Below are positions 1-50,992 of a stretch of DNA of 50,992 nt, piece by piece. This stretch comes from Haloarcula vallismortis ATCC 29715 (lineage in GTDB: Archaea; Halobacteriota; Halobacteria; Halobacteriales; Haloarculaceae), in NCBI RefSeq assembly GCF_000337775.1, contig NZ_AOLQ01000027.1, positions 1 to 50,992 on the forward strand, given 5' to 3'. Under the pieces are notes generated by a model, which was not told the origin of the DNA, did no database searches, and saw only the letters and a list, made by a program, of their open reading frames with translations. Within the stretch, counting starts at the first letter, position 1, and each line of letters starts with the position of its first letter. A program made the translations under genes and the position numbers.

Positions 1-392
1 CGTATATGAACGACGCTGTGCCAGACGGCTTCTCGGAGGATGAACTCGGATTCAACGTCGCCGCGGGCGGGAGTATGCTCATCAACCCGGCGGGGATAGT
101 CAAGGCCGGTCCGCTGGTCGGTGAGGAGGGGCTTCTGACCGCAGAGTTCCGGGACGACGAACGGCGGGCAACAAAAGCGTACTTCGATGCGATGGGCCAT
201 TACACCCGATGGGACGCAGTCAATTTGTCCATCAGTGATGACACGTTAGCACCGGCACACCCTCGAAAACCCTGTACGGATACAGTCGCTGAAGACAGCT
301 CGCTCTCAGCAGCACGGGCACAAGCAGTCGCCGACGAGTACGACGTTCCTATCGAGGTTGTCGAAGCGGTCGCCGACGAACTGGGTGAGTAA
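1..392 (+). CDS. Nitrilase-family hydrolase, C-terminal part (5' end outside window)
   Basis: This reading frame is already open at the left edge, so only about the last 130 residues are present. It carries the final part of a carbon-nitrogen hydrolase: a GGS-x-L-I-N-P-x-G strand, a following A-G-P-L turn, an acidic segment corresponding to the last core strand, and the closing F-D-A-M-G-H-Y-x-R motif typical of aliphatic nitrilases and cyanide hydratase relatives. The catalytic Glu, Lys and Cys lie upstream and cannot be seen, so nitrilase and amidase cannot be separated. The ATG at base 6 is internal, not the start. After the core there is a tail of about 50 acidic residues that looks like a haloarchaeal extension. 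Confidence 0.75.
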   Translation, partial: YMNDAVPDGFSEDELGFNVAAGGSMLINPAGIVKAGPLVGEEGLLTAEFRDDERRATKAYFDAMGHYTRWDAVNLSISDDTLAPAHPRKPCTDTVAEDSSLSAARAQAVADEYDVPIEVVEAVADELGE

Positions 393-444
393 GGGGTCGT
401 GGCTAGTCCATTTTCGGATGGACTGCTAAACCGTGGTCAAGGAA

Positions 445-612
445 TCACTTATTGTAGCTGTCCGGGATCAACACGACACCGTGGAAGTCAAAGAGGTCGG
501 AAACGACCGACTCAATACGATCGAAATTCGGTGGGAGCGCGACTGCCGGCAGATAGAAATCGTCGTTGGAGAACTTGCCATTCTCTGTAGTCTTGGTCTG
601 TTGGTTACTCAT
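445..612 (-). CDS. Small protein of 55 residues, function unknown
   Basis: An ATG at 612 opens a 55-codon reverse-strand frame ending in TGA at 445. The predicted protein starts with a polar Ser/Thr/Gln/Lys stretch and continues into a compact segment rich in Phe, Asp, Val and Pro (around FDRIESVVSDLFDFHGVVL), which looks like a folded haloarchaeal mini-protein rather than noise. An AT-rich stretch about 30-36 bases upstream could be a TATA element for a leaderless transcript. It lies convergent with the nitrilase. I do not recognise a family. Overlapping forward-strand frames in the same place have basic, non-haloarchaeal composition and look like shadows. Could be spurious. Confidence 0.4.
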   Translation of the reverse strand: MSNQQTKTTENGKFSNDDFYLPAVALPPNFDRIESVVSDLFDFHGVVLIPDSYNK

Positions 613-1018
613 TTCAATACATAATACTCGTTATAGCATACTAAGCTCACTGGTGGATAATTACGGACATTTATTACAGACAATTTTCAATGATTATTGG
701 CACAGATTATCAGTAGAGCCCGTTCGTTTCCCTAGATTGTGTGGATTGAGAACACATAGCATTTGAACCAGCTTCCCCTGGTCTGTTCCCGGAATTGGCT
801 TGATATCTGTTCTCAACGGTGAGAGTGTCCGTTCCTCAGAACGCTCTGGATGGCTTGGATTACAGTCAGATTTATATTTTTGCCCTCGTGTGTGCATCTG
901 TGTATGTAAACATTGACGTGGAGACCCAGCATATACATAGCAACTCACCGATGATGGTGTTCAGCTGTCCAGCTCGAACTGATCTTTGACGCCTCGATAG
1001 CAGTCCCCTCCCCACACA

Positions 1019-1672
1019 ATGTCAATAACGACGAAGATTCACATCGAACACGAACGCCTCGCGCTGGTTCCAACCTTACAGAACCTCGGCGATATAGCCA
1101 TCCGTGTCATCACGCAGGGGAACACCGATCCGGGGTCTACTGTGTTTCCGTTCCTCATCGAGTACCACGACAGGGCGCGACTTGAGGAGATGCTTGATAC
1201 CGACCCGACAGTCCAGAGCTACGAACTTGTCGACTGGACCGACCAGACCGGCATATACTACATCGAACACACTCCTGAAACGAAACTCATCAGCTCCGTC
1301 GTTACCGATGTCAACGGTTTCCTCATCCATACAGAGACAAAGGGCAATGGGTGGCTTGTCCGACTCTTGCTCCCTGACCGCGAAGCGCTCAATACTATCT
1401 GGGAGTATGCAAACGAGAACGATATTTCCCTCGATATTATCGAAATATACGGAAACACGGACACCGGTGGCGAGTCGTCGTATGGATTGACCGATGAACA
1501 GCGGACCGCCCTGACAACTGCGTACGAAAACGGGTATTTCGGAGAACCAAGGGACATCTCGTTGAACGAAGTCGCCGACGAAATCGGACTATCCTCGACA
1601 GCCATGAGCGGCAGACTCCGCCGTGGGATGCGGAACCTCATTGCGGCAACGATAATAGACAGAGAGGACTGA
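1019..1672 (+). CDS. Bacterio-opsin activator (Bat)-type HTH transcriptional regulator
   Basis: A 217-residue protein. Residues about 1-150 form the mixed alpha/beta sensory region common to haloarchaeal Bat-like regulators. Residues about 157-212 are the HTH_10 domain: a G-L-T-D-E-Q-R-x-A-L opening, a Y-F-x-x-P-R-x-I-S-L-N-E-V-A-D-E-I-G-L-S helix-turn-helix and a final L-R-R-G-x-R-N-L-I helix. Family members act as cytoplasmic DNA-binding regulators, and their ligand is generally unknown. It stands alone, downstream of the nitrilase and upstream of a convergent small membrane gene, so the target genes cannot be deduced. No PAS or GAF domain is visible. The ATG at 1019 gives the normal length for short members. 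Confidence 0.85.
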   Translation: MSITTKIHIEHERLALVPTLQNLGDIAIRVITQGNTDPGSTVFPFLIEYHDRARLEEMLDTDPTVQSYELVDWTDQTGIYYIEHTPETKLISSVVTDVNGFLIHTETKGNGWLVRLLLPDREALNTIWEYANENDISLDIIEIYGNTDTGGESSYGLTDEQRTALTTAYENGYFGEPRDISLNEVADEIGLSSTAMSGRLRRGMRNLIAATIIDRED

Positions 1673-1847
1673 GCTCGCAGGTCGGATATTGGCGAGTGTT
1701 CGGAGGGTGTTCCTCCTTGCGTTTCAAGTTTCAATCTCAGCTGGTGACATCGAATCGCATTTGAAAACGGATTGTACGATTTATCTATGAAGCGTGGCGA
1801 AGAGAGATGTCTTCTGCCGGATAGTATATCTCATTCACCGTCAAAAG

Positions 1848-2123
1848 CTACTTCGATTGCCCACTCGAATCCTTTTGACGATAGACTGGCCGTAGGGCTG
1901 TCGCGTCCTTGTTGTATCCCAACCACACGCTCAACGCCGTCGCGGCGAAGATGAGATACACAGGGAACAGGAGGACGAGCACGTATCCAGCAAACAATGG
2001 AGTCAGAACGTCTAGCCAGTACAGAGCCGCGATTCCAGCGAGCCCACCGACAGCGCTCGCGACAATTCCCAGGCGAAACGCCTGAGCAGCGGCGGGCCCG
2101 GGCGACAGGTGAATCGTATCCAT
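1848..2123 (-). CDS. Small membrane protein with two transmembrane segments
   Basis: Predicted 91 residues from the ATG at 2123. Two hydrophobic stretches are clear: about residues 17-36 (Val, Ala, Gly, Ile rich) and 42-65 (Leu, Val, Phe rich), followed by a charged cytoplasmic-looking tail with several Lys, Arg and Asp. The layout matches the many uncharacterised two-helix haloarchaeal membrane proteins. An in-frame upstream ATG at 2150 would add nine residues, and the TATA-like stretch just upstream of 2123 makes the exact start uncertain. It is transcribed away from the dihydrofolate reductase gene, so the two share the 2124-2374 interval as a divergent promoter region. Function unknown. 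Confidence 0.6.
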   Translation of the reverse strand: MDTIHLSPGPAAAQAFRLGIVASAVGGLAGIAALYWLDVLTPLFAGYVLVLLFPVYLIFAATALSVWLGYNKDATALRPVYRQKDSSGQSK

Positions 2124-2342
2124 GCAACATTTTATATGGCTGACCCTCATAAGTGGCGCGCGAAATACGCTATCATGGTCCGAGCTAGCACTGGAGTAAC
2201 AACATCTTACCCACCCGGTCGCATGCGCCGCAGGTACGATACCCGAGAGCAACCGTTCGTCCCCCGCTCTGTGCCTCCAATTCGGGCAGCGGGACTGATA
2301 TGCGAATTGCGGGCGGTGGCCCCACTCGTCGACTGGGACGGA

Positions 2343-2350
2343 GTTATTAC
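2343..2350 (+). promoter_or_regulatory. TATA-like box upstream of dihydrofolate reductase
   Basis: GTTATTAC lies 25-32 bases upstream of the ATG at 2375, the spacing expected for a leaderless haloarchaeal transcript. This supports 2375 over the in-frame codon further upstream at 2300, which would lie before the box. Confidence 0.45.
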
Positions 2351-2374
2351 CAGCAGCGCGGCAAAGAGCTATGT

Positions 2375-2872
2375 ATGAAACTCTCTGTGATCGCCGCCGT
2401 CGCAGCTAATGGCGTGATCGGCGCTGGCGGCGACGTTCCGTGGCAGTATCCCGAAGACCTGACACACTTCAAACAGACAACAGTCGGTCATCCCGTGATT
2501 ATGGGGCGGCGGACCTTCGAAAGTATTCGGCGTGACCTTGGTGGCCCGCTACCGAAGCGACTGAACATCGTCTTGACCACGACACCGAGCCAGCTTCCCG
2601 ACAGTGTCACGGCCGTTACCTCGACAACGACGGCGTTGGCAGAAGCGGCCGACAGTGGTGCATCTCTGACGTACGTTATCGGCGGGGCGACGGTGTACGA
2701 GCAGTTTCTTCCACAGGCCGACGAGTTGCTTCTGACCGAACTAACAGCATCCTTCGATGGCGATACGGTCTTCCCGACGGTCGACTGGTCGTGCTGGACG
2801 GAGACCGACCGAACGACACACAGCGAGTTCGCTATCGTGAAATACACGCGAACCAGCAGTCCATCGGACTAA
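2375..2872 (+). CDS. folA: Dihydrofolate reductase
   Basis: Reduces dihydrofolate to tetrahydrofolate with NADPH in the cytoplasm. The 165 residues match the usual 160-residue length. Visible signatures are the N-terminal strand and Met20-type loop (A-A-N-G-V-I-G near residues 9-15, then V-P-W), the [14 protein letters not shown] cofactor motif, and Y-V-I-G-G-A-x-V-Y near residue 110. The ATG at 2375 starts the first strand directly. Haloarchaea often carry two such genes (hdrA and hdrB), and which one this is cannot be decided here. It heads a neighbourhood full of tetrahydrofolate enzymes, so it probably maintains the folate pool used by the oxidases and MetF further on. Confidence 0.93.
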
Positions 2873-3109
2873 TAGATAACTGAACAGTCACAGCGATTGC
2901 ACAGTCGTGTTTTGTATTGACCGTCTCGTACCACAGTGACCAGTCTTGATCGAGTCATACGCTTACGCACTCTGATGAAAATTCATGCTCAAGAGCCCTA
3001 ACACAGCGACTCAGAGCATCGCTGCTGCCAGTCAACTCTACCCCGCATATAAATCCCAGAAGCAAGTAACAGTATCTTTTATTAGTATTTCACATCTTCT
3101 TTCAGAGGC

Positions 3110-4486
3110 ATGAGCGGTAACGAGGAACACCCTAACTATCCCAGTGTCGACCAGTCAGATCGGACAGTCCCCCGTAACCTCCGCCAGACTGGTGACCCCA
3201 ACATCGAGATGTTGGTGTCAACGCGCGTTCGAAAATCCCCGTTCTTCCACAAGTCTTTCAATGAGGAGGGGGCCTGGCGAGCGACCGTCTACAACCGCCT
3301 CTATCACCCGCGCGGCCTCATCGAACCCGAAGACGGCGGCGTGATGAAGGAATACGACGCACTGACTAACACCGTCACCCTCTGGGACGTCGCCGTAGAG
3401 CGCCAGATCCGTGTCAAGGGTCCAGACGCCGAGGCGCTGACGAACTACGTTGTCACGCGTGACGTGACGGGCATGGACGCTATGGACGGGAAGTACGTCA
3501 TCCTCTGTAACGAGGACGGCGGCGTCCTGAACGACCCCGTTCTGCTGCGTCCCGAGGAAGACGAGTTCTGGTTCTCTATTTCAGATTCGACGCTGATGCA
3601 GTGGCTACAGGGCGTCAACGTCGACAACGAATTCGACGTCGAAATCGACGAAATCGACGTCGCACCGATGCAGATTCAGGGCCCGAGGGCGCTCGACGTG
3701 ATGGTCGACGTCGTCGGCGACGAGGTCAAAGACGTCCCGTACTACGGCCTGATGGACGCCGAAATCAACGGTGCCGACGTGCTCATCAGCCAGACCGGCT
3801 TCTCCGGCGAGAAAGGGTTCGAGATCTACGTCCGAAACGCTCACGAGGACGCCGAGAAGGTGTGGGACCCCGTCATGGCATCGGTTAAAGACCACGACGG
3901 CCGCCAGATCGCACCGGGACACCACCGCCGGATTGCTGCCGGCATCATGTCCTGGGGTCAGGATCTGGACCACGAGACCTCGCCGTTCCAGGTCAACCTC
4001 GGCTACCACGTCCCCGACGACAAGGAGGCCGACTACATCGGTAAAGAGGTTCTCGAAGAGCAGAAAGAACAGATCGAGAACGGCAACTACCCGTTCGAGC
4101 ACAAGCTCATCGGCCTGAAGATCGCCGGCGAGCCGATCCGCGACTACGCCCCCGACTTCTGGCTCATCTCTGACCCGGACACGGGCGAGGAATGTGGCTA
4201 CCTCACCTCTCCGTGGTGGAACCCGGACCTGGAGACCAACATCGGCATGGGCTTTGTCCCGGCTGAGAAGATTGAGGAAGTCACCGACACGCCGCTCAAC
4301 GACGAAATCTACGACGAGGAACTGGATCTGGAGTTCCGGGTTCACCTCCCCGACGAGTACGCCGAGGAACCCGGCGAACCGGTGTTCGCCACCGCCGCGA
4401 AGGTGCCGTTCAAGGAGTCCGTCAATCCAAGCGCCCGTGAGCAGGCGAAGCTCAACGCTCGGAAAGAAGCCGAAAGCGACGACTAA
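3110..4486 (+). CDS. GcvT-fold, DmdA-like THF-dependent methyltransferase/demethylase
   Basis: A 458-residue protein of the glycine cleavage T / DmdA superfamily. After about 70 N-terminal residues come the folate-binding fold landmarks: L-W-D-V-A-V-E-R-Q near residue 93, N-D-P-V near 142, a W-F-S-I-S-D-S segment, Q-G-P-R-A near 190, a G-F-S-G-E-K-G-F-E-I-Y strand near 230, and a C-terminal beta-barrel. WDV-ERQ, NDP and the F-W-x-S-I-x-D pattern resemble DmdA, which moves a methyl group from dimethylsulfoniopropionate to THF giving 5-methyl-THF. It is longer than DmdA (about 370). It has no FAD domain, so it is not an oxidase by itself. A MetF-type gene lies convergently downstream and could oxidise the product. 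The substrate is inference. Confidence 0.75.
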   Translation: MSGNEEHPNYPSVDQSDRTVPRNLRQTGDPNIEMLVSTRVRKSPFFHKSFNEEGAWRATVYNRLYHPRGLIEPEDGGVMKEYDALTNTVTLWDVAVERQIRVKGPDAEALTNYVVTRDVTGMDAMDGKYVILCNEDGGVLNDPVLLRPEEDEFWFSISDSTLMQWLQGVNVDNEFDVEIDEIDVAPMQIQGPRALDVMVDVVGDEVKDVPYYGLMDAEINGADVLISQTGFSGEKGFEIYVRNAHEDAEKVWDPVMASVKDHDGRQIAPGHHRRIAAGIMSWGQDLDHETSPFQVNLGYHVPDDKEADYIGKEVLEEQKEQIENGNYPFEHKLIGLKIAGEPIRDYAPDFWLISDPDTGEECGYLTSPWWNPDLETNIGMGFVPAEKIEEVTDTPLNDEIYDEELDLEFRVHLPDEYAEEPGEPVFATAAKVPFKESVNPSAREQAKLNARKEAESDD

Positions 4487-4779
4487 CCCCTCACTCCGCC
4501 TGTCCCAGCCGCCGGCGAACCTCCCTGCCGTCCGCCGTTTATTCCCCCGATTGCCGTTCCCAGTTTCCACTGCTGTTGTCGTCGGGCTATGTCGTTCTCA
4601 CACGTTGATCAGTCCACAGTTCTGTGACCGTCCAGGTGTGCTTGGGGGAATATCGACGCAGTTTCTTGCTGGACTCCGATGGGAATCATTTAGCCACAGC
4701 AACGCTGGCTGACAGAGGGCATTTCGGCCGAAAACAGACCTTGTCGGTGGGTGTCCCGAGTCTAGTCGAACAGTTGGGT

Positions 4780-5640
4780 TCAGGAGTCGAGACGCTTGTG
4801 CCGCCACTGCTCCGTGTCAGGCGTTTGATTGAAGGTGTAGATGTGAACGCCGCGGATGTTGTACTCGTTGTCCCCGACGTATGGCGCAAGACCGTCGATG
4901 AGTTCGTCTGGTTCGTAGGTCCCCCGGGAGCCGACGAGTTGCTTGACGAACCCGAGGATGCCCGTCGTCTTCCTGAGGAATTTGATCGAGTCACCGACGC
5001 CGACTTTCTGGGATATCTGCATCAGTCGCTGGTAGTTCATTACCCCTGGGATACCGACTTCGACCGGGAGTTCGATACCGCGACCGCGGATATCTTCGAC
5101 CCACTCTAACACGGCATCCGGGTCGTAACAGAGCTGCGTGACGATGTACGTCGCGTACGGTGCTTTCTGGGCCATCGACTCCGCCAGCGTCTCGTCGTCG
5201 ATGAAGTCGTGGCCCTCGGGGTAGCCAGTGATGCCGACTTCTTCGAACGTGTACTCGGTCTCTGCGAGCGCTTCAAGCATATCGAGAGCTGACTCGTACT
5301 CACCGGCCGGCTCTTCGCGGTCGCCGCCCGGGACGAAGATGTCCGTGATGCCTGCCTGTTCCAGTCGCTCGGCTATTGCTTCGAGTTGCTCCCAGTCTTC
5401 CACGTAGCGGGCTGCGACATGTGGCACGACGTCGTACCCCATTGCAGCGGCTTGCTCTGTCTTTTCGACGGTCTTCTCGATGCCGAGCTGTGGCGAGGTC
5501 GTAATTGCAATCGTCGCGTCGTTAGGAAGGTGGGTAATCTCCTCGTCGAAGCTCTCGAACGGCATCAGTTCGAACCGAGCGCTCGTCAGCAGCGTCTGGA
5601 CACCTTGACTGTCTGAGACTGCACGAGTTCCGAGGGCCAT
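4780..5640 (-). CDS. metF: Methylenetetrahydrofolate reductase (MetF type)
   Basis: Interconverts 5,10-methylene-THF and 5-methyl-THF using a flavin cofactor. The 286 residues fit single-domain MetF. Seen in order: a R-F-E-L-M-P-F-E-S-F opening that takes the place of the family's S-F-E-F-F-P and keeps a Glu, V-P-H-V-A-A-R near residue 72 (flavin pocket), I-F-V-P-G-G-D near 103, G-I-T-G-Y-P-E-G-H near 138, and Y-I-V-T-Q-L-C-Y-D near 165. The gene is transcribed towards the DmdA-like gene with about 290 bases between their ends. Its promoter box matches that of the regulator gene just upstream. It may serve methionine synthesis or, running in reverse, oxidation of methyl-THF. Confidence 0.85.
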   Translation of the reverse strand: MALGTRAVSDSQGVQTLLTSARFELMPFESFDEEITHLPNDATIAITTSPQLGIEKTVEKTEQAAAMGYDVVPHVAARYVEDWEQLEAIAERLEQAGITDIFVPGGDREEPAGEYESALDMLEALAETEYTFEEVGITGYPEGHDFIDDETLAESMAQKAPYATYIVTQLCYDPDAVLEWVEDIRGRGIELPVEVGIPGVMNYQRLMQISQKVGVGDSIKFLRKTTGILGFVKQLVGSRGTYEPDELIDGLAPYVGDNEYNIRGVHIYTFNQTPDTEQWRHKRLDS

Positions 5641-5690
5641 GTGTTGTCATATATAAGACGTACCCGTACTTTTCTCTGTGGGTGGGGCAT

Positions 5691-5705
5691 CGAACCCATT
5701 TATAA
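5691..5705 (-). promoter_or_regulatory. Promoter box of metF, identical to that at 6972-6986
   Basis: Read on the reverse strand this is TTATAAATGGGTTCG, a good TATA element with a 3' extension. Its outer edge is 65 bases upstream of the metF ATG, implying an untranslated leader of about 40 bases. The same 15 bases occur at the same distance ahead of the neighbouring regulator gene. Confidence 0.6.
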
Positions 5706-5718
5706 GAACCTGCTAGCA

Positions 5719-6921
5719 TCACGCGCTATGTGGCGTGCACTGTCGGATTCGACTCGCTACTGTCCTGTATGAGACAGCTTGGTCCGATTCGTCTGCGAGT
5801 CGACGCAGGACGAGGTCTAACAGATTGAGTTCCTCCAGCAGGTCCCGGGCCTGGCTGCGGTCAAGCCCCAGACATCGCTGTACTTCGTACACCGTATCCG
5901 ACTCGACGACCGCGTCGGCAACGTCTTGCAGTTGGACAGCAGGTGGGAGCCCAATTCCGTCAGTGACCAGTTGCTCGTCGGGAAGCTCTCCGACGGACTC
6001 TTCGGCGGACCCGGCTGATTCTGCGGAAACAGGCTCGACCGTAGTGACCTGTTCGTCCCCGTCTATAGCTCCGGACTGGTCTGCGCCCTCGTTCGAGGCA
6101 GCTGATTCAGTCGACGGTTCTTCCTCGCCGTCATCGGAGGTATTGTACGTGTTCGGGACGTGGATGTCCGCTTCGATCATGTACCGTCGGACAGTCTCGG
6201 AGGAGACGTCCATCTGTATTTTTTCAGCGATTTCTCTGAAGTTGTCGCAGTCGTCGTACAGGGTTTGCAGGTAATCAGTGTCCTCATACGGTGGCACGGA
6301 GTCGTCGCGGACGGCTGCGTATGGGTCGGATTCGGAGTCGGTGTCGCGACCGGAGGGCGTATCGGCCGTAGACGCGTCATCTGGCTGTGGGCCTTCTTTT
6401 GAACCACTATCTCCGTCGCTGACAGACTCTGCAGTCGAGACGGCCGACCCGTCGGACGGAGGACTGTCACCCTCGGCGGTATCGGCCGAACGCGATCCGG
6501 TAACTGTCGCTATGTCGCTAGAGCCAGCCTGTTCAGGTCCACAGTCCGCGCTGGCTACCCCGTCTGACGCGGCCGTGGCGTCGATTGTCAGATCTACTCT
6601 CAGGAGTAAGCCATCGTCGGTGACCGTTGCCGAGGCGTCACATATTGACAGTGAGATACCGGATGTCGACGGGAGGTCGGTAGCCGGTGGTGAGAACGTG
6701 ACTTCGAGGTCACCAGTATCGGTCAGCCTCGCCGTCTCCGGTGTGAGACCCGTATCAGCGCCGCCACCGGAACGCAGGGAGACCGGCATGGCCACCGTCA
6801 CATCGAGGACTGCATCACCGGTGCCGGCAGGCGATGCTTCGACGGTCTTGATGGACCGGCCGCGGGATTCGTACGCATCGATAACTTCCGCGAGCGCCGT
6901 GAAAGCGGTGTGGAGTCCCAT
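5719..6921 (-). CDS. Putative DNA-binding regulator with long acidic linker
   Basis: A 400-residue acidic protein that I cannot assign to a named family. Residues 1-115 look folded. About 116-210 is a low-complexity linker rich in Ser, Asp, Thr, Gly and Ala. About 215-256 (Y-L-Q-T-L-Y-D-D-C through Y-M-I-E-A-D-I) looks like a helix-turn-helix: a helix with F-R-E-I-A-E-K-I, a turn, and S-S-E-T-V-R-R-Y as recognition helix. A second Ser/Glu-rich linker follows, then a C-terminal helical domain (about 325-385) with another HTH-like arrangement (V-Q-R-C-L-G-L-D-R-S-Q-A-R-D-L-L). It sits directly upstream of metF in the same direction and shares its promoter box, so it may regulate the C1 genes. 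That role is inference. Confidence 0.6.
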   Translation of the reverse strand: MGLHTAFTALAEVIDAYESRGRSIKTVEASPAGTGDAVLDVTVAMPVSLRSGGGADTGLTPETARLTDTGDLEVTFSPPATDLPSTSGISLSICDASATVTDDGLLLRVDLTIDATAASDGVASADCGPEQAGSSDIATVTGSRSADTAEGDSPPSDGSAVSTAESVSDGDSGSKEGPQPDDASTADTPSGRDTDSESDPYAAVRDDSVPPYEDTDYLQTLYDDCDNFREIAEKIQMDVSSETVRRYMIEADIHVPNTYNTSDDGEEEPSTESAASNEGADQSGAIDGDEQVTTVEPVSAESAGSAEESVGELPDEQLVTDGIGLPPAVQLQDVADAVVESDTVYEVQRCLGLDRSQARDLLEELNLLDLVLRRLADESDQAVSYRTVASRIRQCTPHSA

Positions 6922-6971
6922 GTTATTGAGTGACTATGACACGTTATGGTGTAGAGATAGGTGTGGAATAC

Positions 6972-6986
6972 CGAACCCATTTATAA
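6972..6986 (-). promoter_or_regulatory. Promoter box of the putative regulator, identical to that of metF
   Basis: TTATAAATGGGTTCG on the reverse strand, with its outer edge 65 bases upstream of the ATG at 6921. Sequence and spacing are the same as upstream of metF, whereas the leaders between box and start are otherwise different. Confidence 0.6.
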
Positions 6987-7059
6987 ACGCCCGCAAAACT
7001 GCGGCCATCACCACACGTCTGACACAGCACTCATCGGTGAGCCACCGGACATGTGCCGG

Positions 7060-8016
7060 TCATCCCGGTGTCGCGATACCCGCAAGCCGCTCTCCTTTCA
7101 CGACGACGGACTCCCTAGCAATCGAGAACACCACTCCTCGTTCTGTCGCCGAAACGACCTGTTGTTGCTCGAAGGCGGCTGGTTCGTACACAGTCCCCAG
7201 TCGCTCCCCGGCGTCGACAGTGTCGCCGACGGCGATATCCGGGCGAGATTCGAACAGTCCCGATTCTGACGCGGTGACTGGCTCGGCATCGTTTCGGAGT
7301 ATCGTCTGCGAAGCTCTTGACTCGGGGTCTTCCGGGAGGACTCCACACTCGCACAGAAGATTCTGCATTCCGTCGACACCCGCTGCAACCGCGTCCTGTG
7401 CAATCCGACGACTGTTCGATAGTTCCGCAGTGATAACCGGAATCCCGGCGGCCGAAGCCGCAGCCCGGAACGTCTTGCCGGACCCGTCGTCATCTGTGTC
7501 CTCGGGTGCGTCGGTGAGCCTGTAAGAAGTGCCGAACGCTTCGGCGAGGCGCTCGGCGGCCGGATCATCTGCTCGACATCGGACGTGTTCCAGCATATCT
7601 GCCGTACCGGTGTGGAGGTCGACCGCCGCGTCGGCATCGTTGACGAGCTCCCACAGCCGAGCGGCGAACTGCTCCTGTAAGCTTCCCTGCTCGTTGCCCG
7701 GCCACACGCGGTTCAGGTTCGGGTTCATCACGTCGTACTCCCCCGGAGTCATGTAGGATCGGTGATCGAACGCGAGCTGGTTTACCACCGGGACAACGAC
7801 GACCGTTCCTGCGATGACCGCGTCAATCAGGCGGTCGTGGAGCCGCCGTAACGCGGCTGGGCCGTTGAGTTCGATGCCGTGTTGCGCCGCCTGAATATAC
7901 ACAGTCGGTCCGGAACCGCCGACATACCGGTGGACCGTCACAGACACGTCTCGTCCCGACGGTAATCGTCCGATCTGACGGTCAGCCGTCGTGTGCGTCA
8001 CGGGCGCGTAGTCCAT
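7060..8016 (-). CDS. Succinylglutamate desuccinylase/aspartoacylase-family zinc amidohydrolase
   Basis: A 318-residue cytoplasmic metallohydrolase. Zinc-ligand positions are visible: Q-H-G-I-E with H46 and E49, and D-L-H-T-G with H135. An N-P-N-L-N-R-V-W-P-G segment near residue 98 matches the family's substrate-carboxylate site, and the C-terminal part (about 250-318) is the usual small beta domain. Enzymes of this family remove acyl groups from N-acyl amino acids. One branch, DoeB, deacetylates N-acetyl-diaminobutyrate during ectoine breakdown, so a compatible-solute role is possible next to the betaine genes. The substrate cannot be read from sequence. It is divergent from the first oxidase gene across a 363-base spacer. 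Confidence 0.8.
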   Translation of the reverse strand: MDYAPVTHTTADRQIGRLPSGRDVSVTVHRYVGGSGPTVYIQAAQHGIELNGPAALRRLHDRLIDAVIAGTVVVVPVVNQLAFDHRSYMTPGEYDVMNPNLNRVWPGNEQGSLQEQFAARLWELVNDADAAVDLHTGTADMLEHVRCRADDPAAERLAEAFGTSYRLTDAPEDTDDDGSGKTFRAAASAAGIPVITAELSNSRRIAQDAVAAGVDGMQNLLCECGVLPEDPESRASQTILRNDAEPVTASESGLFESRPDIAVGDTVDAGERLGTVYEPAAFEQQQVVSATERGVVFSIARESVVVKGERLAGIATPG

Positions 8017-8379
8017 ACTAAGGCCCGACGGTGCGCAGACAAAAGCGCTGGGAGTAGGCGCTGTGCCGGCCCAGATAGGACGGTGCTGTGATTGTCTCTG
8101 GACGGTAGCGCTGGCTGTTACGCCGCCGCTGGTGTGAAAGCACTACAGGGAACACGTCATGATGGGCTGTTAACACATAACGTGACAGCACAATCGGGCC
8201 GTTGGAAGCGACTGCGAATCTCTGAACAGCGGCGACAATCCCTGCAGGGGACGCAAATGTATTAACAATGGTACTCCTGTTATTCTGAAACACTACGTGA
8301 CAATTCCATTTCAGGTTGCAAAGGAGACGGACCAGGCGGTAACTATATTGCCACGCCATAGCACGTTTTACCCAGAGTC
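8017..8379. promoter_or_regulatory. Divergent intergenic region between aspartoacylase-like gene and first oxidase
   Basis: 363 bases with no credible gene. An AT-rich TATATT lies about 31-36 bases before the ATG at 8380 and is the likely promoter of the oxidase. Further AT-rich stretches near 8260-8310 could hold regulator sites. The reverse-strand frame across it has an unlikely Arg/Ser/Cys-rich composition. Confidence 0.4.
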
Positions 8380-10953
8380 ATGGAGCCTACCGATAGCCTG
8401 CCGACCCAGGCCGATACCGTTATCGTCGGTGCTGGAATCGTCGGCTGCAACATCGCTTACCAGCTGACAGAGCTCGGCCGCGAGGACGTAGTCGTAGTTG
8501 ACCAGGGGCCGATGCCGACTACGGGGGGATCGTCGACGCACGCCCCCGGTATCATGTTTCAGACCGCGGAACCGAAGGTCCTCAGCCAGTTTGCGGACTA
8601 CAGCCGCCGCCTGTACTCGGACCTCGAAGGGGCTGACGGGCATCAGGCGTACAACGAAACCGGCGGCATCGAAGTCGCGCGCAGCGAGGAGCGCATGGAC
8701 TTCCTCCAGCGCCGCGTCGAGTACGCCAAGGCATGGGGCATCGAGGACCCGCAGCTGCTTTCCCCTGAGGAGGTCACCGAGCATCTCCCGCTTGTCGACG
8801 CCGACCAGATCAAGGGCGGCTACTACTCCCCGACAGACGGGCAAGTTTCGGGCGTGGTCGCCTGCGACGCGCTGGCCCGAGAAGCGATGGACCGAGGCGC
8901 GAAGTTCGTTCCGCACACGCGCACCGAGGACGTGGAGACGGAGAACGGCTCGATAGAGGCCGTTGTCACGGAGAACGGCAGTATCGAGTGCAACGAGGTC
9001 GTCGTCGCGACGAACATCTGGGCCCGGCAGCTCGGCGAGAAACTCGACGTGCACCTCCCCGTGACGCCCGTCGAGCACCAGTACACGATGACTGAGTCGC
9101 TGGACGAGCTTGCCGACAGCGCGGTCGACATCACCGACCACCCACTGTTCGAAAACTACGAGAACGTCTCCGGAGAGAAAGCGAAACGTCTCCTCGTCGG
9201 CCCGGACCGGCCGATTCTGCGTGACCAGGACAACGCGATGTACTACCGGAACCACGGGGACTCCTACGGCATCGGCTCGTACAACCACGAGCCAATCGTG
9301 CCGGACCCACAGGAACTCGGCGGCAACGACCCCGACGGCGAGCAAGGGTCTGTCCACGAGTTCACCGACTACCACATGGACAACGCGACCCACCCGGACC
9401 GGCCGGACAAAGCTCCCCGTCAGGCCAGCAACGAACTGTTGCCCGCGACAGCCGACAAGGAGCTCGAACACAAGTACAACGGGATGTTTGCGGAGTCGCC
9501 CAACGGTCTGCCTGTGATGGGTCCCGTCCAGGAGTACGACGGCCTCTGGACGGCGGCGGCCATCTGGGTCACCCATGCCGGCGGGGCCGGCAAAGCGCTC
9601 GCCGAGTGGATGGAACACGGCGTCCCGCGACTGCCGTCCGGTCCGATTGACCTCGCGCACTGCGACGTGAACCGCTTCGACGACCACGAGGGGAGTTGGG
9701 ACTTCGCCCGAGACATCGGCGGCGAGGAGTACCGCATCGTCTACAACATCATGCACCCCAAGTGGGTCTGGACCGACAAACAGCGAGACATCCGTCGGAC
9801 TCCGATGTACCACACCCACAAGAAGTACGACGCCGAACTGTGGGCAGAGGCGGGCTGGGAGGAACCGCACTGGTTCGACTCCAACGCCGACCTGCTGGCG
9901 GAGTACGGGGACCAGATTCCTGACCGCGAGGGCTGGGAGGCGAAGTACTGGTCGCCCATCGAGGGCGCTGAAGCACTGAACGTCCGCAACAACGTCGGGC
10001 TCCACGACATGACATCCTTCAACAAGATGGAGGTCATCGGGAGCGACGCCGGCGAGTTCGTCCAGTACCTCTGTACGAACGACATGGACATCGACGTGGG
10101 CGAGGTGAAGTACACGCTGATGTGCAACGAAGGCGGCGGCGTGCGAGCGGACATCACGGTCACGCGAACCGACGAGGACCGCTACCTCCTGCTGACCACT
10201 GGCCGTGAGGTCGGGAACAATCACGTCGCGTGGGTGCGCGAGCAGTCCCCCGAGGATGTGGTCGTCAATGACGTGACCTCCAGCCTGGCGGCGATGGTCT
10301 GTACCGGTCCGAACGCCCGAAAGGTCCTCTCGAAGGTCACCGACGTTGACCTCTCTGACGACGCCTTCCCCTTCTTCACGAGCCAGCAGTTCTTCGTGAA
10401 GAACATCCCTGTCACCGCGCTCCGGGTCTCCTATGCGGGCGAACTCGGCTGGGAGTTCTACACGCCCTCTGAGTACGGCGAACGCCTCTGGGAGCACATC
10501 ATGGAGACCGGCGAGGAATACGGTATCCGGCCCTATGGCAACGGCGCACTGAATTCGCTGCGCATCGAGAAGGGGTTCCGCCTCTGGGGGAAGGACCTCC
10601 ACACGGAGCACAACCCCTACGAGGCCGGCCTGGGCTGGGCGGTCGACCTCGAAACCGACTTCATCGGCAAGGAGGCGGTCGCGGCGGCCGCCGACGGCGA
10701 CAACATCGACCACAAGGTCGCGTGCCTGACGCTGGACGACGAGGATGCTGTCGTGCTTGACAACAAGCCTGTTCTCGACGGCGACGAGACCATCGGCTAT
10801 CTCCACAGCGCCGAGTACGGCTACACCGAGGGCGCGTGCGTCGCCTACACGTACCTGCCGCCCGAGTACGCCGAACCCGGCACCAGTGTCGAAATCCTCT
10901 ACGAGGGCGAGCGGTACGACGCGACCGTCCGCGAGGAACCGCTGGTTTCCTGA
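8380..10953 (+). CDS. FAD-dependent dimethylglycine/sarcosine oxidase or dehydrogenase, GcvT fusion (copy 1)
   Basis: An 857-residue fusion. Residues about 10-390 are the D-amino-acid-oxidase-type flavoprotein domain: G-A-G-I-V-G at 17-22, an Asp ending the second strand at 41, and G-S-S-T-H-A-P-G with H54, where dimethylglycine dehydrogenases attach FAD covalently. About 390-445 is the FAO_M linker, about 455-735 the GcvT folate domain, and the rest the GcvT C-terminal barrel. Such enzymes oxidise an N-methyl group and pass the carbon to THF as 5,10-methylene-THF within the same polypeptide. Dimethylglycine or sarcosine is the likely substrate; which one cannot be decided. A close paralog lies at 12922, with the Rieske oxygenase between them. 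Confidence 0.88.
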   Translation: MEPTDSLPTQADTVIVGAGIVGCNIAYQLTELGREDVVVVDQGPMPTTGGSSTHAPGIMFQTAEPKVLSQFADYSRRLYSDLEGADGHQAYNETGGIEVARSEERMDFLQRRVEYAKAWGIEDPQLLSPEEVTEHLPLVDADQIKGGYYSPTDGQVSGVVACDALAREAMDRGAKFVPHTRTEDVETENGSIEAVVTENGSIECNEVVVATNIWARQLGEKLDVHLPVTPVEHQYTMTESLDELADSAVDITDHPLFENYENVSGEKAKRLLVGPDRPILRDQDNAMYYRNHGDSYGIGSYNHEPIVPDPQELGGNDPDGEQGSVHEFTDYHMDNATHPDRPDKAPRQASNELLPATADKELEHKYNGMFAESPNGLPVMGPVQEYDGLWTAAAIWVTHAGGAGKALAEWMEHGVPRLPSGPIDLAHCDVNRFDDHEGSWDFARDIGGEEYRIVYNIMHPKWVWTDKQRDIRRTPMYHTHKKYDAELWAEAGWEEPHWFDSNADLLAEYGDQIPDREGWEAKYWSPIEGAEALNVRNNVGLHDMTSFNKMEVIGSDAGEFVQYLCTNDMDIDVGEVKYTLMCNEGGGVRADITVTRTDEDRYLLLTTGREVGNNHVAWVREQSPEDVVVNDVTSSLAAMVCTGPNARKVLSKVTDVDLSDDAFPFFTSQQFFVKNIPVTALRVSYAGELGWEFYTPSEYGERLWEHIMETGEEYGIRPYGNGALNSLRIEKGFRLWGKDLHTEHNPYEAGLGWAVDLETDFIGKEAVAAAADGDNIDHKVACLTLDDEDAVVLDNKPVLDGDETIGYLHSAEYGYTEGACVAYTYLPPEYAEPGTSVEILYEGERYDATVREEPLVS

Positions 10954-11050
10954 GTCCGCACACCGGGCTCCAGACCTCTTAGCTGGACTTTGTGCAGACT
11001 CGGTGGAAACGGCGTGTCGGGCCCGGTATCGGAATCCAGTCCTCCCAGGC

Positions 11051-11060
11051 CTGTTTAAAC
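11051..11060 (+). promoter_or_regulatory. TATA-like box upstream of the Rieske oxygenase
   Basis: The TTTAAA core lies about 56-61 bases before the ATG at 11116 and only about 15-20 bases before the in-frame GTG near 11074, too close for that GTG to be transcribed. It therefore favours 11116 as start, with a leader of roughly 30 bases. Confidence 0.4.
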
Positions 11061-11115
11061 GGGTGTACTATCCGTGGCCAATGGTGATGTGGAACACGGG
11101 TGCAAAAACAGACGT

Positions 11116-12255
11116 ATGACGAGGTGGAACCCGTCTAATGACGATGTCGAAGCAGTTAGTCCTGATATAACCGACGAAACGAACGCACTTCCGGCTAAAT
11201 ACTTTACAGACCCGAATGTCCACGGGCTGGAAAAGGAGAAGATATTCGGTCGATACTGGGTGTACGCCGGACACGCGAACGCGATTACCGAGCCTGGTGC
11301 GTATTTCACCCGGACCATCGGAGACAGGCAAGTCATCATCGTTCGTGACCACGACGACGAGGTCCGGGCGTTCTTCAACGTCTGTGCCCACCGCGGCTCG
11401 AAAATGGTCGAGGATACGCCCATGACCGACCCCGGAAACATGGGGCGAATCCGTTGTCCGTACCATATGTGGTCTTATGACCTCGACGGCGACCTCGAGA
11501 GCACGCCACAGAGCTTCGAAGAAGCGGGGCTCAATCCGGACCTGAGCGACGACGACGTCTGTGGCATGAACGCCAGCGAGAACAGCCTCAGCGAAGTCGA
11601 AACTGACCGAATCGGTCCGTTCGTCTTCCTCAACTTCGCCGACGATCCGACACCACTGGCCGAGCAGGCGGGGACGCTGAAATCGGAACTGGAGGCCATG
11701 CCGCTGGGCGAGTACGAACACGCCACGCGGTACGTCTCCGAGGTCGACTGTAACTGGAAGACGTTCGCCGGCAATTACTCCGAGTGTGACCACTGCCACG
11801 CGAACCATCAGGACTGGATAACTGACATCGAGCTCACGGAATCGGAGCTTGAGGTCAACGACTACCACTGGATTCTACATTACACCCACGACGAAGACGT
11901 CGACGACGAGATGCGGATTCACGACGAACACGAGGCCAAGTTCTACTACTTCTGGCCGAACTTCACCGTCAATATGTACGGAACTGCGGACGGATACGGC
12001 ACGTACATCATCGACCCGATCGACGAGGGTCGGTTCCAGCTCATCGCCGACTACTACTTCAGCGACGAGGCGATGACCGACGCCGAACGGGAGTTCGTCC
12101 AGACGAGCCGACAGCTTCAGGAGGAGGACTTCGAGCTCGTCGAGCGGCAGTACGAAGGGCTCAAGTCAGGCGCGCTCGCGCAGGCACAACTGGGTCCGAA
12201 CGAACACACGGTCCACCGACTGCATCGGCTCGCACAGGAAGCCTACGAGGCCTGA
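11116..12255 (+). CDS. Rieske non-heme iron oxygenase, glycine betaine/choline monooxygenase type
   Basis: A 379-residue alpha subunit. The Rieske [2Fe-2S] ligands are C90-A-H92 and C114-P-Y-H117. The mononuclear iron site is in N-W-K-T-F-A-G-N-Y-S-E-C-D-H-C-H (residues 213-228), with His226, His228 or His231 as the candidate His ligands. This N-W-K-x-F-x-x-N-Y-x-E-C-x-H-C pattern is typical of GbcA, choline monooxygenase and carnitine oxygenase. GbcA hydroxylates an N-methyl of glycine betaine, giving dimethylglycine and formaldehyde, and the flanking dimethylglycine-type oxidases fit that product. No ferredoxin reductase gene is nearby. A small gene starts 4 bases after the stop, so the two are probably co-transcribed. 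Choline or carnitine remain alternatives. Confidence 0.82.
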   Translation: MTRWNPSNDDVEAVSPDITDETNALPAKYFTDPNVHGLEKEKIFGRYWVYAGHANAITEPGAYFTRTIGDRQVIIVRDHDDEVRAFFNVCAHRGSKMVEDTPMTDPGNMGRIRCPYHMWSYDLDGDLESTPQSFEEAGLNPDLSDDDVCGMNASENSLSEVETDRIGPFVFLNFADDPTPLAEQAGTLKSELEAMPLGEYEHATRYVSEVDCNWKTFAGNYSECDHCHANHQDWITDIELTESELEVNDYHWILHYTHDEDVDDEMRIHDEHEAKFYYFWPNFTVNMYGTADGYGTYIIDPIDEGRFQLIADYYFSDEAMTDAEREFVQTSRQLQEEDFELVERQYEGLKSGALAQAQLGPNEHTVHRLHRLAQEAYEA

Positions 12256-12259
12256 ACTG

Positions 12260-12628
12260 ATGACACAGGGAAGCCAACAGGACGCGCCGTTCGTCGCTCA
12301 ATGCGCCGCGACTGGTGCCACAGTAACGACCTCGACGGCCAACGAGGTCGTTGCCTTCTACCGCCGCCGGCAGCGACTCCTGGACACAGATATCGAGTGG
12401 GTCTCCGCGGAGCACCGTGCCGTCTCACAGGCCCCCGAATCAGACGACGTCGCATATGTCCTCCGAGAGCTAGACGACGACTTCGAGCGGGGCGTCCCAC
12501 TGGGCATCCTCGCTGCCGCGATGAGCAAACAGGGACGGACAGTCGGAGACACGTTAGCAGACGTGTACGACTTGCGTATGGCCGGGTCGCTCTGGGAGCC
12601 CCGGTCCGACTACCTCCGCCCGGTTTGA
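12260..12628 (+). CDS. Small protein co-transcribed with the Rieske oxygenase, unknown function
   Basis: 122 residues beginning 4 bases after the oxygenase stop. The N-terminus has two Cys/Thr-rich strands, followed by a helical middle (E-V-V-A-F-Y-R-R-R-Q-R-L-L). The C-terminal third (about 78-122) resembles a winged-helix end: G-I-L-A-A-A-M-S-K-Q-G, then a helix with V-G-D-T-L-A-D-V-Y-D-L-R-M-A-G-S-L-W-E-P and a short basic tail. There is no iron-sulfur or flavin motif, so it is not the missing reductase. It could be a regulator or an accessory factor of the oxygenase. I do not recognise a named family. Confidence 0.6.
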   Translation: MTQGSQQDAPFVAQCAATGATVTTSTANEVVAFYRRRQRLLDTDIEWVSAEHRAVSQAPESDDVAYVLRELDDDFERGVPLGILAAAMSKQGRTVGDTLADVYDLRMAGSLWEPRSDYLRPV

Positions 12629-12650
12629 CGAACCGGTTCAGCCACGTTTT
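12620..12650 (+). terminator. Possible terminator after the Rieske operon
   Basis: CCGGTT and AACCGG form a 6-bp inverted repeat around a 5-base loop at the stop codon, followed about ten bases later by four T residues. This is weak, but it is positioned at the operon end. Confidence 0.3.
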
Positions 12651-12921
12651 CTCCCCAGAGCGGCTGTGTTAATACTGCTGTCAATCGATGAACCCTCACA
12701 AGCGACTCTCTAGCGACCTTTTCAGCCAGGGGGAGACCAGATATTGTCAGCCACGCAGTATGCTGAGGTTCGATGCGACTCGCGCTCGTAGCGGTCGGCC
12801 ATACATCACAGATATGCCCCGAGTGGTAGATAGACGGCCTGATAATCCGAAATACGCTGAGCCGCGACTGTCGCCACCGGTGTATTTAACATCGTGACAG
12901 AAACAGTCCCAAACGAAATAC

Positions 12922-15474
12922 ATGAGCACAGAGACTCCCCCGTCTCGGGCGGATACAGTTGTTATCGGTGCCGGGGCCGTCGGATGTAGCGTCGCGTATC
13001 ACCTGACTGAACTCGGCGCGGAAGATGTCGCGGTCATCGATCAGGGGCCGCTGCCCGTCACTGGCGGGTCGTCAGTCCACGCCCCCGGTATAATGTTCCA
13101 AACGTCGCCGTCGAAGATCCAGACGAAGACAGCCTACTACACCAGTCGGCTCCTTTCTGATGCCGGTGTCTACGATGAGGTCGGTGGCATTGAGGTGGCC
13201 CGGAGCGAGGACCGAATGGACTTCCTGCGTCGCCGAACGGAATGGGCGACTTCCTATGGCCTGCCCGAGCCGCAACTGCTCTCGCCCGAGGAGGTCACCG
13301 AGCACCTCCCGATGGTCGACGAAGACGAGATTCTGGGTGGCTACTACTCGCCGACCGACGGGCGCGTCGACGGCATCGGCGCACTGCAGTGGTACATGGA
13401 ACACTCCTCGGCGTCGTTCTACGGGAACACGGAGGTCACGGATCTGGATGTCGAGGGCGGCGAAATCAACGCTGTCGAGACCGACCAGGGCCGCATCGAC
13501 TGTGAACGGGCGGTTATTGCGACGAACAACTGGGGCTATCAGACCGGCCAACTGGCCGGGCTTGACTTGCCGATTGCCCCGGTCGAGCACCAGTACGTCG
13601 TCACGGAGCCGATGGACGAACTTGCTGACGCCGAGACATCGGTGGGCGACAACACAACCGGACTGGAGGTCCCGGGCGACCGCTCTATCGCGGAGTACAT
13701 GAGCGAAGGGCCACATCAGCCTGTCGGCCGCGATCAGGACCACTCGCTGTACTTCCGGACTCATGGCGACGCGCTTGGTATGGGGTCGTACAACCACGAG
13801 ACACTCTCGGTTGACCCCGAGGCGATGGGGAAGAACTCGGAGGAGCATCAGGCCTCCGTCCGTGGGTTCACAAAGGAGCACTGGGAGACGCCGACCCACC
13901 GCGGGCGGGACAAGTCCGCGAAGCAGGCCTTCGACGAACTCCTGCCGGCGACACAGGACGTGGAGTACGAAGCCACCGAGAACGGCATCTTCGTCTTTAC
14001 GCCCGACGGGATGCCGGCAGTCGGCGAGACGGCGCAGGTCGACGGCCTCTGGACGGGGCTGGCCATCTGGTGGACCCACTCCGGGGGCTACGGCCGTATT
14101 CTCGCGGAATGGATGGAAAACGGCACGCCACGGCTGCCGTCTGGACCGGTCGATACCGGCGGCATCCACGTCCGGCGGTTCGAACCCCACGCCGGCGAGA
14201 AGGACTACTTCGTGGACCGCGGAGCCAAGCGATACGAGCAGGTGTACAGCATCGTCGAGCCGCGGTGGCAGCCCGACGACCACAGGGGGCTCAGAACCAG
14301 TCCGTTCTACCACCAACAGAAAGAACTCGGCGCGGAGTTCTACCAGAGCGGCGGCTGGGAGACGCCACAGTGGTACGAGTCCAACGCCGACCTCGTCGAG
14401 AAATACGAGGACCGGATTCCCGACCAGGATGGCTGGCAGGGCATCAACCGTTCGAAAATCGAGGCCGCCGAACACCTCCACACTCGCGACAAGGTGTCGA
14501 TGTTCGACATGACGACGTTCAGCTCTATCATGGTCGAAGGCGAGGGCAGTCAGGCGTTCCTCCAGCGGGTCTGTAGCAACGACATGGACCTCGAAACCGG
14601 TCAGGTCCGCTACTCGCTGCTGTTGAACGAGGGCGGCGGCATTCTTGCTGATATCACCGTCGTCAAACTCGACGACGAGGAGTTCATGGTGACGACCGGC
14701 GGCGGTAACTCCCCCGGTATCCACGGCGGCCACCTAACAGACGAGGCTCCCGCGACGGTGTCGGTCCACGTCGAGGAAGGGGCGAAATCGACAATCGGTC
14801 TCTGGGGACCGAACGCGCGGCTGCTCCTCCAGCGGTGTACCGACGCCGACGTGACCAACGACGGCTTCCCGTACTTCCGGGCCAAGCAGATGTACGTCGG
14901 TGACGTACCGGTCATCGCGTTGCGTGTCTCGTACGTCGGTGAACTCGGGTGGGAGCTATGGGCCCCGACGGAGTACGGCCAACGGCTCTGGGAGACGCTG
15001 CAAGAGGCTGGCGAGGACCTCGGCGTCCGACCGATGGGCGGCGGCGCGCTCAGCTCCATGCGGTTAGAGAAAGGCTACCGCCTCTGGGGGACGGACATCG
15101 ACACGGACTCGAACCCCTTCGAGGCCGGCTTACCCTTCGCTGTCGACATGGACACCGAGTTCATCGGCAAGGACGCGCTAGAGGCTGCGCGCGAGGAGGG
15201 CATCGACAGCAAAATCACGCCGCTCACCCTCGATGACTCGACGGATATCATGCTGAGCGGCCGACCTGTGCTGAAAGACGGCGAGGCGATCGGCTACGTC
15301 CAGGCCGGCAACTACGGCTACAGTATCGACAAGTCGATCGCGTACACGTACGTGCCGACCGAATACGCCGAAGCCGGAACATCGGTTCAGATACAGTGCG
15401 AAGGCGAGACATACGACGCGACGGTGCGTGACGAGCCGCTGTTCGATCCGGCCCGGGAGCGAATCACGAAATGA
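12922..15474 (+). CDS. FAD-dependent dimethylglycine/sarcosine oxidase or dehydrogenase, GcvT fusion (copy 2)
   Basis: An 850-residue paralog of the gene at 8380 with the same architecture: FAD fold with G-A-G-A-V-G at 16-21, G-S-S-V-H-A-P-G with H53 as likely covalent flavin site, FAO_M linker, GcvT folate domain and C-terminal barrel. The two share long identical blocks (for example around E-V-A-R-S-E-D/E-R-M-D-F-L and L-L-S-P-E-E-V-T-E-H-L-P) but differ in the flavin-domain loops and the linker, as expected if one handles dimethylglycine and the other sarcosine. A TATA-like TATTTAAC about 30-38 bases upstream gives it its own promoter. The serine/threonine dehydratase follows 56 bases after its stop, probably in the same unit. 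Confidence 0.88.
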   Translation: MSTETPPSRADTVVIGAGAVGCSVAYHLTELGAEDVAVIDQGPLPVTGGSSVHAPGIMFQTSPSKIQTKTAYYTSRLLSDAGVYDEVGGIEVARSEDRMDFLRRRTEWATSYGLPEPQLLSPEEVTEHLPMVDEDEILGGYYSPTDGRVDGIGALQWYMEHSSASFYGNTEVTDLDVEGGEINAVETDQGRIDCERAVIATNNWGYQTGQLAGLDLPIAPVEHQYVVTEPMDELADAETSVGDNTTGLEVPGDRSIAEYMSEGPHQPVGRDQDHSLYFRTHGDALGMGSYNHETLSVDPEAMGKNSEEHQASVRGFTKEHWETPTHRGRDKSAKQAFDELLPATQDVEYEATENGIFVFTPDGMPAVGETAQVDGLWTGLAIWWTHSGGYGRILAEWMENGTPRLPSGPVDTGGIHVRRFEPHAGEKDYFVDRGAKRYEQVYSIVEPRWQPDDHRGLRTSPFYHQQKELGAEFYQSGGWETPQWYESNADLVEKYEDRIPDQDGWQGINRSKIEAAEHLHTRDKVSMFDMTTFSSIMVEGEGSQAFLQRVCSNDMDLETGQVRYSLLLNEGGGILADITVVKLDDEEFMVTTGGGNSPGIHGGHLTDEAPATVSVHVEEGAKSTIGLWGPNARLLLQRCTDADVTNDGFPYFRAKQMYVGDVPVIALRVSYVGELGWELWAPTEYGQRLWETLQEAGEDLGVRPMGGGALSSMRLEKGYRLWGTDIDTDSNPFEAGLPFAVDMDTEFIGKDALEAAREEGIDSKITPLTLDDSTDIMLSGRPVLKDGEAIGYVQAGNYGYSIDKSIAYTYVPTEYAEAGTSVQIQCEGETYDATVRDEPLFDPARERITK

Positions 15475-15530
15475 CCCGACAGCGCACTGACCCACCAACT
15501 TTGACATAACGCCCGGGACGATACGAACAT

Positions 15531-16793
15531 ATGACACAAACAGAATCGGACGCCCTGCCCGTCACATACGCGGACATCGAACGTGCCCGCGAACGACTGG
15601 ACGACGACACAGTCGTCAAGAAGACGCCGGTCGAGCGGAGTACGTCGCTCGGTGAGTTCGTCGACGCTGAGGTACACCTGAAGATGGAACACCTCCAGTG
15701 GACAGGGTCGTTCAAGACCAGAGGCGCGTACAACAAAATCTCGCAGGATGTCGCCGACGGCGTGGAGTCGTTCGTCGCCGCCAGCGCCGGGAACCACGCA
15801 CAGGGTGTCGCCCTCGCCGCGACAAAATGCGGTGCGGAGGCGACGATCTTCATGCCAGAGAACGCACCACAGGCCAAAGTCGACGCCACTAGAGCCTACG
15901 GCGGGAGCGTCGAACTGGTCGGTAACGACTTTCAGGAGACGATGTCTCACGCCAAGGCCGTCGTTGAGGAGACCGATGCGGAGTTCGTTCACGCCTACGA
16001 CGATCTGGACATCATCGCCGGACAGGGGACGCTCGGAACGGAGATGTACCACGACTGCCCGGACGTCGACACGGTCATCGTTCCCATCGGCGGCGGCGGA
16101 CTTATCAGCGGTGTCTCGACCGCGATTAAACACCTCTCACCCGAGACGCGTGTCGTCGGCGTTCAGGCGACCGGTGCCGAGACTGTCCACGAGAGCCTCG
16201 ACAAAGGGATTCCGGTGGTGCTTGACGAGGTCGACACCATCGCTGACGGTATCGCCACCGGCGGCATCTCCGAGACGACCCTCGGCATCATCGAGGCGAA
16301 CGTGGACGAGGTCGTGACGGTTTCGGACACCGATATCGCACAGGCGATTCTCTTGCTGATGGAACGGGCCAAACAGGTCGTTGAAGGTGCCGGGGCCGCC
16401 TCCGTGGCTGCCGTGCTGAGTGACGACCTCGACGTCTCGGGTGAAACTGTGATGCCACTGCTCTGTGGCGGGAACCTCGATATGACACAAATGCGTGAGG
16501 TTCTCATCCACGCACTCACAGAGCGTCAACAGCTCCTGCAGCTCCGGGTGCGCATCAACGATCAACCGGGTGTGATGGAGGAAATATCCGGCGTCATCGC
16601 CAGACAGGGGGCAAATATACACGACGTCCGGCACGAACGGTCCGTCGAGAATCTCGAGATTGGGGAAGCATACCTCGTGTTCAACGTCGAGACAAGCGGT
16701 GCCGAGCACGCACAGACCATCATCACAGCGATTCGTGACGCGGGCTATCCTGTCGACAACGTCGCACGCGAGGCACAAAACGGCGCACTGTGA
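15531..16793 (+). CDS. PLP-dependent threonine/serine ammonia-lyase with ACT domain
   Basis: 420 residues. Fold-type II PLP enzyme: S-F-K-T-R-G-A with Schiff-base K62, A-S-A-G-N-H-A-Q-G near 84 (substrate carboxylate loop), and G-G-G-G-L near 188 holding the PLP phosphate. Residues about 335-415 form an ACT regulatory domain. It removes ammonia from threonine or serine, giving 2-oxobutyrate or pyruvate. The length and ACT domain are those of catabolic-type enzymes rather than the longer biosynthetic IlvA with a double ACT. Its place right after the second methylglycine oxidase suggests serine as the physiological substrate: glycine plus methylene-THF makes serine, which this enzyme turns into pyruvate. 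That step is inference. Confidence 0.85.
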   Translation: MTQTESDALPVTYADIERARERLDDDTVVKKTPVERSTSLGEFVDAEVHLKMEHLQWTGSFKTRGAYNKISQDVADGVESFVAASAGNHAQGVALAATKCGAEATIFMPENAPQAKVDATRAYGGSVELVGNDFQETMSHAKAVVEETDAEFVHAYDDLDIIAGQGTLGTEMYHDCPDVDTVIVPIGGGGLISGVSTAIKHLSPETRVVGVQATGAETVHESLDKGIPVVLDEVDTIADGIATGGISETTLGIIEANVDEVVTVSDTDIAQAILLLMERAKQVVEGAGAASVAAVLSDDLDVSGETVMPLLCGGNLDMTQMREVLIHALTERQQLLQLRVRINDQPGVMEEISGVIARQGANIHDVRHERSVENLEIGEAYLVFNVETSGAEHAQTIITAIRDAGYPVDNVAREAQNGAL

Positions 16794-16883
16794 GCTGAAA
16801 TTAGGGCTCAGACCGACGGCTCGACGGCACGAGCGGGGAAACCTATAACAGGTATGTGTGGGAAGTACACATGAGTCAAGACC

Positions 16884-17327
16884 ATGTACGACCACATACT
16901 CGTCCCGTACGACGGCAGCGACGAGGCCAGAAAAGGGGCAGAACACGGCATCGAACTCGCTGCTGCGCTCGGCGCGACGGTGCATGCATTGTACGTAATC
17001 GACCTCCCGGGGACGCCACGTGCGCTCGCGCTCAGGGATGACGAGGAGGAGATGCGAGAGGAGTATCGGGACTACGGCGAGGAGGTGCTGGCGAATCTCG
17101 GGACTGTCGCCGAAGAACACGGCGTCGACTACGAGATGCATTTCAAGACCGGTGCGCCCAGCGAAGAAATAGTCGAATTCGCCGAAGACGAAGGCATGGA
17201 CGCAATCGTTCTGGGCTCAGCGTTCCGTGGGAAACTCGGGAACCTTCTCGGCGGGACGACGGACAAGGTGGTCAGAACGTCGAGTGTGCCAGTTATCAGC
17301 CAGCGGATGAGCGTCAACGATATTTAA
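16884..17327 (+). CDS. Universal stress protein, UspA family
   Basis: 147 residues with the standard single UspA fold: opening M-Y-D-H-I-L-V-P-Y-D-G-S-D-E-A, a V-H-A-L-Y-V-I-D second strand, a central helical insert rich in Glu, and the ATP-binding G-S-x-F-R-G-K-L-G-N-L-L-G-G-T-T-D-K-V-V-R-T-S motif near the C-terminus. The G-x2-G-x9-G-S/T pattern indicates the nucleotide-binding subclass. The precise role is unknown. It follows the dehydratase by 90 bases, and its last bases overlap the end of a convergent small gene. Confidence 0.88.
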   Translation: MYDHILVPYDGSDEARKGAEHGIELAAALGATVHALYVIDLPGTPRALALRDDEEEMREEYRDYGEEVLANLGTVAEEHGVDYEMHFKTGAPSEEIVEFAEDEGMDAIVLGSAFRGKLGNLLGGTTDKVVRTSSVPVISQRMSVNDI

Positions 17328-17491
17328 CCCCCGCCGTCTATCAGCCGCGTTTCGCGTATGTATATCACCAGACTCGCGCTGAGGAAGCTGAATCCTGCGA
17401 GCCGAAAGTCACCGACTGTCATCCCGATGAGACCGACGCCCATCAGCAGTGCTGCCACCACGGCTGCCCCTGTTGCCAGAAGTCGTGCCAT
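17324..17491 (-). CDS. Small two-helix membrane protein
   Basis: 55 residues from the ATG at 17491. Two hydrophobic segments (about residues 5-26 and 29-47) are joined by a short Gly/Asp turn and followed by a charged tail ending in Gly residues. TTTATTTC on the reverse strand, 22-29 bases upstream of the ATG, is a good leaderless promoter and argues against the longer upstream start. The last four bases overlap the end of the convergent universal stress gene. Function unknown. Confidence 0.6.
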   Translation of the reverse strand: MARLLATGAAVVAALLMGVGLIGMTVGDFRLAGFSFLSASLVIYIRETRLIDGGG

Positions 17492-17512
17492 ACTGGTGGT
17501 ATGTGAGATCCC

Positions 17513-17520
17513 GAAATAAA
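17513..17520 (-). promoter_or_regulatory. TATA-like box of the small membrane protein gene
   Basis: TTTATTTC on the reverse strand, 22-29 bases upstream of the ATG at 17491. Confidence 0.45.
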
Positions 17521-17905
17521 GACGCCCCCGCCCGCTGCGAAGCAAGCGAACCACTCGGCGGCAGCCAGCAAACCTCAATGTGCTAGATAAAATAAATGTC
17601 TGCCGAACCACAGCAGTACAGCGGCTTAATCCCTCATATAGTGGTGTTTAATGTGAAGTTTTATTAGAGTTGCATCAGTGGATATGTATGAGACTGTGTA
17701 GCACATACAACACGTCGACAACAGCTTTGCGGGCACACCGTGTCCGCCAGAGCGAGTACAGTGTGACAAACAGGAGGCGACCGCTGTAGACGCGCTGTGC
17801 CGGGATGTCGCTGGCATGACGGTAGCAACGGACCACGACAGCACAAGACCGCGACTACGAAAATGAGACATCACAGAGCAGTACTGCGTTCGAGAGGGGT
17901 ACCGT

Positions 17906-19666
17906 ATGGCAGACAGTGACGACGCAACCGGCGAGATGTCGGACGGACTTCAGGTAGAGCTGTTCCATCCGGAGTCCGACCGCGAGCCCGGTGATACGAA
18001 CATTCAGGCAGCCGGATTCGACGTCCATCCGGTGGTATTCCCGGTAGCACTGGCGATAATTGCGCTGTTCATCGCAGTGACCATACTGCTTGGTGACACA
18101 GCAGCCTCCGCGTACACGTGGCTGTTCAACACCATTGGGGACACATTCGGCTGGTTCTACCTGCTGGCAGTAAACGTGTTCATCATCACATTGCTGTACT
18201 TCGCGTTCAGCAAGTACGGCAATATCAAGATCGGCGGCGTCAAGGCCGAAAAGGAGTTCAGCGACTTTTCCTGGATGGCAATGCTGTTCAGCGCCGGCAT
18301 GGGTATCGGACTCATGTTCTTCAGCGTCTCGGAGCCGCTGTACTACTTCCAGAACCCCCCGAGCTTCTTCGGGGCTGAAGCTGGAACCGGTGCAGCAGCG
18401 TCCGCCGCGATGGCACAGACGTTCTTCCACTGGGGCTTTCACCCGTGGGCGGTGTATGGCCTCGTTGGACTCGGCCTCGCGTTCTTCTCGTTCAACCGCG
18501 GGCTCCCGCTCACCTTCCGGTCGATCTTCTGGCCCCTACTGGGGGATCGGATTTACGGCTGGCCGGGCCACATCATCGACCTTGTGACGGTGTTCGCGAC
18601 GCTGTTCGGGCTGTCCACCTCGCTGGGACTCGGTGTCGCACAGGTCAACACCGGCCTGTCCTACGTCGGCGGCGACATGCTCGGTGCGGTGAGTATCCCG
18701 ACGGGGACCTGGCCGCAAGTCGCACTTATCGCCGGCATCACGCTCATCGCAACCCTCTCGGTCGCAGCGGGACTCGACGGCGGTGTCAAGCGCCTGAGCA
18801 CGCTCAACCTCTACCTGATGTTCACACTGCTCGGGTTCCTCGTGGTTGTTGGCCCGACGGTGTACCTCTTTGGCACCTGGGTAGAGGGACTCGGTGCGTA
18901 CTTCGGCAACATCCTCGCGCTCGGGTTCTTCACCGGGACACTCAACGAAGCAGCGAACGGGACCCCTACCGCCTGGACAGTGTTCTACTGGGGCTGGTGG
19001 ATCGCGTGGTCGCCGTTCGTCGGGATGTTCATCGCCCGAATTTCGAAGGGCCGGTCCGTCCGGGAGTTCGTCCTGGGCGTCCTGTTCCTCCCATCGATGT
19101 TCTCGACACTCTGGCTGTCAGTGTTCGGCGGGAGCGCGATGTTCAACTCCCTGGCGGGCAACGGGCAGGCGCTCGCAACGTACAACGAGGTCGGCCAGAC
19201 CGTCGCGATGTTCGCCCTGCTGGAGCAGTTCCCGCTTGGCGTGGTGAGCGGTCTCCTCGCGACGCTGCTGGTCATCACGTTCTTCGTCACGTCGTCAGAC
19301 TCCGGCTCGCTGGTCATCGACCACCTGACTTCGGGCGGGAAACACGACGTGCCGCGAACGCAGCGGATCTTCTGGGCGCTCACCGAAGGGCTCGTCGCCT
19401 CGATCCTGCTCATCGGTGGCGGCCTGACGGCGCTCCAGACGGCCGCAATCACGACAGGGCTCCCGTTCGCACTCATCCTGTGCCTGATGTGTTATACGGT
19501 GTATCTGGGACTCGACAACGAGTACCAGATACTGGAGTCCGAAGAGTTCGCAGAAACCATCCAAGACCTCTCCGAACGGGAGGACATGGATATCGTGACC
19601 GCCGGCGACGAGATGGTAACGGACATCTCCGAACGGGGTGACGACGCTCCGACTGGTACCGACTGA
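17906..19666 (+). CDS. BCCT-family betaine/carnitine/choline transporter
   Basis: A 586-residue membrane protein with about 12 hydrophobic segments. It contains the family's long conserved block in the eighth segment region, W-W-I-A-W-S-P-F-V-G-M-F-I-A-R-I-S-K-G-R-S-V, and an earlier G-M-G-I-G-L-M-F-F-S-V-S-E-P segment, the glycine-rich unwound helix that forms the substrate site in BetP. N- and C-termini are acidic and cytoplasmic. BCCT carriers import quaternary ammonium compounds with Na+ or H+. Beside a Rieske betaine-type oxygenase and methylglycine oxidases, the cargo is most likely glycine betaine for catabolism as well as osmoprotection. The cargo is inference from family and context. 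Confidence 0.92.
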   Translation: MADSDDATGEMSDGLQVELFHPESDREPGDTNIQAAGFDVHPVVFPVALAIIALFIAVTILLGDTAASAYTWLFNTIGDTFGWFYLLAVNVFIITLLYFAFSKYGNIKIGGVKAEKEFSDFSWMAMLFSAGMGIGLMFFSVSEPLYYFQNPPSFFGAEAGTGAAASAAMAQTFFHWGFHPWAVYGLVGLGLAFFSFNRGLPLTFRSIFWPLLGDRIYGWPGHIIDLVTVFATLFGLSTSLGLGVAQVNTGLSYVGGDMLGAVSIPTGTWPQVALIAGITLIATLSVAAGLDGGVKRLSTLNLYLMFTLLGFLVVVGPTVYLFGTWVEGLGAYFGNILALGFFTGTLNEAANGTPTAWTVFYWGWWIAWSPFVGMFIARISKGRSVREFVLGVLFLPSMFSTLWLSVFGGSAMFNSLAGNGQALATYNEVGQTVAMFALLEQFPLGVVSGLLATLLVITFFVTSSDSGSLVIDHLTSGGKHDVPRTQRIFWALTEGLVASILLIGGGLTALQTAAITTGLPFALILCLMCYTVYLGLDNEYQILESEEFAETIQDLSEREDMDIVTAGDEMVTDISERGDDAPTGTD

Positions 19667-19676
19667 AGCGTTCTCG

Positions 19677-19681
19677 TTTTT
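19677..19681 (+). terminator. T-tract terminator after the BCCT transporter
   Basis: Five T residues 10-15 bases after the transporter stop, in a GC-rich surrounding. Oligo-T tracts are the usual archaeal termination signal. Confidence 0.35.
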
Positions 19682-19735
19682 GCCGCTTTCCACAGGACCG
19701 GTAGTAACAGCTCCTGAACAGACAGGCAGTTGGCG

Positions 19736-20353
19736 TTAGCGGGCGTCTACTTCTGTCTCGACCGTCCGCTCGGAGTGTATCCAGACCCGAACAGAGCCGC
19801 CGATTCCGAAGGCGGCGATGGCGAGACTGGACGCGATACTGCCGGCGGGTGGAAACAGGAGCCACGTCACAGCGCTGAGAGTCGCTCCGATGAGTAGGCC
19901 CCTTGACGGCCGACGGTTGCCGAAGACATCATTAAGCAGAGTGCCGACGACGAGGAATCCGAAGCTCGTGAGCCCTAGAACGAACGCGCTACCGATGAGG
20001 ATCACGATACGGACCAGTATCCCGCTGGCGACACTGAGACCAGCGAGCGTTGTTGCCCCGTAGAGACCCACGATAGCGAGTATCACGTACCCGGCGATGC
20101 CATAGACGACGGCAGTTGCCGGGCTGTCCGATATCGCATCGATAGCGTCGTCGACTGAACCCCGCCGCAACTGGAGTATCACCGCGCCGGACACGAGTAC
20201 GAGAATGAATGACACGAGGGCACGGAGCGGCCTGGATAGGTCCGCGGCAAGGGCGGGCTCCAGTTGTCCCACGACGGGTGTCCCAGTAGCTGCCGCCAGC
20301 CCCGTGGCGGTCGACGCGATAGCGACAACTGCGTCACAACTCATATGACACAT
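19736..20353 (-). CDS. Polytopic membrane protein of unknown function
   Basis: 205 residues with about five hydrophobic segments: near residues 43-62, 80-105, 108-130, 133-155 and 165-190. They are separated by short charged loops, and an Asp/Glu/Arg tail follows. No transporter or enzyme motif is visible. It matches the general type of uncharacterised haloarchaeal integral membrane proteins. A second in-frame ATG at 20344 is an equally possible start. It is divergent from the zinc-ribbon gene, with the promoter space between them only about 100 bases. Confidence 0.6.
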   Translation of the reverse strand: MCHMSCDAVVAIASTATGLAAATGTPVVGQLEPALAADLSRPLRALVSFILVLVSGAVILQLRRGSVDDAIDAISDSPATAVVYGIAGYVILAIVGLYGATTLAGLSVASGILVRIVILIGSAFVLGLTSFGFLVVGTLLNDVFGNRRPSRGLLIGATLSAVTWLLFPPAGSIASSLAIAAFGIGGSVRVWIHSERTVETEVDAR

Positions 20354-20416
20354 ACCGTCGGTCGCCGTGAAAACCTATCGACCGTCTGGGACCGGGCCAC
20401 CGTCGGCGCTGCCCGG

Positions 20417-20425
20417 AAATTTAAG
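20417..20425 (+). promoter_or_regulatory. TATA box of the zinc-ribbon gene
   Basis: AAATTTAAG lies 26-34 bases upstream of the GTG at 20451, correct spacing for a leaderless transcript starting at that GTG. The longer frame from 20367 would begin upstream of this box. Confidence 0.5.
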
Positions 20426-20450
20426 CCGTCAGCGTACGTATCATACTACA

Positions 20451-20882
20451 GTGTCTGGATGGCTTGCGGTTCTGTTCTCGAAGCTCGTCTGGCTCGGGGA
20501 GCGGATCGCCGCCCCACTCCGACGGGGAGACGGACCAAACAAATTCAGGCTATCGAGCATGGACACGGCCACGACGACCTACGACGGTGACAGTGGGTGG
20601 GCGAGACGGCCGCCAGCGACGGTCGAGTGTCCGCGATGCGAGTCGGAAATCTTCCAACACAACGCGCGTGACAGCATCGACTGCCCGCGGTGTGTCGGCG
20701 AGTACAACCACGATGAGTTCGCCGACCTGAAACTCCTGTATCTCACGTGCCCAGTCTGTCGAGGTCGGATGGAACACGGCAAACGACATCCTGAGCGGTT
20801 CGACATCCCGGAGTGGGCAACCTGTACAGACTGTCGGTACCACTGGGAGTACGAACACTCATACGACCGTAATACCGACTAA
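20451..20882 (+). CDS. Zinc-ribbon protein, haloarchaeal, unknown function
   Basis: 143 residues if translation begins at the GTG at 20451, chosen because of the TATA box 30 bases upstream. The first 25 residues are hydrophobic and basic, then a linker leads to about four C-x2-C knuckles (C-P-R-C-E-S-E, C-P-R-C-V-G-E, C-P-V-C-R-G, C-T-D-C-R-Y) in the last 85 residues. These would bind two zinc ions. The closing W-E-Y-E-H-S-Y motif is aromatic and acidic. Zinc ribbons of this kind mediate nucleic-acid or protein contacts; nothing more specific can be said. Confidence 0.6.
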   Translation: MSGWLAVLFSKLVWLGERIAAPLRRGDGPNKFRLSSMDTATTTYDGDSGWARRPPATVECPRCESEIFQHNARDSIDCPRCVGEYNHDEFADLKLLYLTCPVCRGRMEHGKRHPERFDIPEWATCTDCRYHWEYEHSYDRNTD

Positions 20883-20891
20883 CCGTCCTCC

Positions 20892-21125
20892 TCAGTAGTA
20901 CTTCCAGTCATCCTCGCGGCTTCCCTGGACGACTCCGTCCTCGTTCTCGCTGTCCATCTCTTCTCTCTCGTCGGGCCAGCGGACACCCTCGCCGACGACG
21001 CTCTTGTACGCGAAGGCACCCAGACCGACGAGTATCAGCAGGAGAACGACGGTTCCGGCGACTGCCGCCAGCTGCCCAACGGATTCGAGGAGACCCGAAC
21101 CGAGCTGAATCGGAAATTGCATCAT
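20892..21125 (-). CDS. Small single-pass membrane protein
   Basis: 77 residues from the first of two adjacent ATG codons at 21125. A single hydrophobic helix spans about residues 17-42 (Val, Leu, Ala, Gly rich), followed by a strongly acidic cytoplasmic-like tail ending in W-K-Y-Y. It lies convergent with the zinc-ribbon gene, with about 10 bases between their ends, and just downstream of the folate fusion gene in the same direction. Function unknown. Confidence 0.55.
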   Translation of the reverse strand: MMQFPIQLGSGLLESVGQLAAVAGTVVLLLILVGLGAFAYKSVVGEGVRWPDEREEMDSENEDGVVQGSREDDWKYY

Positions 21126-21150
21126 ACACACACTACGGGCTGGACAGGTA

Positions 21151-23550
21151 TCACTGTTGTCGAAGCCGAGACGCCCGCCCTGCCGTCGCTGATACCGTTT
21201 TGAGGACGGCGTTGTTCTCAGAGACGTCGTGGACCCTGACGGCGTCGGCCCCGCGCTCAGCGGCCAGTGCTGTTGTTGCCAGAGTTGGCGGCAGCCTGTC
21301 TGCTCCTGCGTCGCTCACGTCCGCGAACATCGACTTCCGGGAGTGGCCGACCAGCACCGGACAGCCGAGGGAGTGGAATTCGTGAAGACGGTCGACGAGT
21401 TCGAACGACTCGGCGGCGTTTTTCCCGAACCCACAGCCGGGGTCGACGATAACCTGCTCGCGGTCGATGCCGGCCTGCTCGGCGAGCAGTAGCTGTTCCG
21501 TGAGATCCCGTAGCACGTCATCGACGACATCATCGTAGGTCACAGTTCGACCCGGGTCCACTGGCGCGGACAGACTATGCATCAGGATAATGGATGCGTC
21601 GTGGTCGGCAACCACGAACCGCATCTCGGGGTCCGACAGTCCCGACACGTCGTTGACGATGTCGGCACCGGCCGCAAGCGCCGCGTCAGCGACGGCAGCT
21701 TTTCTGGTATCGACGGAGACAGTTGCATCGAGCGATGACACGGCCTCGATAACGGGCACGACGCGGTCAATTTCTGTTTCGACGGTCACCGGGTCTGCGC
21801 CGGGACGCGTGCTTTCGCCGCCGATATCAACGATATCCGCCCCGGATTCGATCATCTGTTCTGCACGGTCGATAGCAAGGTCGCGGCGGTTGTACTCGCC
21901 ACCGTCATAGAAACTATCCGGCGTGACGTTGAGAATTCCCATCACGGCCGCGGCTTCAGTGTCGAACGGCGGGGGGAACGACCTGTCTGCCAGTGCGCCT
22001 TCGAGCTGTGTGGCGAGCTGACCGAGCCCCAGTCCCGCCGAGGCCAGTCGGTCACTGAGCTGTCGGAACTGTCGCGGCGTCCCCGAAAGGTACACCTCGA
22101 CGAGTTTCTCCGGCATCCCGACAGCCGAACAAGTGCAGGTGCCGTCGCAGTCCTCGAACGCCTGCCTGACGGCGTCGGCCTGATCGCGCCGCAACGTGAC
22201 TGAAAGTACGCGCTGGCGGATTGCTGGCTCGTTGCTGGGTCCAGCACCGCCTGTCGAAGGCACCTGCCGGAGGCTGTCCTCGGGAACGACGAGCCGGCTC
22301 CAGCGGTCCCGTGCCTCGGCAACTGCATAGAGTGAGCCGGCCACGAGGACGAAGTCGTCCGCGCCGGCCGTGGCTATCGCTCGTTCGGTGGCTTCTGGAA
22401 CGGATTCGACCTGCTGTACCCGGGCCGCCTGCCCCTCAAACGCGGCAGCGAGCGAGTCGGTGCTCGCGGCTCGGTCGACTTCTGGTCGCGCGGTAAAGGC
22501 CGTCTCGACGGCTGGGAGCGACGCGATCATTCGTTCGTACTCCTTGTCGTTCATCGCGGCGAAGACCACATGGAGGTCATCGTACTCGTATCGCTCGACG
22601 AGTGTAGTCAGTGTCTCCATCGCACCGGGGTTGTGGGAGCCATCGAGGACTACCATCGGGTCGGTCGACCGGATTTCGAACCGGCCCGGAAGCGTCGCGG
22701 CCCGCAGCCCCTCGGATACGGTTTCTGTGTCCACATCAATGAGTTGTCGAGCCAGCGTTGCGGCAACGCCGGCGTTCTCTGCCTGATGCTGTCCGAGTAG
22801 CTTGAGGTTCGATTCGAGGGCCCAGTCCGGCCCAGTGAGTGAGATGCGGTTCTCGACAGCCGAGCGCATGCCGTTCTCGACGGCTGTGACATCTGCCCCG
22901 TCGTCGCCGACGGTGATGGTATCGGTACTCTCCTGAACCGCATCGAGAGCAGCGCCGGTCGTTCCCGTCACGAGCGGGGCGTCTCGTGGCGCGACCTGTG
23001 CTTTATCGCGGGCAATCTCCTCGACCGTGTCGCCCAGCAGGTCAGTGTGTTCTAAACTGATGCTGGTGACGGCGCTTGCGACGGGATCGACTGCGCTCGT
23101 GGCGTCGTACCGGCCACCGATACCGACTTCCAGCACCGCAACGTCGACACCCTCAACATCGAAGTGATAGAGCGCTAGTGCAGTGAGAACCTCGAAATGT
23201 GTCGGCTTGTCGTCTTCGGCAGCCAGTTGGTCGATACAGGGCTTGATCTGCTCGACGAATCCTGTCACCCGTTCTTTCGGGACCCGGCCGCCGTTGACTG
23301 TGATCTGCTCCCGGAAACCGTTCAGTCCTGGCGATGTGAACAGGCCGACATCTAGCCCGGCGGCCCTGAGTACGCTCTCTGTCATCCGGGCGGTACTTCC
23401 CTTTCCGTTTGACCCGGCAATCTGCACGCTGTCGAAACTGTCGTGCGGGTCACCGAGATGTGAGAGCATCCGCGCCGTCGTATCGGTTCCCAACTTGGGC
23501 CGACGACGCTGTAGCGACTGCAGGTAGTCCGCCGACTCGTGGTACTCCAT
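21151..23550 (-). CDS. folCP: Folylpolyglutamate synthase - dihydropteroate synthase fusion (FolC-FolP)
   Basis: A 799-residue two-enzyme fusion, with start at 23550 because a TATA-like ATTAAT sits 26-31 bases upstream. Residues 1 to about 415 are a Mur-ligase-type FolC: P-loop A-G-S-N-G-K-G-S-T near 45-53, and a V-x-L-D-G-S-H-N-P-G-A motif near 290, adding glutamates to folate with ATP. About 425-530 is a linker with a C-D-G-T-C-T-C cysteine cluster. From about residue 537 begins FolP: G-I-L-N-V-T-P-D-S-F and D-I-G-G-E-S-T-R-P-G-A, condensing pterin with p-aminobenzoate. Fused FolCP is known from Haloferax and related halophiles. It supplies polyglutamated folate for the C1 enzymes around it. 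Confidence 0.92.
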   Translation of the reverse strand: MEYHESADYLQSLQRRRPKLGTDTTARMLSHLGDPHDSFDSVQIAGSNGKGSTARMTESVLRAAGLDVGLFTSPGLNGFREQITVNGGRVPKERVTGFVEQIKPCIDQLAAEDDKPTHFEVLTALALYHFDVEGVDVAVLEVGIGGRYDATSAVDPVASAVTSISLEHTDLLGDTVEEIARDKAQVAPRDAPLVTGTTGAALDAVQESTDTITVGDDGADVTAVENGMRSAVENRISLTGPDWALESNLKLLGQHQAENAGVAATLARQLIDVDTETVSEGLRAATLPGRFEIRSTDPMVVLDGSHNPGAMETLTTLVERYEYDDLHVVFAAMNDKEYERMIASLPAVETAFTARPEVDRAASTDSLAAAFEGQAARVQQVESVPEATERAIATAGADDFVLVAGSLYAVAEARDRWSRLVVPEDSLRQVPSTGGAGPSNEPAIRQRVLSVTLRRDQADAVRQAFEDCDGTCTCSAVGMPEKLVEVYLSGTPRQFRQLSDRLASAGLGLGQLATQLEGALADRSFPPPFDTEAAAVMGILNVTPDSFYDGGEYNRRDLAIDRAEQMIESGADIVDIGGESTRPGADPVTVETEIDRVVPVIEAVSSLDATVSVDTRKAAVADAALAAGADIVNDVSGLSDPEMRFVVADHDASIILMHSLSAPVDPGRTVTYDDVVDDVLRDLTEQLLLAEQAGIDREQVIVDPGCGFGKNAAESFELVDRLHEFHSLGCPVLVGHSRKSMFADVSDAGADRLPPTLATTALAAERGADAVRVHDVSENNAVLKTVSATAGRASRLRQQ

Positions 23551-23575
23551 ACCATAATTGGTCGCCGGCGGCCTG

Positions 23576-23581
23576 ATTAAT
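23576..23581 (-). promoter_or_regulatory. TATA-like box of folCP
   Basis: ATTAAT on the reverse strand, 26-31 bases ahead of the ATG at 23550. It excludes the longer upstream start at 23664. Confidence 0.45.
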
Positions 23582-23866
23582 GTATCGCCAGCGCGAATCT
23601 GTCGTGCTAGCGCGTATGTCGGTGGTGTAGCCGATTTAGGCCCGAGCCGGTCCATATCCCGCAACGGTGGGCCGAAAGCGGTGATCGAGGTATCTCGTAC
23701 ATCCTGACTTCGGGGCCGCTGCCGGTCGGCCTATTGTTAGGTCTGGGAGCCAATCTCGTAATCCGTGCTACATGATGTGTCTTCTGTGGCGTCTCGAACA
23801 CATCCTATCCCAGTAGTGTCAGGTACGCTAACATTATTACGACGGTGCAGGGAAGGGCTAGTCGAG

Positions 23867-25612
23867 ATGTCTTCACAGGATGAGCAATCCGCGATCGAAG
23901 AGACACAGGAGCCGATTCCTACGGACTACGACATCGCTCAGTCGACCGACATGGAGCCGATCTGGGAACTGGTCGAGCCGTGGGGTCTCGGCCTTGACGA
24001 CCTCCAGTACTTCGGCGAATACACCGCGAAAGTCAAACAACACGCCATCGAACGCCTCCGCGAACAGGCCCAGAACAAGGAACAGAACCTCGTTCTGGTA
24101 ACCGGAATGACGCCGACGCCGAAAGGCGAAGGCAAGACAGTAACGACCGTCGGCCTCGGACAGACGCTAAACCACGTCGGCGAGGAGGCGATGATCGCCA
24201 TCCGGGAGCCGTCGCTTGGTCCCGTATTCGGTGTCAAAGGCGGCGCAGCAGGTGGCGGCCGGTCGCAGGTCCTTCCGATGGAGGACATCAACCTTCATTT
24301 CACCGGCGACCTGCACGCACTCACCTCCGCGCACAATCTCATCTCCGCGATGCTCGACGCGAAAATCTCGCAGGGCGACGAGCTGGACATCGACATCAAT
24401 AATGTCGCGTGGCCGCGGGCCATCGACATGAACGACCGCGCGCTTCGGGAGACAGTCGTCGGCCTCGGCGGCAAGACCGGTGGAACGCCGCGAGAGGACA
24501 GTTTCATCCTGACGGCCGCTTCGGAGCTGATGGCAGTCCTCTGTCTGGCACAGGACATCGGAGATCTGAAAGAGCGCGTCAGTCGCATCATCGTCGCATA
24601 CGACGAGGACGGTGACCCGGTCACGGTCGACGATATCGAGGCGACCGGCCCAGCAACCATGCTGCTCCGGGACGCGATCAAGCCGAACGTCGTCCAGACC
24701 ATCGAAGGGACGCCAGCGCTGGTCCATGGCGGCCCGTTCGCGAACATTGCCCACGGGACAAACTCGCTGGTCGCCGACAAAACCGCGTTCGGCATGGGTG
24801 ACTACCTCGTTACCGAGGCCGGCTTCGGCTCTGACCTCGGCGCTGAGAAGTTCATGGACGTGGTCTGTCGCAAAGGCGATATGACGCCGAACGCCGTCGT
24901 GCTCGTGGCGTCGGTCCGGGCGCTCAAATACCACGGGCTCGATCAGTGGCCGGTCGACTACGACGAGATCGACGAGGCCGGCGTCGAAGCCGTCGAAGCC
25001 GGCTTCTCGAATCTCGACAAACACGCGACGAACCTCCAGAAGTTCGGCGTCCCGGTCGTCGTCTCCGTCAACCGCTTCCCGGACGACACCGACGAAGAAA
25101 TTCAGGCCGTGTTGGACCACTGCCGCGGCGATCTCGGCGTCCGTGCCGCGGAGTCGAACGTGTTCTCCGACGGCAGCGAGGGCGGTGTCGACCTCGCGGA
25201 GAATGTCATCGAGGCGACCGAGGAGAGCGACGAGGAGGACTTCCGGATGCTGTACGACGACGAGGACAGCATCAAAGAGAAGATTCACACCGTCGCGACC
25301 GAGATTTACGGCGCTGACGACGTGAAATACACCGGCGGCGCGCTCGATGACATCGAGCACATGAACGACCTCGACTTCGACGACTATCCGGTCGTCATGT
25401 CCAAGACGTTCCACTCACTGAGCGACGACGCCAGTCGAAAGGGTGCGCCGGAGGGCTGGGAACTCGAAATCAGTGAGGTGTACCCGTCAGCTGGCGCGGG
25501 CTTCCTCGTTGCGCTCACGGCCGATGCGCTCACGATGCCGGGCCTGCCGGCCCGTCCGGCCGCGGCCGATATGGACATCGACGAGGACGGTAACATCTCG
25601 GGACTGTTCTGA
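23867..25612 (+). CDS. fhs: Formate--tetrahydrofolate ligase
   Basis: A 581-residue enzyme joining formate, ATP and THF to give 10-formyl-THF; it can run in reverse, yielding ATP and formate. Seen: the P-loop T-P-K-G-E-G-K-T near residues 84-91, G-P-V-F-G-x-K-G-G-A-A-G-G-G near 123, a N-L-H-F-T-G-D family block near 145, and the C-terminal G-F-L-V-A-L-T near 545. The length is slightly over the usual 555, with an acidic N-terminal extension of 25 residues. The ATG at 23867 has an AT-rich ACATTATTAC box about 30 bases upstream. It follows folCP divergently and is convergent with a cyclohydrolase gene; the three form a folate segment. In a betaine-degrading cell it could recover ATP from formyl carbon. 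Confidence 0.95.
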   Translation: MSSQDEQSAIEETQEPIPTDYDIAQSTDMEPIWELVEPWGLGLDDLQYFGEYTAKVKQHAIERLREQAQNKEQNLVLVTGMTPTPKGEGKTVTTVGLGQTLNHVGEEAMIAIREPSLGPVFGVKGGAAGGGRSQVLPMEDINLHFTGDLHALTSAHNLISAMLDAKISQGDELDIDINNVAWPRAIDMNDRALRETVVGLGGKTGGTPREDSFILTAASELMAVLCLAQDIGDLKERVSRIIVAYDEDGDPVTVDDIEATGPATMLLRDAIKPNVVQTIEGTPALVHGGPFANIAHGTNSLVADKTAFGMGDYLVTEAGFGSDLGAEKFMDVVCRKGDMTPNAVVLVASVRALKYHGLDQWPVDYDEIDEAGVEAVEAGFSNLDKHATNLQKFGVPVVVSVNRFPDDTDEEIQAVLDHCRGDLGVRAAESNVFSDGSEGGVDLAENVIEATEESDEEDFRMLYDDEDSIKEKIHTVATEIYGADDVKYTGGALDDIEHMNDLDFDDYPVVMSKTFHSLSDDASRKGAPEGWELEISEVYPSAGAGFLVALTADALTMPGLPARPAAADMDIDEDGNISGLF

Positions 25613-25655
25613 CGAATCGGCCTCGCGTCCCAGCTCCTGCGGTTCGTCCGCTCGA

Positions 25656-25660
25656 TTTTT
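25656..25660 (+). terminator. T-tract terminator after fhs
   Basis: Five T residues about 44 bases downstream of the fhs stop, before the convergent cyclohydrolase end. Confidence 0.35.
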
Positions 25661-25696
25661 CTGAACGGCGCTCGGCGTTCGACGAGCCGACGACGC

Positions 25697-26290
25697 TCAG
25701 TTCTCCGCGTTTGCGACCGCTTCTTCGAGCGCCGCCTCGCCGGCCGCTTCTGCTTCGTCTGCCCGCTGTTCCATCTTCGCCACGAACGATTCGTCGTCTA
25801 TCATACCGAGATTGGCCCGAGCAGTCGAGACCGACGCCTGTAGCGCCGCCGCCGCGAGCAGCGCTCCGACAGCCGCGTCCGGGACGGCGACCGGCGTACT
25901 CTTCGCAGTCACCGTGCCGGCGTGCTCAACGACGTCGAGACAGACCTCGGCCGTCTCCAGTGGTACCTCGGTCGAGCGTTTCGAGGCCGCTTGAATCCTG
26001 GCGTCGTCTCCGGACTCGAACGCGGCCCCGACCGCGTCGACCGCTGCCGCGTCCTCATCGGCGAGGGCGAGCAGCCGCTCACGGTGGTCGGCCAGAGCCT
26101 CACCGACCTCGCTTAGCTCACTAGGCGCCGTCTGGGTCCCGTCTGTGCCGACAGTGTGAATACAGACCATCTCACAGAGCGCCGCACCCATCGCGCCGCC
26201 GACGGCCGCGACTGCACCGCCGCTCGGAGTCACCTGGCCCGACGCGACATCGTCGAGGAACTCGCCGATAGGCTGGTCCGCGAACGTCAT
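25697..26290 (-). CDS. Cyclodeaminase/cyclohydrolase family protein (FchA-like methenyl-THF cyclohydrolase)
   Basis: 197 residues from the ATG at 26290. It shows the all-helical FTCD-C fold: an opening helix F-L-D-D-V-A-S-G-Q-V-T-P-S-G-G-A-V-A-A-V-G-G-A-M-G, where P-x-x-G-G-G/A-S/A-V-A-A-x-x-G-A is the family signature; a middle helix with D-E-D-A-A-A-V-D-A; and a later helix with V-P-D-A-A-V-G-A-L-L-A-A. Members convert methenyl-THF to formyl-THF or deaminate formimino-THF. With fhs convergent beside it, the cyclohydrolase role links methenyl-THF to formyl-THF. An upstream in-frame start at 26341 would add an unlikely Cys/Asn-rich stretch. Confidence 0.82.
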   Translation of the reverse strand: MTFADQPIGEFLDDVASGQVTPSGGAVAAVGGAMGAALCEMVCIHTVGTDGTQTAPSELSEVGEALADHRERLLALADEDAAAVDAVGAAFESGDDARIQAASKRSTEVPLETAEVCLDVVEHAGTVTAKSTPVAVPDAAVGALLAAAALQASVSTARANLGMIDDESFVAKMEQRADEAEAAGEAALEEAVANAEN

Positions 26291-26803
26291 CTGGCAAGTA
26301 GAATTGTTGCAAGTGTGGGCAACTGGCTGTCCATACCGCATCTGTTGCGCCGCGCTCGTCTAATTCTTCCCCCGTAAATGGATTTACACTCGCGTTCCGG
26401 TGCCAGAAAGAGAGAACACACTCATACATTCAATAGTATGATAAGATGGGTTTTACTGCCCGCTGGTGAAGGTCTCTCACATGACAATAGACACGCTATG
26501 ACAGTTGGCTCATCCGGCCTCGGAACCCCCGTCGACAGCAGACAGTCACTGGCACTCAACAGTCATTTGGACCGCCGAGATGTCGTCAATTGGCGTGGCC
26601 GTCACCGGATGTATCCAATAAGCTTTGCCAACCCTCTCAGTTCAGTACTGGAATAACAGTGGTAACATTGTGATTTTGCACCATAATGTATCACCAACTG
26701 AGAATGTCGTGTGCGACAAAACGTGTAACCAGTCCGTCTACAGGACAGTAACCCCGTTTCCGCTGACCGGAACACTAGCCACAACGCCGCCTCTAACGCT
26801 GTA
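26291..26803. other. Intergenic region between cyclohydrolase and lipoprotein genes
   Basis: About 510 bases with short, compositionally unlikely frames only. The right half (26600-26770) is AT-richer. The left end holds the cyclohydrolase promoter on the reverse strand. No RNA gene, repeat or recognisable remnant was seen. Confidence 0.5.
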
Positions 26804-28114
26804 TTAGTCGGATTTTAGCGCCTGAACAGTCTGTTCTGTTGCTGCCGCCGCTGAACGGGCAAGCGCCGTCGCATGCCAGTAGTCCGCGACGCTTCTGTCG
26901 AGAGTGGACGCCGTGATCTCGCCCTCATAGTGGATCAACCCACGGTCAGCCGTCATTACCTTGTGGCCGGCGTCGACGAGAACCGTCCGGACAAAATCCG
27001 GGTGCGAACTCGATTCGAGGGCCGCGGTGAGTGCATCGTACGCAGTCTGTCTGATGTCCCGAACCGCTGTCCCGTCTGACGGCCGAGCGAGTTCTTCAGC
27101 TTCCCGACGGTTCTGAATGCGTTCGAGCGCCCGGAACCGAGCGAGGCGGCCGTTCGCATCGACGACGGCGCTGGCGGGCCCGACGCCATCCATGAGGCGG
27201 CTGATACCGCTCTCGGCCCGCCAGCGGAGTTCGTCCACAACCATCTGCCCCGGCGAGCGGTCGTCAGCGGCCGTTTCCGGCGGCAGGTCCGCCTGCCTAT
27301 CCCGGACATCTGCCAGCAGTGTCTCCGCCGCGTCGGCCAGCGTCGGCCTGACTGTCCCGGCGTCGGACGGGAGCGAGTCACTGAACTGCGCTTGCATATG
27401 GTGAGCGTCACTGAGATACGCCTGTGCGGACTCGGCCGTCTCGCCCCATTCGGCAACCGACAGCAACTCCGACTCCGCTCTTGACACGACGTCCGTTTCA
27501 CTGGCCCGCTCCAGCCCCGCTTCGACGCGGGCGTGGACCAGCGCCGCGCGCACCGGGTCCGTCCCGACGTATTCGTGCTCCTGTCGGGTCTTGCGGGCCT
27601 CTGAGACGGTCTGGCTGTGCTCCTCCCGGAGCGGAGCAGCGGTACGGCCGCTCTCGGCCACGCTCCATCCCGCGGCGGCATAGCGGGCGTTTTTGCGCGC
27701 CCGCCGCAACGACCGGAGCGCTATCAACCCGGTTCGGGCCGTCCGTGCGTCGTCAAGTCCGTCCGAGGCATCGCCCGCGGCATCAGTCAGGTGCTTGCGG
27801 ACGTGACCGTTCGGTATCTCGTCAGAACCGAGCGGGGTCGGAAGCGTCGCCAGAAGCGAGCGAACCCGCTCCCGCGCGGCGTCGAAATGGCTCGTTGCGA
27901 TGTCGACCGGGACCGACGGGGGCACTGGGACGTGGCGCTCTTCGTCGCGCTGGATATCGGGCAGATTGTAGACATCGATTGTTGCTTCGCTCCCACCGCC
28001 CACGCTGTCGATACTGCTACAGCCGGCGATGGCACTGGCCCCAGCTAGCGCAAGTACACCACGCCGAGTCATCCGAGTCCAATCATCGTCTGTCTCGGAT
28101 GTCTCGTCGGTCAT
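26804..28114 (-). CDS. Tat-exported lipoprotein of unknown function
   Basis: 436 residues. The N-terminus has a twin-arginine motif (T-R-R-G-V-L-A-L) and a lipobox I-A-G-C near residue 32, so it is exported folded through Tat and anchored by lipid outside the cell. The mature part is Ala-, Arg- and Glu-rich and largely helical, with repeated charged helices from about 80 to 430, suggesting a helical-bundle surface protein. No catalytic motif was recognised. Its ATG overlaps the TGA of the upstream lipoprotein gene by four bases, so the two are translationally coupled and probably act together. Confidence 0.7.
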   Translation of the reverse strand: MTDETSETDDDWTRMTRRGVLALAGASAIAGCSSIDSVGGGSEATIDVYNLPDIQRDEERHVPVPPSVPVDIATSHFDAARERVRSLLATLPTPLGSDEIPNGHVRKHLTDAAGDASDGLDDARTARTGLIALRSLRRARKNARYAAAGWSVAESGRTAAPLREEHSQTVSEARKTRQEHEYVGTDPVRAALVHARVEAGLERASETDVVSRAESELLSVAEWGETAESAQAYLSDAHHMQAQFSDSLPSDAGTVRPTLADAAETLLADVRDRQADLPPETAADDRSPGQMVVDELRWRAESGISRLMDGVGPASAVVDANGRLARFRALERIQNRREAEELARPSDGTAVRDIRQTAYDALTAALESSSHPDFVRTVLVDAGHKVMTADRGLIHYEGEITASTLDRSVADYWHATALARSAAAATEQTVQALKSD

Positions 28115-28803
28115 GCCTGTTCACCACCAGTCAGGGTCCGGCGGTCACTATCCGGTGCTAAGCCGCCACCACCTTCGCCTTCGGCACTCGCCCGCTGGCC
28201 GTCGCAGCCGCTGCCGCCGATAGAAGAGGAGTAACTGGAGACATCGTCGGCGTTGAGCGTGTCGGGGATCCGGATGAACCACACCGAGTACACCTCGTTG
28301 CCTGCTGTGCAGGGTTCATCGTAGGGACGGCTCACTCGGCCGTAGTCGGTCGAGATTGTATCCGTCGCCCAGCTAATCTGACAGAGCGTCAGCCGGAAAC
28401 ACTCTTCGACAATCGCACTCTGGAGATAGACACTCTCCGTTTCGAAGTCAGTCTCACCCAGAAAGGAATCGATTGTCGAGCGGTCCACATCCTCGGTGAG
28501 AGCGATTTGATCGGCTTTCGATGCTGTATCGATGACCTCAGACATCAATCGACGGGAATGTCGGCTCTCGGTCGGCCGCCCGTCACTATCGGCGAGCCAG
28601 ACCGGTCGACGGTCGGTGTCCACGCGCGAAACGACCGCTTCTGGGTCGGAAACTGTACCAGCCTCTGGCCCTGCTGGGACATCGTTTTCGGATGCGGTAC
28701 GTGTCGATTCGTCGCTGCCCTCGAACATCCCGCTACAGCCGGCCAGCATCGTCGCTAGCCCGCAAGCGCTGTGGAGGAGGGCACGTCGGGTGGAGGGGAC
28801 CAT
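28111..28803 (-). CDS. Exported lipoprotein of unknown function, first gene of the pair
   Basis: 230 residues. The N-terminal S-T-R-R-A-L-L-H-S followed by a hydrophobic stretch and the lipobox L-A-G-C near residue 23 indicate a Tat lipoprotein signal. A Ser/Asp/Glu-rich tether follows, then a compact domain (about 60-190) with three Cys in the second half and a short W-F-I-R-I-P strand. The tail is Gly/Ser/Glu-rich. Its stop overlaps the start of the downstream lipoprotein. The family is unknown to me. Confidence 0.7.
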   Translation of the reverse strand: MVPSTRRALLHSACGLATMLAGCSGMFEGSDESTRTASENDVPAGPEAGTVSDPEAVVSRVDTDRRPVWLADSDGRPTESRHSRRLMSEVIDTASKADQIALTEDVDRSTIDSFLGETDFETESVYLQSAIVEECFRLTLCQISWATDTISTDYGRVSRPYDEPCTAGNEVYSVWFIRIPDTLNADDVSSYSSSIGGSGCDGQRASAEGEGGGGLAPDSDRRTLTGGEQA

Positions 28804-29111
28804 CGTGCAGGTTCACGCTTGTAATGTCTGGTATAAAACCCTCGTGGTAGATGAGCGATATTCGGAGCGGCTTCTCTGTCCCGAAACACGGGTTTCATGC
28901 TGTTTAAATCGTAACCAGACCAAGTATATGTGTGCATAGCCATCGTGTATAGACAAATATGGTTAAAATAGCTATGTAAAAAGCAACCTAGAACCGAATG
29001 GGACTCCAATAGTTATACCTGATTCCACAAACTGAGATAGCTGCTAACTGTGGCTCGCAGCTGAGACACAGCAACGCAACGGCTAAACCGGGCCGACGTG
29101 TTCCGGCGATA
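28804..29111. promoter_or_regulatory. Divergent intergenic region between lipoprotein pair and rdfA
   Basis: About 310 bases, AT-rich between 28840 and 28990, presumably carrying promoters for both directions. No gene seen. Confidence 0.4.
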
Positions 29112-29708
29112 ATGGGGTCAGAGCAGTCGAAAGTCGCACAGCTGATCGACACGTACGGATTGGAGTCGATGGGCGCGGAGCTGGAACGGGCATGGCTCGG
29201 AGACAACCAGGAGCGACAGAGTCTCCGTGACCTCGCCGACCGATTCAATCACGCCCTGCTCGTGGCTGCGATCCGCGACGCGGGGATGGACGTCATCGAT
29301 GGGGAACCGGAGAACTTCTATCGGCTCTTGACGGCCGACGATGTCAGTGCGGGGAAACGGATCGAAGCGCGAAACCGGCTCGAACGGGCCGGCATCGACG
29401 TCGACAGGTTGGAACGCGAGTTCGTCACCTACCAGGCGATTCGCTACTATCTGCGGAACGTACGCGATGTGAGCTACGAAGGCGACTCAGAAACGGAACA
29501 GGTCGAACGGGAACGGGGAACCATCGACCGTCTCCGCAGTCGCGTCGAGACAATCGTCCGGGATACGGTCGACCGGCTGAACACCGCTGACAAACTCAGT
29601 GTCGGAGAGTACCGAGTGTTCGTGAGCATCGATATTCGCTGCCAGGACTGCGGGGCGCGCTACAGCATCAGCGACCTTCTCGACCGCGGCCGCTGTGATT
29701 GTGATTGA
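29112..29708 (+). CDS. rdfA: Rod-determining factor RdfA
   Basis: 198 residues. The opening K-V-A-Q-L-I-D-T-Y-G-L with G-A-E-L-E-x-x-W, the R-D-L-A-D-x-F-N helix and the C-terminal D-x-R-C-Q-D-C-G-A-R-Y zinc-ribbon-like end with C-D-C are the pattern of the haloarchaeal RdfA family. RdfA is known in Haloferax volcanii as a factor needed for rod-shaped cells. The middle (about 110-165) is a charged helix rich in Glu and Arg. It is convergent with an archaea-specific SMC-related gene, a neighbour combination that fits a joint role in cell-shape control. Function here is by family only. Confidence 0.85.
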   Translation: MGSEQSKVAQLIDTYGLESMGAELERAWLGDNQERQSLRDLADRFNHALLVAAIRDAGMDVIDGEPENFYRLLTADDVSAGKRIEARNRLERAGIDVDRLEREFVTYQAIRYYLRNVRDVSYEGDSETEQVERERGTIDRLRSRVETIVRDTVDRLNTADKLSVGEYRVFVSIDIRCQDCGARYSISDLLDRGRCDCD

Positions 29709-29746
29709 CCGTGCGATGAGCGGTCTCTGGGAAAGCCACACTGGGG

Positions 29747-31705
29747 TCAGATATCGGTAATTCGGTTGTAACGGTCTGGAAGCGCCTGTGCATCCGCAGG
29801 GAGCAACGCGACGAGGAGGTAAGACGGGTACTCCGCGAAGTATTCGACGAGTGAGGCGATGCGCTTGGAGTCGATGGCTTCGAGCGAGTCAAGCAACATA
29901 AACGGCACCTCCTCGTACACATTGTGGACGAGGTAGCCAGCGAGTGCAAACACGAGCCCGGTCACTTCGCGTTCACTCTCACTCAGATGGTCGACCGTGT
30001 CTTCGTAGACAGTTCCACCCGCAGTACTCCTGACGACGTGGAGCGTGAACGTCGATCCCGTGACGCTGTCGTCGCTGTTGTGGACCGGATCATCTGGTGT
30101 GTTCGTCCGTTCGAGCCAGATCCGCTCGATGTTGCCATACCCGAGGATGTCGAGCAAGTCGGCCATCTTTTGGTTGAATTGGTCGGTCGCCTCGGCTTCG
30201 AGACGGTCGATACGTGACCGAAGGTCGATCAGCTCGTCGACCACGTCTTCCCGCTGGTCGGCCAGCTCGTCATTCCGACGGATTTCTGACTCGATATCGG
30301 CGATCTCTTCGCTTATCGTATCTCGTTCTGATTCGAGTCGGTCGAGTTCCAGCTCCAGTTCGTTCGCTTTCGTATGGAGGTCCAGCACCTCATCGAACTC
30401 TTCGGTCCGGAGCGTCGTCACCCGCTCCTCAAGTTCCTCGACACGGGTCGAGAGATTGTTGCGTCGTTCTCGGAGGTCAGTAACAGCCGTCTGCCGTGTG
30501 TTGATTTCGGCGTCAACCTCGTCAATTGTGGCGGCAAGTTCTTCCGCCCGCATGCGGGTCTCCGCGATTTCGTCATGCTGGTCGGTCAGCTCGTCGAGTT
30601 TATTATCGATATCGTCAATCTCCGTGATCGTCTCCTGAAGATGGTCACGCATGCTCTGTAGTGTTGACTCAATACGGGCCGGCTTTACTTGCGAGCCACA
30701 GGTCCAGCAGGTCGTCTTTGAGCCCTTGTACAACTGTTCTGTGATATCACCCACGCTCTCGGGCTTTGCGTCGATAGCCTCAGCTATCTTGCCGTGTTCG
30801 CCAGATAATAGTTCTTCGTTGAACTCGATGACGTTCTGCAGTCGAGTGGTGTACTCTGAGAGCTCACGTTTTCGTTCTCGAAGTTGCTCAATGTCTGATT
30901 CGAGCGCTTCGAGTCGGTCATTCGGTGAGTCCGGGAGCCCGGACCGTTCGACTGCGAGGTTTCCTCGCTCGTCGCGCAACGCCGCGATGCTCTCCTGTTC
31001 TGACTGAATATCGTCGCGGACACGTTTCAGCTCGGACCGAGTCGCCTGGAGTTCATCGATAGCTGTCTCGAGTTCGTCCCTGTTTTCCTGGGTCGTCTGG
31101 AACTCTACGTCCCGCTCGTCGATTCGTTCTTCGACGCGCTGGAGTTCGTCTCTTGTCTCGGCAATCTCGTCACGTAGATCTGCCTGTTGGCGCTCTAAGT
31201 CGGGAAGGTCGCGCTTGAGTGACGCGATTCGATCGAGTTCCTCGTCGATCTCTTCCTTGCGCTGTTCGGCCGCACGTATCTGTCGGTGGATAGACGCCAC
31301 ATCGACGGGTCGCATGATAATCTCTCGGAGATCCTCACCCCGTTCGACGGCCCGCCTGGCCTCGTTGTCTTCCAGCAGGAACGCGAACAGGTTCGCAACT
31401 GTCGGGTCGGTGAGAAGGCCGAGACCCGATCCGACGAGCCCGTCGTCAGCTCTGCTCAGTGTTCGAGTGTACGTCTCATCTCCCAGTGAGAGCTCGACGG
31501 TGCCCTTCTCGGCGTCACCTTTGACGCTTGCCCACTCGCTCCCGTGAGCGGCCATCACTGCCTGTAAGAGCGATGTCCGATTAGTCGCGTTCCGGCCCCG
31601 GAGTACAGTCACCCCTGGCGGGACCTCAACTGTTGTCTCGTCGATCCCCCCGACCTTCTCGACGGTGACGGTCGCCACTTCTCCGGCTACCGAGAGTGAA
31701 CCCAT
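29747..31705 (-). CDS. Archaea-specific SMC-related coiled-coil ATPase-like protein
   Basis: 652 residues in SMC/Rad50 layout. An N-terminal half-head is followed by long coiled coils (about 140-310 and 345-540, dense in Glu, Asp, Arg, Leu), a zinc-hook C-W-T-C at residues 333-336 between them, then a C-terminal half-head with S-E-S-E-R-E-V-T-G-L (ABC signature region) and F-M-L-L-D-S-L-E-A-I-D (Walker B) near 605. The Walker A site at 37-45 is G-R-N-A-T-N-R-T-S, with Arg in place of the nucleotide-binding Lys, a departure I associate with this family. Relatives have been linked to cell morphology together with RdfA. It is convergent with rdfA, 38 bases apart. Confidence 0.85.
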   Translation of the reverse strand: MGSLSVAGEVATVTVEKVGGIDETTVEVPPGVTVLRGRNATNRTSLLQAVMAAHGSEWASVKGDAEKGTVELSLGDETYTRTLSRADDGLVGSGLGLLTDPTVANLFAFLLEDNEARRAVERGEDLREIIMRPVDVASIHRQIRAAEQRKEEIDEELDRIASLKRDLPDLERQQADLRDEIAETRDELQRVEERIDERDVEFQTTQENRDELETAIDELQATRSELKRVRDDIQSEQESIAALRDERGNLAVERSGLPDSPNDRLEALESDIEQLRERKRELSEYTTRLQNVIEFNEELLSGEHGKIAEAIDAKPESVGDITEQLYKGSKTTCWTCGSQVKPARIESTLQSMRDHLQETITEIDDIDNKLDELTDQHDEIAETRMRAEELAATIDEVDAEINTRQTAVTDLRERRNNLSTRVEELEERVTTLRTEEFDEVLDLHTKANELELELDRLESERDTISEEIADIESEIRRNDELADQREDVVDELIDLRSRIDRLEAEATDQFNQKMADLLDILGYGNIERIWLERTNTPDDPVHNSDDSVTGSTFTLHVVRSTAGGTVYEDTVDHLSESEREVTGLVFALAGYLVHNVYEEVPFMLLDSLEAIDSKRIASLVEYFAEYPSYLLVALLPADAQALPDRYNRITDI

Positions 31706-31908
31706 GTTTCGGTGTGAGCGAGTTACGGAGATAAGTACTGTGGCGCGCGTGGCACTTCCGGTTCGGATTGGTACCCTACTAGGTGTCGGTGGCTAACAGA
31801 CATATGGCTGTTATTCAAACGAATTCCCATACCTAGTTTCGTGCAGAAACAATCGCCTACATCCATATATCAAACGGTTTCGATAAATAACACACTCAAA
31901 CGTGTACC

Positions 31909-31917
31909 TTTATATTA
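31909..31917 (+). promoter_or_regulatory. TATA box of the PTS operon
   Basis: TTTATATTA lies 21-29 bases upstream of the ATG at 31938, a strong match in sequence and spacing, supporting 31938 as start rather than the second ATG at 31950. Confidence 0.55.
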
Positions 31918-31937
31918 TGCAATCGGCGTAGCTGTCG

Positions 31938-33089
31938 ATGTCGGTGACCATGACAGATCAAGACCGAGCCGAGAGTGCGCTTCGCGCTCACGTAACCTCC
32001 GTCAAGGAGGACCTGATGACGGGCGTATCGTTCATGATTCCCTTCGTGACTATCGGGGGCATCTTCCTCGCCGTCGCGTACGCAATCGGAGACACACAGG
32101 CAGTGTTCGAGAACACCGGCTCGGCAGGCTGGTTCCTCGCACAGATTGGCGTGGCCGGGCTGACGATTATGGTTCCGATCCTCGGCGGATACATCGCGTA
32201 CGCCATCGCCGACCGTCCGGGACTCGCTCCAGGTTTCCTGCTGGCATACATTCTCCAACAGGGGAACGTCGTCGCCGAAGCGGCGACGGTGATCGGCATC
32301 TCTGGCGGCGAAGCCGGTGCCGGCTACCTCGGCGCAATTGTCGCTGGACTACTTGCCGGGTACGTCGCGCGCTTTTTCAAGAATCTCGATGTTCCCGATT
32401 TCATCCAGCCGATGATGCCGGTGTTGCTCATCCCCGTCGCGACGATGGCAGTTCTGACGCCTATCATGCTGTTCGTGCTGGGCGTTCCCGTCGCGCTCGC
32501 TAACGAGGCATTGACCTCTTTCCTTCAGTCGATGCAGGGCGGGCAAGCTATTGTCGTCGGCTTGATCCTCGGCGGGATGATGGCCTTCGACATGGGTGGC
32601 CCAGTAAACAAGGTCGCCTACGTGTTCGCGACCGGACTCATCACAGAGGAAATCTACGCACCGATGGCCGCGGTGATGATCGGTGGCATGATTCCGCCGA
32701 TTGGGCTCGCGCTCTCGAACTTCATTGCCCCGCACAAGTACGCGGCCGAGATGTACGAGAACGGCAAAAGCGGTATCGTACTCGGCCTGTCGTTCATCAC
32801 CGAGGGTGCGATTCCGTACGCAGCCGCCGACCCACTGAGGGTTATTCCGGCTATCGTCGCTGGCAGCGCCGTCGGCGGTGCGACCTCAATGGCCCTCGGT
32901 GTCACAATGCCCGCGCCACACGGTGGTATCTTTGTGATTCTGCTGTCGAACCAGCCGCTCGCGTTCGTAGGCAGCATCCTACTTGGCTCGCTCGTGACGG
33001 CCGTCGTCGCGACGGTGATCAAACCGGACTTCGAAGACCGTATCGACGCCAAGGCGGAGACGAGCAGCACGCAACCGACGGATGACTAA
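31938..33089 (+). CDS. ptfC: PTS fructose-type transporter, IIC membrane component
   Basis: 383 residues with about nine or ten hydrophobic segments. It forms the sugar channel of a fructose-specific phosphotransferase system. Family landmarks are G-V-S-F-M-I-P-F-V-T-I-G-G near residues 32-44, a G-x-A-G-Y-L-G-A-I-V-A-G-L-L-A-G-Y segment, D-M-G-G-P-V-N-K-V-A-Y near 217, and I-T-E-G-A-I-P-Y-A-A near 293, where the substrate-site Glu is expected. IIA and IIB are separate genes in this operon, unlike most bacterial FruA fusions. It is first of five tightly packed genes behind a strong TATA box. Confidence 0.92.
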   Translation: MSVTMTDQDRAESALRAHVTSVKEDLMTGVSFMIPFVTIGGIFLAVAYAIGDTQAVFENTGSAGWFLAQIGVAGLTIMVPILGGYIAYAIADRPGLAPGFLLAYILQQGNVVAEAATVIGISGGEAGAGYLGAIVAGLLAGYVARFFKNLDVPDFIQPMMPVLLIPVATMAVLTPIMLFVLGVPVALANEALTSFLQSMQGGQAIVVGLILGGMMAFDMGGPVNKVAYVFATGLITEEIYAPMAAVMIGGMIPPIGLALSNFIAPHKYAAEMYENGKSGIVLGLSFITEGAIPYAAADPLRVIPAIVAGSAVGGATSMALGVTMPAPHGGIFVILLSNQPLAFVGSILLGSLVTAVVATVIKPDFEDRIDAKAETSSTQPTDD

Positions 33090-33103
33090 CTAAACTGACA
33101 ACA

Positions 33104-33580
33104 ATGACAGACGCAATCTCAGTGGACGACATCGAAGAACTGATTCCGGCGGACCACATCTCGCTGTCCGAGCCGCCGGCAGAAAAAGAAGCGTGTATCG
33201 AGTCCCTGCTTGACCTGCTGGTCGACGGCGGCAGAGTCGAGGACCGCGAGCGCGCACTCCAAGCACTGCTGGAGCGTGAATCAGAGACGACAACGGGCGT
33301 CGGTATGGGAATCGGGATACCACACGCGAAGACTGACGCTGTGAGTCGCCCATCGCTCGCGTTCACCCGCTCCGAAGAGGGAGTCGATTTCGGCTCTATG
33401 GATGGCGAGCCGGCGACGCTCATCTTTATGATTCTCGTTCCGGAAGCTGGCGGTGAGGAGCACCTCAACATCCTCAGTTCCCTCTCGCGTGCCCTGATGC
33501 ACGACAACGTTCGGGACCGACTCCACGCGGCAGAGGACGAAGCGACCGTTCAGGACGTGCTCCGGGAGGCTATCGCATGA
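33104..33580 (+). CDS. ptfA: PTS fructose-type IIA component
   Basis: 158 residues, PTS_EIIA_2 fold. The phosphorylated histidine is H74 in G-I-G-I-P-H-A-K-T-D, the standard motif. It accepts phosphate from HPr and passes it to IIB. It starts 14 bases after ptfC and its stop overlaps the ATG of the HPr gene by four bases, indicating translational coupling. Confidence 0.93.
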   Translation: MTDAISVDDIEELIPADHISLSEPPAEKEACIESLLDLLVDGGRVEDRERALQALLERESETTTGVGMGIGIPHAKTDAVSRPSLAFTRSEEGVDFGSMDGEPATLIFMILVPEAGGEEHLNILSSLSRALMHDNVRDRLHAAEDEATVQDVLREAIA

Positions 33581-33864
33581 CGGTCGAACGCACTGTAACG
33601 ATTGTTCCGGAAGCGGGCCTGCACGCCCGGCCAGCGTCGGCATTTGTCCAGACCGTCAACGACCACGAGGCAGAAGTCTCGGCGGGTCGTCCGGACGGGG
33701 ATCTCGTTCAGGCAGCGAGTATGATCGCCGTCACCAGCCTCGGTGTCGGACAGGGCGACGACATCAAGCTGGTCGCCGACGGCCCAGACGCAGAAGCCGT
33801 ACTCGACGAACTGGAACGAATACTAACGACACCGGAGGCGGAACTGAACACTGACGATGGCTGA
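33577..33864 (+). CDS. ptsH: Phosphocarrier protein HPr
   Basis: 95 residues. The active-site H16 is in G-L-H-A-R-P-A, and the A-A-S-M-I block with S48 corresponds to the regulatory-serine helix of bacterial HPr. Whether that serine is used is unknown: I see no HPr kinase gene here, and the residues around it differ from Gram-positive HPr. It overlaps both neighbours (ptfA by 4 bases, ptsI by 8). Confidence 0.93.
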   Translation: MTVERTVTIVPEAGLHARPASAFVQTVNDHEAEVSAGRPDGDLVQAASMIAVTSLGVGQGDDIKLVADGPDAEAVLDELERILTTPEAELNTDDG

Positions 33865-35542
33865 GCGCACGCTCCACGGAACCGGTGCCACGCCGCGCTC
33901 TGGCGTTGGGACAGTTGTCTGGTACGGCCGCGACATCTCGATCCCGGAGCCGGACGACATAGAAGTCGAACCGGAAGCAGAGGCACAGCGGTTCGCCGAC
34001 GCCGTCGACGCCGCTCGCGACGAGCTAGAATCCGAGCGCGAAGCGACCACCGAACGCGTTGGGGAAGACGAAGCCGCAGTGTTTGACGCGCACATCCAGT
34101 TCCTCGAAGATCCGACTATCGAGGAGGCCGTCAAGACGGCAGTCAACGAGGGGCACCCGGCCCCTACTGCCGTGGATGCCGCGTTCGGCCAACACATCGA
34201 ACGGTTCGAGGGGATGGACGGCCGAATGGCCGAGCGTGCGGACGACCTTCGAGACGTGCGTGACCGACTCCTCCGTCTGTTGACGGACGGCGAACGGGTC
34301 GACTTCAGTGACTTGCCCGACGGCAGTGTCGTCATCGCCGAGCGGTTGACGCCCAGCGATACGGCACAACTCGACCCAGAACGCGTCGCCGGCTTCGCCA
34401 CAGTCACGGGCGGACGAACATCTCACGCGTCGATTTTCGCCCGCTCGCTAGCCCTGCCGGCCGTTGTCGGTGTCGGGGAAGATCTCACCACCGTCGACAG
34501 CGGAGCAGAGGTCGTGATCGACGGCGACGATGGGACCATACTCGTCGGTCCTGACGACACCGAGAGAGCCGCCGCAGCAGGCGGCTCGGGAGCCGCTATC
34601 GTCGATGAGACCGTCACAACTACTGACGGACGGCACATCGAAGTAGCGGCAAATATCGGCCAGCCAGCGGAACTGGAGCCCGCGGCGGAACGGGGAGCCG
34701 ACGGCGTTGGCCTCTACCGAACCGAGTTCCTCTTTCTCGACCGCGAGGGCCCACCATCGGAAGACGAGCAGTACGAGGCAATCCGCGAGGCGCTCGATGC
34801 CTTCCCAGACGGGCGCGTCGTCGTCCGAACACTGGACATCGGCGGCGACAAGCGGATTCCCTACCTCGACCTGCCCGACGAGGAGAACCCCTTCCTCGGC
34901 GAGCGCGGCATCCGGCGCTCGCTTGACCCGGACTCGGACCTGTTCGCGACGCAACTCCGAGCGCTTCTGCGCGCTGCTGCGGACGGGGCCGGTGACCTCG
35001 CGATCATGTTTCCGCTGGTCGCCACGGTCAAGGAACTCGACGCCGCACTCGACGCACTGGACGCGGCGGCGGCCGATGTTGAAGATTGCAGCGCCGACGC
35101 CGTTGATATCGAGGTCGGCGTCATGATAGAAACACCAAGCGCCGCCTTCATGGCCGACGAACTCGCCGCACGAGTCGATTTCCTCTCTATTGGAACGAAC
35201 GACCTGACACAGTACGTGATGGCCGCTGACCGCGAGAACGAGCGCGTCGGTGACTTACACGATCCCACGCACCCGGGCGTCCTCCGTGCCATCCACCGGA
35301 CGGTTCGTGCGGCCCACGCCGAAGACGCCTGGGTAGGACTGTGTGGCGAAATGGCCGGCGACCCCGAACTGACGGAACTGCTGGTCGGTCTCGGGCTTGA
35401 CGAACTCAGTATGAGCGCCGTGACGATTCCGGAGGTCAAAACGGCCGTCAGCGAAACCGAGTACAGCGCCGCGAGCGAGCGCGCGGACCACGCCCGACTC
35501 GCCGCAACACGAAGCGAAGTCCATACCACATTAGACACATGA
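33857..35542 (+). CDS. ptsI: PTS enzyme I (phosphoenolpyruvate-protein phosphotransferase)
   Basis: 561 residues. N-terminal HPr-binding domain, then the phosphohistidine domain with H190 in T-G-G-R-T-S-H-A-S-I, then the PEP-binding TIM barrel (about 250-545) with G-L-Y-R-T-E-F-L near 290, G-E-R-G-I-R near 350, E-V-G-V-M-I-E-T-P-S, and G-T-N-D-L-T-Q-Y near 455. A Cys in L-C-G-E-M-A-G near 500 is the family's catalytic cysteine. Takes phosphate from PEP and phosphorylates HPr. It shares an ATGA overlap with the IIB gene downstream. Confidence 0.95.
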   Translation: MAERTLHGTGATPRSGVGTVVWYGRDISIPEPDDIEVEPEAEAQRFADAVDAARDELESEREATTERVGEDEAAVFDAHIQFLEDPTIEEAVKTAVNEGHPAPTAVDAAFGQHIERFEGMDGRMAERADDLRDVRDRLLRLLTDGERVDFSDLPDGSVVIAERLTPSDTAQLDPERVAGFATVTGGRTSHASIFARSLALPAVVGVGEDLTTVDSGAEVVIDGDDGTILVGPDDTERAAAAGGSGAAIVDETVTTTDGRHIEVAANIGQPAELEPAAERGADGVGLYRTEFLFLDREGPPSEDEQYEAIREALDAFPDGRVVVRTLDIGGDKRIPYLDLPDEENPFLGERGIRRSLDPDSDLFATQLRALLRAAADGAGDLAIMFPLVATVKELDAALDALDAAAADVEDCSADAVDIEVGVMIETPSAAFMADELAARVDFLSIGTNDLTQYVMAADRENERVGDLHDPTHPGVLRAIHRTVRAAHAEDAWVGLCGEMAGDPELTELLVGLGLDELSMSAVTIPEVKTAVSETEYSAASERADHARLAATRSEVHTTLDT

Positions 35543-35973
35543 AACTCGTTGCAGTCACCTCCTGTCCGACTGGTATCGCACACAGTCAGATGGCAGCCGA
35601 GAATCTTGAACAGACAGCCGAAGACAAAGGGCACGATATTAAGGTGGAAGTTCAGGGCGCGATGGGTGCGGAGAACGAGCTCTCCGACTCAGATATTGCA
35701 GCCGCCGACGCAGCCATTATCGCCGCAGACACGGCGGTTAGTCAAGACCGATTCAACGGCGTCCCGCTAATCGACGGCACTGTCAAGGACGCCGTTAACG
35801 ACGCCGAAGGGATGATCGCTGATGCGATTTCGGCCGCTGACGGCGACGCATCGGACAGTGGGTCCGATGTAGATAGATCCGAATCCACGAGTCCCGAATC
35901 TAATCAGCAGCGCCGCCGTGGCGGTGACCGCTCGAAGAGTCTCGTGGCCCGACTGAAGCGTCTGTTCAGTTGA
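35539..35973 (+). CDS. ptfB: PTS fructose-type IIB component
   Basis: 144 residues. The phospho-cysteine is C9 in V-T-S-C-P-T-G-I-A-H-S, the fructose-type IIB motif. Residues 1-100 form the IIB fold. The rest is a Ser/Asp-rich linker ending in a basic R-R-R-G-G-D-R-S-K-S-L tail, a remnant-like extension that might once have led into another domain or may contact the membrane. It is last gene of the operon. The usual haloarchaeal partners pfkB and glpR are not adjacent. Confidence 0.92.
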   Translation: MKLVAVTSCPTGIAHSQMAAENLEQTAEDKGHDIKVEVQGAMGAENELSDSDIAAADAAIIAADTAVSQDRFNGVPLIDGTVKDAVNDAEGMIADAISAADGDASDSGSDVDRSESTSPESNQQRRRGGDRSKSLVARLKRLFS

Positions 35974-36060
35974 GGTCAGTTGTCTCACTACGGCCCCCAG
36001 CTCGGAGCAAATACGTCCGTCGCCGCTAAGCTAATCGTCTCGCTGACGCTCGTGACCGGC

Positions 36061-36536
36061 TTACTTGCCCCCGCCTGAACGGCTGGACGCGCCGTCGCCA
36101 CCGTCCCTTGGGGCCAGCAGGTACCCGAAGGCCGTCGTTCCCGATGCGGGCCCACCTCCAATTCCAGCGTCTGTCGCTCCTCGACGGCGCCGAACTCAGG
36201 AAAGTACTCGGTCGCCGTTGTTCGTACGTCACTGACGCCGAGCGGATGGACACGGAGTAGGGCTGAGTCGTCGTAGCCAGCTGTCGCCCGCACCGTCCCC
36301 GAATTCCCGACCCTAACGGCGACCTCCGGATGGAAGTGGAGCCGCGAGACGCTCGGCTTGGTCGCAGCGTCTGGCCCTTGGAGTTCGTCCCGGACCAGCA
36401 ACCAGTCGTCACTCGCAAGAATCGCCCTGTCATGTCGGTACGACACCGGTGCGGCGTTGGCTGTCTCGTAGCTCCCTTTGAACAGGTTCGGGTCGGTCCC
36501 CCTGTAGTCGGCTGTAGGCTCCGTCCGCGCACCCAT
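36061..36536 (-). pseudogene. Heparinase II/III-like protein, C-terminal remnant with frameshift
   Basis: The reverse-strand frame from 36536 reads like the C-terminal beta-sandwich of a heparinase II/III-type lyase: D-W-L-L-V-R-D-E-L-Q-G, then H-F-H-P-E-V, a run of strands, and E-Y-F-P-E-F-G followed by T-L-E-L-E-V-G. Near 36150 the natural continuation moves to another frame (A-S-G-T-T-A-F-G-Y-L-L-A-P-R-D-G-G-D) and ends at a TAA at 36061-36063. The unshifted frame instead runs into low-quality sequence down to 35988. The whole N-terminal catalytic part is missing. It is therefore a decayed polysaccharide-lyase gene at the edge of the glycan region. Confidence 0.55.
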
Positions 36537-36572
36537 CAGAGACTAGCTGCAGTCGGAGGCATCCGAGTCGGC

Positions 36573-37820
36573 TCAGTCATCGTCTGAGCTGGGGGCCGCG
36601 TGGGGTATCTGTCGTTCGCTCGCCGTCAGCGCCCGGATTTCTTCGCCGAGCCGGTCCGCGATGGCCCCGCGGCCGTATTCCTCGGCTACGAGGGAGCGTC
36701 CGTCTCGCCCCATCGTCGTCCGACGACCGGGGTTTTCAAGAAGAGCGTCGATTGCGGCCGCGATGTGTTTCGGGTCCGCTTCCGTGTGAATACCCGCTTC
36801 TGTTTCGGTAACGAACCGTTCGATTTCCCCGCGCCCGGTGGCTACGACTGGGAGCGAGCACGCCAGATACTCGTAGAGCTTCGTGGGCATCGCGTAGTCG
36901 AGTTCCGGGCTGTCCTTTATCGGTGCTAGCCCGACAGCCGCGTCGTTGAGAATCTCCGGGACCTGCTCTCTATCTACCAAGCCGACGAACTCCACGCTGT
37001 CTTCGAGGTCGAGTTGCTCCGTCACCGTTTGGAGCCGGGAAACCTCGTCTCCGTCGCCGACCAGTCGGAGTTTCACGTCGTCGCTCGACACATATTGCAT
37101 CGCCCGGATACACGGTTCGAGCGCCTGGGCGCTCCCGATGTTTCCCGTGTACACGATTTGTTCATCATCGCCGGCCCCGCCTTCCGGCGTGAACCGGTCG
37201 GTGTCGACGCCGTTCGGGATAATGCGAACCTGGTCCCGGAGTTCACCCCCGTAAGCATCGGTGACAGCATCGCCGAGCGTCTCCGTTGTCACAGTGATTC
37301 TATCGGCAGTGTGTAATGCGACCGACTGGAACGCGCGTCCGACTTTCACCAGCGGGCTGTCCGCCGTGATGTAGCCCAAGGCAATCGAGTTTTCAATCCA
37401 CAGGTCGCGTACGTCGACGACCCACGGTTTCCCGATGGCAACGGCGACGAGCCCAGGGATCCCGGTGGTAATCGGCGGCGTCGATGTCATGACGACATCG
37501 TACTGTCTGAAATTCACCACCAGCCAGAGCGCCGCGTGAAGCGCGAAGACGAGGTAGTACGGCAGTCGGCGGAGCAAGGAAGGGTTCTCCGTCTGGGGCT
37601 GCCACGTCCACAGACGGTGGACAACCACTCCGTCGTCGTGTTCCGTCCGCTCGCGCTCCCACGTTCGCTCGAAGTTACCGGGCGGATAACACGGGGATGG
37701 TGCCAGTACCGTCGTGCTGATGCCGCCGTCAAGGTTGACGGCAGTATCGTGGATTCTCGACGCGTTTCCCCCTTTTTCAGGCGGGTACCGCTGGGAGACG
37801 ATAACGCAATCCGTCGTCAT
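36573..37820 (-). CDS. Glycosyltransferase family 4
   Basis: 415 residues, GT-B fold. N-terminal Rossmann part has S-Q-R-Y-P-P-E-K-G-G-N-A-S-R-I, a typical Gly-rich acceptor loop, and T-S-T-P-P-I-T-T-G near 112. The C-terminal half has I-P-N-G-V-D-T-D-R-F near 200, Y-T-G-N-I-G-S-A-Q-A, L-V-G-D-G-D-E, and Y-A-M-P-T-K-L-Y-E-Y-L-A-C-S-L-P-V-V-A near 320, the nucleotide-sugar binding block with its acidic residue. It resembles WbuB-like transferases of surface polysaccharide clusters. No signal peptide; hydrophobic stretch near 85-100 may touch the membrane. It lies on the reverse strand just upstream of the heparinase remnant. Confidence 0.88.
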   Translation of the reverse strand: MTTDCVIVSQRYPPEKGGNASRIHDTAVNLDGGISTTVLAPSPCYPPGNFERTWERERTEHDDGVVVHRLWTWQPQTENPSLLRRLPYYLVFALHAALWLVVNFRQYDVVMTSTPPITTGIPGLVAVAIGKPWVVDVRDLWIENSIALGYITADSPLVKVGRAFQSVALHTADRITVTTETLGDAVTDAYGGELRDQVRIIPNGVDTDRFTPEGGAGDDEQIVYTGNIGSAQALEPCIRAMQYVSSDDVKLRLVGDGDEVSRLQTVTEQLDLEDSVEFVGLVDREQVPEILNDAAVGLAPIKDSPELDYAMPTKLYEYLACSLPVVATGRGEIERFVTETEAGIHTEADPKHIAAAIDALLENPGRRTTMGRDGRSLVAEEYGRGAIADRLGEEIRALTASERQIPHAAPSSDDD

Positions 37821-38312
37821 CGGAGCCAGATGTGTGCCGCAACTATCCCTCCCGGGCGATTCTCACATGACGGTGACAACACGCCCGTCGGTCTGTCGCT
37901 TGTCATTGAATCATTGCACCGTATCCCTGACAGGGATATTAGTATGTGTCTGATACTCCACCGGCGGTCTGCGGACAGGCCAGTTATGCGTTCTCTTGAC
38001 TCTTAGGCTGTCACGATGGTCATGGGCCCCGGAGCGTGTGCCTTCTGTTGAGGGAGACGACCGACTTTAGAACCTGACCAGACTCGACCTCGTCTGCCTT
38101 GTATGATACCTCCTCATTCCGGTTATTAAACACTTATATTGTCATATTTGACTTGCTCGTGAAGCCAATCAATACGTACGTGTGGTTATCTGGTAATTAT
38201 ATTATCTATTTAAACAAGTAAGATTGATGTATCTACTATACTAGTATAGTAAAAGTGTAGATAATTGTCATATACCTGCTTCAAGCGCATGTGTATGTTC
38301 GATAAGCACAAA
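37821..38312. other. AT-rich intergenic region
   Basis: About 490 bases without a believable gene. From about 38105 to 38275 the sequence is strikingly AT-rich, with several TATA-like and TAGTATA motifs including a near-duplicated ACTATAC/TAGTATAG stretch around 38234-38252. This could be regulatory or foreign DNA. The promoter of the glycosyltransferase gene must lie near 37840-37870. Confidence 0.4.
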
Positions 38313-38632
38313 ATGACTGACGGCAAATAAGGACAAATCCGGACATTCAGCCACTCTAAGCGCAAACGAACGTGGTAAAGTAAACCTTAACAGACGGAGT
38401 CGCTTCCAGTTCGGACTGACAGCGGTAACCGCGGCCTTCGGTGTCGGCAACCTGGGTATGAGTATCGCCGGGCAAGAGACCAACACTCACACGACAGGTT
38501 TCAGCGAGATCGTGTAGCGAGTCCAGATCAGTATCTGAATCGGGTGTGTTCGAACTGGGATGAGTTTCTCGTCTCGGTCTGAACTTCTGATGGTACTGCC
38601 GCCCGGTCCAGTTATGGACTGGTAAATACAAG
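38313..38632 (+). pseudogene. Remnant of a Tat-exported beta-helix-type protein
   Basis: ATG at 38313 starts M-T-D-G-K then hits TAA. One frame over, a stretch runs to a TAG at 38515 reading N-R-R-S-R-F-Q-F-G-L-T-A-V-T-A-A-F-G, a twin-arginine signal with hydrophobic core, then a Gln/Thr-rich linker and G-F-S-E-I-V. Further on, another frame reads L-P-P-G-P-V-M-D-W just before a TAA at 38630, which recalls the F-P-P-G-x-Y-x-W opening turn of haloarchaeal right-handed beta-helix proteins. At least one frameshift and a stop interrupt it and the helix body is missing. The Tat signal is clear; the family is inference. Confidence 0.4.
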
Positions 38633-38906
38633 GTACGCCGGCTTCACCCCCTCTCTGATGCCGTGTACCGACACACGATACGCACTTGGAATCCGAGTGG
38701 ACACTTGGAACGAACTAGGTTCTCCTGCGTTGGCGAGGCTGCAACGAGGCGAATTCGCGACCGCTGTCCGAGGCTTTCTATAAGAAGCCCATAGTAATGT
38801 TCCAAGCAGCTCAGTTAGAGACGATAGACATGATTCACTCCATCCGTCCACGGTACCGCTCTCTCCGTTTCAGCTCAGGGGACACTGATACCTGTCTGTC
38901 TCTGTT

Positions 38907-39722
38907 ATGACTGCTAGCTCTGGGGTTCTCAGCCGTCGTAGGCTCATCGCTCTTGTCGGCGGTGTCGTGACCGCTATTTCGGGCGTACTCTACAGGTGGC
39001 TTCCGGGTGTCGACACCGGTGATGGCGACACTTCCAACGAGACTACCGGCTCGGCAGGGGCGTCAGTCCAACCGACCGCAACGCCGACTGGACCCACCGC
39101 AGAGCCCAACGTACCGCGGGACGCCGAAAGCATCGGTGGCTACGGCTCGGAGTCGAATCTGAACGGCCCCAGTTTGGCCGCGGCAAGGCGCAACCTCCAA
39201 GCTATCCGCGATGCTGCTGAGGCCGCCGGCAAGGGAGGGACAATATATGTTCCCGAAGGCGAGTATTACTTCGGCGACGAGGATTCGGGCTTCAGTCCGT
39301 ATGTTGAGTTCGGAGAGGCCGGACCACCGGGTGTTTCAATCTTCGTTAAGCGGCCGACAAATTGACGCTCGCGATCACCGAGCACGCTGCCGCCGATAAC
39401 CGTCCGAACTAGGGCGCGTTCATATGATACGGCGGGTGCGAACACGCCTCCGCCGAAGTCAGAGACATCAGACTGGACGGCAACTACGAGAACATCACCG
39501 GACTCGCCGAGAAGGTAGTTGGGCCGAAAACATCTACCACAGAGCTAGCACTCCTTCGCTCAAACGGAATGTCGACAAACTATACATCAGCCCGGACTTC
39601 CATGGCCGGTTTTTCATCAACAACCTCCGAAGACGGGGAACAACCCTGACCACTGCCATCATGGAAAACGCCCTCTTCAGCGACATGGCAGACTACGCGT
39701 TCCAAACACAGAACGAGATCTG
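38907..39722 (+). pseudogene. Decayed pectate-lyase-like beta-helix protein gene
   Basis: The frame from ATG 38907 gives a Tat signal (S-R-R-R-L-I-A-L-V-G-G-V-V), a Thr/Pro-rich linker, and G-G-T-I-Y-V-P-E-G-E-Y-Y-F, the usual first turn of pectin-lyase-fold proteins, then stops at 39363. The continuation is in a second frame (L-A-I-T-E-H-A-A-A-D-N-R-P-N, then A-E-V-R-D-I-R-L-D-G-N-Y-E-N-I-T-G-L) broken by in-frame TAG at 39410 and TGA at 39425, and from about 39510 in a third frame (W-A-E-N-I-Y to D-Y-A-F-Q-T-Q-N-E). Two frameshifts and two stops make it nonfunctional. Near 39720 it changes into a truncated DUF1616 gene on the other strand. Confidence 0.65.
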
Positions 39723-40445
39723 GGACGGGTACTCCGACGCGACGAGTTCCCCACTGTCGGACTCAGTCACCAGCGCGAACTCCGTGAACTGCTCGCCCCG
39801 CTCCGGCGACATGGCTGCATAGCCGATACCAGTTCCGGAGACAGTAAGCCCGAATACCAGCAGGACATGCAGCGCCCGGACACCGGCCGACGGCCACAGG
39901 AGCGCCCGAGACCGTGCGTTCGTCACCCACCGAAGGGGAGTGAACCGCTCGGCCGGTGGCATCCGAAGCCGTCGGCCCGCCGCAGCAACCGTGAAAAGCA
40001 CAGTCGTGACCCCAGTAGAAAGCTGGAACAACCCGGTTGTTACACCGAACGACACCAAGACTAACCCGAGCCCTACCAGCGGCACCAGACAGATGCTGAC
40101 AGCGACCGCGAGAACGAGCCGCTCACCGGGCGATATTCGTCCAACCTGGTCCTCGAACGGGCCTGCTCCAGAAGCGCGGCGTGGGAACAGTAGGAAAACT
40201 AGGGCATGTCCCGGCGCGATGGGGACCGCACCCAGACCGAGAATAGCCTGCAGGGACAACTGTCCGACGAACCCCTGGCCGGCGGCGAGATGCCAGAGCC
40301 CGAGGAGCCCGACCAGCAGCAGATCGACTGGGAGCGCATCCACATCGATGTCTGCGTCTACGTCAGTTGCCGTTACCGGCTGGTGAAAGCGGAGTAATAA
40401 AATAAGACAGTTGCTACTGGGATGCTTACGGTCGGCGTCGTGCAT
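39693..40445 (-). pseudogene. DUF1616 membrane protein, truncated at its C-terminus
   Basis: The 250-residue frame has about four hydrophobic segments (near residues 38-60, 65-90, 110-135 and 138-165), a basic loop, a fifth segment near 195-215, then S-P-E-R-G-E-Q-F-T-E-F-A-L-V-T-E-S-D-S-G-E-L-V, which is the conserved start of the extracellular DUF1616 domain. The intact relative at 47701 has L-Y-I-L-G-E-N-E-N-G-E-L-V-A-G-E-Y at the same place. Here the match ends after S-E-Y-P-S-Q-I near 39720 and the last few codons are antisense to the beta-helix remnant. The roughly 100-residue outer domain is lost. The start at 40445 is uncertain. Confidence 0.6.
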
Positions 40446-40531
40446 ACCCCAGTCCCGAGTGTCCGACTGTTACAAGCGGACTGGAACGCTCTCACAGGCG
40501 AGTTCCACCCTCGGAGCCGCGTCCAGCCGCG

Positions 40532-41647
40532 TTACTCTGTTGCTGTGACCGTCTCCTCGACGGCGAGTTCCGGAACTGTATCGAGAATCTGAACGGCGGC
40601 TGTCCCGTCTCCGAACGGCGTCGTCCAGCCGCCGGCCTTGCCACGCATTTGCGCCGCCGCCGCGACGATGGCGCTTGGGTCCCGGCCTGCGACGCAGTTC
40701 GCACCGACGAACGCCGTCTCGGGCCGTTCGGTCCCGTACCGGAGCGTCACACACGGCGTCCCAAGGATGCTGGTCTCTTCCTGAACGCCACCAGAATCAG
40801 TAAACACTAGATCTGCCGCGCTCTCCAGTCGGAGGAAATCGAAAAACCCCAACGGCTCGACGAGTCGAACCCGGTCTGGGACTGCGATACCGAACTCTTC
40901 GAGGCGGTCCTCTGCACGGGGGTGTATCGGGTAGATGACCTCGCTGTCCACTCGAGCGCTGGCCCGCGAAACGCCGCTAAGAACCCGCTCGAATGCGTCC
41001 CGGTCGTCGACTGTCTCCGCCCGGTGGGCGGTCAGGAGGTCGAACTGCCCCTCGGTGACCCCAAGTTCGGTCAGAATCTGACTCTGGCTCGCGGCTTTGT
41101 CGTCGTAAGTCTGGACCGCGTCCACGACCGTGTTTCCGGTGACTGTGATGCAATCCTCCGGAATTCCTTCATCTCGGAGTAGCGACGCCGTCTCCTCAGT
41201 CGGCGGGAAGAGATAGTCGGAGACGTGGTCGATAATGACTCGGTTGGTCTCCTCGGGCATGTCGTCATCGAAGCTCCGAAGCCCGGCCTCGACGTGGGCC
41301 ACCTCGACGGGCATCTTGCTCCCCGCGAGTGCACCCGCGAGCGTGGAGTTCGTATCGCCCTGGACGAACAGGACTGCCGGTTCGACATCGTGGAGTTCGG
41401 CCTCGATACCAGCGAGCATCGCGCCGGTCTGTGCTCCGTGGTCATCCGAGCCGACTTCAAGATTCGTGTCCGGTGGTGACAGCCCGAGCTGTCGGAAGAA
41501 GACTGCGTCAAGAGAGTCTGAGTAGTGCTGCCCGGTGTGGATTACGTGCGTGTCGATGCCGCGGCGGTGGCACTCCTGGATTACCGGTGCTAGCTTGATT
41601 ATCTCCGGACGCGTTCCAAGAACGAAGCTGGCGGTGCTCGCAGTCAT
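40532..41647 (-). CDS. wecB: UDP-N-acetylglucosamine 2-epimerase
   Basis: 371 residues from the ATG at 41647; converts UDP-GlcNAc to UDP-ManNAc. GT-B-like fold with F-V-L-G-T-R-P-E-I-I-K-L-A-P near the N-terminus, H-T-G-Q-H-Y-S near 37, V-Q-G-D-T-N-S-T near 95, H-V-E-A-G-L-R-S near 117, P-E-E-T-N-R near 128, L-T-A-H-R-A-E-T near 205, and D-S-G-G-V-Q-E-E near 280, the full set of WecB active-site blocks. An in-frame start at 41692 is possible, since a TTTATAAC box lies around 41735. The downstream wecC-type dehydrogenase gene lies immediately upstream in transcription, giving a UDP-ManNAcA supply pair. Confidence 0.92.
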   Translation of the reverse strand: MTASTASFVLGTRPEIIKLAPVIQECHRRGIDTHVIHTGQHYSDSLDAVFFRQLGLSPPDTNLEVGSDDHGAQTGAMLAGIEAELHDVEPAVLFVQGDTNSTLAGALAGSKMPVEVAHVEAGLRSFDDDMPEETNRVIIDHVSDYLFPPTEETASLLRDEGIPEDCITVTGNTVVDAVQTYDDKAASQSQILTELGVTEGQFDLLTAHRAETVDDRDAFERVLSGVSRASARVDSEVIYPIHPRAEDRLEEFGIAVPDRVRLVEPLGFFDFLRLESAADLVFTDSGGVQEETSILGTPCVTLRYGTERPETAFVGANCVAGRDPSAIVAAAAQMRGKAGGWTTPFGDGTAAVQILDTVPELAVEETVTATE

Positions 41648-41789
41648 TGTCGTCCCCGGTTTCGCAGGTCGAGCGTCCGATGCCGGTCGCATCCAGTCGG
41701 TTCCATACCGGGTCCGTGAGGCACCAACAGAATTGTTATAAAGTTCCTACGCCGCCGCCCGCGTCACTGTGGTACCAATCCTGCCCGGC

Positions 41790-43070
41790 TCAGAGCGTCT
41801 GGACATCAAACCCATGGTCGCTCCACCGCTCCGTGTCGATAACGTCGACCGGGTCGACCACGGTCCGGTCCGCCATCTTCGAACCGATAGCTGCCGGGTC
41901 GAGTTCGCCGAACTCGTCATGTGCCGCCCCGAATATCACCGCATCAGCCCCGTCGACTGCGGTATCGAGCGAGACAAGTTGTAGCCTCGAATCCGTCGCC
42001 CGTGGATCGTGGATGGTAACAGAACTCTCGCCCCAACCGCCATCCATGGCCGTTCGTGCCTCCGTCGTAACATCTCCCAGTAATTTTGCGACCTCTAAGC
42101 CAGGGCTGTTCCGTGTGTCGCTGACGTTCCCCTTGTACGTGATTCCAAGGACAGCCACGGTCTTGCCGTGCAGCGATCCGACGGCGTCCTCAACCATTCT
42201 GACGACGTGTTCCGGCATCCGGTCGTTGACCTGACTCGCCACGTCCAGTAGTTCTGTCGCACCTGTCCCGTCACTCAGGAAATGTGGGTCAACGGGGAGG
42301 CAGTGCCCGCCGACGCCGGGACCAGGATTCAGAATGTCGACCCGCGGATGGTTGTTCGCGAGGGTGATAGCGGACCGCACGTCGACGCCGTAGTTCTCGG
42401 CCAGCAGTGCAAGCGTGTTCGCGTACGCGATGCTGACGTTCCGCTCGGCGTTTTGTGCGAGTTTCACGAACTCGGCGGTCGTCGGGTCGGCGGCGACGTG
42501 GATGTCCCCGCTGGTGAGCGGCTCGTAGAGGGACTCAATGGCTCTGGCAGACGCCTCGTCGACGCCGCCGACTATTCGGTCGTTGGTCCGGAGTTCAGTG
42601 AGAGTGTTCCCCGGCATCACCGTCTCCGGCGTGTATCCCAGGACCACATCGTCTCCGACATCGAGGCCCCCGCGGGAGAGAATCGGGGCCAGAACTCCGG
42701 TGGTCGTTCCCGGCGGGACCGTCGACTCCAGAACCACGGTATCGCCAGGCCGGAGTACGCTCGCCACGTTCCGACTGGCGTCTTTCACACAGGTGAGATC
42801 CGCCTCGCCGTTCATTTCATCGTACGGCGTTGGGACACAGATTATGTGCACATCGGCCGGTCGCGGCCGGGGGATTAACGATAGATTCCCATCCAGTGCG
42901 TCCCGGACGTACGACTCGAAGTCCGGTTCACTGATATTCGGTTCGCCCTCGCTGAGGCTCTCGAGCACGTCCTCGTTGACGTCGAAACCGATGACATCGG
43001 TGCCGTCGTTGGCGAAGTGCGATGCCGTCGCGAGCCCGATGTAGCCGAGCCCGTGGACGCAGATCGTCAC
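41790..43070 (-). CDS. wecC: UDP-N-acetyl-D-mannosamine dehydrogenase (UDP-sugar 6-dehydrogenase)
   Basis: 426 residues. N-terminal NAD fold with V-H-G-L-G-Y-I-G-L-A-T-A at 4-15, an E-S-T-V-P-P-G-T-T motif near 115, Y-T-P-E-T-V-M-P-G near 145, the middle helix A-E-R-N-V-S-I-A-Y-A-N, and catalytic Cys in G-P-G-V-G-G-H-C-L-P-V-D near 265; C-terminal domain with G-I-T-Y-K-G-N-V-S-D-T-R-N-S-P. Oxidises the C6 hydroxyl of UDP-ManNAc to the uronic acid with two NAD+. WecB directly downstream makes UDP-ManNAc the likely substrate, over UDP-glucose. Confidence 0.9.
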   Translation of the reverse strand: MTICVHGLGYIGLATASHFANDGTDVIGFDVNEDVLESLSEGEPNISEPDFESYVRDALDGNLSLIPRPRPADVHIICVPTPYDEMNGEADLTCVKDASRNVASVLRPGDTVVLESTVPPGTTTGVLAPILSRGGLDVGDDVVLGYTPETVMPGNTLTELRTNDRIVGGVDEASARAIESLYEPLTSGDIHVAADPTTAEFVKLAQNAERNVSIAYANTLALLAENYGVDVRSAITLANNHPRVDILNPGPGVGGHCLPVDPHFLSDGTGATELLDVASQVNDRMPEHVVRMVEDAVGSLHGKTVAVLGITYKGNVSDTRNSPGLEVAKLLGDVTTEARTAMDGGWGESSVTIHDPRATDSRLQLVSLDTAVDGADAVIFGAAHDEFGELDPAAIGSKMADRTVVDPVDVIDTERWSDHGFDVQTL

Positions 43071-43287
43071 GTCTTCCAGACCTCCCGTGGGTCTCGGGGC
43101 GATTCACGGCGCTGTCCCCGCTCCAGACAGTCCGGTTTGGGTTCGTGTCCCATTGGCCTACGAATGCAATACAGTACCCTTTGTTATGCAGAAGTTGTGT
43201 GCGATCAGAAACCGCAGGAGCCGGGTAAACCATGCCTGACGACAGAGATGGCACATGGTAATTGGTGCCGCACCGTCGTATCGACGG

Positions 43288-44607
43288 CTACTGTCGGTAC
43301 AGTTCCAGAGAGTGGAGAATGATTCCGGTGAAGGAAGCGAGGATACCGGTGATTGTGAAGGTAGTGCTCGCCAGTGCGTGCCCGAGCGGAAAGGTCCCGC
43401 TCTGGAGATAATTGAACATCGTAAGGTACGTGAACAGGAATCCAGCGAGGACGAAGCAGACACCGGGGACGCCGAGCAGCAGAATCGGGTGCTCACGCTC
43501 GACCGTCCGGATGATGTTCCCGACAAGCGTGAGTCCGTGCTCGACCGGACCGAGATTGTTGGACGCTTCCACGTCGTAATCTATCGTCGTCGGCACCTCC
43601 GCTATCTGGTAGCCGTTCGAGTGAGCGTGGTACAGAATGTTCGTGCTGGCGTCCATCCGGTCGCCGATCGAACTGTCCGAAGCCAGCGAATCTATCGCTG
43701 CCCGGCTATACGCACGGAAGCCGCTCTGCGTGTCGCTAATCTGTTTGGTCGGCGTGAGAATTCCGAGGCTGAGGTTGGTCATGAGGTTGACCGTGAACAG
43801 CCCGAACCGCCTGTACAGCGGCATCTCGGTCTCGGCGTCGTCGTCGAACCGGTTCCCGATGACAATGTCCGCGTCCGACTCCCGCTGCCGTTCGATTAAC
43901 TCCGGGATGTCGCTCGGGTCGTGTTGCCCGTCGGCGTCAAGGACGACCAGGTAGTCGGTGTCGCTCCGGTCGGCCTGCTCGAAGATGCTCTTGAGCGCAC
44001 CGCCGTATCCGACGTTGCGCTCATGTTCGTACACCGTCGCGCCGGCCGCGTCCGCAATCTCGACAGTGTTGTCGGTACTGCCGTCGTCGACTACAAGGAC
44101 GCTGTCGGCGTACTCCATGGCCGACTCGACCACGCTTCCGATTGCCCCCGCTTCGTTGTACGCTGGGATTCCGACCATGACGGTCGGCTCCGGGTCGGTG
44201 ACCGGTTCGATACGAGCGTCAATAGTGAACTTCTCGGTGCCTTTCAGCGCTTCACGGCTTGCCGGGAGATTGACCGACCCATCCCCGCCGCCGTGGTACA
44301 CGAGACCTGGATAGCCTGCCTGCTTGGCGTACCGCCGCAGCCGCTCCCGAGGGGTATCAGCTTCGGTCCGATTCTCGGTCGGCTCGACCACCTCTGCGTC
44401 GAGCCAGCGGGCGAAGGCGAGTGCCTGTGGGTCGGCGTCGACAGTCGCGGTGACGATTGCCTGGTGTGCCCGCGAGTGTATGCGGAGAATCTCGGCTGCA
44501 ATCCACTCGGCGTTTGACTCTGTCGCGACCAGTCCTACCGCGGGCAAGTTCTTCGAAACCTCACGGATGCCATCGCTAGCGGGCGATTGCTGGACTCTAT
44601 CAGACAT
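43288..44607 (-). CDS. Glycosyltransferase family 2 with extra N-terminal domain and membrane tail
   Basis: 439 residues in three parts. About 1-135 is an extra domain (A-E-W-I-A-A-E-I-L-R-I-H-S-R, then L-A-F-A-R-W-L-D-A-E-V-V) of unknown role. About 140-350 is a GT-A domain with V-G-I-P-A-Y-N-E-A-G-A-I-G near 148, V-V-D-D-G-S-T-D-N-T near 175, and V-V-L-D-A-D-G-Q-H-D-P near 220. About 370-435 holds two transmembrane segments. This is the layout of dolichol-phosphate sugar synthases of archaeal N-glycosylation and surface glycans. It is divergent from the epimerase and upstream of wecC on the same strand. Confidence 0.87.
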   Translation of the reverse strand: MSDRVQQSPASDGIREVSKNLPAVGLVATESNAEWIAAEILRIHSRAHQAIVTATVDADPQALAFARWLDAEVVEPTENRTEADTPRERLRRYAKQAGYPGLVYHGGGDGSVNLPASREALKGTEKFTIDARIEPVTDPEPTVMVGIPAYNEAGAIGSVVESAMEYADSVLVVDDGSTDNTVEIADAAGATVYEHERNVGYGGALKSIFEQADRSDTDYLVVLDADGQHDPSDIPELIERQRESDADIVIGNRFDDDAETEMPLYRRFGLFTVNLMTNLSLGILTPTKQISDTQSGFRAYSRAAIDSLASDSSIGDRMDASTNILYHAHSNGYQIAEVPTTIDYDVEASNNLGPVEHGLTLVGNIIRTVEREHPILLLGVPGVCFVLAGFLFTYLTMFNYLQSGTFPLGHALASTTFTITGILASFTGIILHSLELYRQ

Positions 44608-44956
44608 GTCTGCCCCACTCCCGAACCGCTCTTGACGGCGGCCGCTCGGTGTGGTCGTCCACGAACGCCGGTACGCATATTAGCATCATTGTGTCGGGTA
44701 GTGGACTCCGTTGTGCTCCGCTGTGTACTAGTTGACATATTGTTATTCCCAGCTTTCCGAGATTTGCGCTCTTCTACGCCGTCTGCAGTGAGCAGGTAAC
44801 AAAGATTAGTACCCCTCGGAGCAGGCCGACGTGTCCGCGTCGCAGCCACAGGACGACTCACACCGGTAGCTGGCCCGTGGCACGCCTCTCCCTCTTGGAA
44901 CAACAGCCGTATGCATACGAATAACTTAAACTGTGAAACCCACGTCTCAAAACGAC
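44608..44956. promoter_or_regulatory. Divergent promoter region of GT2 and epimerase genes
   Basis: 349 bases. AATAACTTAAAC at 44919-44930 is a TATA-like element about 27-38 bases ahead of the epimerase ATG at 44957, with a TATGCATA palindrome-like stretch beside it. The reverse-strand promoter of the GT2 gene lies somewhere in 44640-44760. No gene is seen. Confidence 0.4.
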
Positions 44957-45886
44957 ATGTCTACGGCCACTGTCAGCGACCGTCGGGTGCTGGTCACCGG
45001 AGGCGGCGGGTTCATCGGCAGCCATCTCACGTCGGCACTGGCGACGGACAACCACGTGCGGGTCCTCGACGACTTCTCGACGGGACAGCGGGCAAACCTC
45101 CCCGAGGACGTGACCGTCATTGAGGGCGATGTTCGGGACAGGGAAACGGTCGACGCGGCAATGGAGGGGGTGGACATCGTGTTCCACGAGGCTGCGATGG
45201 TCAGCGTTCCGGAGTCAATCGAGCAGCCGGCTGACTGCCACGAGCTGAACGGCACGGCGACCGTTGATGTATTCGACTGCGCTCGAAAACGGGACACACA
45301 GGTGGTGTTTGCGTCCAGTGCCGCCGTGTACGGCACCCCCGATGACGTTCCCATTGGAGCGGACTCACCGACCGAACCGAACAGTCCATACGGGTTCGAG
45401 AAACGCCTGGGTGAGCAGTACGCGCGGTTTTACAACGAGCGGTACGGGCTGCCAACGGTTCCGCTACGATACTTCAACGTCTACGGTCCCCGCGGGCTCG
45501 ACGGAGAGTACGCCGGCGTTATCGGCACGTTCATCCGTCAGGCCCAGGCCGGCGAGCCGCTCACGGTCGAGGGCGACGGGACGCAAACACGGGACTTCGT
45601 CCACGTCGACGACATCGTACGTGCGAACCTGCTCGCGGCCACGACGGACGCCGTCGGGCGACCGTTCAACGTCGGAACTGGACAGAGTGTCAGTATAAAC
45701 GAACTCGCCGAAACGGTTCGGGATGTCGTTGGTGCGGATGTCTCGATCGACCACGTTCCCGGACGCAAGAATGACATCGAACACAGTAAAGCTGACCTCA
45801 GTGACGCACGCGAACTGCTCGGGTATGAACCGACGGTGCCACTCCGGGAAGGCCTCAAGGCGACCCTTGATGCAGAAGGCGGTTAG
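44957..45886 (+). CDS. NAD-dependent nucleotide-sugar epimerase (extended SDR, GalE-like)
   Basis: 309 residues. Rossmann motif V-T-G-G-G-G-F-I-G-S-H at 13-23, D-D-F-S-T-G-Q-R-A-N-L near 38, S120/S121 in F-A-S-S-A-A-V-Y-G, and the catalytic pair Y145-x3-K149 (S-P-Y-G-F-E-K). R-Y-F-N-V-Y-G-P-R-G near 175 and R-D-F-V-H-V-D-D near 220 are standard for UDP-glucose/UDP-GlcNAc 4-epimerases. Start at 44957 was chosen because the TATA-like box lies about 30 bases upstream. Interconverts UDP-hexoses for the surface glycan; exact sugar unknown. Confidence 0.88.
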   Translation: MSTATVSDRRVLVTGGGGFIGSHLTSALATDNHVRVLDDFSTGQRANLPEDVTVIEGDVRDRETVDAAMEGVDIVFHEAAMVSVPESIEQPADCHELNGTATVDVFDCARKRDTQVVFASSAAVYGTPDDVPIGADSPTEPNSPYGFEKRLGEQYARFYNERYGLPTVPLRYFNVYGPRGLDGEYAGVIGTFIRQAQAGEPLTVEGDGTQTRDFVHVDDIVRANLLAATTDAVGRPFNVGTGQSVSINELAETVRDVVGADVSIDHVPGRKNDIEHSKADLSDARELLGYEPTVPLREGLKATLDAEGG

Positions 45887-46705
45887 CCGACTATCAAACG
45901 ACTATATTAATTGCTTGTAGAGGTTAGCGATTCAGAATTGACAGTCCCATCTCAGACGATTGTAAAAAACCGCTCTTGCGTAGTTCATTGTTGATTTCAT
46001 AGGGGCCTCGAACAGCGTGTTCGAGTGCGTCTCGTCCCTAACTTCGAGTTGCTCGCCGAAGTCGGCATGCTCTAAGACACTGTGTCAACTTGTCTTTATG
46101 TATAGTTCGATGCGCCGGTGAATCGTTCTGTATGTTACCCCCATCGAACTGCAGTTGGCGTAAACTCGTACTAAACCGAAAACGCGCAGACCGAGAACAA
46201 CCACCGGCAGAGTTCGACCTTCGAGTGAGAAGATTGTGCCAGTCTTATAATTAAAGATGCGGCCGTATTTTTCATAAAGATCCGGTTGAAACTCTCTATA
46301 GCTGCCGTCTAACAGGTCAAAACGGCAGCAAAGACAGGTAACACGGTCGCGCCAGTGAAACTGTCGCAGCAGGTCCGTGGCGACTCATTCCGACTAGAAC
46401 ACATCTAGTGGAATCATCATATTAACCATCGCTGACGCGGTACGCTTGTTCTCTTCGACTCTCCATTTCCCGCACAGCAGTATCAATGCTTTTCTACGGA
46501 TGAGCGAACACATGATGATTGTTATGTCTCTTCCAACACAATGAGGCATATTCGAGCAATGATAGAAGCCGGCCGCTGCAACGCCAGCAGGCTGCGAGGC
46601 TGTTTCGACATCTTCAGGCGATTTCGAACCGAGATTTAGTTTTGATTAGCTGATAGGGTAGCGACTCAATACTGAATACCAAAGCGTAACTCTGTACTGA
46701 TAATC
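45887..46705. other. Long intergenic region with decayed coding fragment
   Basis: About 820 bases, AT-richer than neighbours. It contains a decayed reverse-strand fragment (listed separately), several AT-rich runs near 46240-46270 and 46400-46430, and no intact gene. The promoter of the sulfatase-like gene must lie in the last 100 bases. Confidence 0.45.
45937..46089 (-). pseudogene. Fragment of an unrecognised gene
   Basis: Reading the reverse strand, an open stretch between a TGA near 46087 and a terminal TGA near 45937 encodes about 49 residues: S-V-L-E-H-A-D-F-G-E-Q-L-E-V-R-D-E-T, then S-N-T-L-F-E-A-P-M-K-S-T-M-N-Y-A-R-A-V-F-Y. The composition is protein-like, but there is no start codon at the beginning, and the frame upstream is interrupted, so it looks like the tail of a broken gene. 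The CTCGAACA/TGTTCGAG inverted repeat inside it (45995-46025 region) is part of the coding frame. Family not recognised; a mobile-element gene is one possibility. Confidence 0.35.
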
Positions 46706-47590
46706 ATGGCTAACCTCAATCGGCTGCAAGGAGCAGTCAGCAACCCCGGACGAGCATTGACAGAGCTGAATCGGTTGTATCATACTCGCGGCGGCTTCGG
46801 ATACAACCCTGACGGCGTCGACGTCTTCGCCGAGGATTGGGATACGCTCGTTCTTCTTGATGCTTGCCGGTTTGATGAATTCAAGCGCCAAATCAAGCTC
46901 TCGGGCTCATTGGAGAAGCGGATTTCCCGAGGCGCAACAAGTGCAGAATTCGTTCGGGGTAACTTCGGAAACAGACAACTTCATGACGTGGTCTATACCT
47001 CGGCGAATGGTTGGTTTGCAAAGTTACAAGAAGAAATCGATGCTGAAGTTCATCAATTCACATTTGTCGAGCGCGATGCCGTGCAAGGATTGACAAGTAA
47101 ACCGCAAGCTGTTACCGACAGAGCCATTCAAGCGGCTAACGACTTTCCGAACAAGCGTCATGTTGTCCACTACATGCAACCGCATCAGCCATACTTGGGG
47201 CCGACAGGTCAGAGACTAAACTTCGGGTCAACGCTTGCCGAAACAGTCGAACAGAATGATCTTTCACAGCGAGAAGTAAAAGATGCCTATCAAGAAAACC
47301 TCTCGCTTGCGCTTGACGCTGTTGAGAGACTCGTTGAATCTATCGATGGAAAAATCGTAATCTCAGCTGATCATGGTGAACATCTGGGCGAACGGGAGCG
47401 TCCCCTCCCTGTTTCGTTTTATGGACATATGGGTGGACTCTACACCCCCGAACTTGTCGAGGTACCATGGTACGTACTTGAATCCGACCGGCGCCGAAAG
47501 ACTGTCCGTGAGGAGCCCAGTAAGGAGGGAAGTAATCCAGATATCGAGGCTGTCGAGCAGAACCTTCGTGACCTTGGGTACAAAGTGTAG
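46706..47590 (+). CDS. Sulfatase-like / alkaline phosphatase-superfamily hydrolase
   Basis: 294 residues. T-L-V-L-L-D-A-C-R-F-D-E-F near residue 47 holds the metal-binding Asp and the nucleophile region of the superfamily (Cys or neighbouring residue in place of the usual Ser/Thr). H-Y-M-Q-P-H-Q-P-Y near 155 and I-S-A-D-H-G-E-H-L-G-E near 218 supply further metal ligands. The short length is typical of such proteins in haloarchaeal glycan clusters. Codon use is more AT-rich than in genes to its left, suggesting acquisition. Likely acts on a sulfated or phosphorylated glycan; cytoplasmic, as no signal peptide is visible. Confidence 0.8.
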   Translation: MANLNRLQGAVSNPGRALTELNRLYHTRGGFGYNPDGVDVFAEDWDTLVLLDACRFDEFKRQIKLSGSLEKRISRGATSAEFVRGNFGNRQLHDVVYTSANGWFAKLQEEIDAEVHQFTFVERDAVQGLTSKPQAVTDRAIQAANDFPNKRHVVHYMQPHQPYLGPTGQRLNFGSTLAETVEQNDLSQREVKDAYQENLSLALDAVERLVESIDGKIVISADHGEHLGERERPLPVSFYGHMGGLYTPELVEVPWYVLESDRRRKTVREEPSKEGSNPDIEAVEQNLRDLGYKV

Positions 47591-47700
47591 ATTCAGGCAG
47601 AACGAACCCGGTACGACCGACAATCGATGGTCAGGAACCGTCTATAGAATGCGTATAATGAACCACATAAATATGTGTGCTCAATGAGACGAGTGTTGAT

Positions 47701-48714
47701 ATGAGTCACTCAGAGGTGGAAGGGACTTCACCTGCAGACTTCTTCCGGAAGCTAATTGACTTATGCGCGGTGAGTATTGTTACACTCTTGACTGATGCAG
47801 TTATTTTATTCTTTGCACCGGACACTGTTCCCACTCTCAGACTACTATTAGTTCTGCTGTTACTGTTCTTTCTCCCTGGATACGCTTGTATAGCAGCGTT
47901 TAGACCCCGACGCATACGACAGAAGGAATCCACGCAGGGAGAGCGTTACGGACTGCTACCTAATCCTGATGATGGATTCATGTACCCTGAACGATTAATA
48001 CTAGCTATTGGTGTAAGTGTCGGGATGGCAACGGCCACCGGGTTCGGTCTTCACTTCAGTGGCCTCGGTATCAGAACGACTCCAATTATCGCAGTCCTGA
48101 GCTTAGTCACATTGACCGGGTGTGGAGTTGCTACTGTCCGGCGGTACCGACTTATGTCGGATTTATCAAGAGCTAAGAGCAACCAAAGCAGTATCATCAC
48201 CACCCTTCGTAGCTTGTTGGTCAGGGGGACCGGTATAGACTTAGCGATTACGTCGTTAATACTTGTGAGCGTAGTAATCATCGTCACCAGCGCCGGTTCC
48301 ATAGCAATCTCTGCAGATAGTCAAAAGTCATATACAGAGTTGTATATTCTTGGTGAAAATGAGAACGGTGAGTTGGTGGCGGGGGAGTACCGGTCGGATG
48401 AGATCGGAGGTCCCACAGTACATGTAGGCGTCGGGAATAATGAAGGGCAGCAGATGAACTACACTATTGTAGTCCAACTCCAGCAGCTCGAGGATGATAG
48501 GATAGTACAGTATCAAGAACTCAGACGGAATCAAATGGTCATACCAGCAAATAGTACGTGGGAATCAACGTATTCTGTCCCTGTCAACAGCGCATCAACA
48601 GGAGAACGGCTACAGTTTTTACTCTACACTGGTTCGCCCCCAGACGAACCTAATCAAGAGAATGCATATCGAACGGTTCACATTTGGATTAACACACCAA
48701 ATGATTCAACATGA
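47701..48714 (+). CDS. DUF1616 family membrane protein
   Basis: 337 residues from the ATG at 47701, with a TATA-like ATAAAT about 30-35 bases upstream. Hydrophobic segments at about 20-40, 45-68, 97-120, 128-150 and 185-205 are followed by an outer domain (about 215-337) with Y-T-E-L-Y-I-L-G-E-N-E-N-G-E-L-V-A-G-E-Y and V-H-V-G-V-G-N-N-E-G, the DUF1616 hallmark. The fold is an immunoglobulin-like sandwich with unknown role, regularly found near archaeal glycosylation genes. It is an intact counterpart of the truncated gene at 39693-40445. AT-rich codon use, similar to the sulfatase-like gene before it. Confidence 0.85.
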   Translation: MSHSEVEGTSPADFFRKLIDLCAVSIVTLLTDAVILFFAPDTVPTLRLLLVLLLLFFLPGYACIAAFRPRRIRQKESTQGERYGLLPNPDDGFMYPERLILAIGVSVGMATATGFGLHFSGLGIRTTPIIAVLSLVTLTGCGVATVRRYRLMSDLSRAKSNQSSIITTLRSLLVRGTGIDLAITSLILVSVVIIVTSAGSIAISADSQKSYTELYILGENENGELVAGEYRSDEIGGPTVHVGVGNNEGQQMNYTIVVQLQQLEDDRIVQYQELRRNQMVIPANSTWESTYSVPVNSASTGERLQFLLYTGSPPDEPNQENAYRTVHIWINTPNDST

Positions 48715-48824
48715 TATCTCAGGATATTGATAAAATTATGGCGCCCATATTAATACTTGAATCTATTGAAAACCCTTCGTGAAGAAGAGTACTTTACAGG
48801 AACCATCAATACCAGTATAATAAT

Positions 48825-49037
48825 ATGCAACAAGCGATTGAAACCTACCCTGAACCCGAATCAGTCTTGATTGTAGCACTAAGCATAAGTATACTTGTAG
48901 CGCAGTTCTACTTCCAACCGAAAGAGAAATCAAAATGGCGAATGCGGATCAGGTGGCTGTTTTATATCGCCGCGATGATTTTGACCGCACTTATTTCCAG
49001 TCGCCTTTACCGACTATACCAGAGTATAGGGACATAA
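48825..49037 (+). CDS. Small membrane protein
   Basis: 70 residues: a short acidic N-terminus, one hydrophobic helix at about 13-31, a Lys/Arg-rich loop, a second helix at about 44-61, and a Tyr/Ser tail. The gene is AT-rich, follows the DUF1616 gene by about 110 bases and has a possible TATA box (ACTTTAC) near 48791. Function unknown; it may be a recently acquired small gene. Confidence 0.5.
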   Translation: MQQAIETYPEPESVLIVALSISILVAQFYFQPKEKSKWRMRIRWLFYIAAMILTALISSRLYRLYQSIGT

Positions 49038-49194
49038 TCAAACAATTGGCTCTATTGAGTCGATGGGCGGCGTCAGTTTTGACCGTTAGAACTATAATTA
49101 AACCGAGAAACCGACTATAGTTCATGTCTAAGATTTCCTGCCTCACTAGTAAAGCGGTCTAGTTAGCTGAAGTGCTGTTGATGAGTGAGGCGAA

Positions 49195-49204
49195 GCAGCC
49201 GAGT
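49195..49204 (+). repeat. Left copy of the ISH8-type target duplication
   Basis: GCAGCCGAGT directly before the left inverted end. The identical ten bases follow the right end at 50608-50617. Confidence 0.8.
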
Positions 49205-49224
49205 CATCCGTCTTTAGCTAAGAC
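49205..49224 (+). repeat. Left terminal inverted repeat of the ISH8-type element
   Basis: Twenty bases, 19 of 20 identical to the reverse complement of 50588-50607; the mismatch is the fourth base. Confidence 0.85.
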
Positions 49225-49319
49225 GAGAACCGCGTGACAGCGACGGCTTATCGAGGGTACTTTTCGAGAGGAATGAGGAGGAGAAGTCTGTGCACAACCC
49301 TCGCTCCTCAACGAGAATC

Positions 49320-50594
49320 ATGCGTCGGCTCACTACACTGTTTCCCTCTGAGTTCCTCGAAGAGCACGCCGAGGAACTCGGCGTGGTCGAGCGAGAGGGC
49401 AAACTTCAGATTCCTGTCCTCGTGTGGGCGCTCGTGTTCGGCTTCGCCGCAGGCGAGAGCCGAACACTCGCTGGGTTCAGACGCTGCTACAACGCCACAG
49501 CTGACGAACCGATCTCTTCTGGCGGTTTCTATCACCGGCTGACACCGACGCTGGCAGAGTATCTCCGCGACCTCGTCGAGCGCGGACTCGACGAGGTCGC
49601 TGTCCCTGATGCTGTTGACGCTGATATCGACCGATTCAGGGACGTGATGATCGCTGATGGAACGGTGTTGCGGTTGCACGAGTTCCTCTCTGATGAGTTC
49701 CAAGCCCGTCACGAGGAGCAGGCTGGAGCGAAGCTCCACCTGCTCCACAACGCCACCGACCAGACAATTGAACGGATCGATGTGACTGATGAGAAAACGC
49801 ATGACAGCACGCTGTTCAAGACAGGATCGTGGCTGCAAGGACGACTGGTTCTGTTTGATCGCGCGTACTTCAAATACCGCCGCTTTGCGTTGATCGACGA
49901 GAACGACGGCTACTTTGTGAGTCGGCTGAAGCAGAACGCAAATCCGGTGATAACGGCGGAATTACGGGAATGGCGCGGCCGCGCCATTCCCTTGGAAGGC
50001 GAGCAGATCCACGATGTGGTCGATGATCTCTCGCGGAAGTACATCGACGTAGAGGTGGAAGCAGAGCTCAGGCGAGGCCAGTACGAAGGAACGCGCTCGC
50101 TGGATACGAAGCGGTTCCGCGTCGTCGGCGTCCGTGACAAGGACGCCGACGACTACCACCTGTACATAACGAATCTGCCGAGAGAGGAGTTCCTGCTGTC
50201 AGACCTAGCGACGCTGTACCGGTGTCGATGGGAAGTAGAAACGCTGTTCCGTGAGTTGAAGACGCAGTATGAACTGGACGAGTTTGATACGAGCAACCCA
50301 GATGTCGTAAGGATTCTACTGTACGCGGCGTTGCTGTCACTGCTGGTGAGTCGTGATTTGTTGGATCTGGTCACCGAGCAGGCCGACGATGAGATCGTGT
50401 TTCCGCCGGAACGCTGGGCGGCGACCTTCCGGTCGCACGCCCAGCTCATCCTTCACGAACTCGGTGAGTACCTCGGCTATTCGCCACCGCCGTTGCTGGA
50501 GCGGCTGATCGAGGATGCTCAGAAGATACACCAACAACGACCGATACTCCAAGAGACGCTCGCTACCGCTACACAACCGAGGTGTGAGTCTTAG
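49320..50594 (+). CDS. IS4-family (ISH8-type) transposase
   Basis: 424 residues from the ATG at 49320 (an in-frame GTG ten codons earlier is possible). DDE chemistry: first Asp in M-I-A-D-G-T-V near 105, second in L-F-D-R-A-Y-F near 182, and Glu in Y-R-C-R-W-E-V-E-T-L-F-R-E-L-K near 308, which is the Y-x2-R-x3-E-x6-K signature of IS4 elements. The N-terminal helix and the beta-strand insert between second Asp and Glu are of the usual ISH8 size. The gene is uninterrupted. Confidence 0.95.
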   Translation: MRRLTTLFPSEFLEEHAEELGVVEREGKLQIPVLVWALVFGFAAGESRTLAGFRRCYNATADEPISSGGFYHRLTPTLAEYLRDLVERGLDEVAVPDAVDADIDRFRDVMIADGTVLRLHEFLSDEFQARHEEQAGAKLHLLHNATDQTIERIDVTDEKTHDSTLFKTGSWLQGRLVLFDRAYFKYRRFALIDENDGYFVSRLKQNANPVITAELREWRGRAIPLEGEQIHDVVDDLSRKYIDVEVEAELRRGQYEGTRSLDTKRFRVVGVRDKDADDYHLYITNLPREEFLLSDLATLYRCRWEVETLFRELKTQYELDEFDTSNPDVVRILLYAALLSLLVSRDLLDLVTEQADDEIVFPPERWAATFRSHAQLILHELGEYLGYSPPPLLERLIEDAQKIHQQRPILQETLATATQPRCES

Positions 50595-50607
50595 CTAAAG
50601 ACGAATG
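50588..50607 (-). repeat. Right terminal inverted repeat of the ISH8-type element
   Basis: Pairs with 49205-49224. It contains the transposase TAG stop at 50592-50594. Confidence 0.85.
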
Positions 50608-50617
50608 GCAGCCGAGT
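50608..50617 (+). repeat. Right copy of the target duplication
   Basis: GCAGCCGAGT, identical to 49195-49204. Confidence 0.8.
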
Positions 50618-50727
50618 ATCTGGTGGTGTCGCTGCACTGTCTGCGTACGTACCCAGAAAATCCTACTGAAGGGCACTGTCTAGTTGAGTGAGTTTGAGAA
50701 GCGAGCAGGCCGTAGCGAGAGGTGTTC

Positions 50728-50992
50728 ATGACACTCGCAGACCTGCTCAGAGAAACGTTAGAGGAGGACAGCCAAGACGTTTGGGAGAACGAGCGCACCC
50801 CGACACCCGTCCGGCGATTTGGGGTCCGTCTCCATACGGCTGGACTGTCGATCAGGGAGACGGTCGCTATCTTAGACTTGCTGGGTGTCGATCGCTCTCA
50901 CGGCGCGGTTTGGAATTGGGTTCATACACTGTCTGAGGCCCAGAGCGACCCGCCGACGGCGTCGCCGTCGCGGGTCGCGGTTGATGAGAAAC
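50728..50992 (+). CDS. IS6-family transposase, N-terminal part (3' end outside window)
   Basis: Open from the ATG at 50728 to the window edge, 88 codons. Opening M-T-L-A-D-L-L-R-E-T-L-E-E-D, then R-R-F-G-V-R-L-H-T-A-G-L-S-I-R-E-T-V-A-I-L-D-L-L-G-V (helix-turn-helix), S-H-G-A-V-W-N-W-V-H, and finally V-A-V-D-E-K, whose Asp is the first catalytic residue of IS6/IS240-type enzymes. GGCACTGTCTAGTTGAGT near 50672 may be the left terminal repeat of this element, about 55 bases before the gene. Its right part lies beyond the window, so completeness cannot be judged. Confidence 0.8.
   Translation, partial: MTLADLLRETLEEDSQDVWENERTPTPVRRFGVRLHTAGLSIRETVAILDLLGVDRSHGAVWNWVHTLSEAQSDPPTASPSRVAVDEK

Follow-up and report, generated by a model that had tools for sequence, protein, structure and literature searches.

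We analyzed a window of 50,992 nucleotides (contig NZ_AOLQ01000027.1 of Haloarcula vallismortis ATCC 29715, whole stretch). The following genes and features were identified:

2300–2872, + strand: dihydrofolate reductase (DHFR; PF00186, E 7e-48)
3110–4486, + strand: DmdA-like GCV_T protein, candidate THF-dependent demethylase (DmdA model, 248.8 bits)
4780–5640, − strand: small MTHFR-like protein, candidate 5-CH3-THF-oxidising partner of the DmdA-like enzyme (PF02219)
5719–6921, − strand: putative HTH regulator (no Pfam/NCBIfam match; HTH-like stretch by eye only)
7060–8016, − strand: AspA/AstE-type deacylase (PF24827, E 1.6e-27)
8380–10953, + strand: DMGO1, FAD-GcvT oxidase of the dimethylglycine/sarcosine type (DAO, FAO_M, GCV_T, GCV_T_C)
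10947–12870, no strand: inserted segment with the Rieske gene and the small gene, approximate extent relative to the empty site (blastn against locus L160)
11074–12255 (likely start 11116), + strand: Rieske oxygenase alpha subunit, candidate glycine betaine N-demethylase (PF00355 and PF00848)
12260–12628, + strand: small HVO_B0008-domain protein, 122 aa (PF25214/PF25215)
12922–15474, + strand: DMGO2, second FAD-GcvT oxidase of the dimethylglycine/sarcosine type (DAO, FAO_M, GCV_T, GCV_T_C)
15531–16793, + strand: threonine/serine ammonia-lyase with ACT domain (TIGR01127, 435 bits, cut-off 378.75)
16884–17327, + strand: universal stress protein (UspA), beside the BCCT gene (ORF; the H. marismortui homologue is annotated as a universal stress protein)
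17906–19666, + strand: BCCT carrier (PF02028, E 1.2e-178)
21151–23664, − strand: FolC–FolP fusion, folate synthesis (TIGR01499 and TIGR01496, both above cut-off)
23765–25612, + strand: formate–THF ligase (PRK13505, 798.6 bits, cut-off 652)
25697–26341, − strand: FTCD_C/FchA-like methenyl-THF cyclohydrolase (PF04961, E 6.4e-42)

All cluster genes named in a preliminary description of this DNA were found at their positions as uninterrupted frames; the 122-aa small gene, UspA, the putative HTH regulator, and the AspA/AstE-type gene had been overlooked there. Some ORF starts are probably over-extended: the H. marismortui Rieske homologue begins at Met15 of the 11074–12255 frame (position 11116), and the formate–THF ligase and FolCP of H. 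marismortui are also shorter than the frames called here. The gene clustering is far beyond chance, and its order and content are repeated in many haloarchaeal genera; the preliminary description had proposed to look for such conservation across Halobacteria.

Both predicted oxidases gave very strong matches to the N,N-dimethylglycine oxidase of Arthrobacter globiformis, 1pj5 (E 5.9e-176 for DMGO1 and E 7.5e-181 for DMGO2). They share with it the features taken to define DMGO, namely the full-length DAO-FAO_M-GCV_T-GCV_T_C domain order and equivalents of the active-site residues H225, Y259, and D552, kept in both copies; unlike in A. globiformis, two paralogues are present, about 50% identical to each other. 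The carrier matched the general BCCT models, and the betaine BCCT model NF047988 was still its best specific model, with 512.1 bits against a cut-off of 650. The FchA model scored 113 bits on the cyclohydrolase, below its cut-off of 275. The glyA and folD genes, which the preliminary description had left to be sought in the rest of the genome, were located outside the cluster (SHMT and two FolD), together with genes of the glycine cleavage system (GcvT/H/P).

The best PDB match of the Rieske protein was CntA (6y8j, E 1.8e-37), and its motifs were CAHRG and CPYH (Rieske cluster), NYSECDHC..NH / NYSECDHCHANH, and QEED. Like CntA and the other group V Rieske oxygenases, it has the CxH/CxxH cluster, a 2-His-1-Asp iron site, a bridging Glu, and the aromatic residue at CntA position 203 that binds the ammonium group in CntA. 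Unlike in CntA, Asn270 and Tyr295, which contact carnitine there, are not conserved (alignment read by eye) and there is no CntB-type reductase. At CntA position 203 the protein has Tyr, as in group Va, the enzymes of which oxidise carnitine, choline, or benzalkonium, whereas group Vb (GbcA/Stc2) has Asn, not Tyr or Phe (PMC7948474). The haloarchaeal full-length members carry NYSEC, and loci L139 and L141 carry NNREC; Natronococcus has a split B + C Rieske pair. The GbcA model NF058607 yielded 135.5 bits over residues 34–250 only (cut-off 670); control scores were 494.6 for Sinorhizobium Stc2-like and 528.5 for Paracoccus GbcA-like proteins, both full length, and 156.7 for a CntA-like protein. 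In the tree, the protein fell outside the Stc2/GbcA-like clade, in a separate haloarchaeal clade. Model score, residue, and tree position led us to reject the label "GbcA homologue", and the "betaine-type" oxygenase of the preliminary description is not supported in that sense; judged by sequence, this oxygenase does not belong to the GbcA/Stc2 type. The Rieske reductase also sought was not found: in single-family searches, by which gene absences in the host genome were judged, the FNR-type reductase domain PF00175 (GbcB-type partner) had no match anywhere in the genome, and Fer2 had seven. An AlphaFold2 model of the Rieske protein (12 sequences) had a mean pLDDT of 46 and was discarded.

The small HVO_B0008-domain gene begins 4 bp past the Rieske stop and was found within 10 kb of the Rieske gene in 66 of 71 Rieske loci. 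The AF2 model of its product was confident (pLDDT 90); a fold search with this model gave nothing at E ≤ 0.001, with weak winged-helix-like matches only, and a literature search on the HVO_B0008 region returned no paper. Loci L160–L170 have the same gene order with the Rieske and small gene insert absent, and the flanks of this segment matched the empty-site locus L160 at 89.8% and 95.5% in blastn. Read from gene order and alignment together, the two genes are an insertion into an older DMGO1–DMGO2 operon.

Among the 391 haloarchaeal genomes surveyed, the Rieske family was present in 67 (21 genera), every one of which also encoded DMGO; DMGO was further found in 58 of the 324 genomes without Rieske. 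The neighbors of the 71 Rieske loci, checked with Pfam/NCBIfam, included DMGO2-like (55), BCCT (51), ammonia-lyase (47), monomeric sarcosine-oxidase-like (39), and SHMT (24) genes, and no formaldehyde- or formate-oxidising gene was recurrent in these loci. SHMT or FolD lies within the cluster in relatives; in the annotated loci of Halarchaeum and H. turkmenica, the cluster includes glyA or FolD plus pabB. The DmdA-like gene occurred in 56 of the 58 DMGO genomes without Rieske, in 24 of the 67 with Rieske, and in 17 of the 266 without DMGO; some matches at 68–73% are probably a second paralogue, and dropping by hand the genomes with only these gives about 55/58 and 23/67. One or the other enzyme was encoded in 123 of the 125 DMGO genomes. 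Both were absent in 2/125 versus a mean of 10.4 in shuffles within families, which correct for phylogeny only in part, and none of the 20,000 shuffles was as low. The DmdA-like gene lay within 26 kb of DMGO in 45 of the 52 Rieske-free genomes with listed positions, and in Salinigranum all genes of the Rieske-free set lie together in a single stretch. Haloarcula hispanica, a genetically tractable species, carries the cluster on plasmid NC_015944, with the Rieske gene absent. The DmdA-like and MetF genes, mentioned in the preliminary description merely as close by, are indeed present, but given the distribution of the former, the DmdA-like and MTHFR-like genes belong to the core of the cluster, probably as an alternative first step, and are not bystanders. 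We propose that the Rieske and DmdA-like enzymes are interchangeable first demethylases, one O2-dependent and one THF-dependent.

The DmdA-like protein had DmdA as its closest curated model, with a score below the cut-off of 410, and a DmdA-type structure (3tfh, E 1e-42) as its best PDB match. The MTHFR-like protein best matched 7xg9/7xlf (E 9.6e-36, residues 7–279), which we take to be the small MTHFR of Sphingobium SYK-6. It is unlikely to be an ordinary methionine-pathway enzyme because PF02219 is absent from the Hfx. volcanii control and this is the only copy in the host genome. The proposed pair resembles LigM–S6MTHFR of Sphingobium SYK-6, where a THF-dependent GcvT-family demethylase is likewise combined with a small MTHFR; the SYK-6 MTHFR runs oxidatively, as is predicted here. 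In contrast to that system, the transferase is DmdA-like, and the genomic context points to methylated glycine and BCCT instead of aromatic lignin compounds. In haloarchaeal loci, the DmdA-like gene neighbors MTHFR, FolD, ammonia-lyase, and BCCT genes; 13 DmdA-like loci without a nearby DMGO kept MTHFR and BCCT, and mostly the ammonia-lyase too, and the module therefore has a DMGO-independent role. As a tentative reading, the DmdA-like protein may be a corrinoid-free glycine betaine:THF methyltransferase, which with an oxidising MTHFR would remove the first methyl without O2, and in haloarchaea its place may repeatedly have been taken by a Rieske demethylase that is unrelated to it, is not of the GbcA type, and lacks a reductase of its own. 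It is possible, if doubtful, that the DmdA-like protein is instead a DMSP demethylase that has in common with the betaine genes only BCCT and the recovery of C1 units via folate, which would be compatible with the Rieske part of the betaine pathway. Besides the closest curated model, its nearest bacterial relatives (plasmid collection) point this way, lying beside OsmC, enoyl-CoA hydratase, and acyl-CoA synthetase in an arrangement resembling the DMSP demethylation operon. However, the DmdA score is below cut-off, the genes of the DMSP branch (acyl-CoA ligase, dehydrogenase, hydratase) were not recurrent in 13 haloarchaeal DmdA-like loci examined, and the presence in nearly all Rieske-free DMGO genomes would be left unexplained.

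In our judgment, the region quite likely serves the catabolism of glycine betaine (GB) and of the compounds formed by its demethylation, with predicted substrates, directions, and fluxes. GB would be imported by the BCCT carrier, and its first methyl would be removed, yielding dimethylglycine (DMG), either by the Rieske monooxygenase, taking up O2 and electrons and releasing formaldehyde, or by the DmdA-like protein, passing the methyl to THF, after which the MTHFR-like protein would oxidise 5-CH3-THF to CH2-THF. The two DMGO-type enzymes would convert DMG via sarcosine to glycine and hand C1 units to THF; SHMT, encoded elsewhere in the genome, would form serine from glycine and CH2-THF, and the ammonia-lyase would yield pyruvate and ammonia. 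Excess C1 may leave through FolD/cyclohydrolase and formate–THF ligase as formate with ATP production, with DHFR and FolC–FolP supplying folate. The betaine-to-pyruvate pathway of the preliminary description is supported in part, and the genome comparison strengthens it considerably. Context favors it for transport, the demethylation down to glycine, the handling of C1 units on folate, and the steps to serine and pyruvate, but not in its Rieske type or in folate-bound C1 recovery at the Rieske step: Rieske demethylation gives free formaldehyde, and therefore the carbon of that methyl would not be folate-bound. Counting against a GB pathway are the residue type, grouping with carnitine, choline, and benzalkonium oxidisers, the empty reductase search, the lack of a recurrent gene for oxidising formaldehyde or formate, and the DMGO-independent role of the DmdA-like module. 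Also against it, two haloarchaea showed no response to betaine: H. utahensis and Hqr. walsbyi, the latter a carrier of DMGO and BCCT genes (PMC3102087).

We regard it as improbable that the substrates of the cluster are DMG, sarcosine, or compounds derived from creatine, with GB as an osmolyte only and the Rieske and DmdA-like enzymes acting on other compounds. Consistent with that reading, the intact DMGO1–DMGO2 operon is found without the Rieske gene, a creatininase-family gene occurs in two related clusters, and GB, DMG, and sarcosine were not distinguishable for Anderson et al. (PMC3102087); against it, BCCT is linked throughout, as in the Rieske loci counted above, and the either/or pattern of the two enzymes is best explained by a common role upstream of DMGO. 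Still less probable is a Rieske enzyme that makes GB from choline (or oxidises another quaternary ammonium compound), leaving GB demethylation to the DmdA-like enzyme only: the group Va Tyr, the tree position, and the DmdA-like gene in some Rieske genomes would fit, but 43 of the 67 Rieske genomes would be left with DMGO and no first demethylase, betaine-aldehyde dehydrogenase is not recurrent next to the Rieske gene, and no Rieske genome lacks DMGO.

The GB pathway preferred here agrees with the bacterial one (GbcAB–DMG oxidase/dehydrogenase–sarcosine oxidase–GlyA–serine deaminase) in step order, Rieske and FAD-GcvT logic, BCCT uptake, and the serine/pyruvate exit. It differs in a Rieske enzyme of non-GbcA type, the absence of a GbcB reductase from the genome, two fused DMGO in place of heterotetrameric SoxBDAG, cluster-embedded folate genes, a further candidate enzyme for the first step, and its archaeal host. 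Across relatives, the first step seems to fall to one or the other of two enzymes that are unrelated, and one of these would represent new chemistry. The usual picture of haloarchaea is that of salt-in organisms that use betaine as an osmolyte at most, while betaine is abundant in brines. If the pathway works, haloarchaea would be consumers of betaine for carbon, nitrogen, and energy, competing with methylotrophic methanogens for the betaine pool. That genomes tend to hold one or the other of the two unrelated candidates for the first step offers a sharp test, and it also hints that a methyl group may pass directly from a quaternary ammonium compound to folate; we know of no description of such a transfer without a corrinoid or zinc-thiol route. 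Use of GB, DMG, or sarcosine had already been suggested from DMGO adjoining BCCT genes by Anderson et al. 2011 (PMC3102087); our neighborhoods share these genes and this general suggestion, whereas the Rieske, DmdA-like, MTHFR, SHMT, and folate genes and a co-occurrence test, included here, were not considered there.

Names of Rieske-bearing strains containing "GB" (A-GB1, A-GB7, A-GB9, A-GB9-2, H-GB1-1) were considered as a hint of betaine enrichment and dropped, as no paper was found. A homologue of the putative HTH regulator lay within 10 kb of the Rieske gene in 28 of the 71 Rieske loci, and an AspA/AstE-type gene was present in 11 of the 71. In Haloarcula without the Rieske gene, DHFR still adjoins the cluster.

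All genes from which the preliminary description had assembled a betaine-to-pyruvate pathway were present in the window as open reading frames, at the positions assigned to them. Five of them—DMGO1, the Rieske gene, DMGO2, ammonia-lyase, and the BCCT carrier—were co-directional. The DMGO1–BCCT run also contained two small genes absent from that description: a UspA gene and the gene of a 122-aa HVO_B0008-domain protein, beginning 4 bp past the Rieske stop codon. Both dimethylglycine/sarcosine oxidase-type (DMGO) proteins aligned with Arthrobacter dimethylglycine oxidase over the whole length (E-values 5.9e-176 and 7.5e-181) and retained the equivalents of H225, Y259, and D552, which we take to be catalytic residues of this enzyme; the 3gsi chain has Ala in place of D552. 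Downstream, the region 35988–45886 encoded sugar-nucleotide enzymes (UDP-GlcNAc 2-epimerase, UDP-sugar dehydrogenase, epimerase) and glycosyltransferases, with a short Hepar_II_III_C frame (35988–36536); it is apparently a surface-glycan region unrelated to the betaine cluster.

Genes sought in the rest of the genome included glyA, encoded in a single copy (SHMT) adjoining one of the two folD genes. The genes of GcvT, GcvH, and GcvP were grouped on a contig other than that of the window. The expected Rieske reductase was not recovered: FNR-type domains (PF00175) were absent genome-wide, and the Haloferax volcanii control had none either. The genome does encode seven plant-type ferredoxin domains, and we infer that the Rieske enzyme may receive electrons from directly reduced ferredoxin.

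Among 391 haloarchaeal genomes, a close Rieske relative was found in 67, representing 21 genera. DMGO was encoded in all 67 and in 58 of the 324 others (Fisher 7e-41, kinship of genomes ignored); it was missing where the Rieske relative was more remote (43–52% identity, five genomes). A distant Rieske relative in Haladaptatus sp. YSMS36 (46%; locus L150, 10007–11104), accompanied by BCCT, acyl-CoA, and hydratase genes and no DMGO, probably belongs to a different quaternary ammonium pathway. The neighborhoods of 71 Rieske loci were tallied, and the neighbor families were checked against Pfam/NCBIfam.

Genes found within 10 kb of the Rieske gene (number of Rieske loci)
Small HVO_B0008-domain gene: 66/71
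DMGO2-like: 55/71
BCCT carrier: 51/71
Ammonia-lyase: 47/71
Monomeric sarcosine-oxidase-like: 39/71
HTH regulator: 38/71
SHMT: 24/71

Annotated examples of the cluster occurred in Haladaptatus, Halarchaeum (with glyA), and Haloterrigena turkmenica (FolD with pabB). The location of SHMT beside the serine-type ammonia-lyase in loci outside the window independently supports the glycine–serine–pyruvate exit.

The Rieske protein preserved the cluster ligands, the iron ligands, and the bridging Glu. Its identification as GbcA was rejected: against the GbcA model, it scored 135.5 bits (cut-off 670) with its C-terminal half left unmatched, while bacterial Stc2-like and GbcA-like proteins matched the model over the full length with about 500 bits. 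Position 203 of CntA sorts quaternary-ammonium Rieske oxygenases into group Va (Tyr/Phe) and GbcA and Stc2 (Asn) (PMC7948474); the haloarchaeal enzymes have Tyr, unlike GbcA/Stc2. In an alignment of the window protein read by eye, the carnitine-contacting Asn270 and Tyr295 of CntA were not retained. In the tree, the haloarchaeal enzymes formed their own clade (100/99) outside the Stc2/GbcA-like one (100/99), the deeper order being unsettled. Judging by gene distribution, glycine betaine is the likeliest substrate, because the gene never occurs without DMGO.

In Natrialbaceae-type loci, the family was split into type B, with cluster ligands lost and the iron site retained, and type C, with the cluster retained and the iron site lost. 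In five genomes (L118–L122; in L118, 7979–9046 and 9715–11046), a B and C tandem comprised the only close Rieske members. Since electrons cross between subunits in Rieske trimers of the quaternary-ammonium type (PMC7948474), B and C could, from their complementary sites, form a working mixed-subunit enzyme; equally, type C may be decaying, because all five genomes also have the DmdA-like gene. Six other loci (L094, L104, L105, L110, L112, L115) carried, after a full Rieske gene, a shorter copy in which the iron site is intact and the cluster ligands are missing.

The Rieske gene entered the cluster by insertion. In nine Haloarcula genomes that lack it (L160–L168), gene content and order were otherwise unchanged from HTH regulator/DHFR through UspA–BCCT, with a DMGO1–DMGO2 spacing of about 220 bp; L169 and L170 also retained this order with small changes. 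Aligned to the empty site, the window carried the Rieske and small genes (roughly 10947–12870) in place of about 170 bp, with 95.5% identity on the DMGO2 promoter side. In two genomes, the pair was sited elsewhere (L063, L064), and their DMGO clusters (L171, L172) lacked it. Together, the two genes behave like a cassette joined to an older operon. The small protein (12260–12628) lacks, in Haloarcula, the C..C..H..H motif of most relatives; its confidently predicted model has a winged-helix-like C-terminal part.

The DmdA-like gene was present in 56 of 58 DMGO genomes without Rieske, 24 of 67 with Rieske, and 17 of 266 without DMGO. Only 2 of 125 DMGO genomes lacked both genes; shuffling Rieske labels within families 20,000 times gave a mean of 10.4 and never two or fewer. 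The exchange was found within families f1 (genera g10 and g12), f4, and f9 and therefore does not reflect a single ancient split. Positions were listed for 52 Rieske-free genomes, and in 45 of these no more than 26 kb separated the DmdA-like gene from DMGO; in Salinigranum, BCCT, ammonia-lyase, two DMGO, FolCP, formate-THF ligase, FolD, DmdA-like, and MTHFR genes occupied a single stretch.

The best solved relative of the MTHFR-like protein, nearly full length, was 7xg9/7xlf, presumably the Sphingobium SYK-6 enzyme. A role as the general methionine enzyme of haloarchaea was rejected because no other PF02219 protein is encoded in the genome and Haloferax volcanii lacks the family. In SYK-6, LigM, a GcvT-family THF-dependent demethylase, works with an MTHFR oxidizing 5-CH3-THF to CH2-THF (PMC12585457). 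By analogy with this pairing, the MTHFR-like neighbor supports a DmdA-like first step, by which betaine's first methyl group would be recovered on folate.

The obvious alternative substrate, DMSP, agrees with the location of the closest bacterial relatives among plasmids in DMSP-like operons; however, the protein did not reach the score required by the DmdA model, and genes of the DMSP branch did not recur across 13 haloarchaeal DmdA-like loci. The weak point of betaine as the DmdA-like substrate is that we know of no direct methyl transfer from a quaternary ammonium to THF. Thirteen loci (L177–L187, L190, L194) combined DmdA-like, MTHFR, and BCCT genes, mostly with ammonia-lyase and often FolD, with no DMGO nearby; a DMGO-requiring pathway does not explain them unless dimethylglycine is excreted or processed elsewhere.

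The folate-bound C1 recovery proposed initially would apply only where a DMGO or the DmdA-like enzyme removes the methyl group; Rieske N-demethylation frees formaldehyde. Each betaine would yield three C1 units, one being consumed for serine; the surplus would leave through FolD or cyclohydrolase and then formate-THF ligase. Genes for oxidizing formate or formaldehyde did not recur in the cluster.

DMGO near BCCT was reported in four haloarchaeal genomes by Anderson et al. 2011 (PMC3102087), who suggested the use of betaine, dimethylglycine, and/or sarcosine. They also cited two species for which growth tests had been negative; Halomicroarcula papers regard betaine as an osmolyte. In the literature, mostly outside subscription journals, we found no report of Rieske, DmdA-like, or MTHFR genes in a betaine role. 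Creatininase-family genes within two DMGO clusters (L149, 9970–10707; L201, 22766–23503) suggest creatinine or creatine as a possible additional source of sarcosine.
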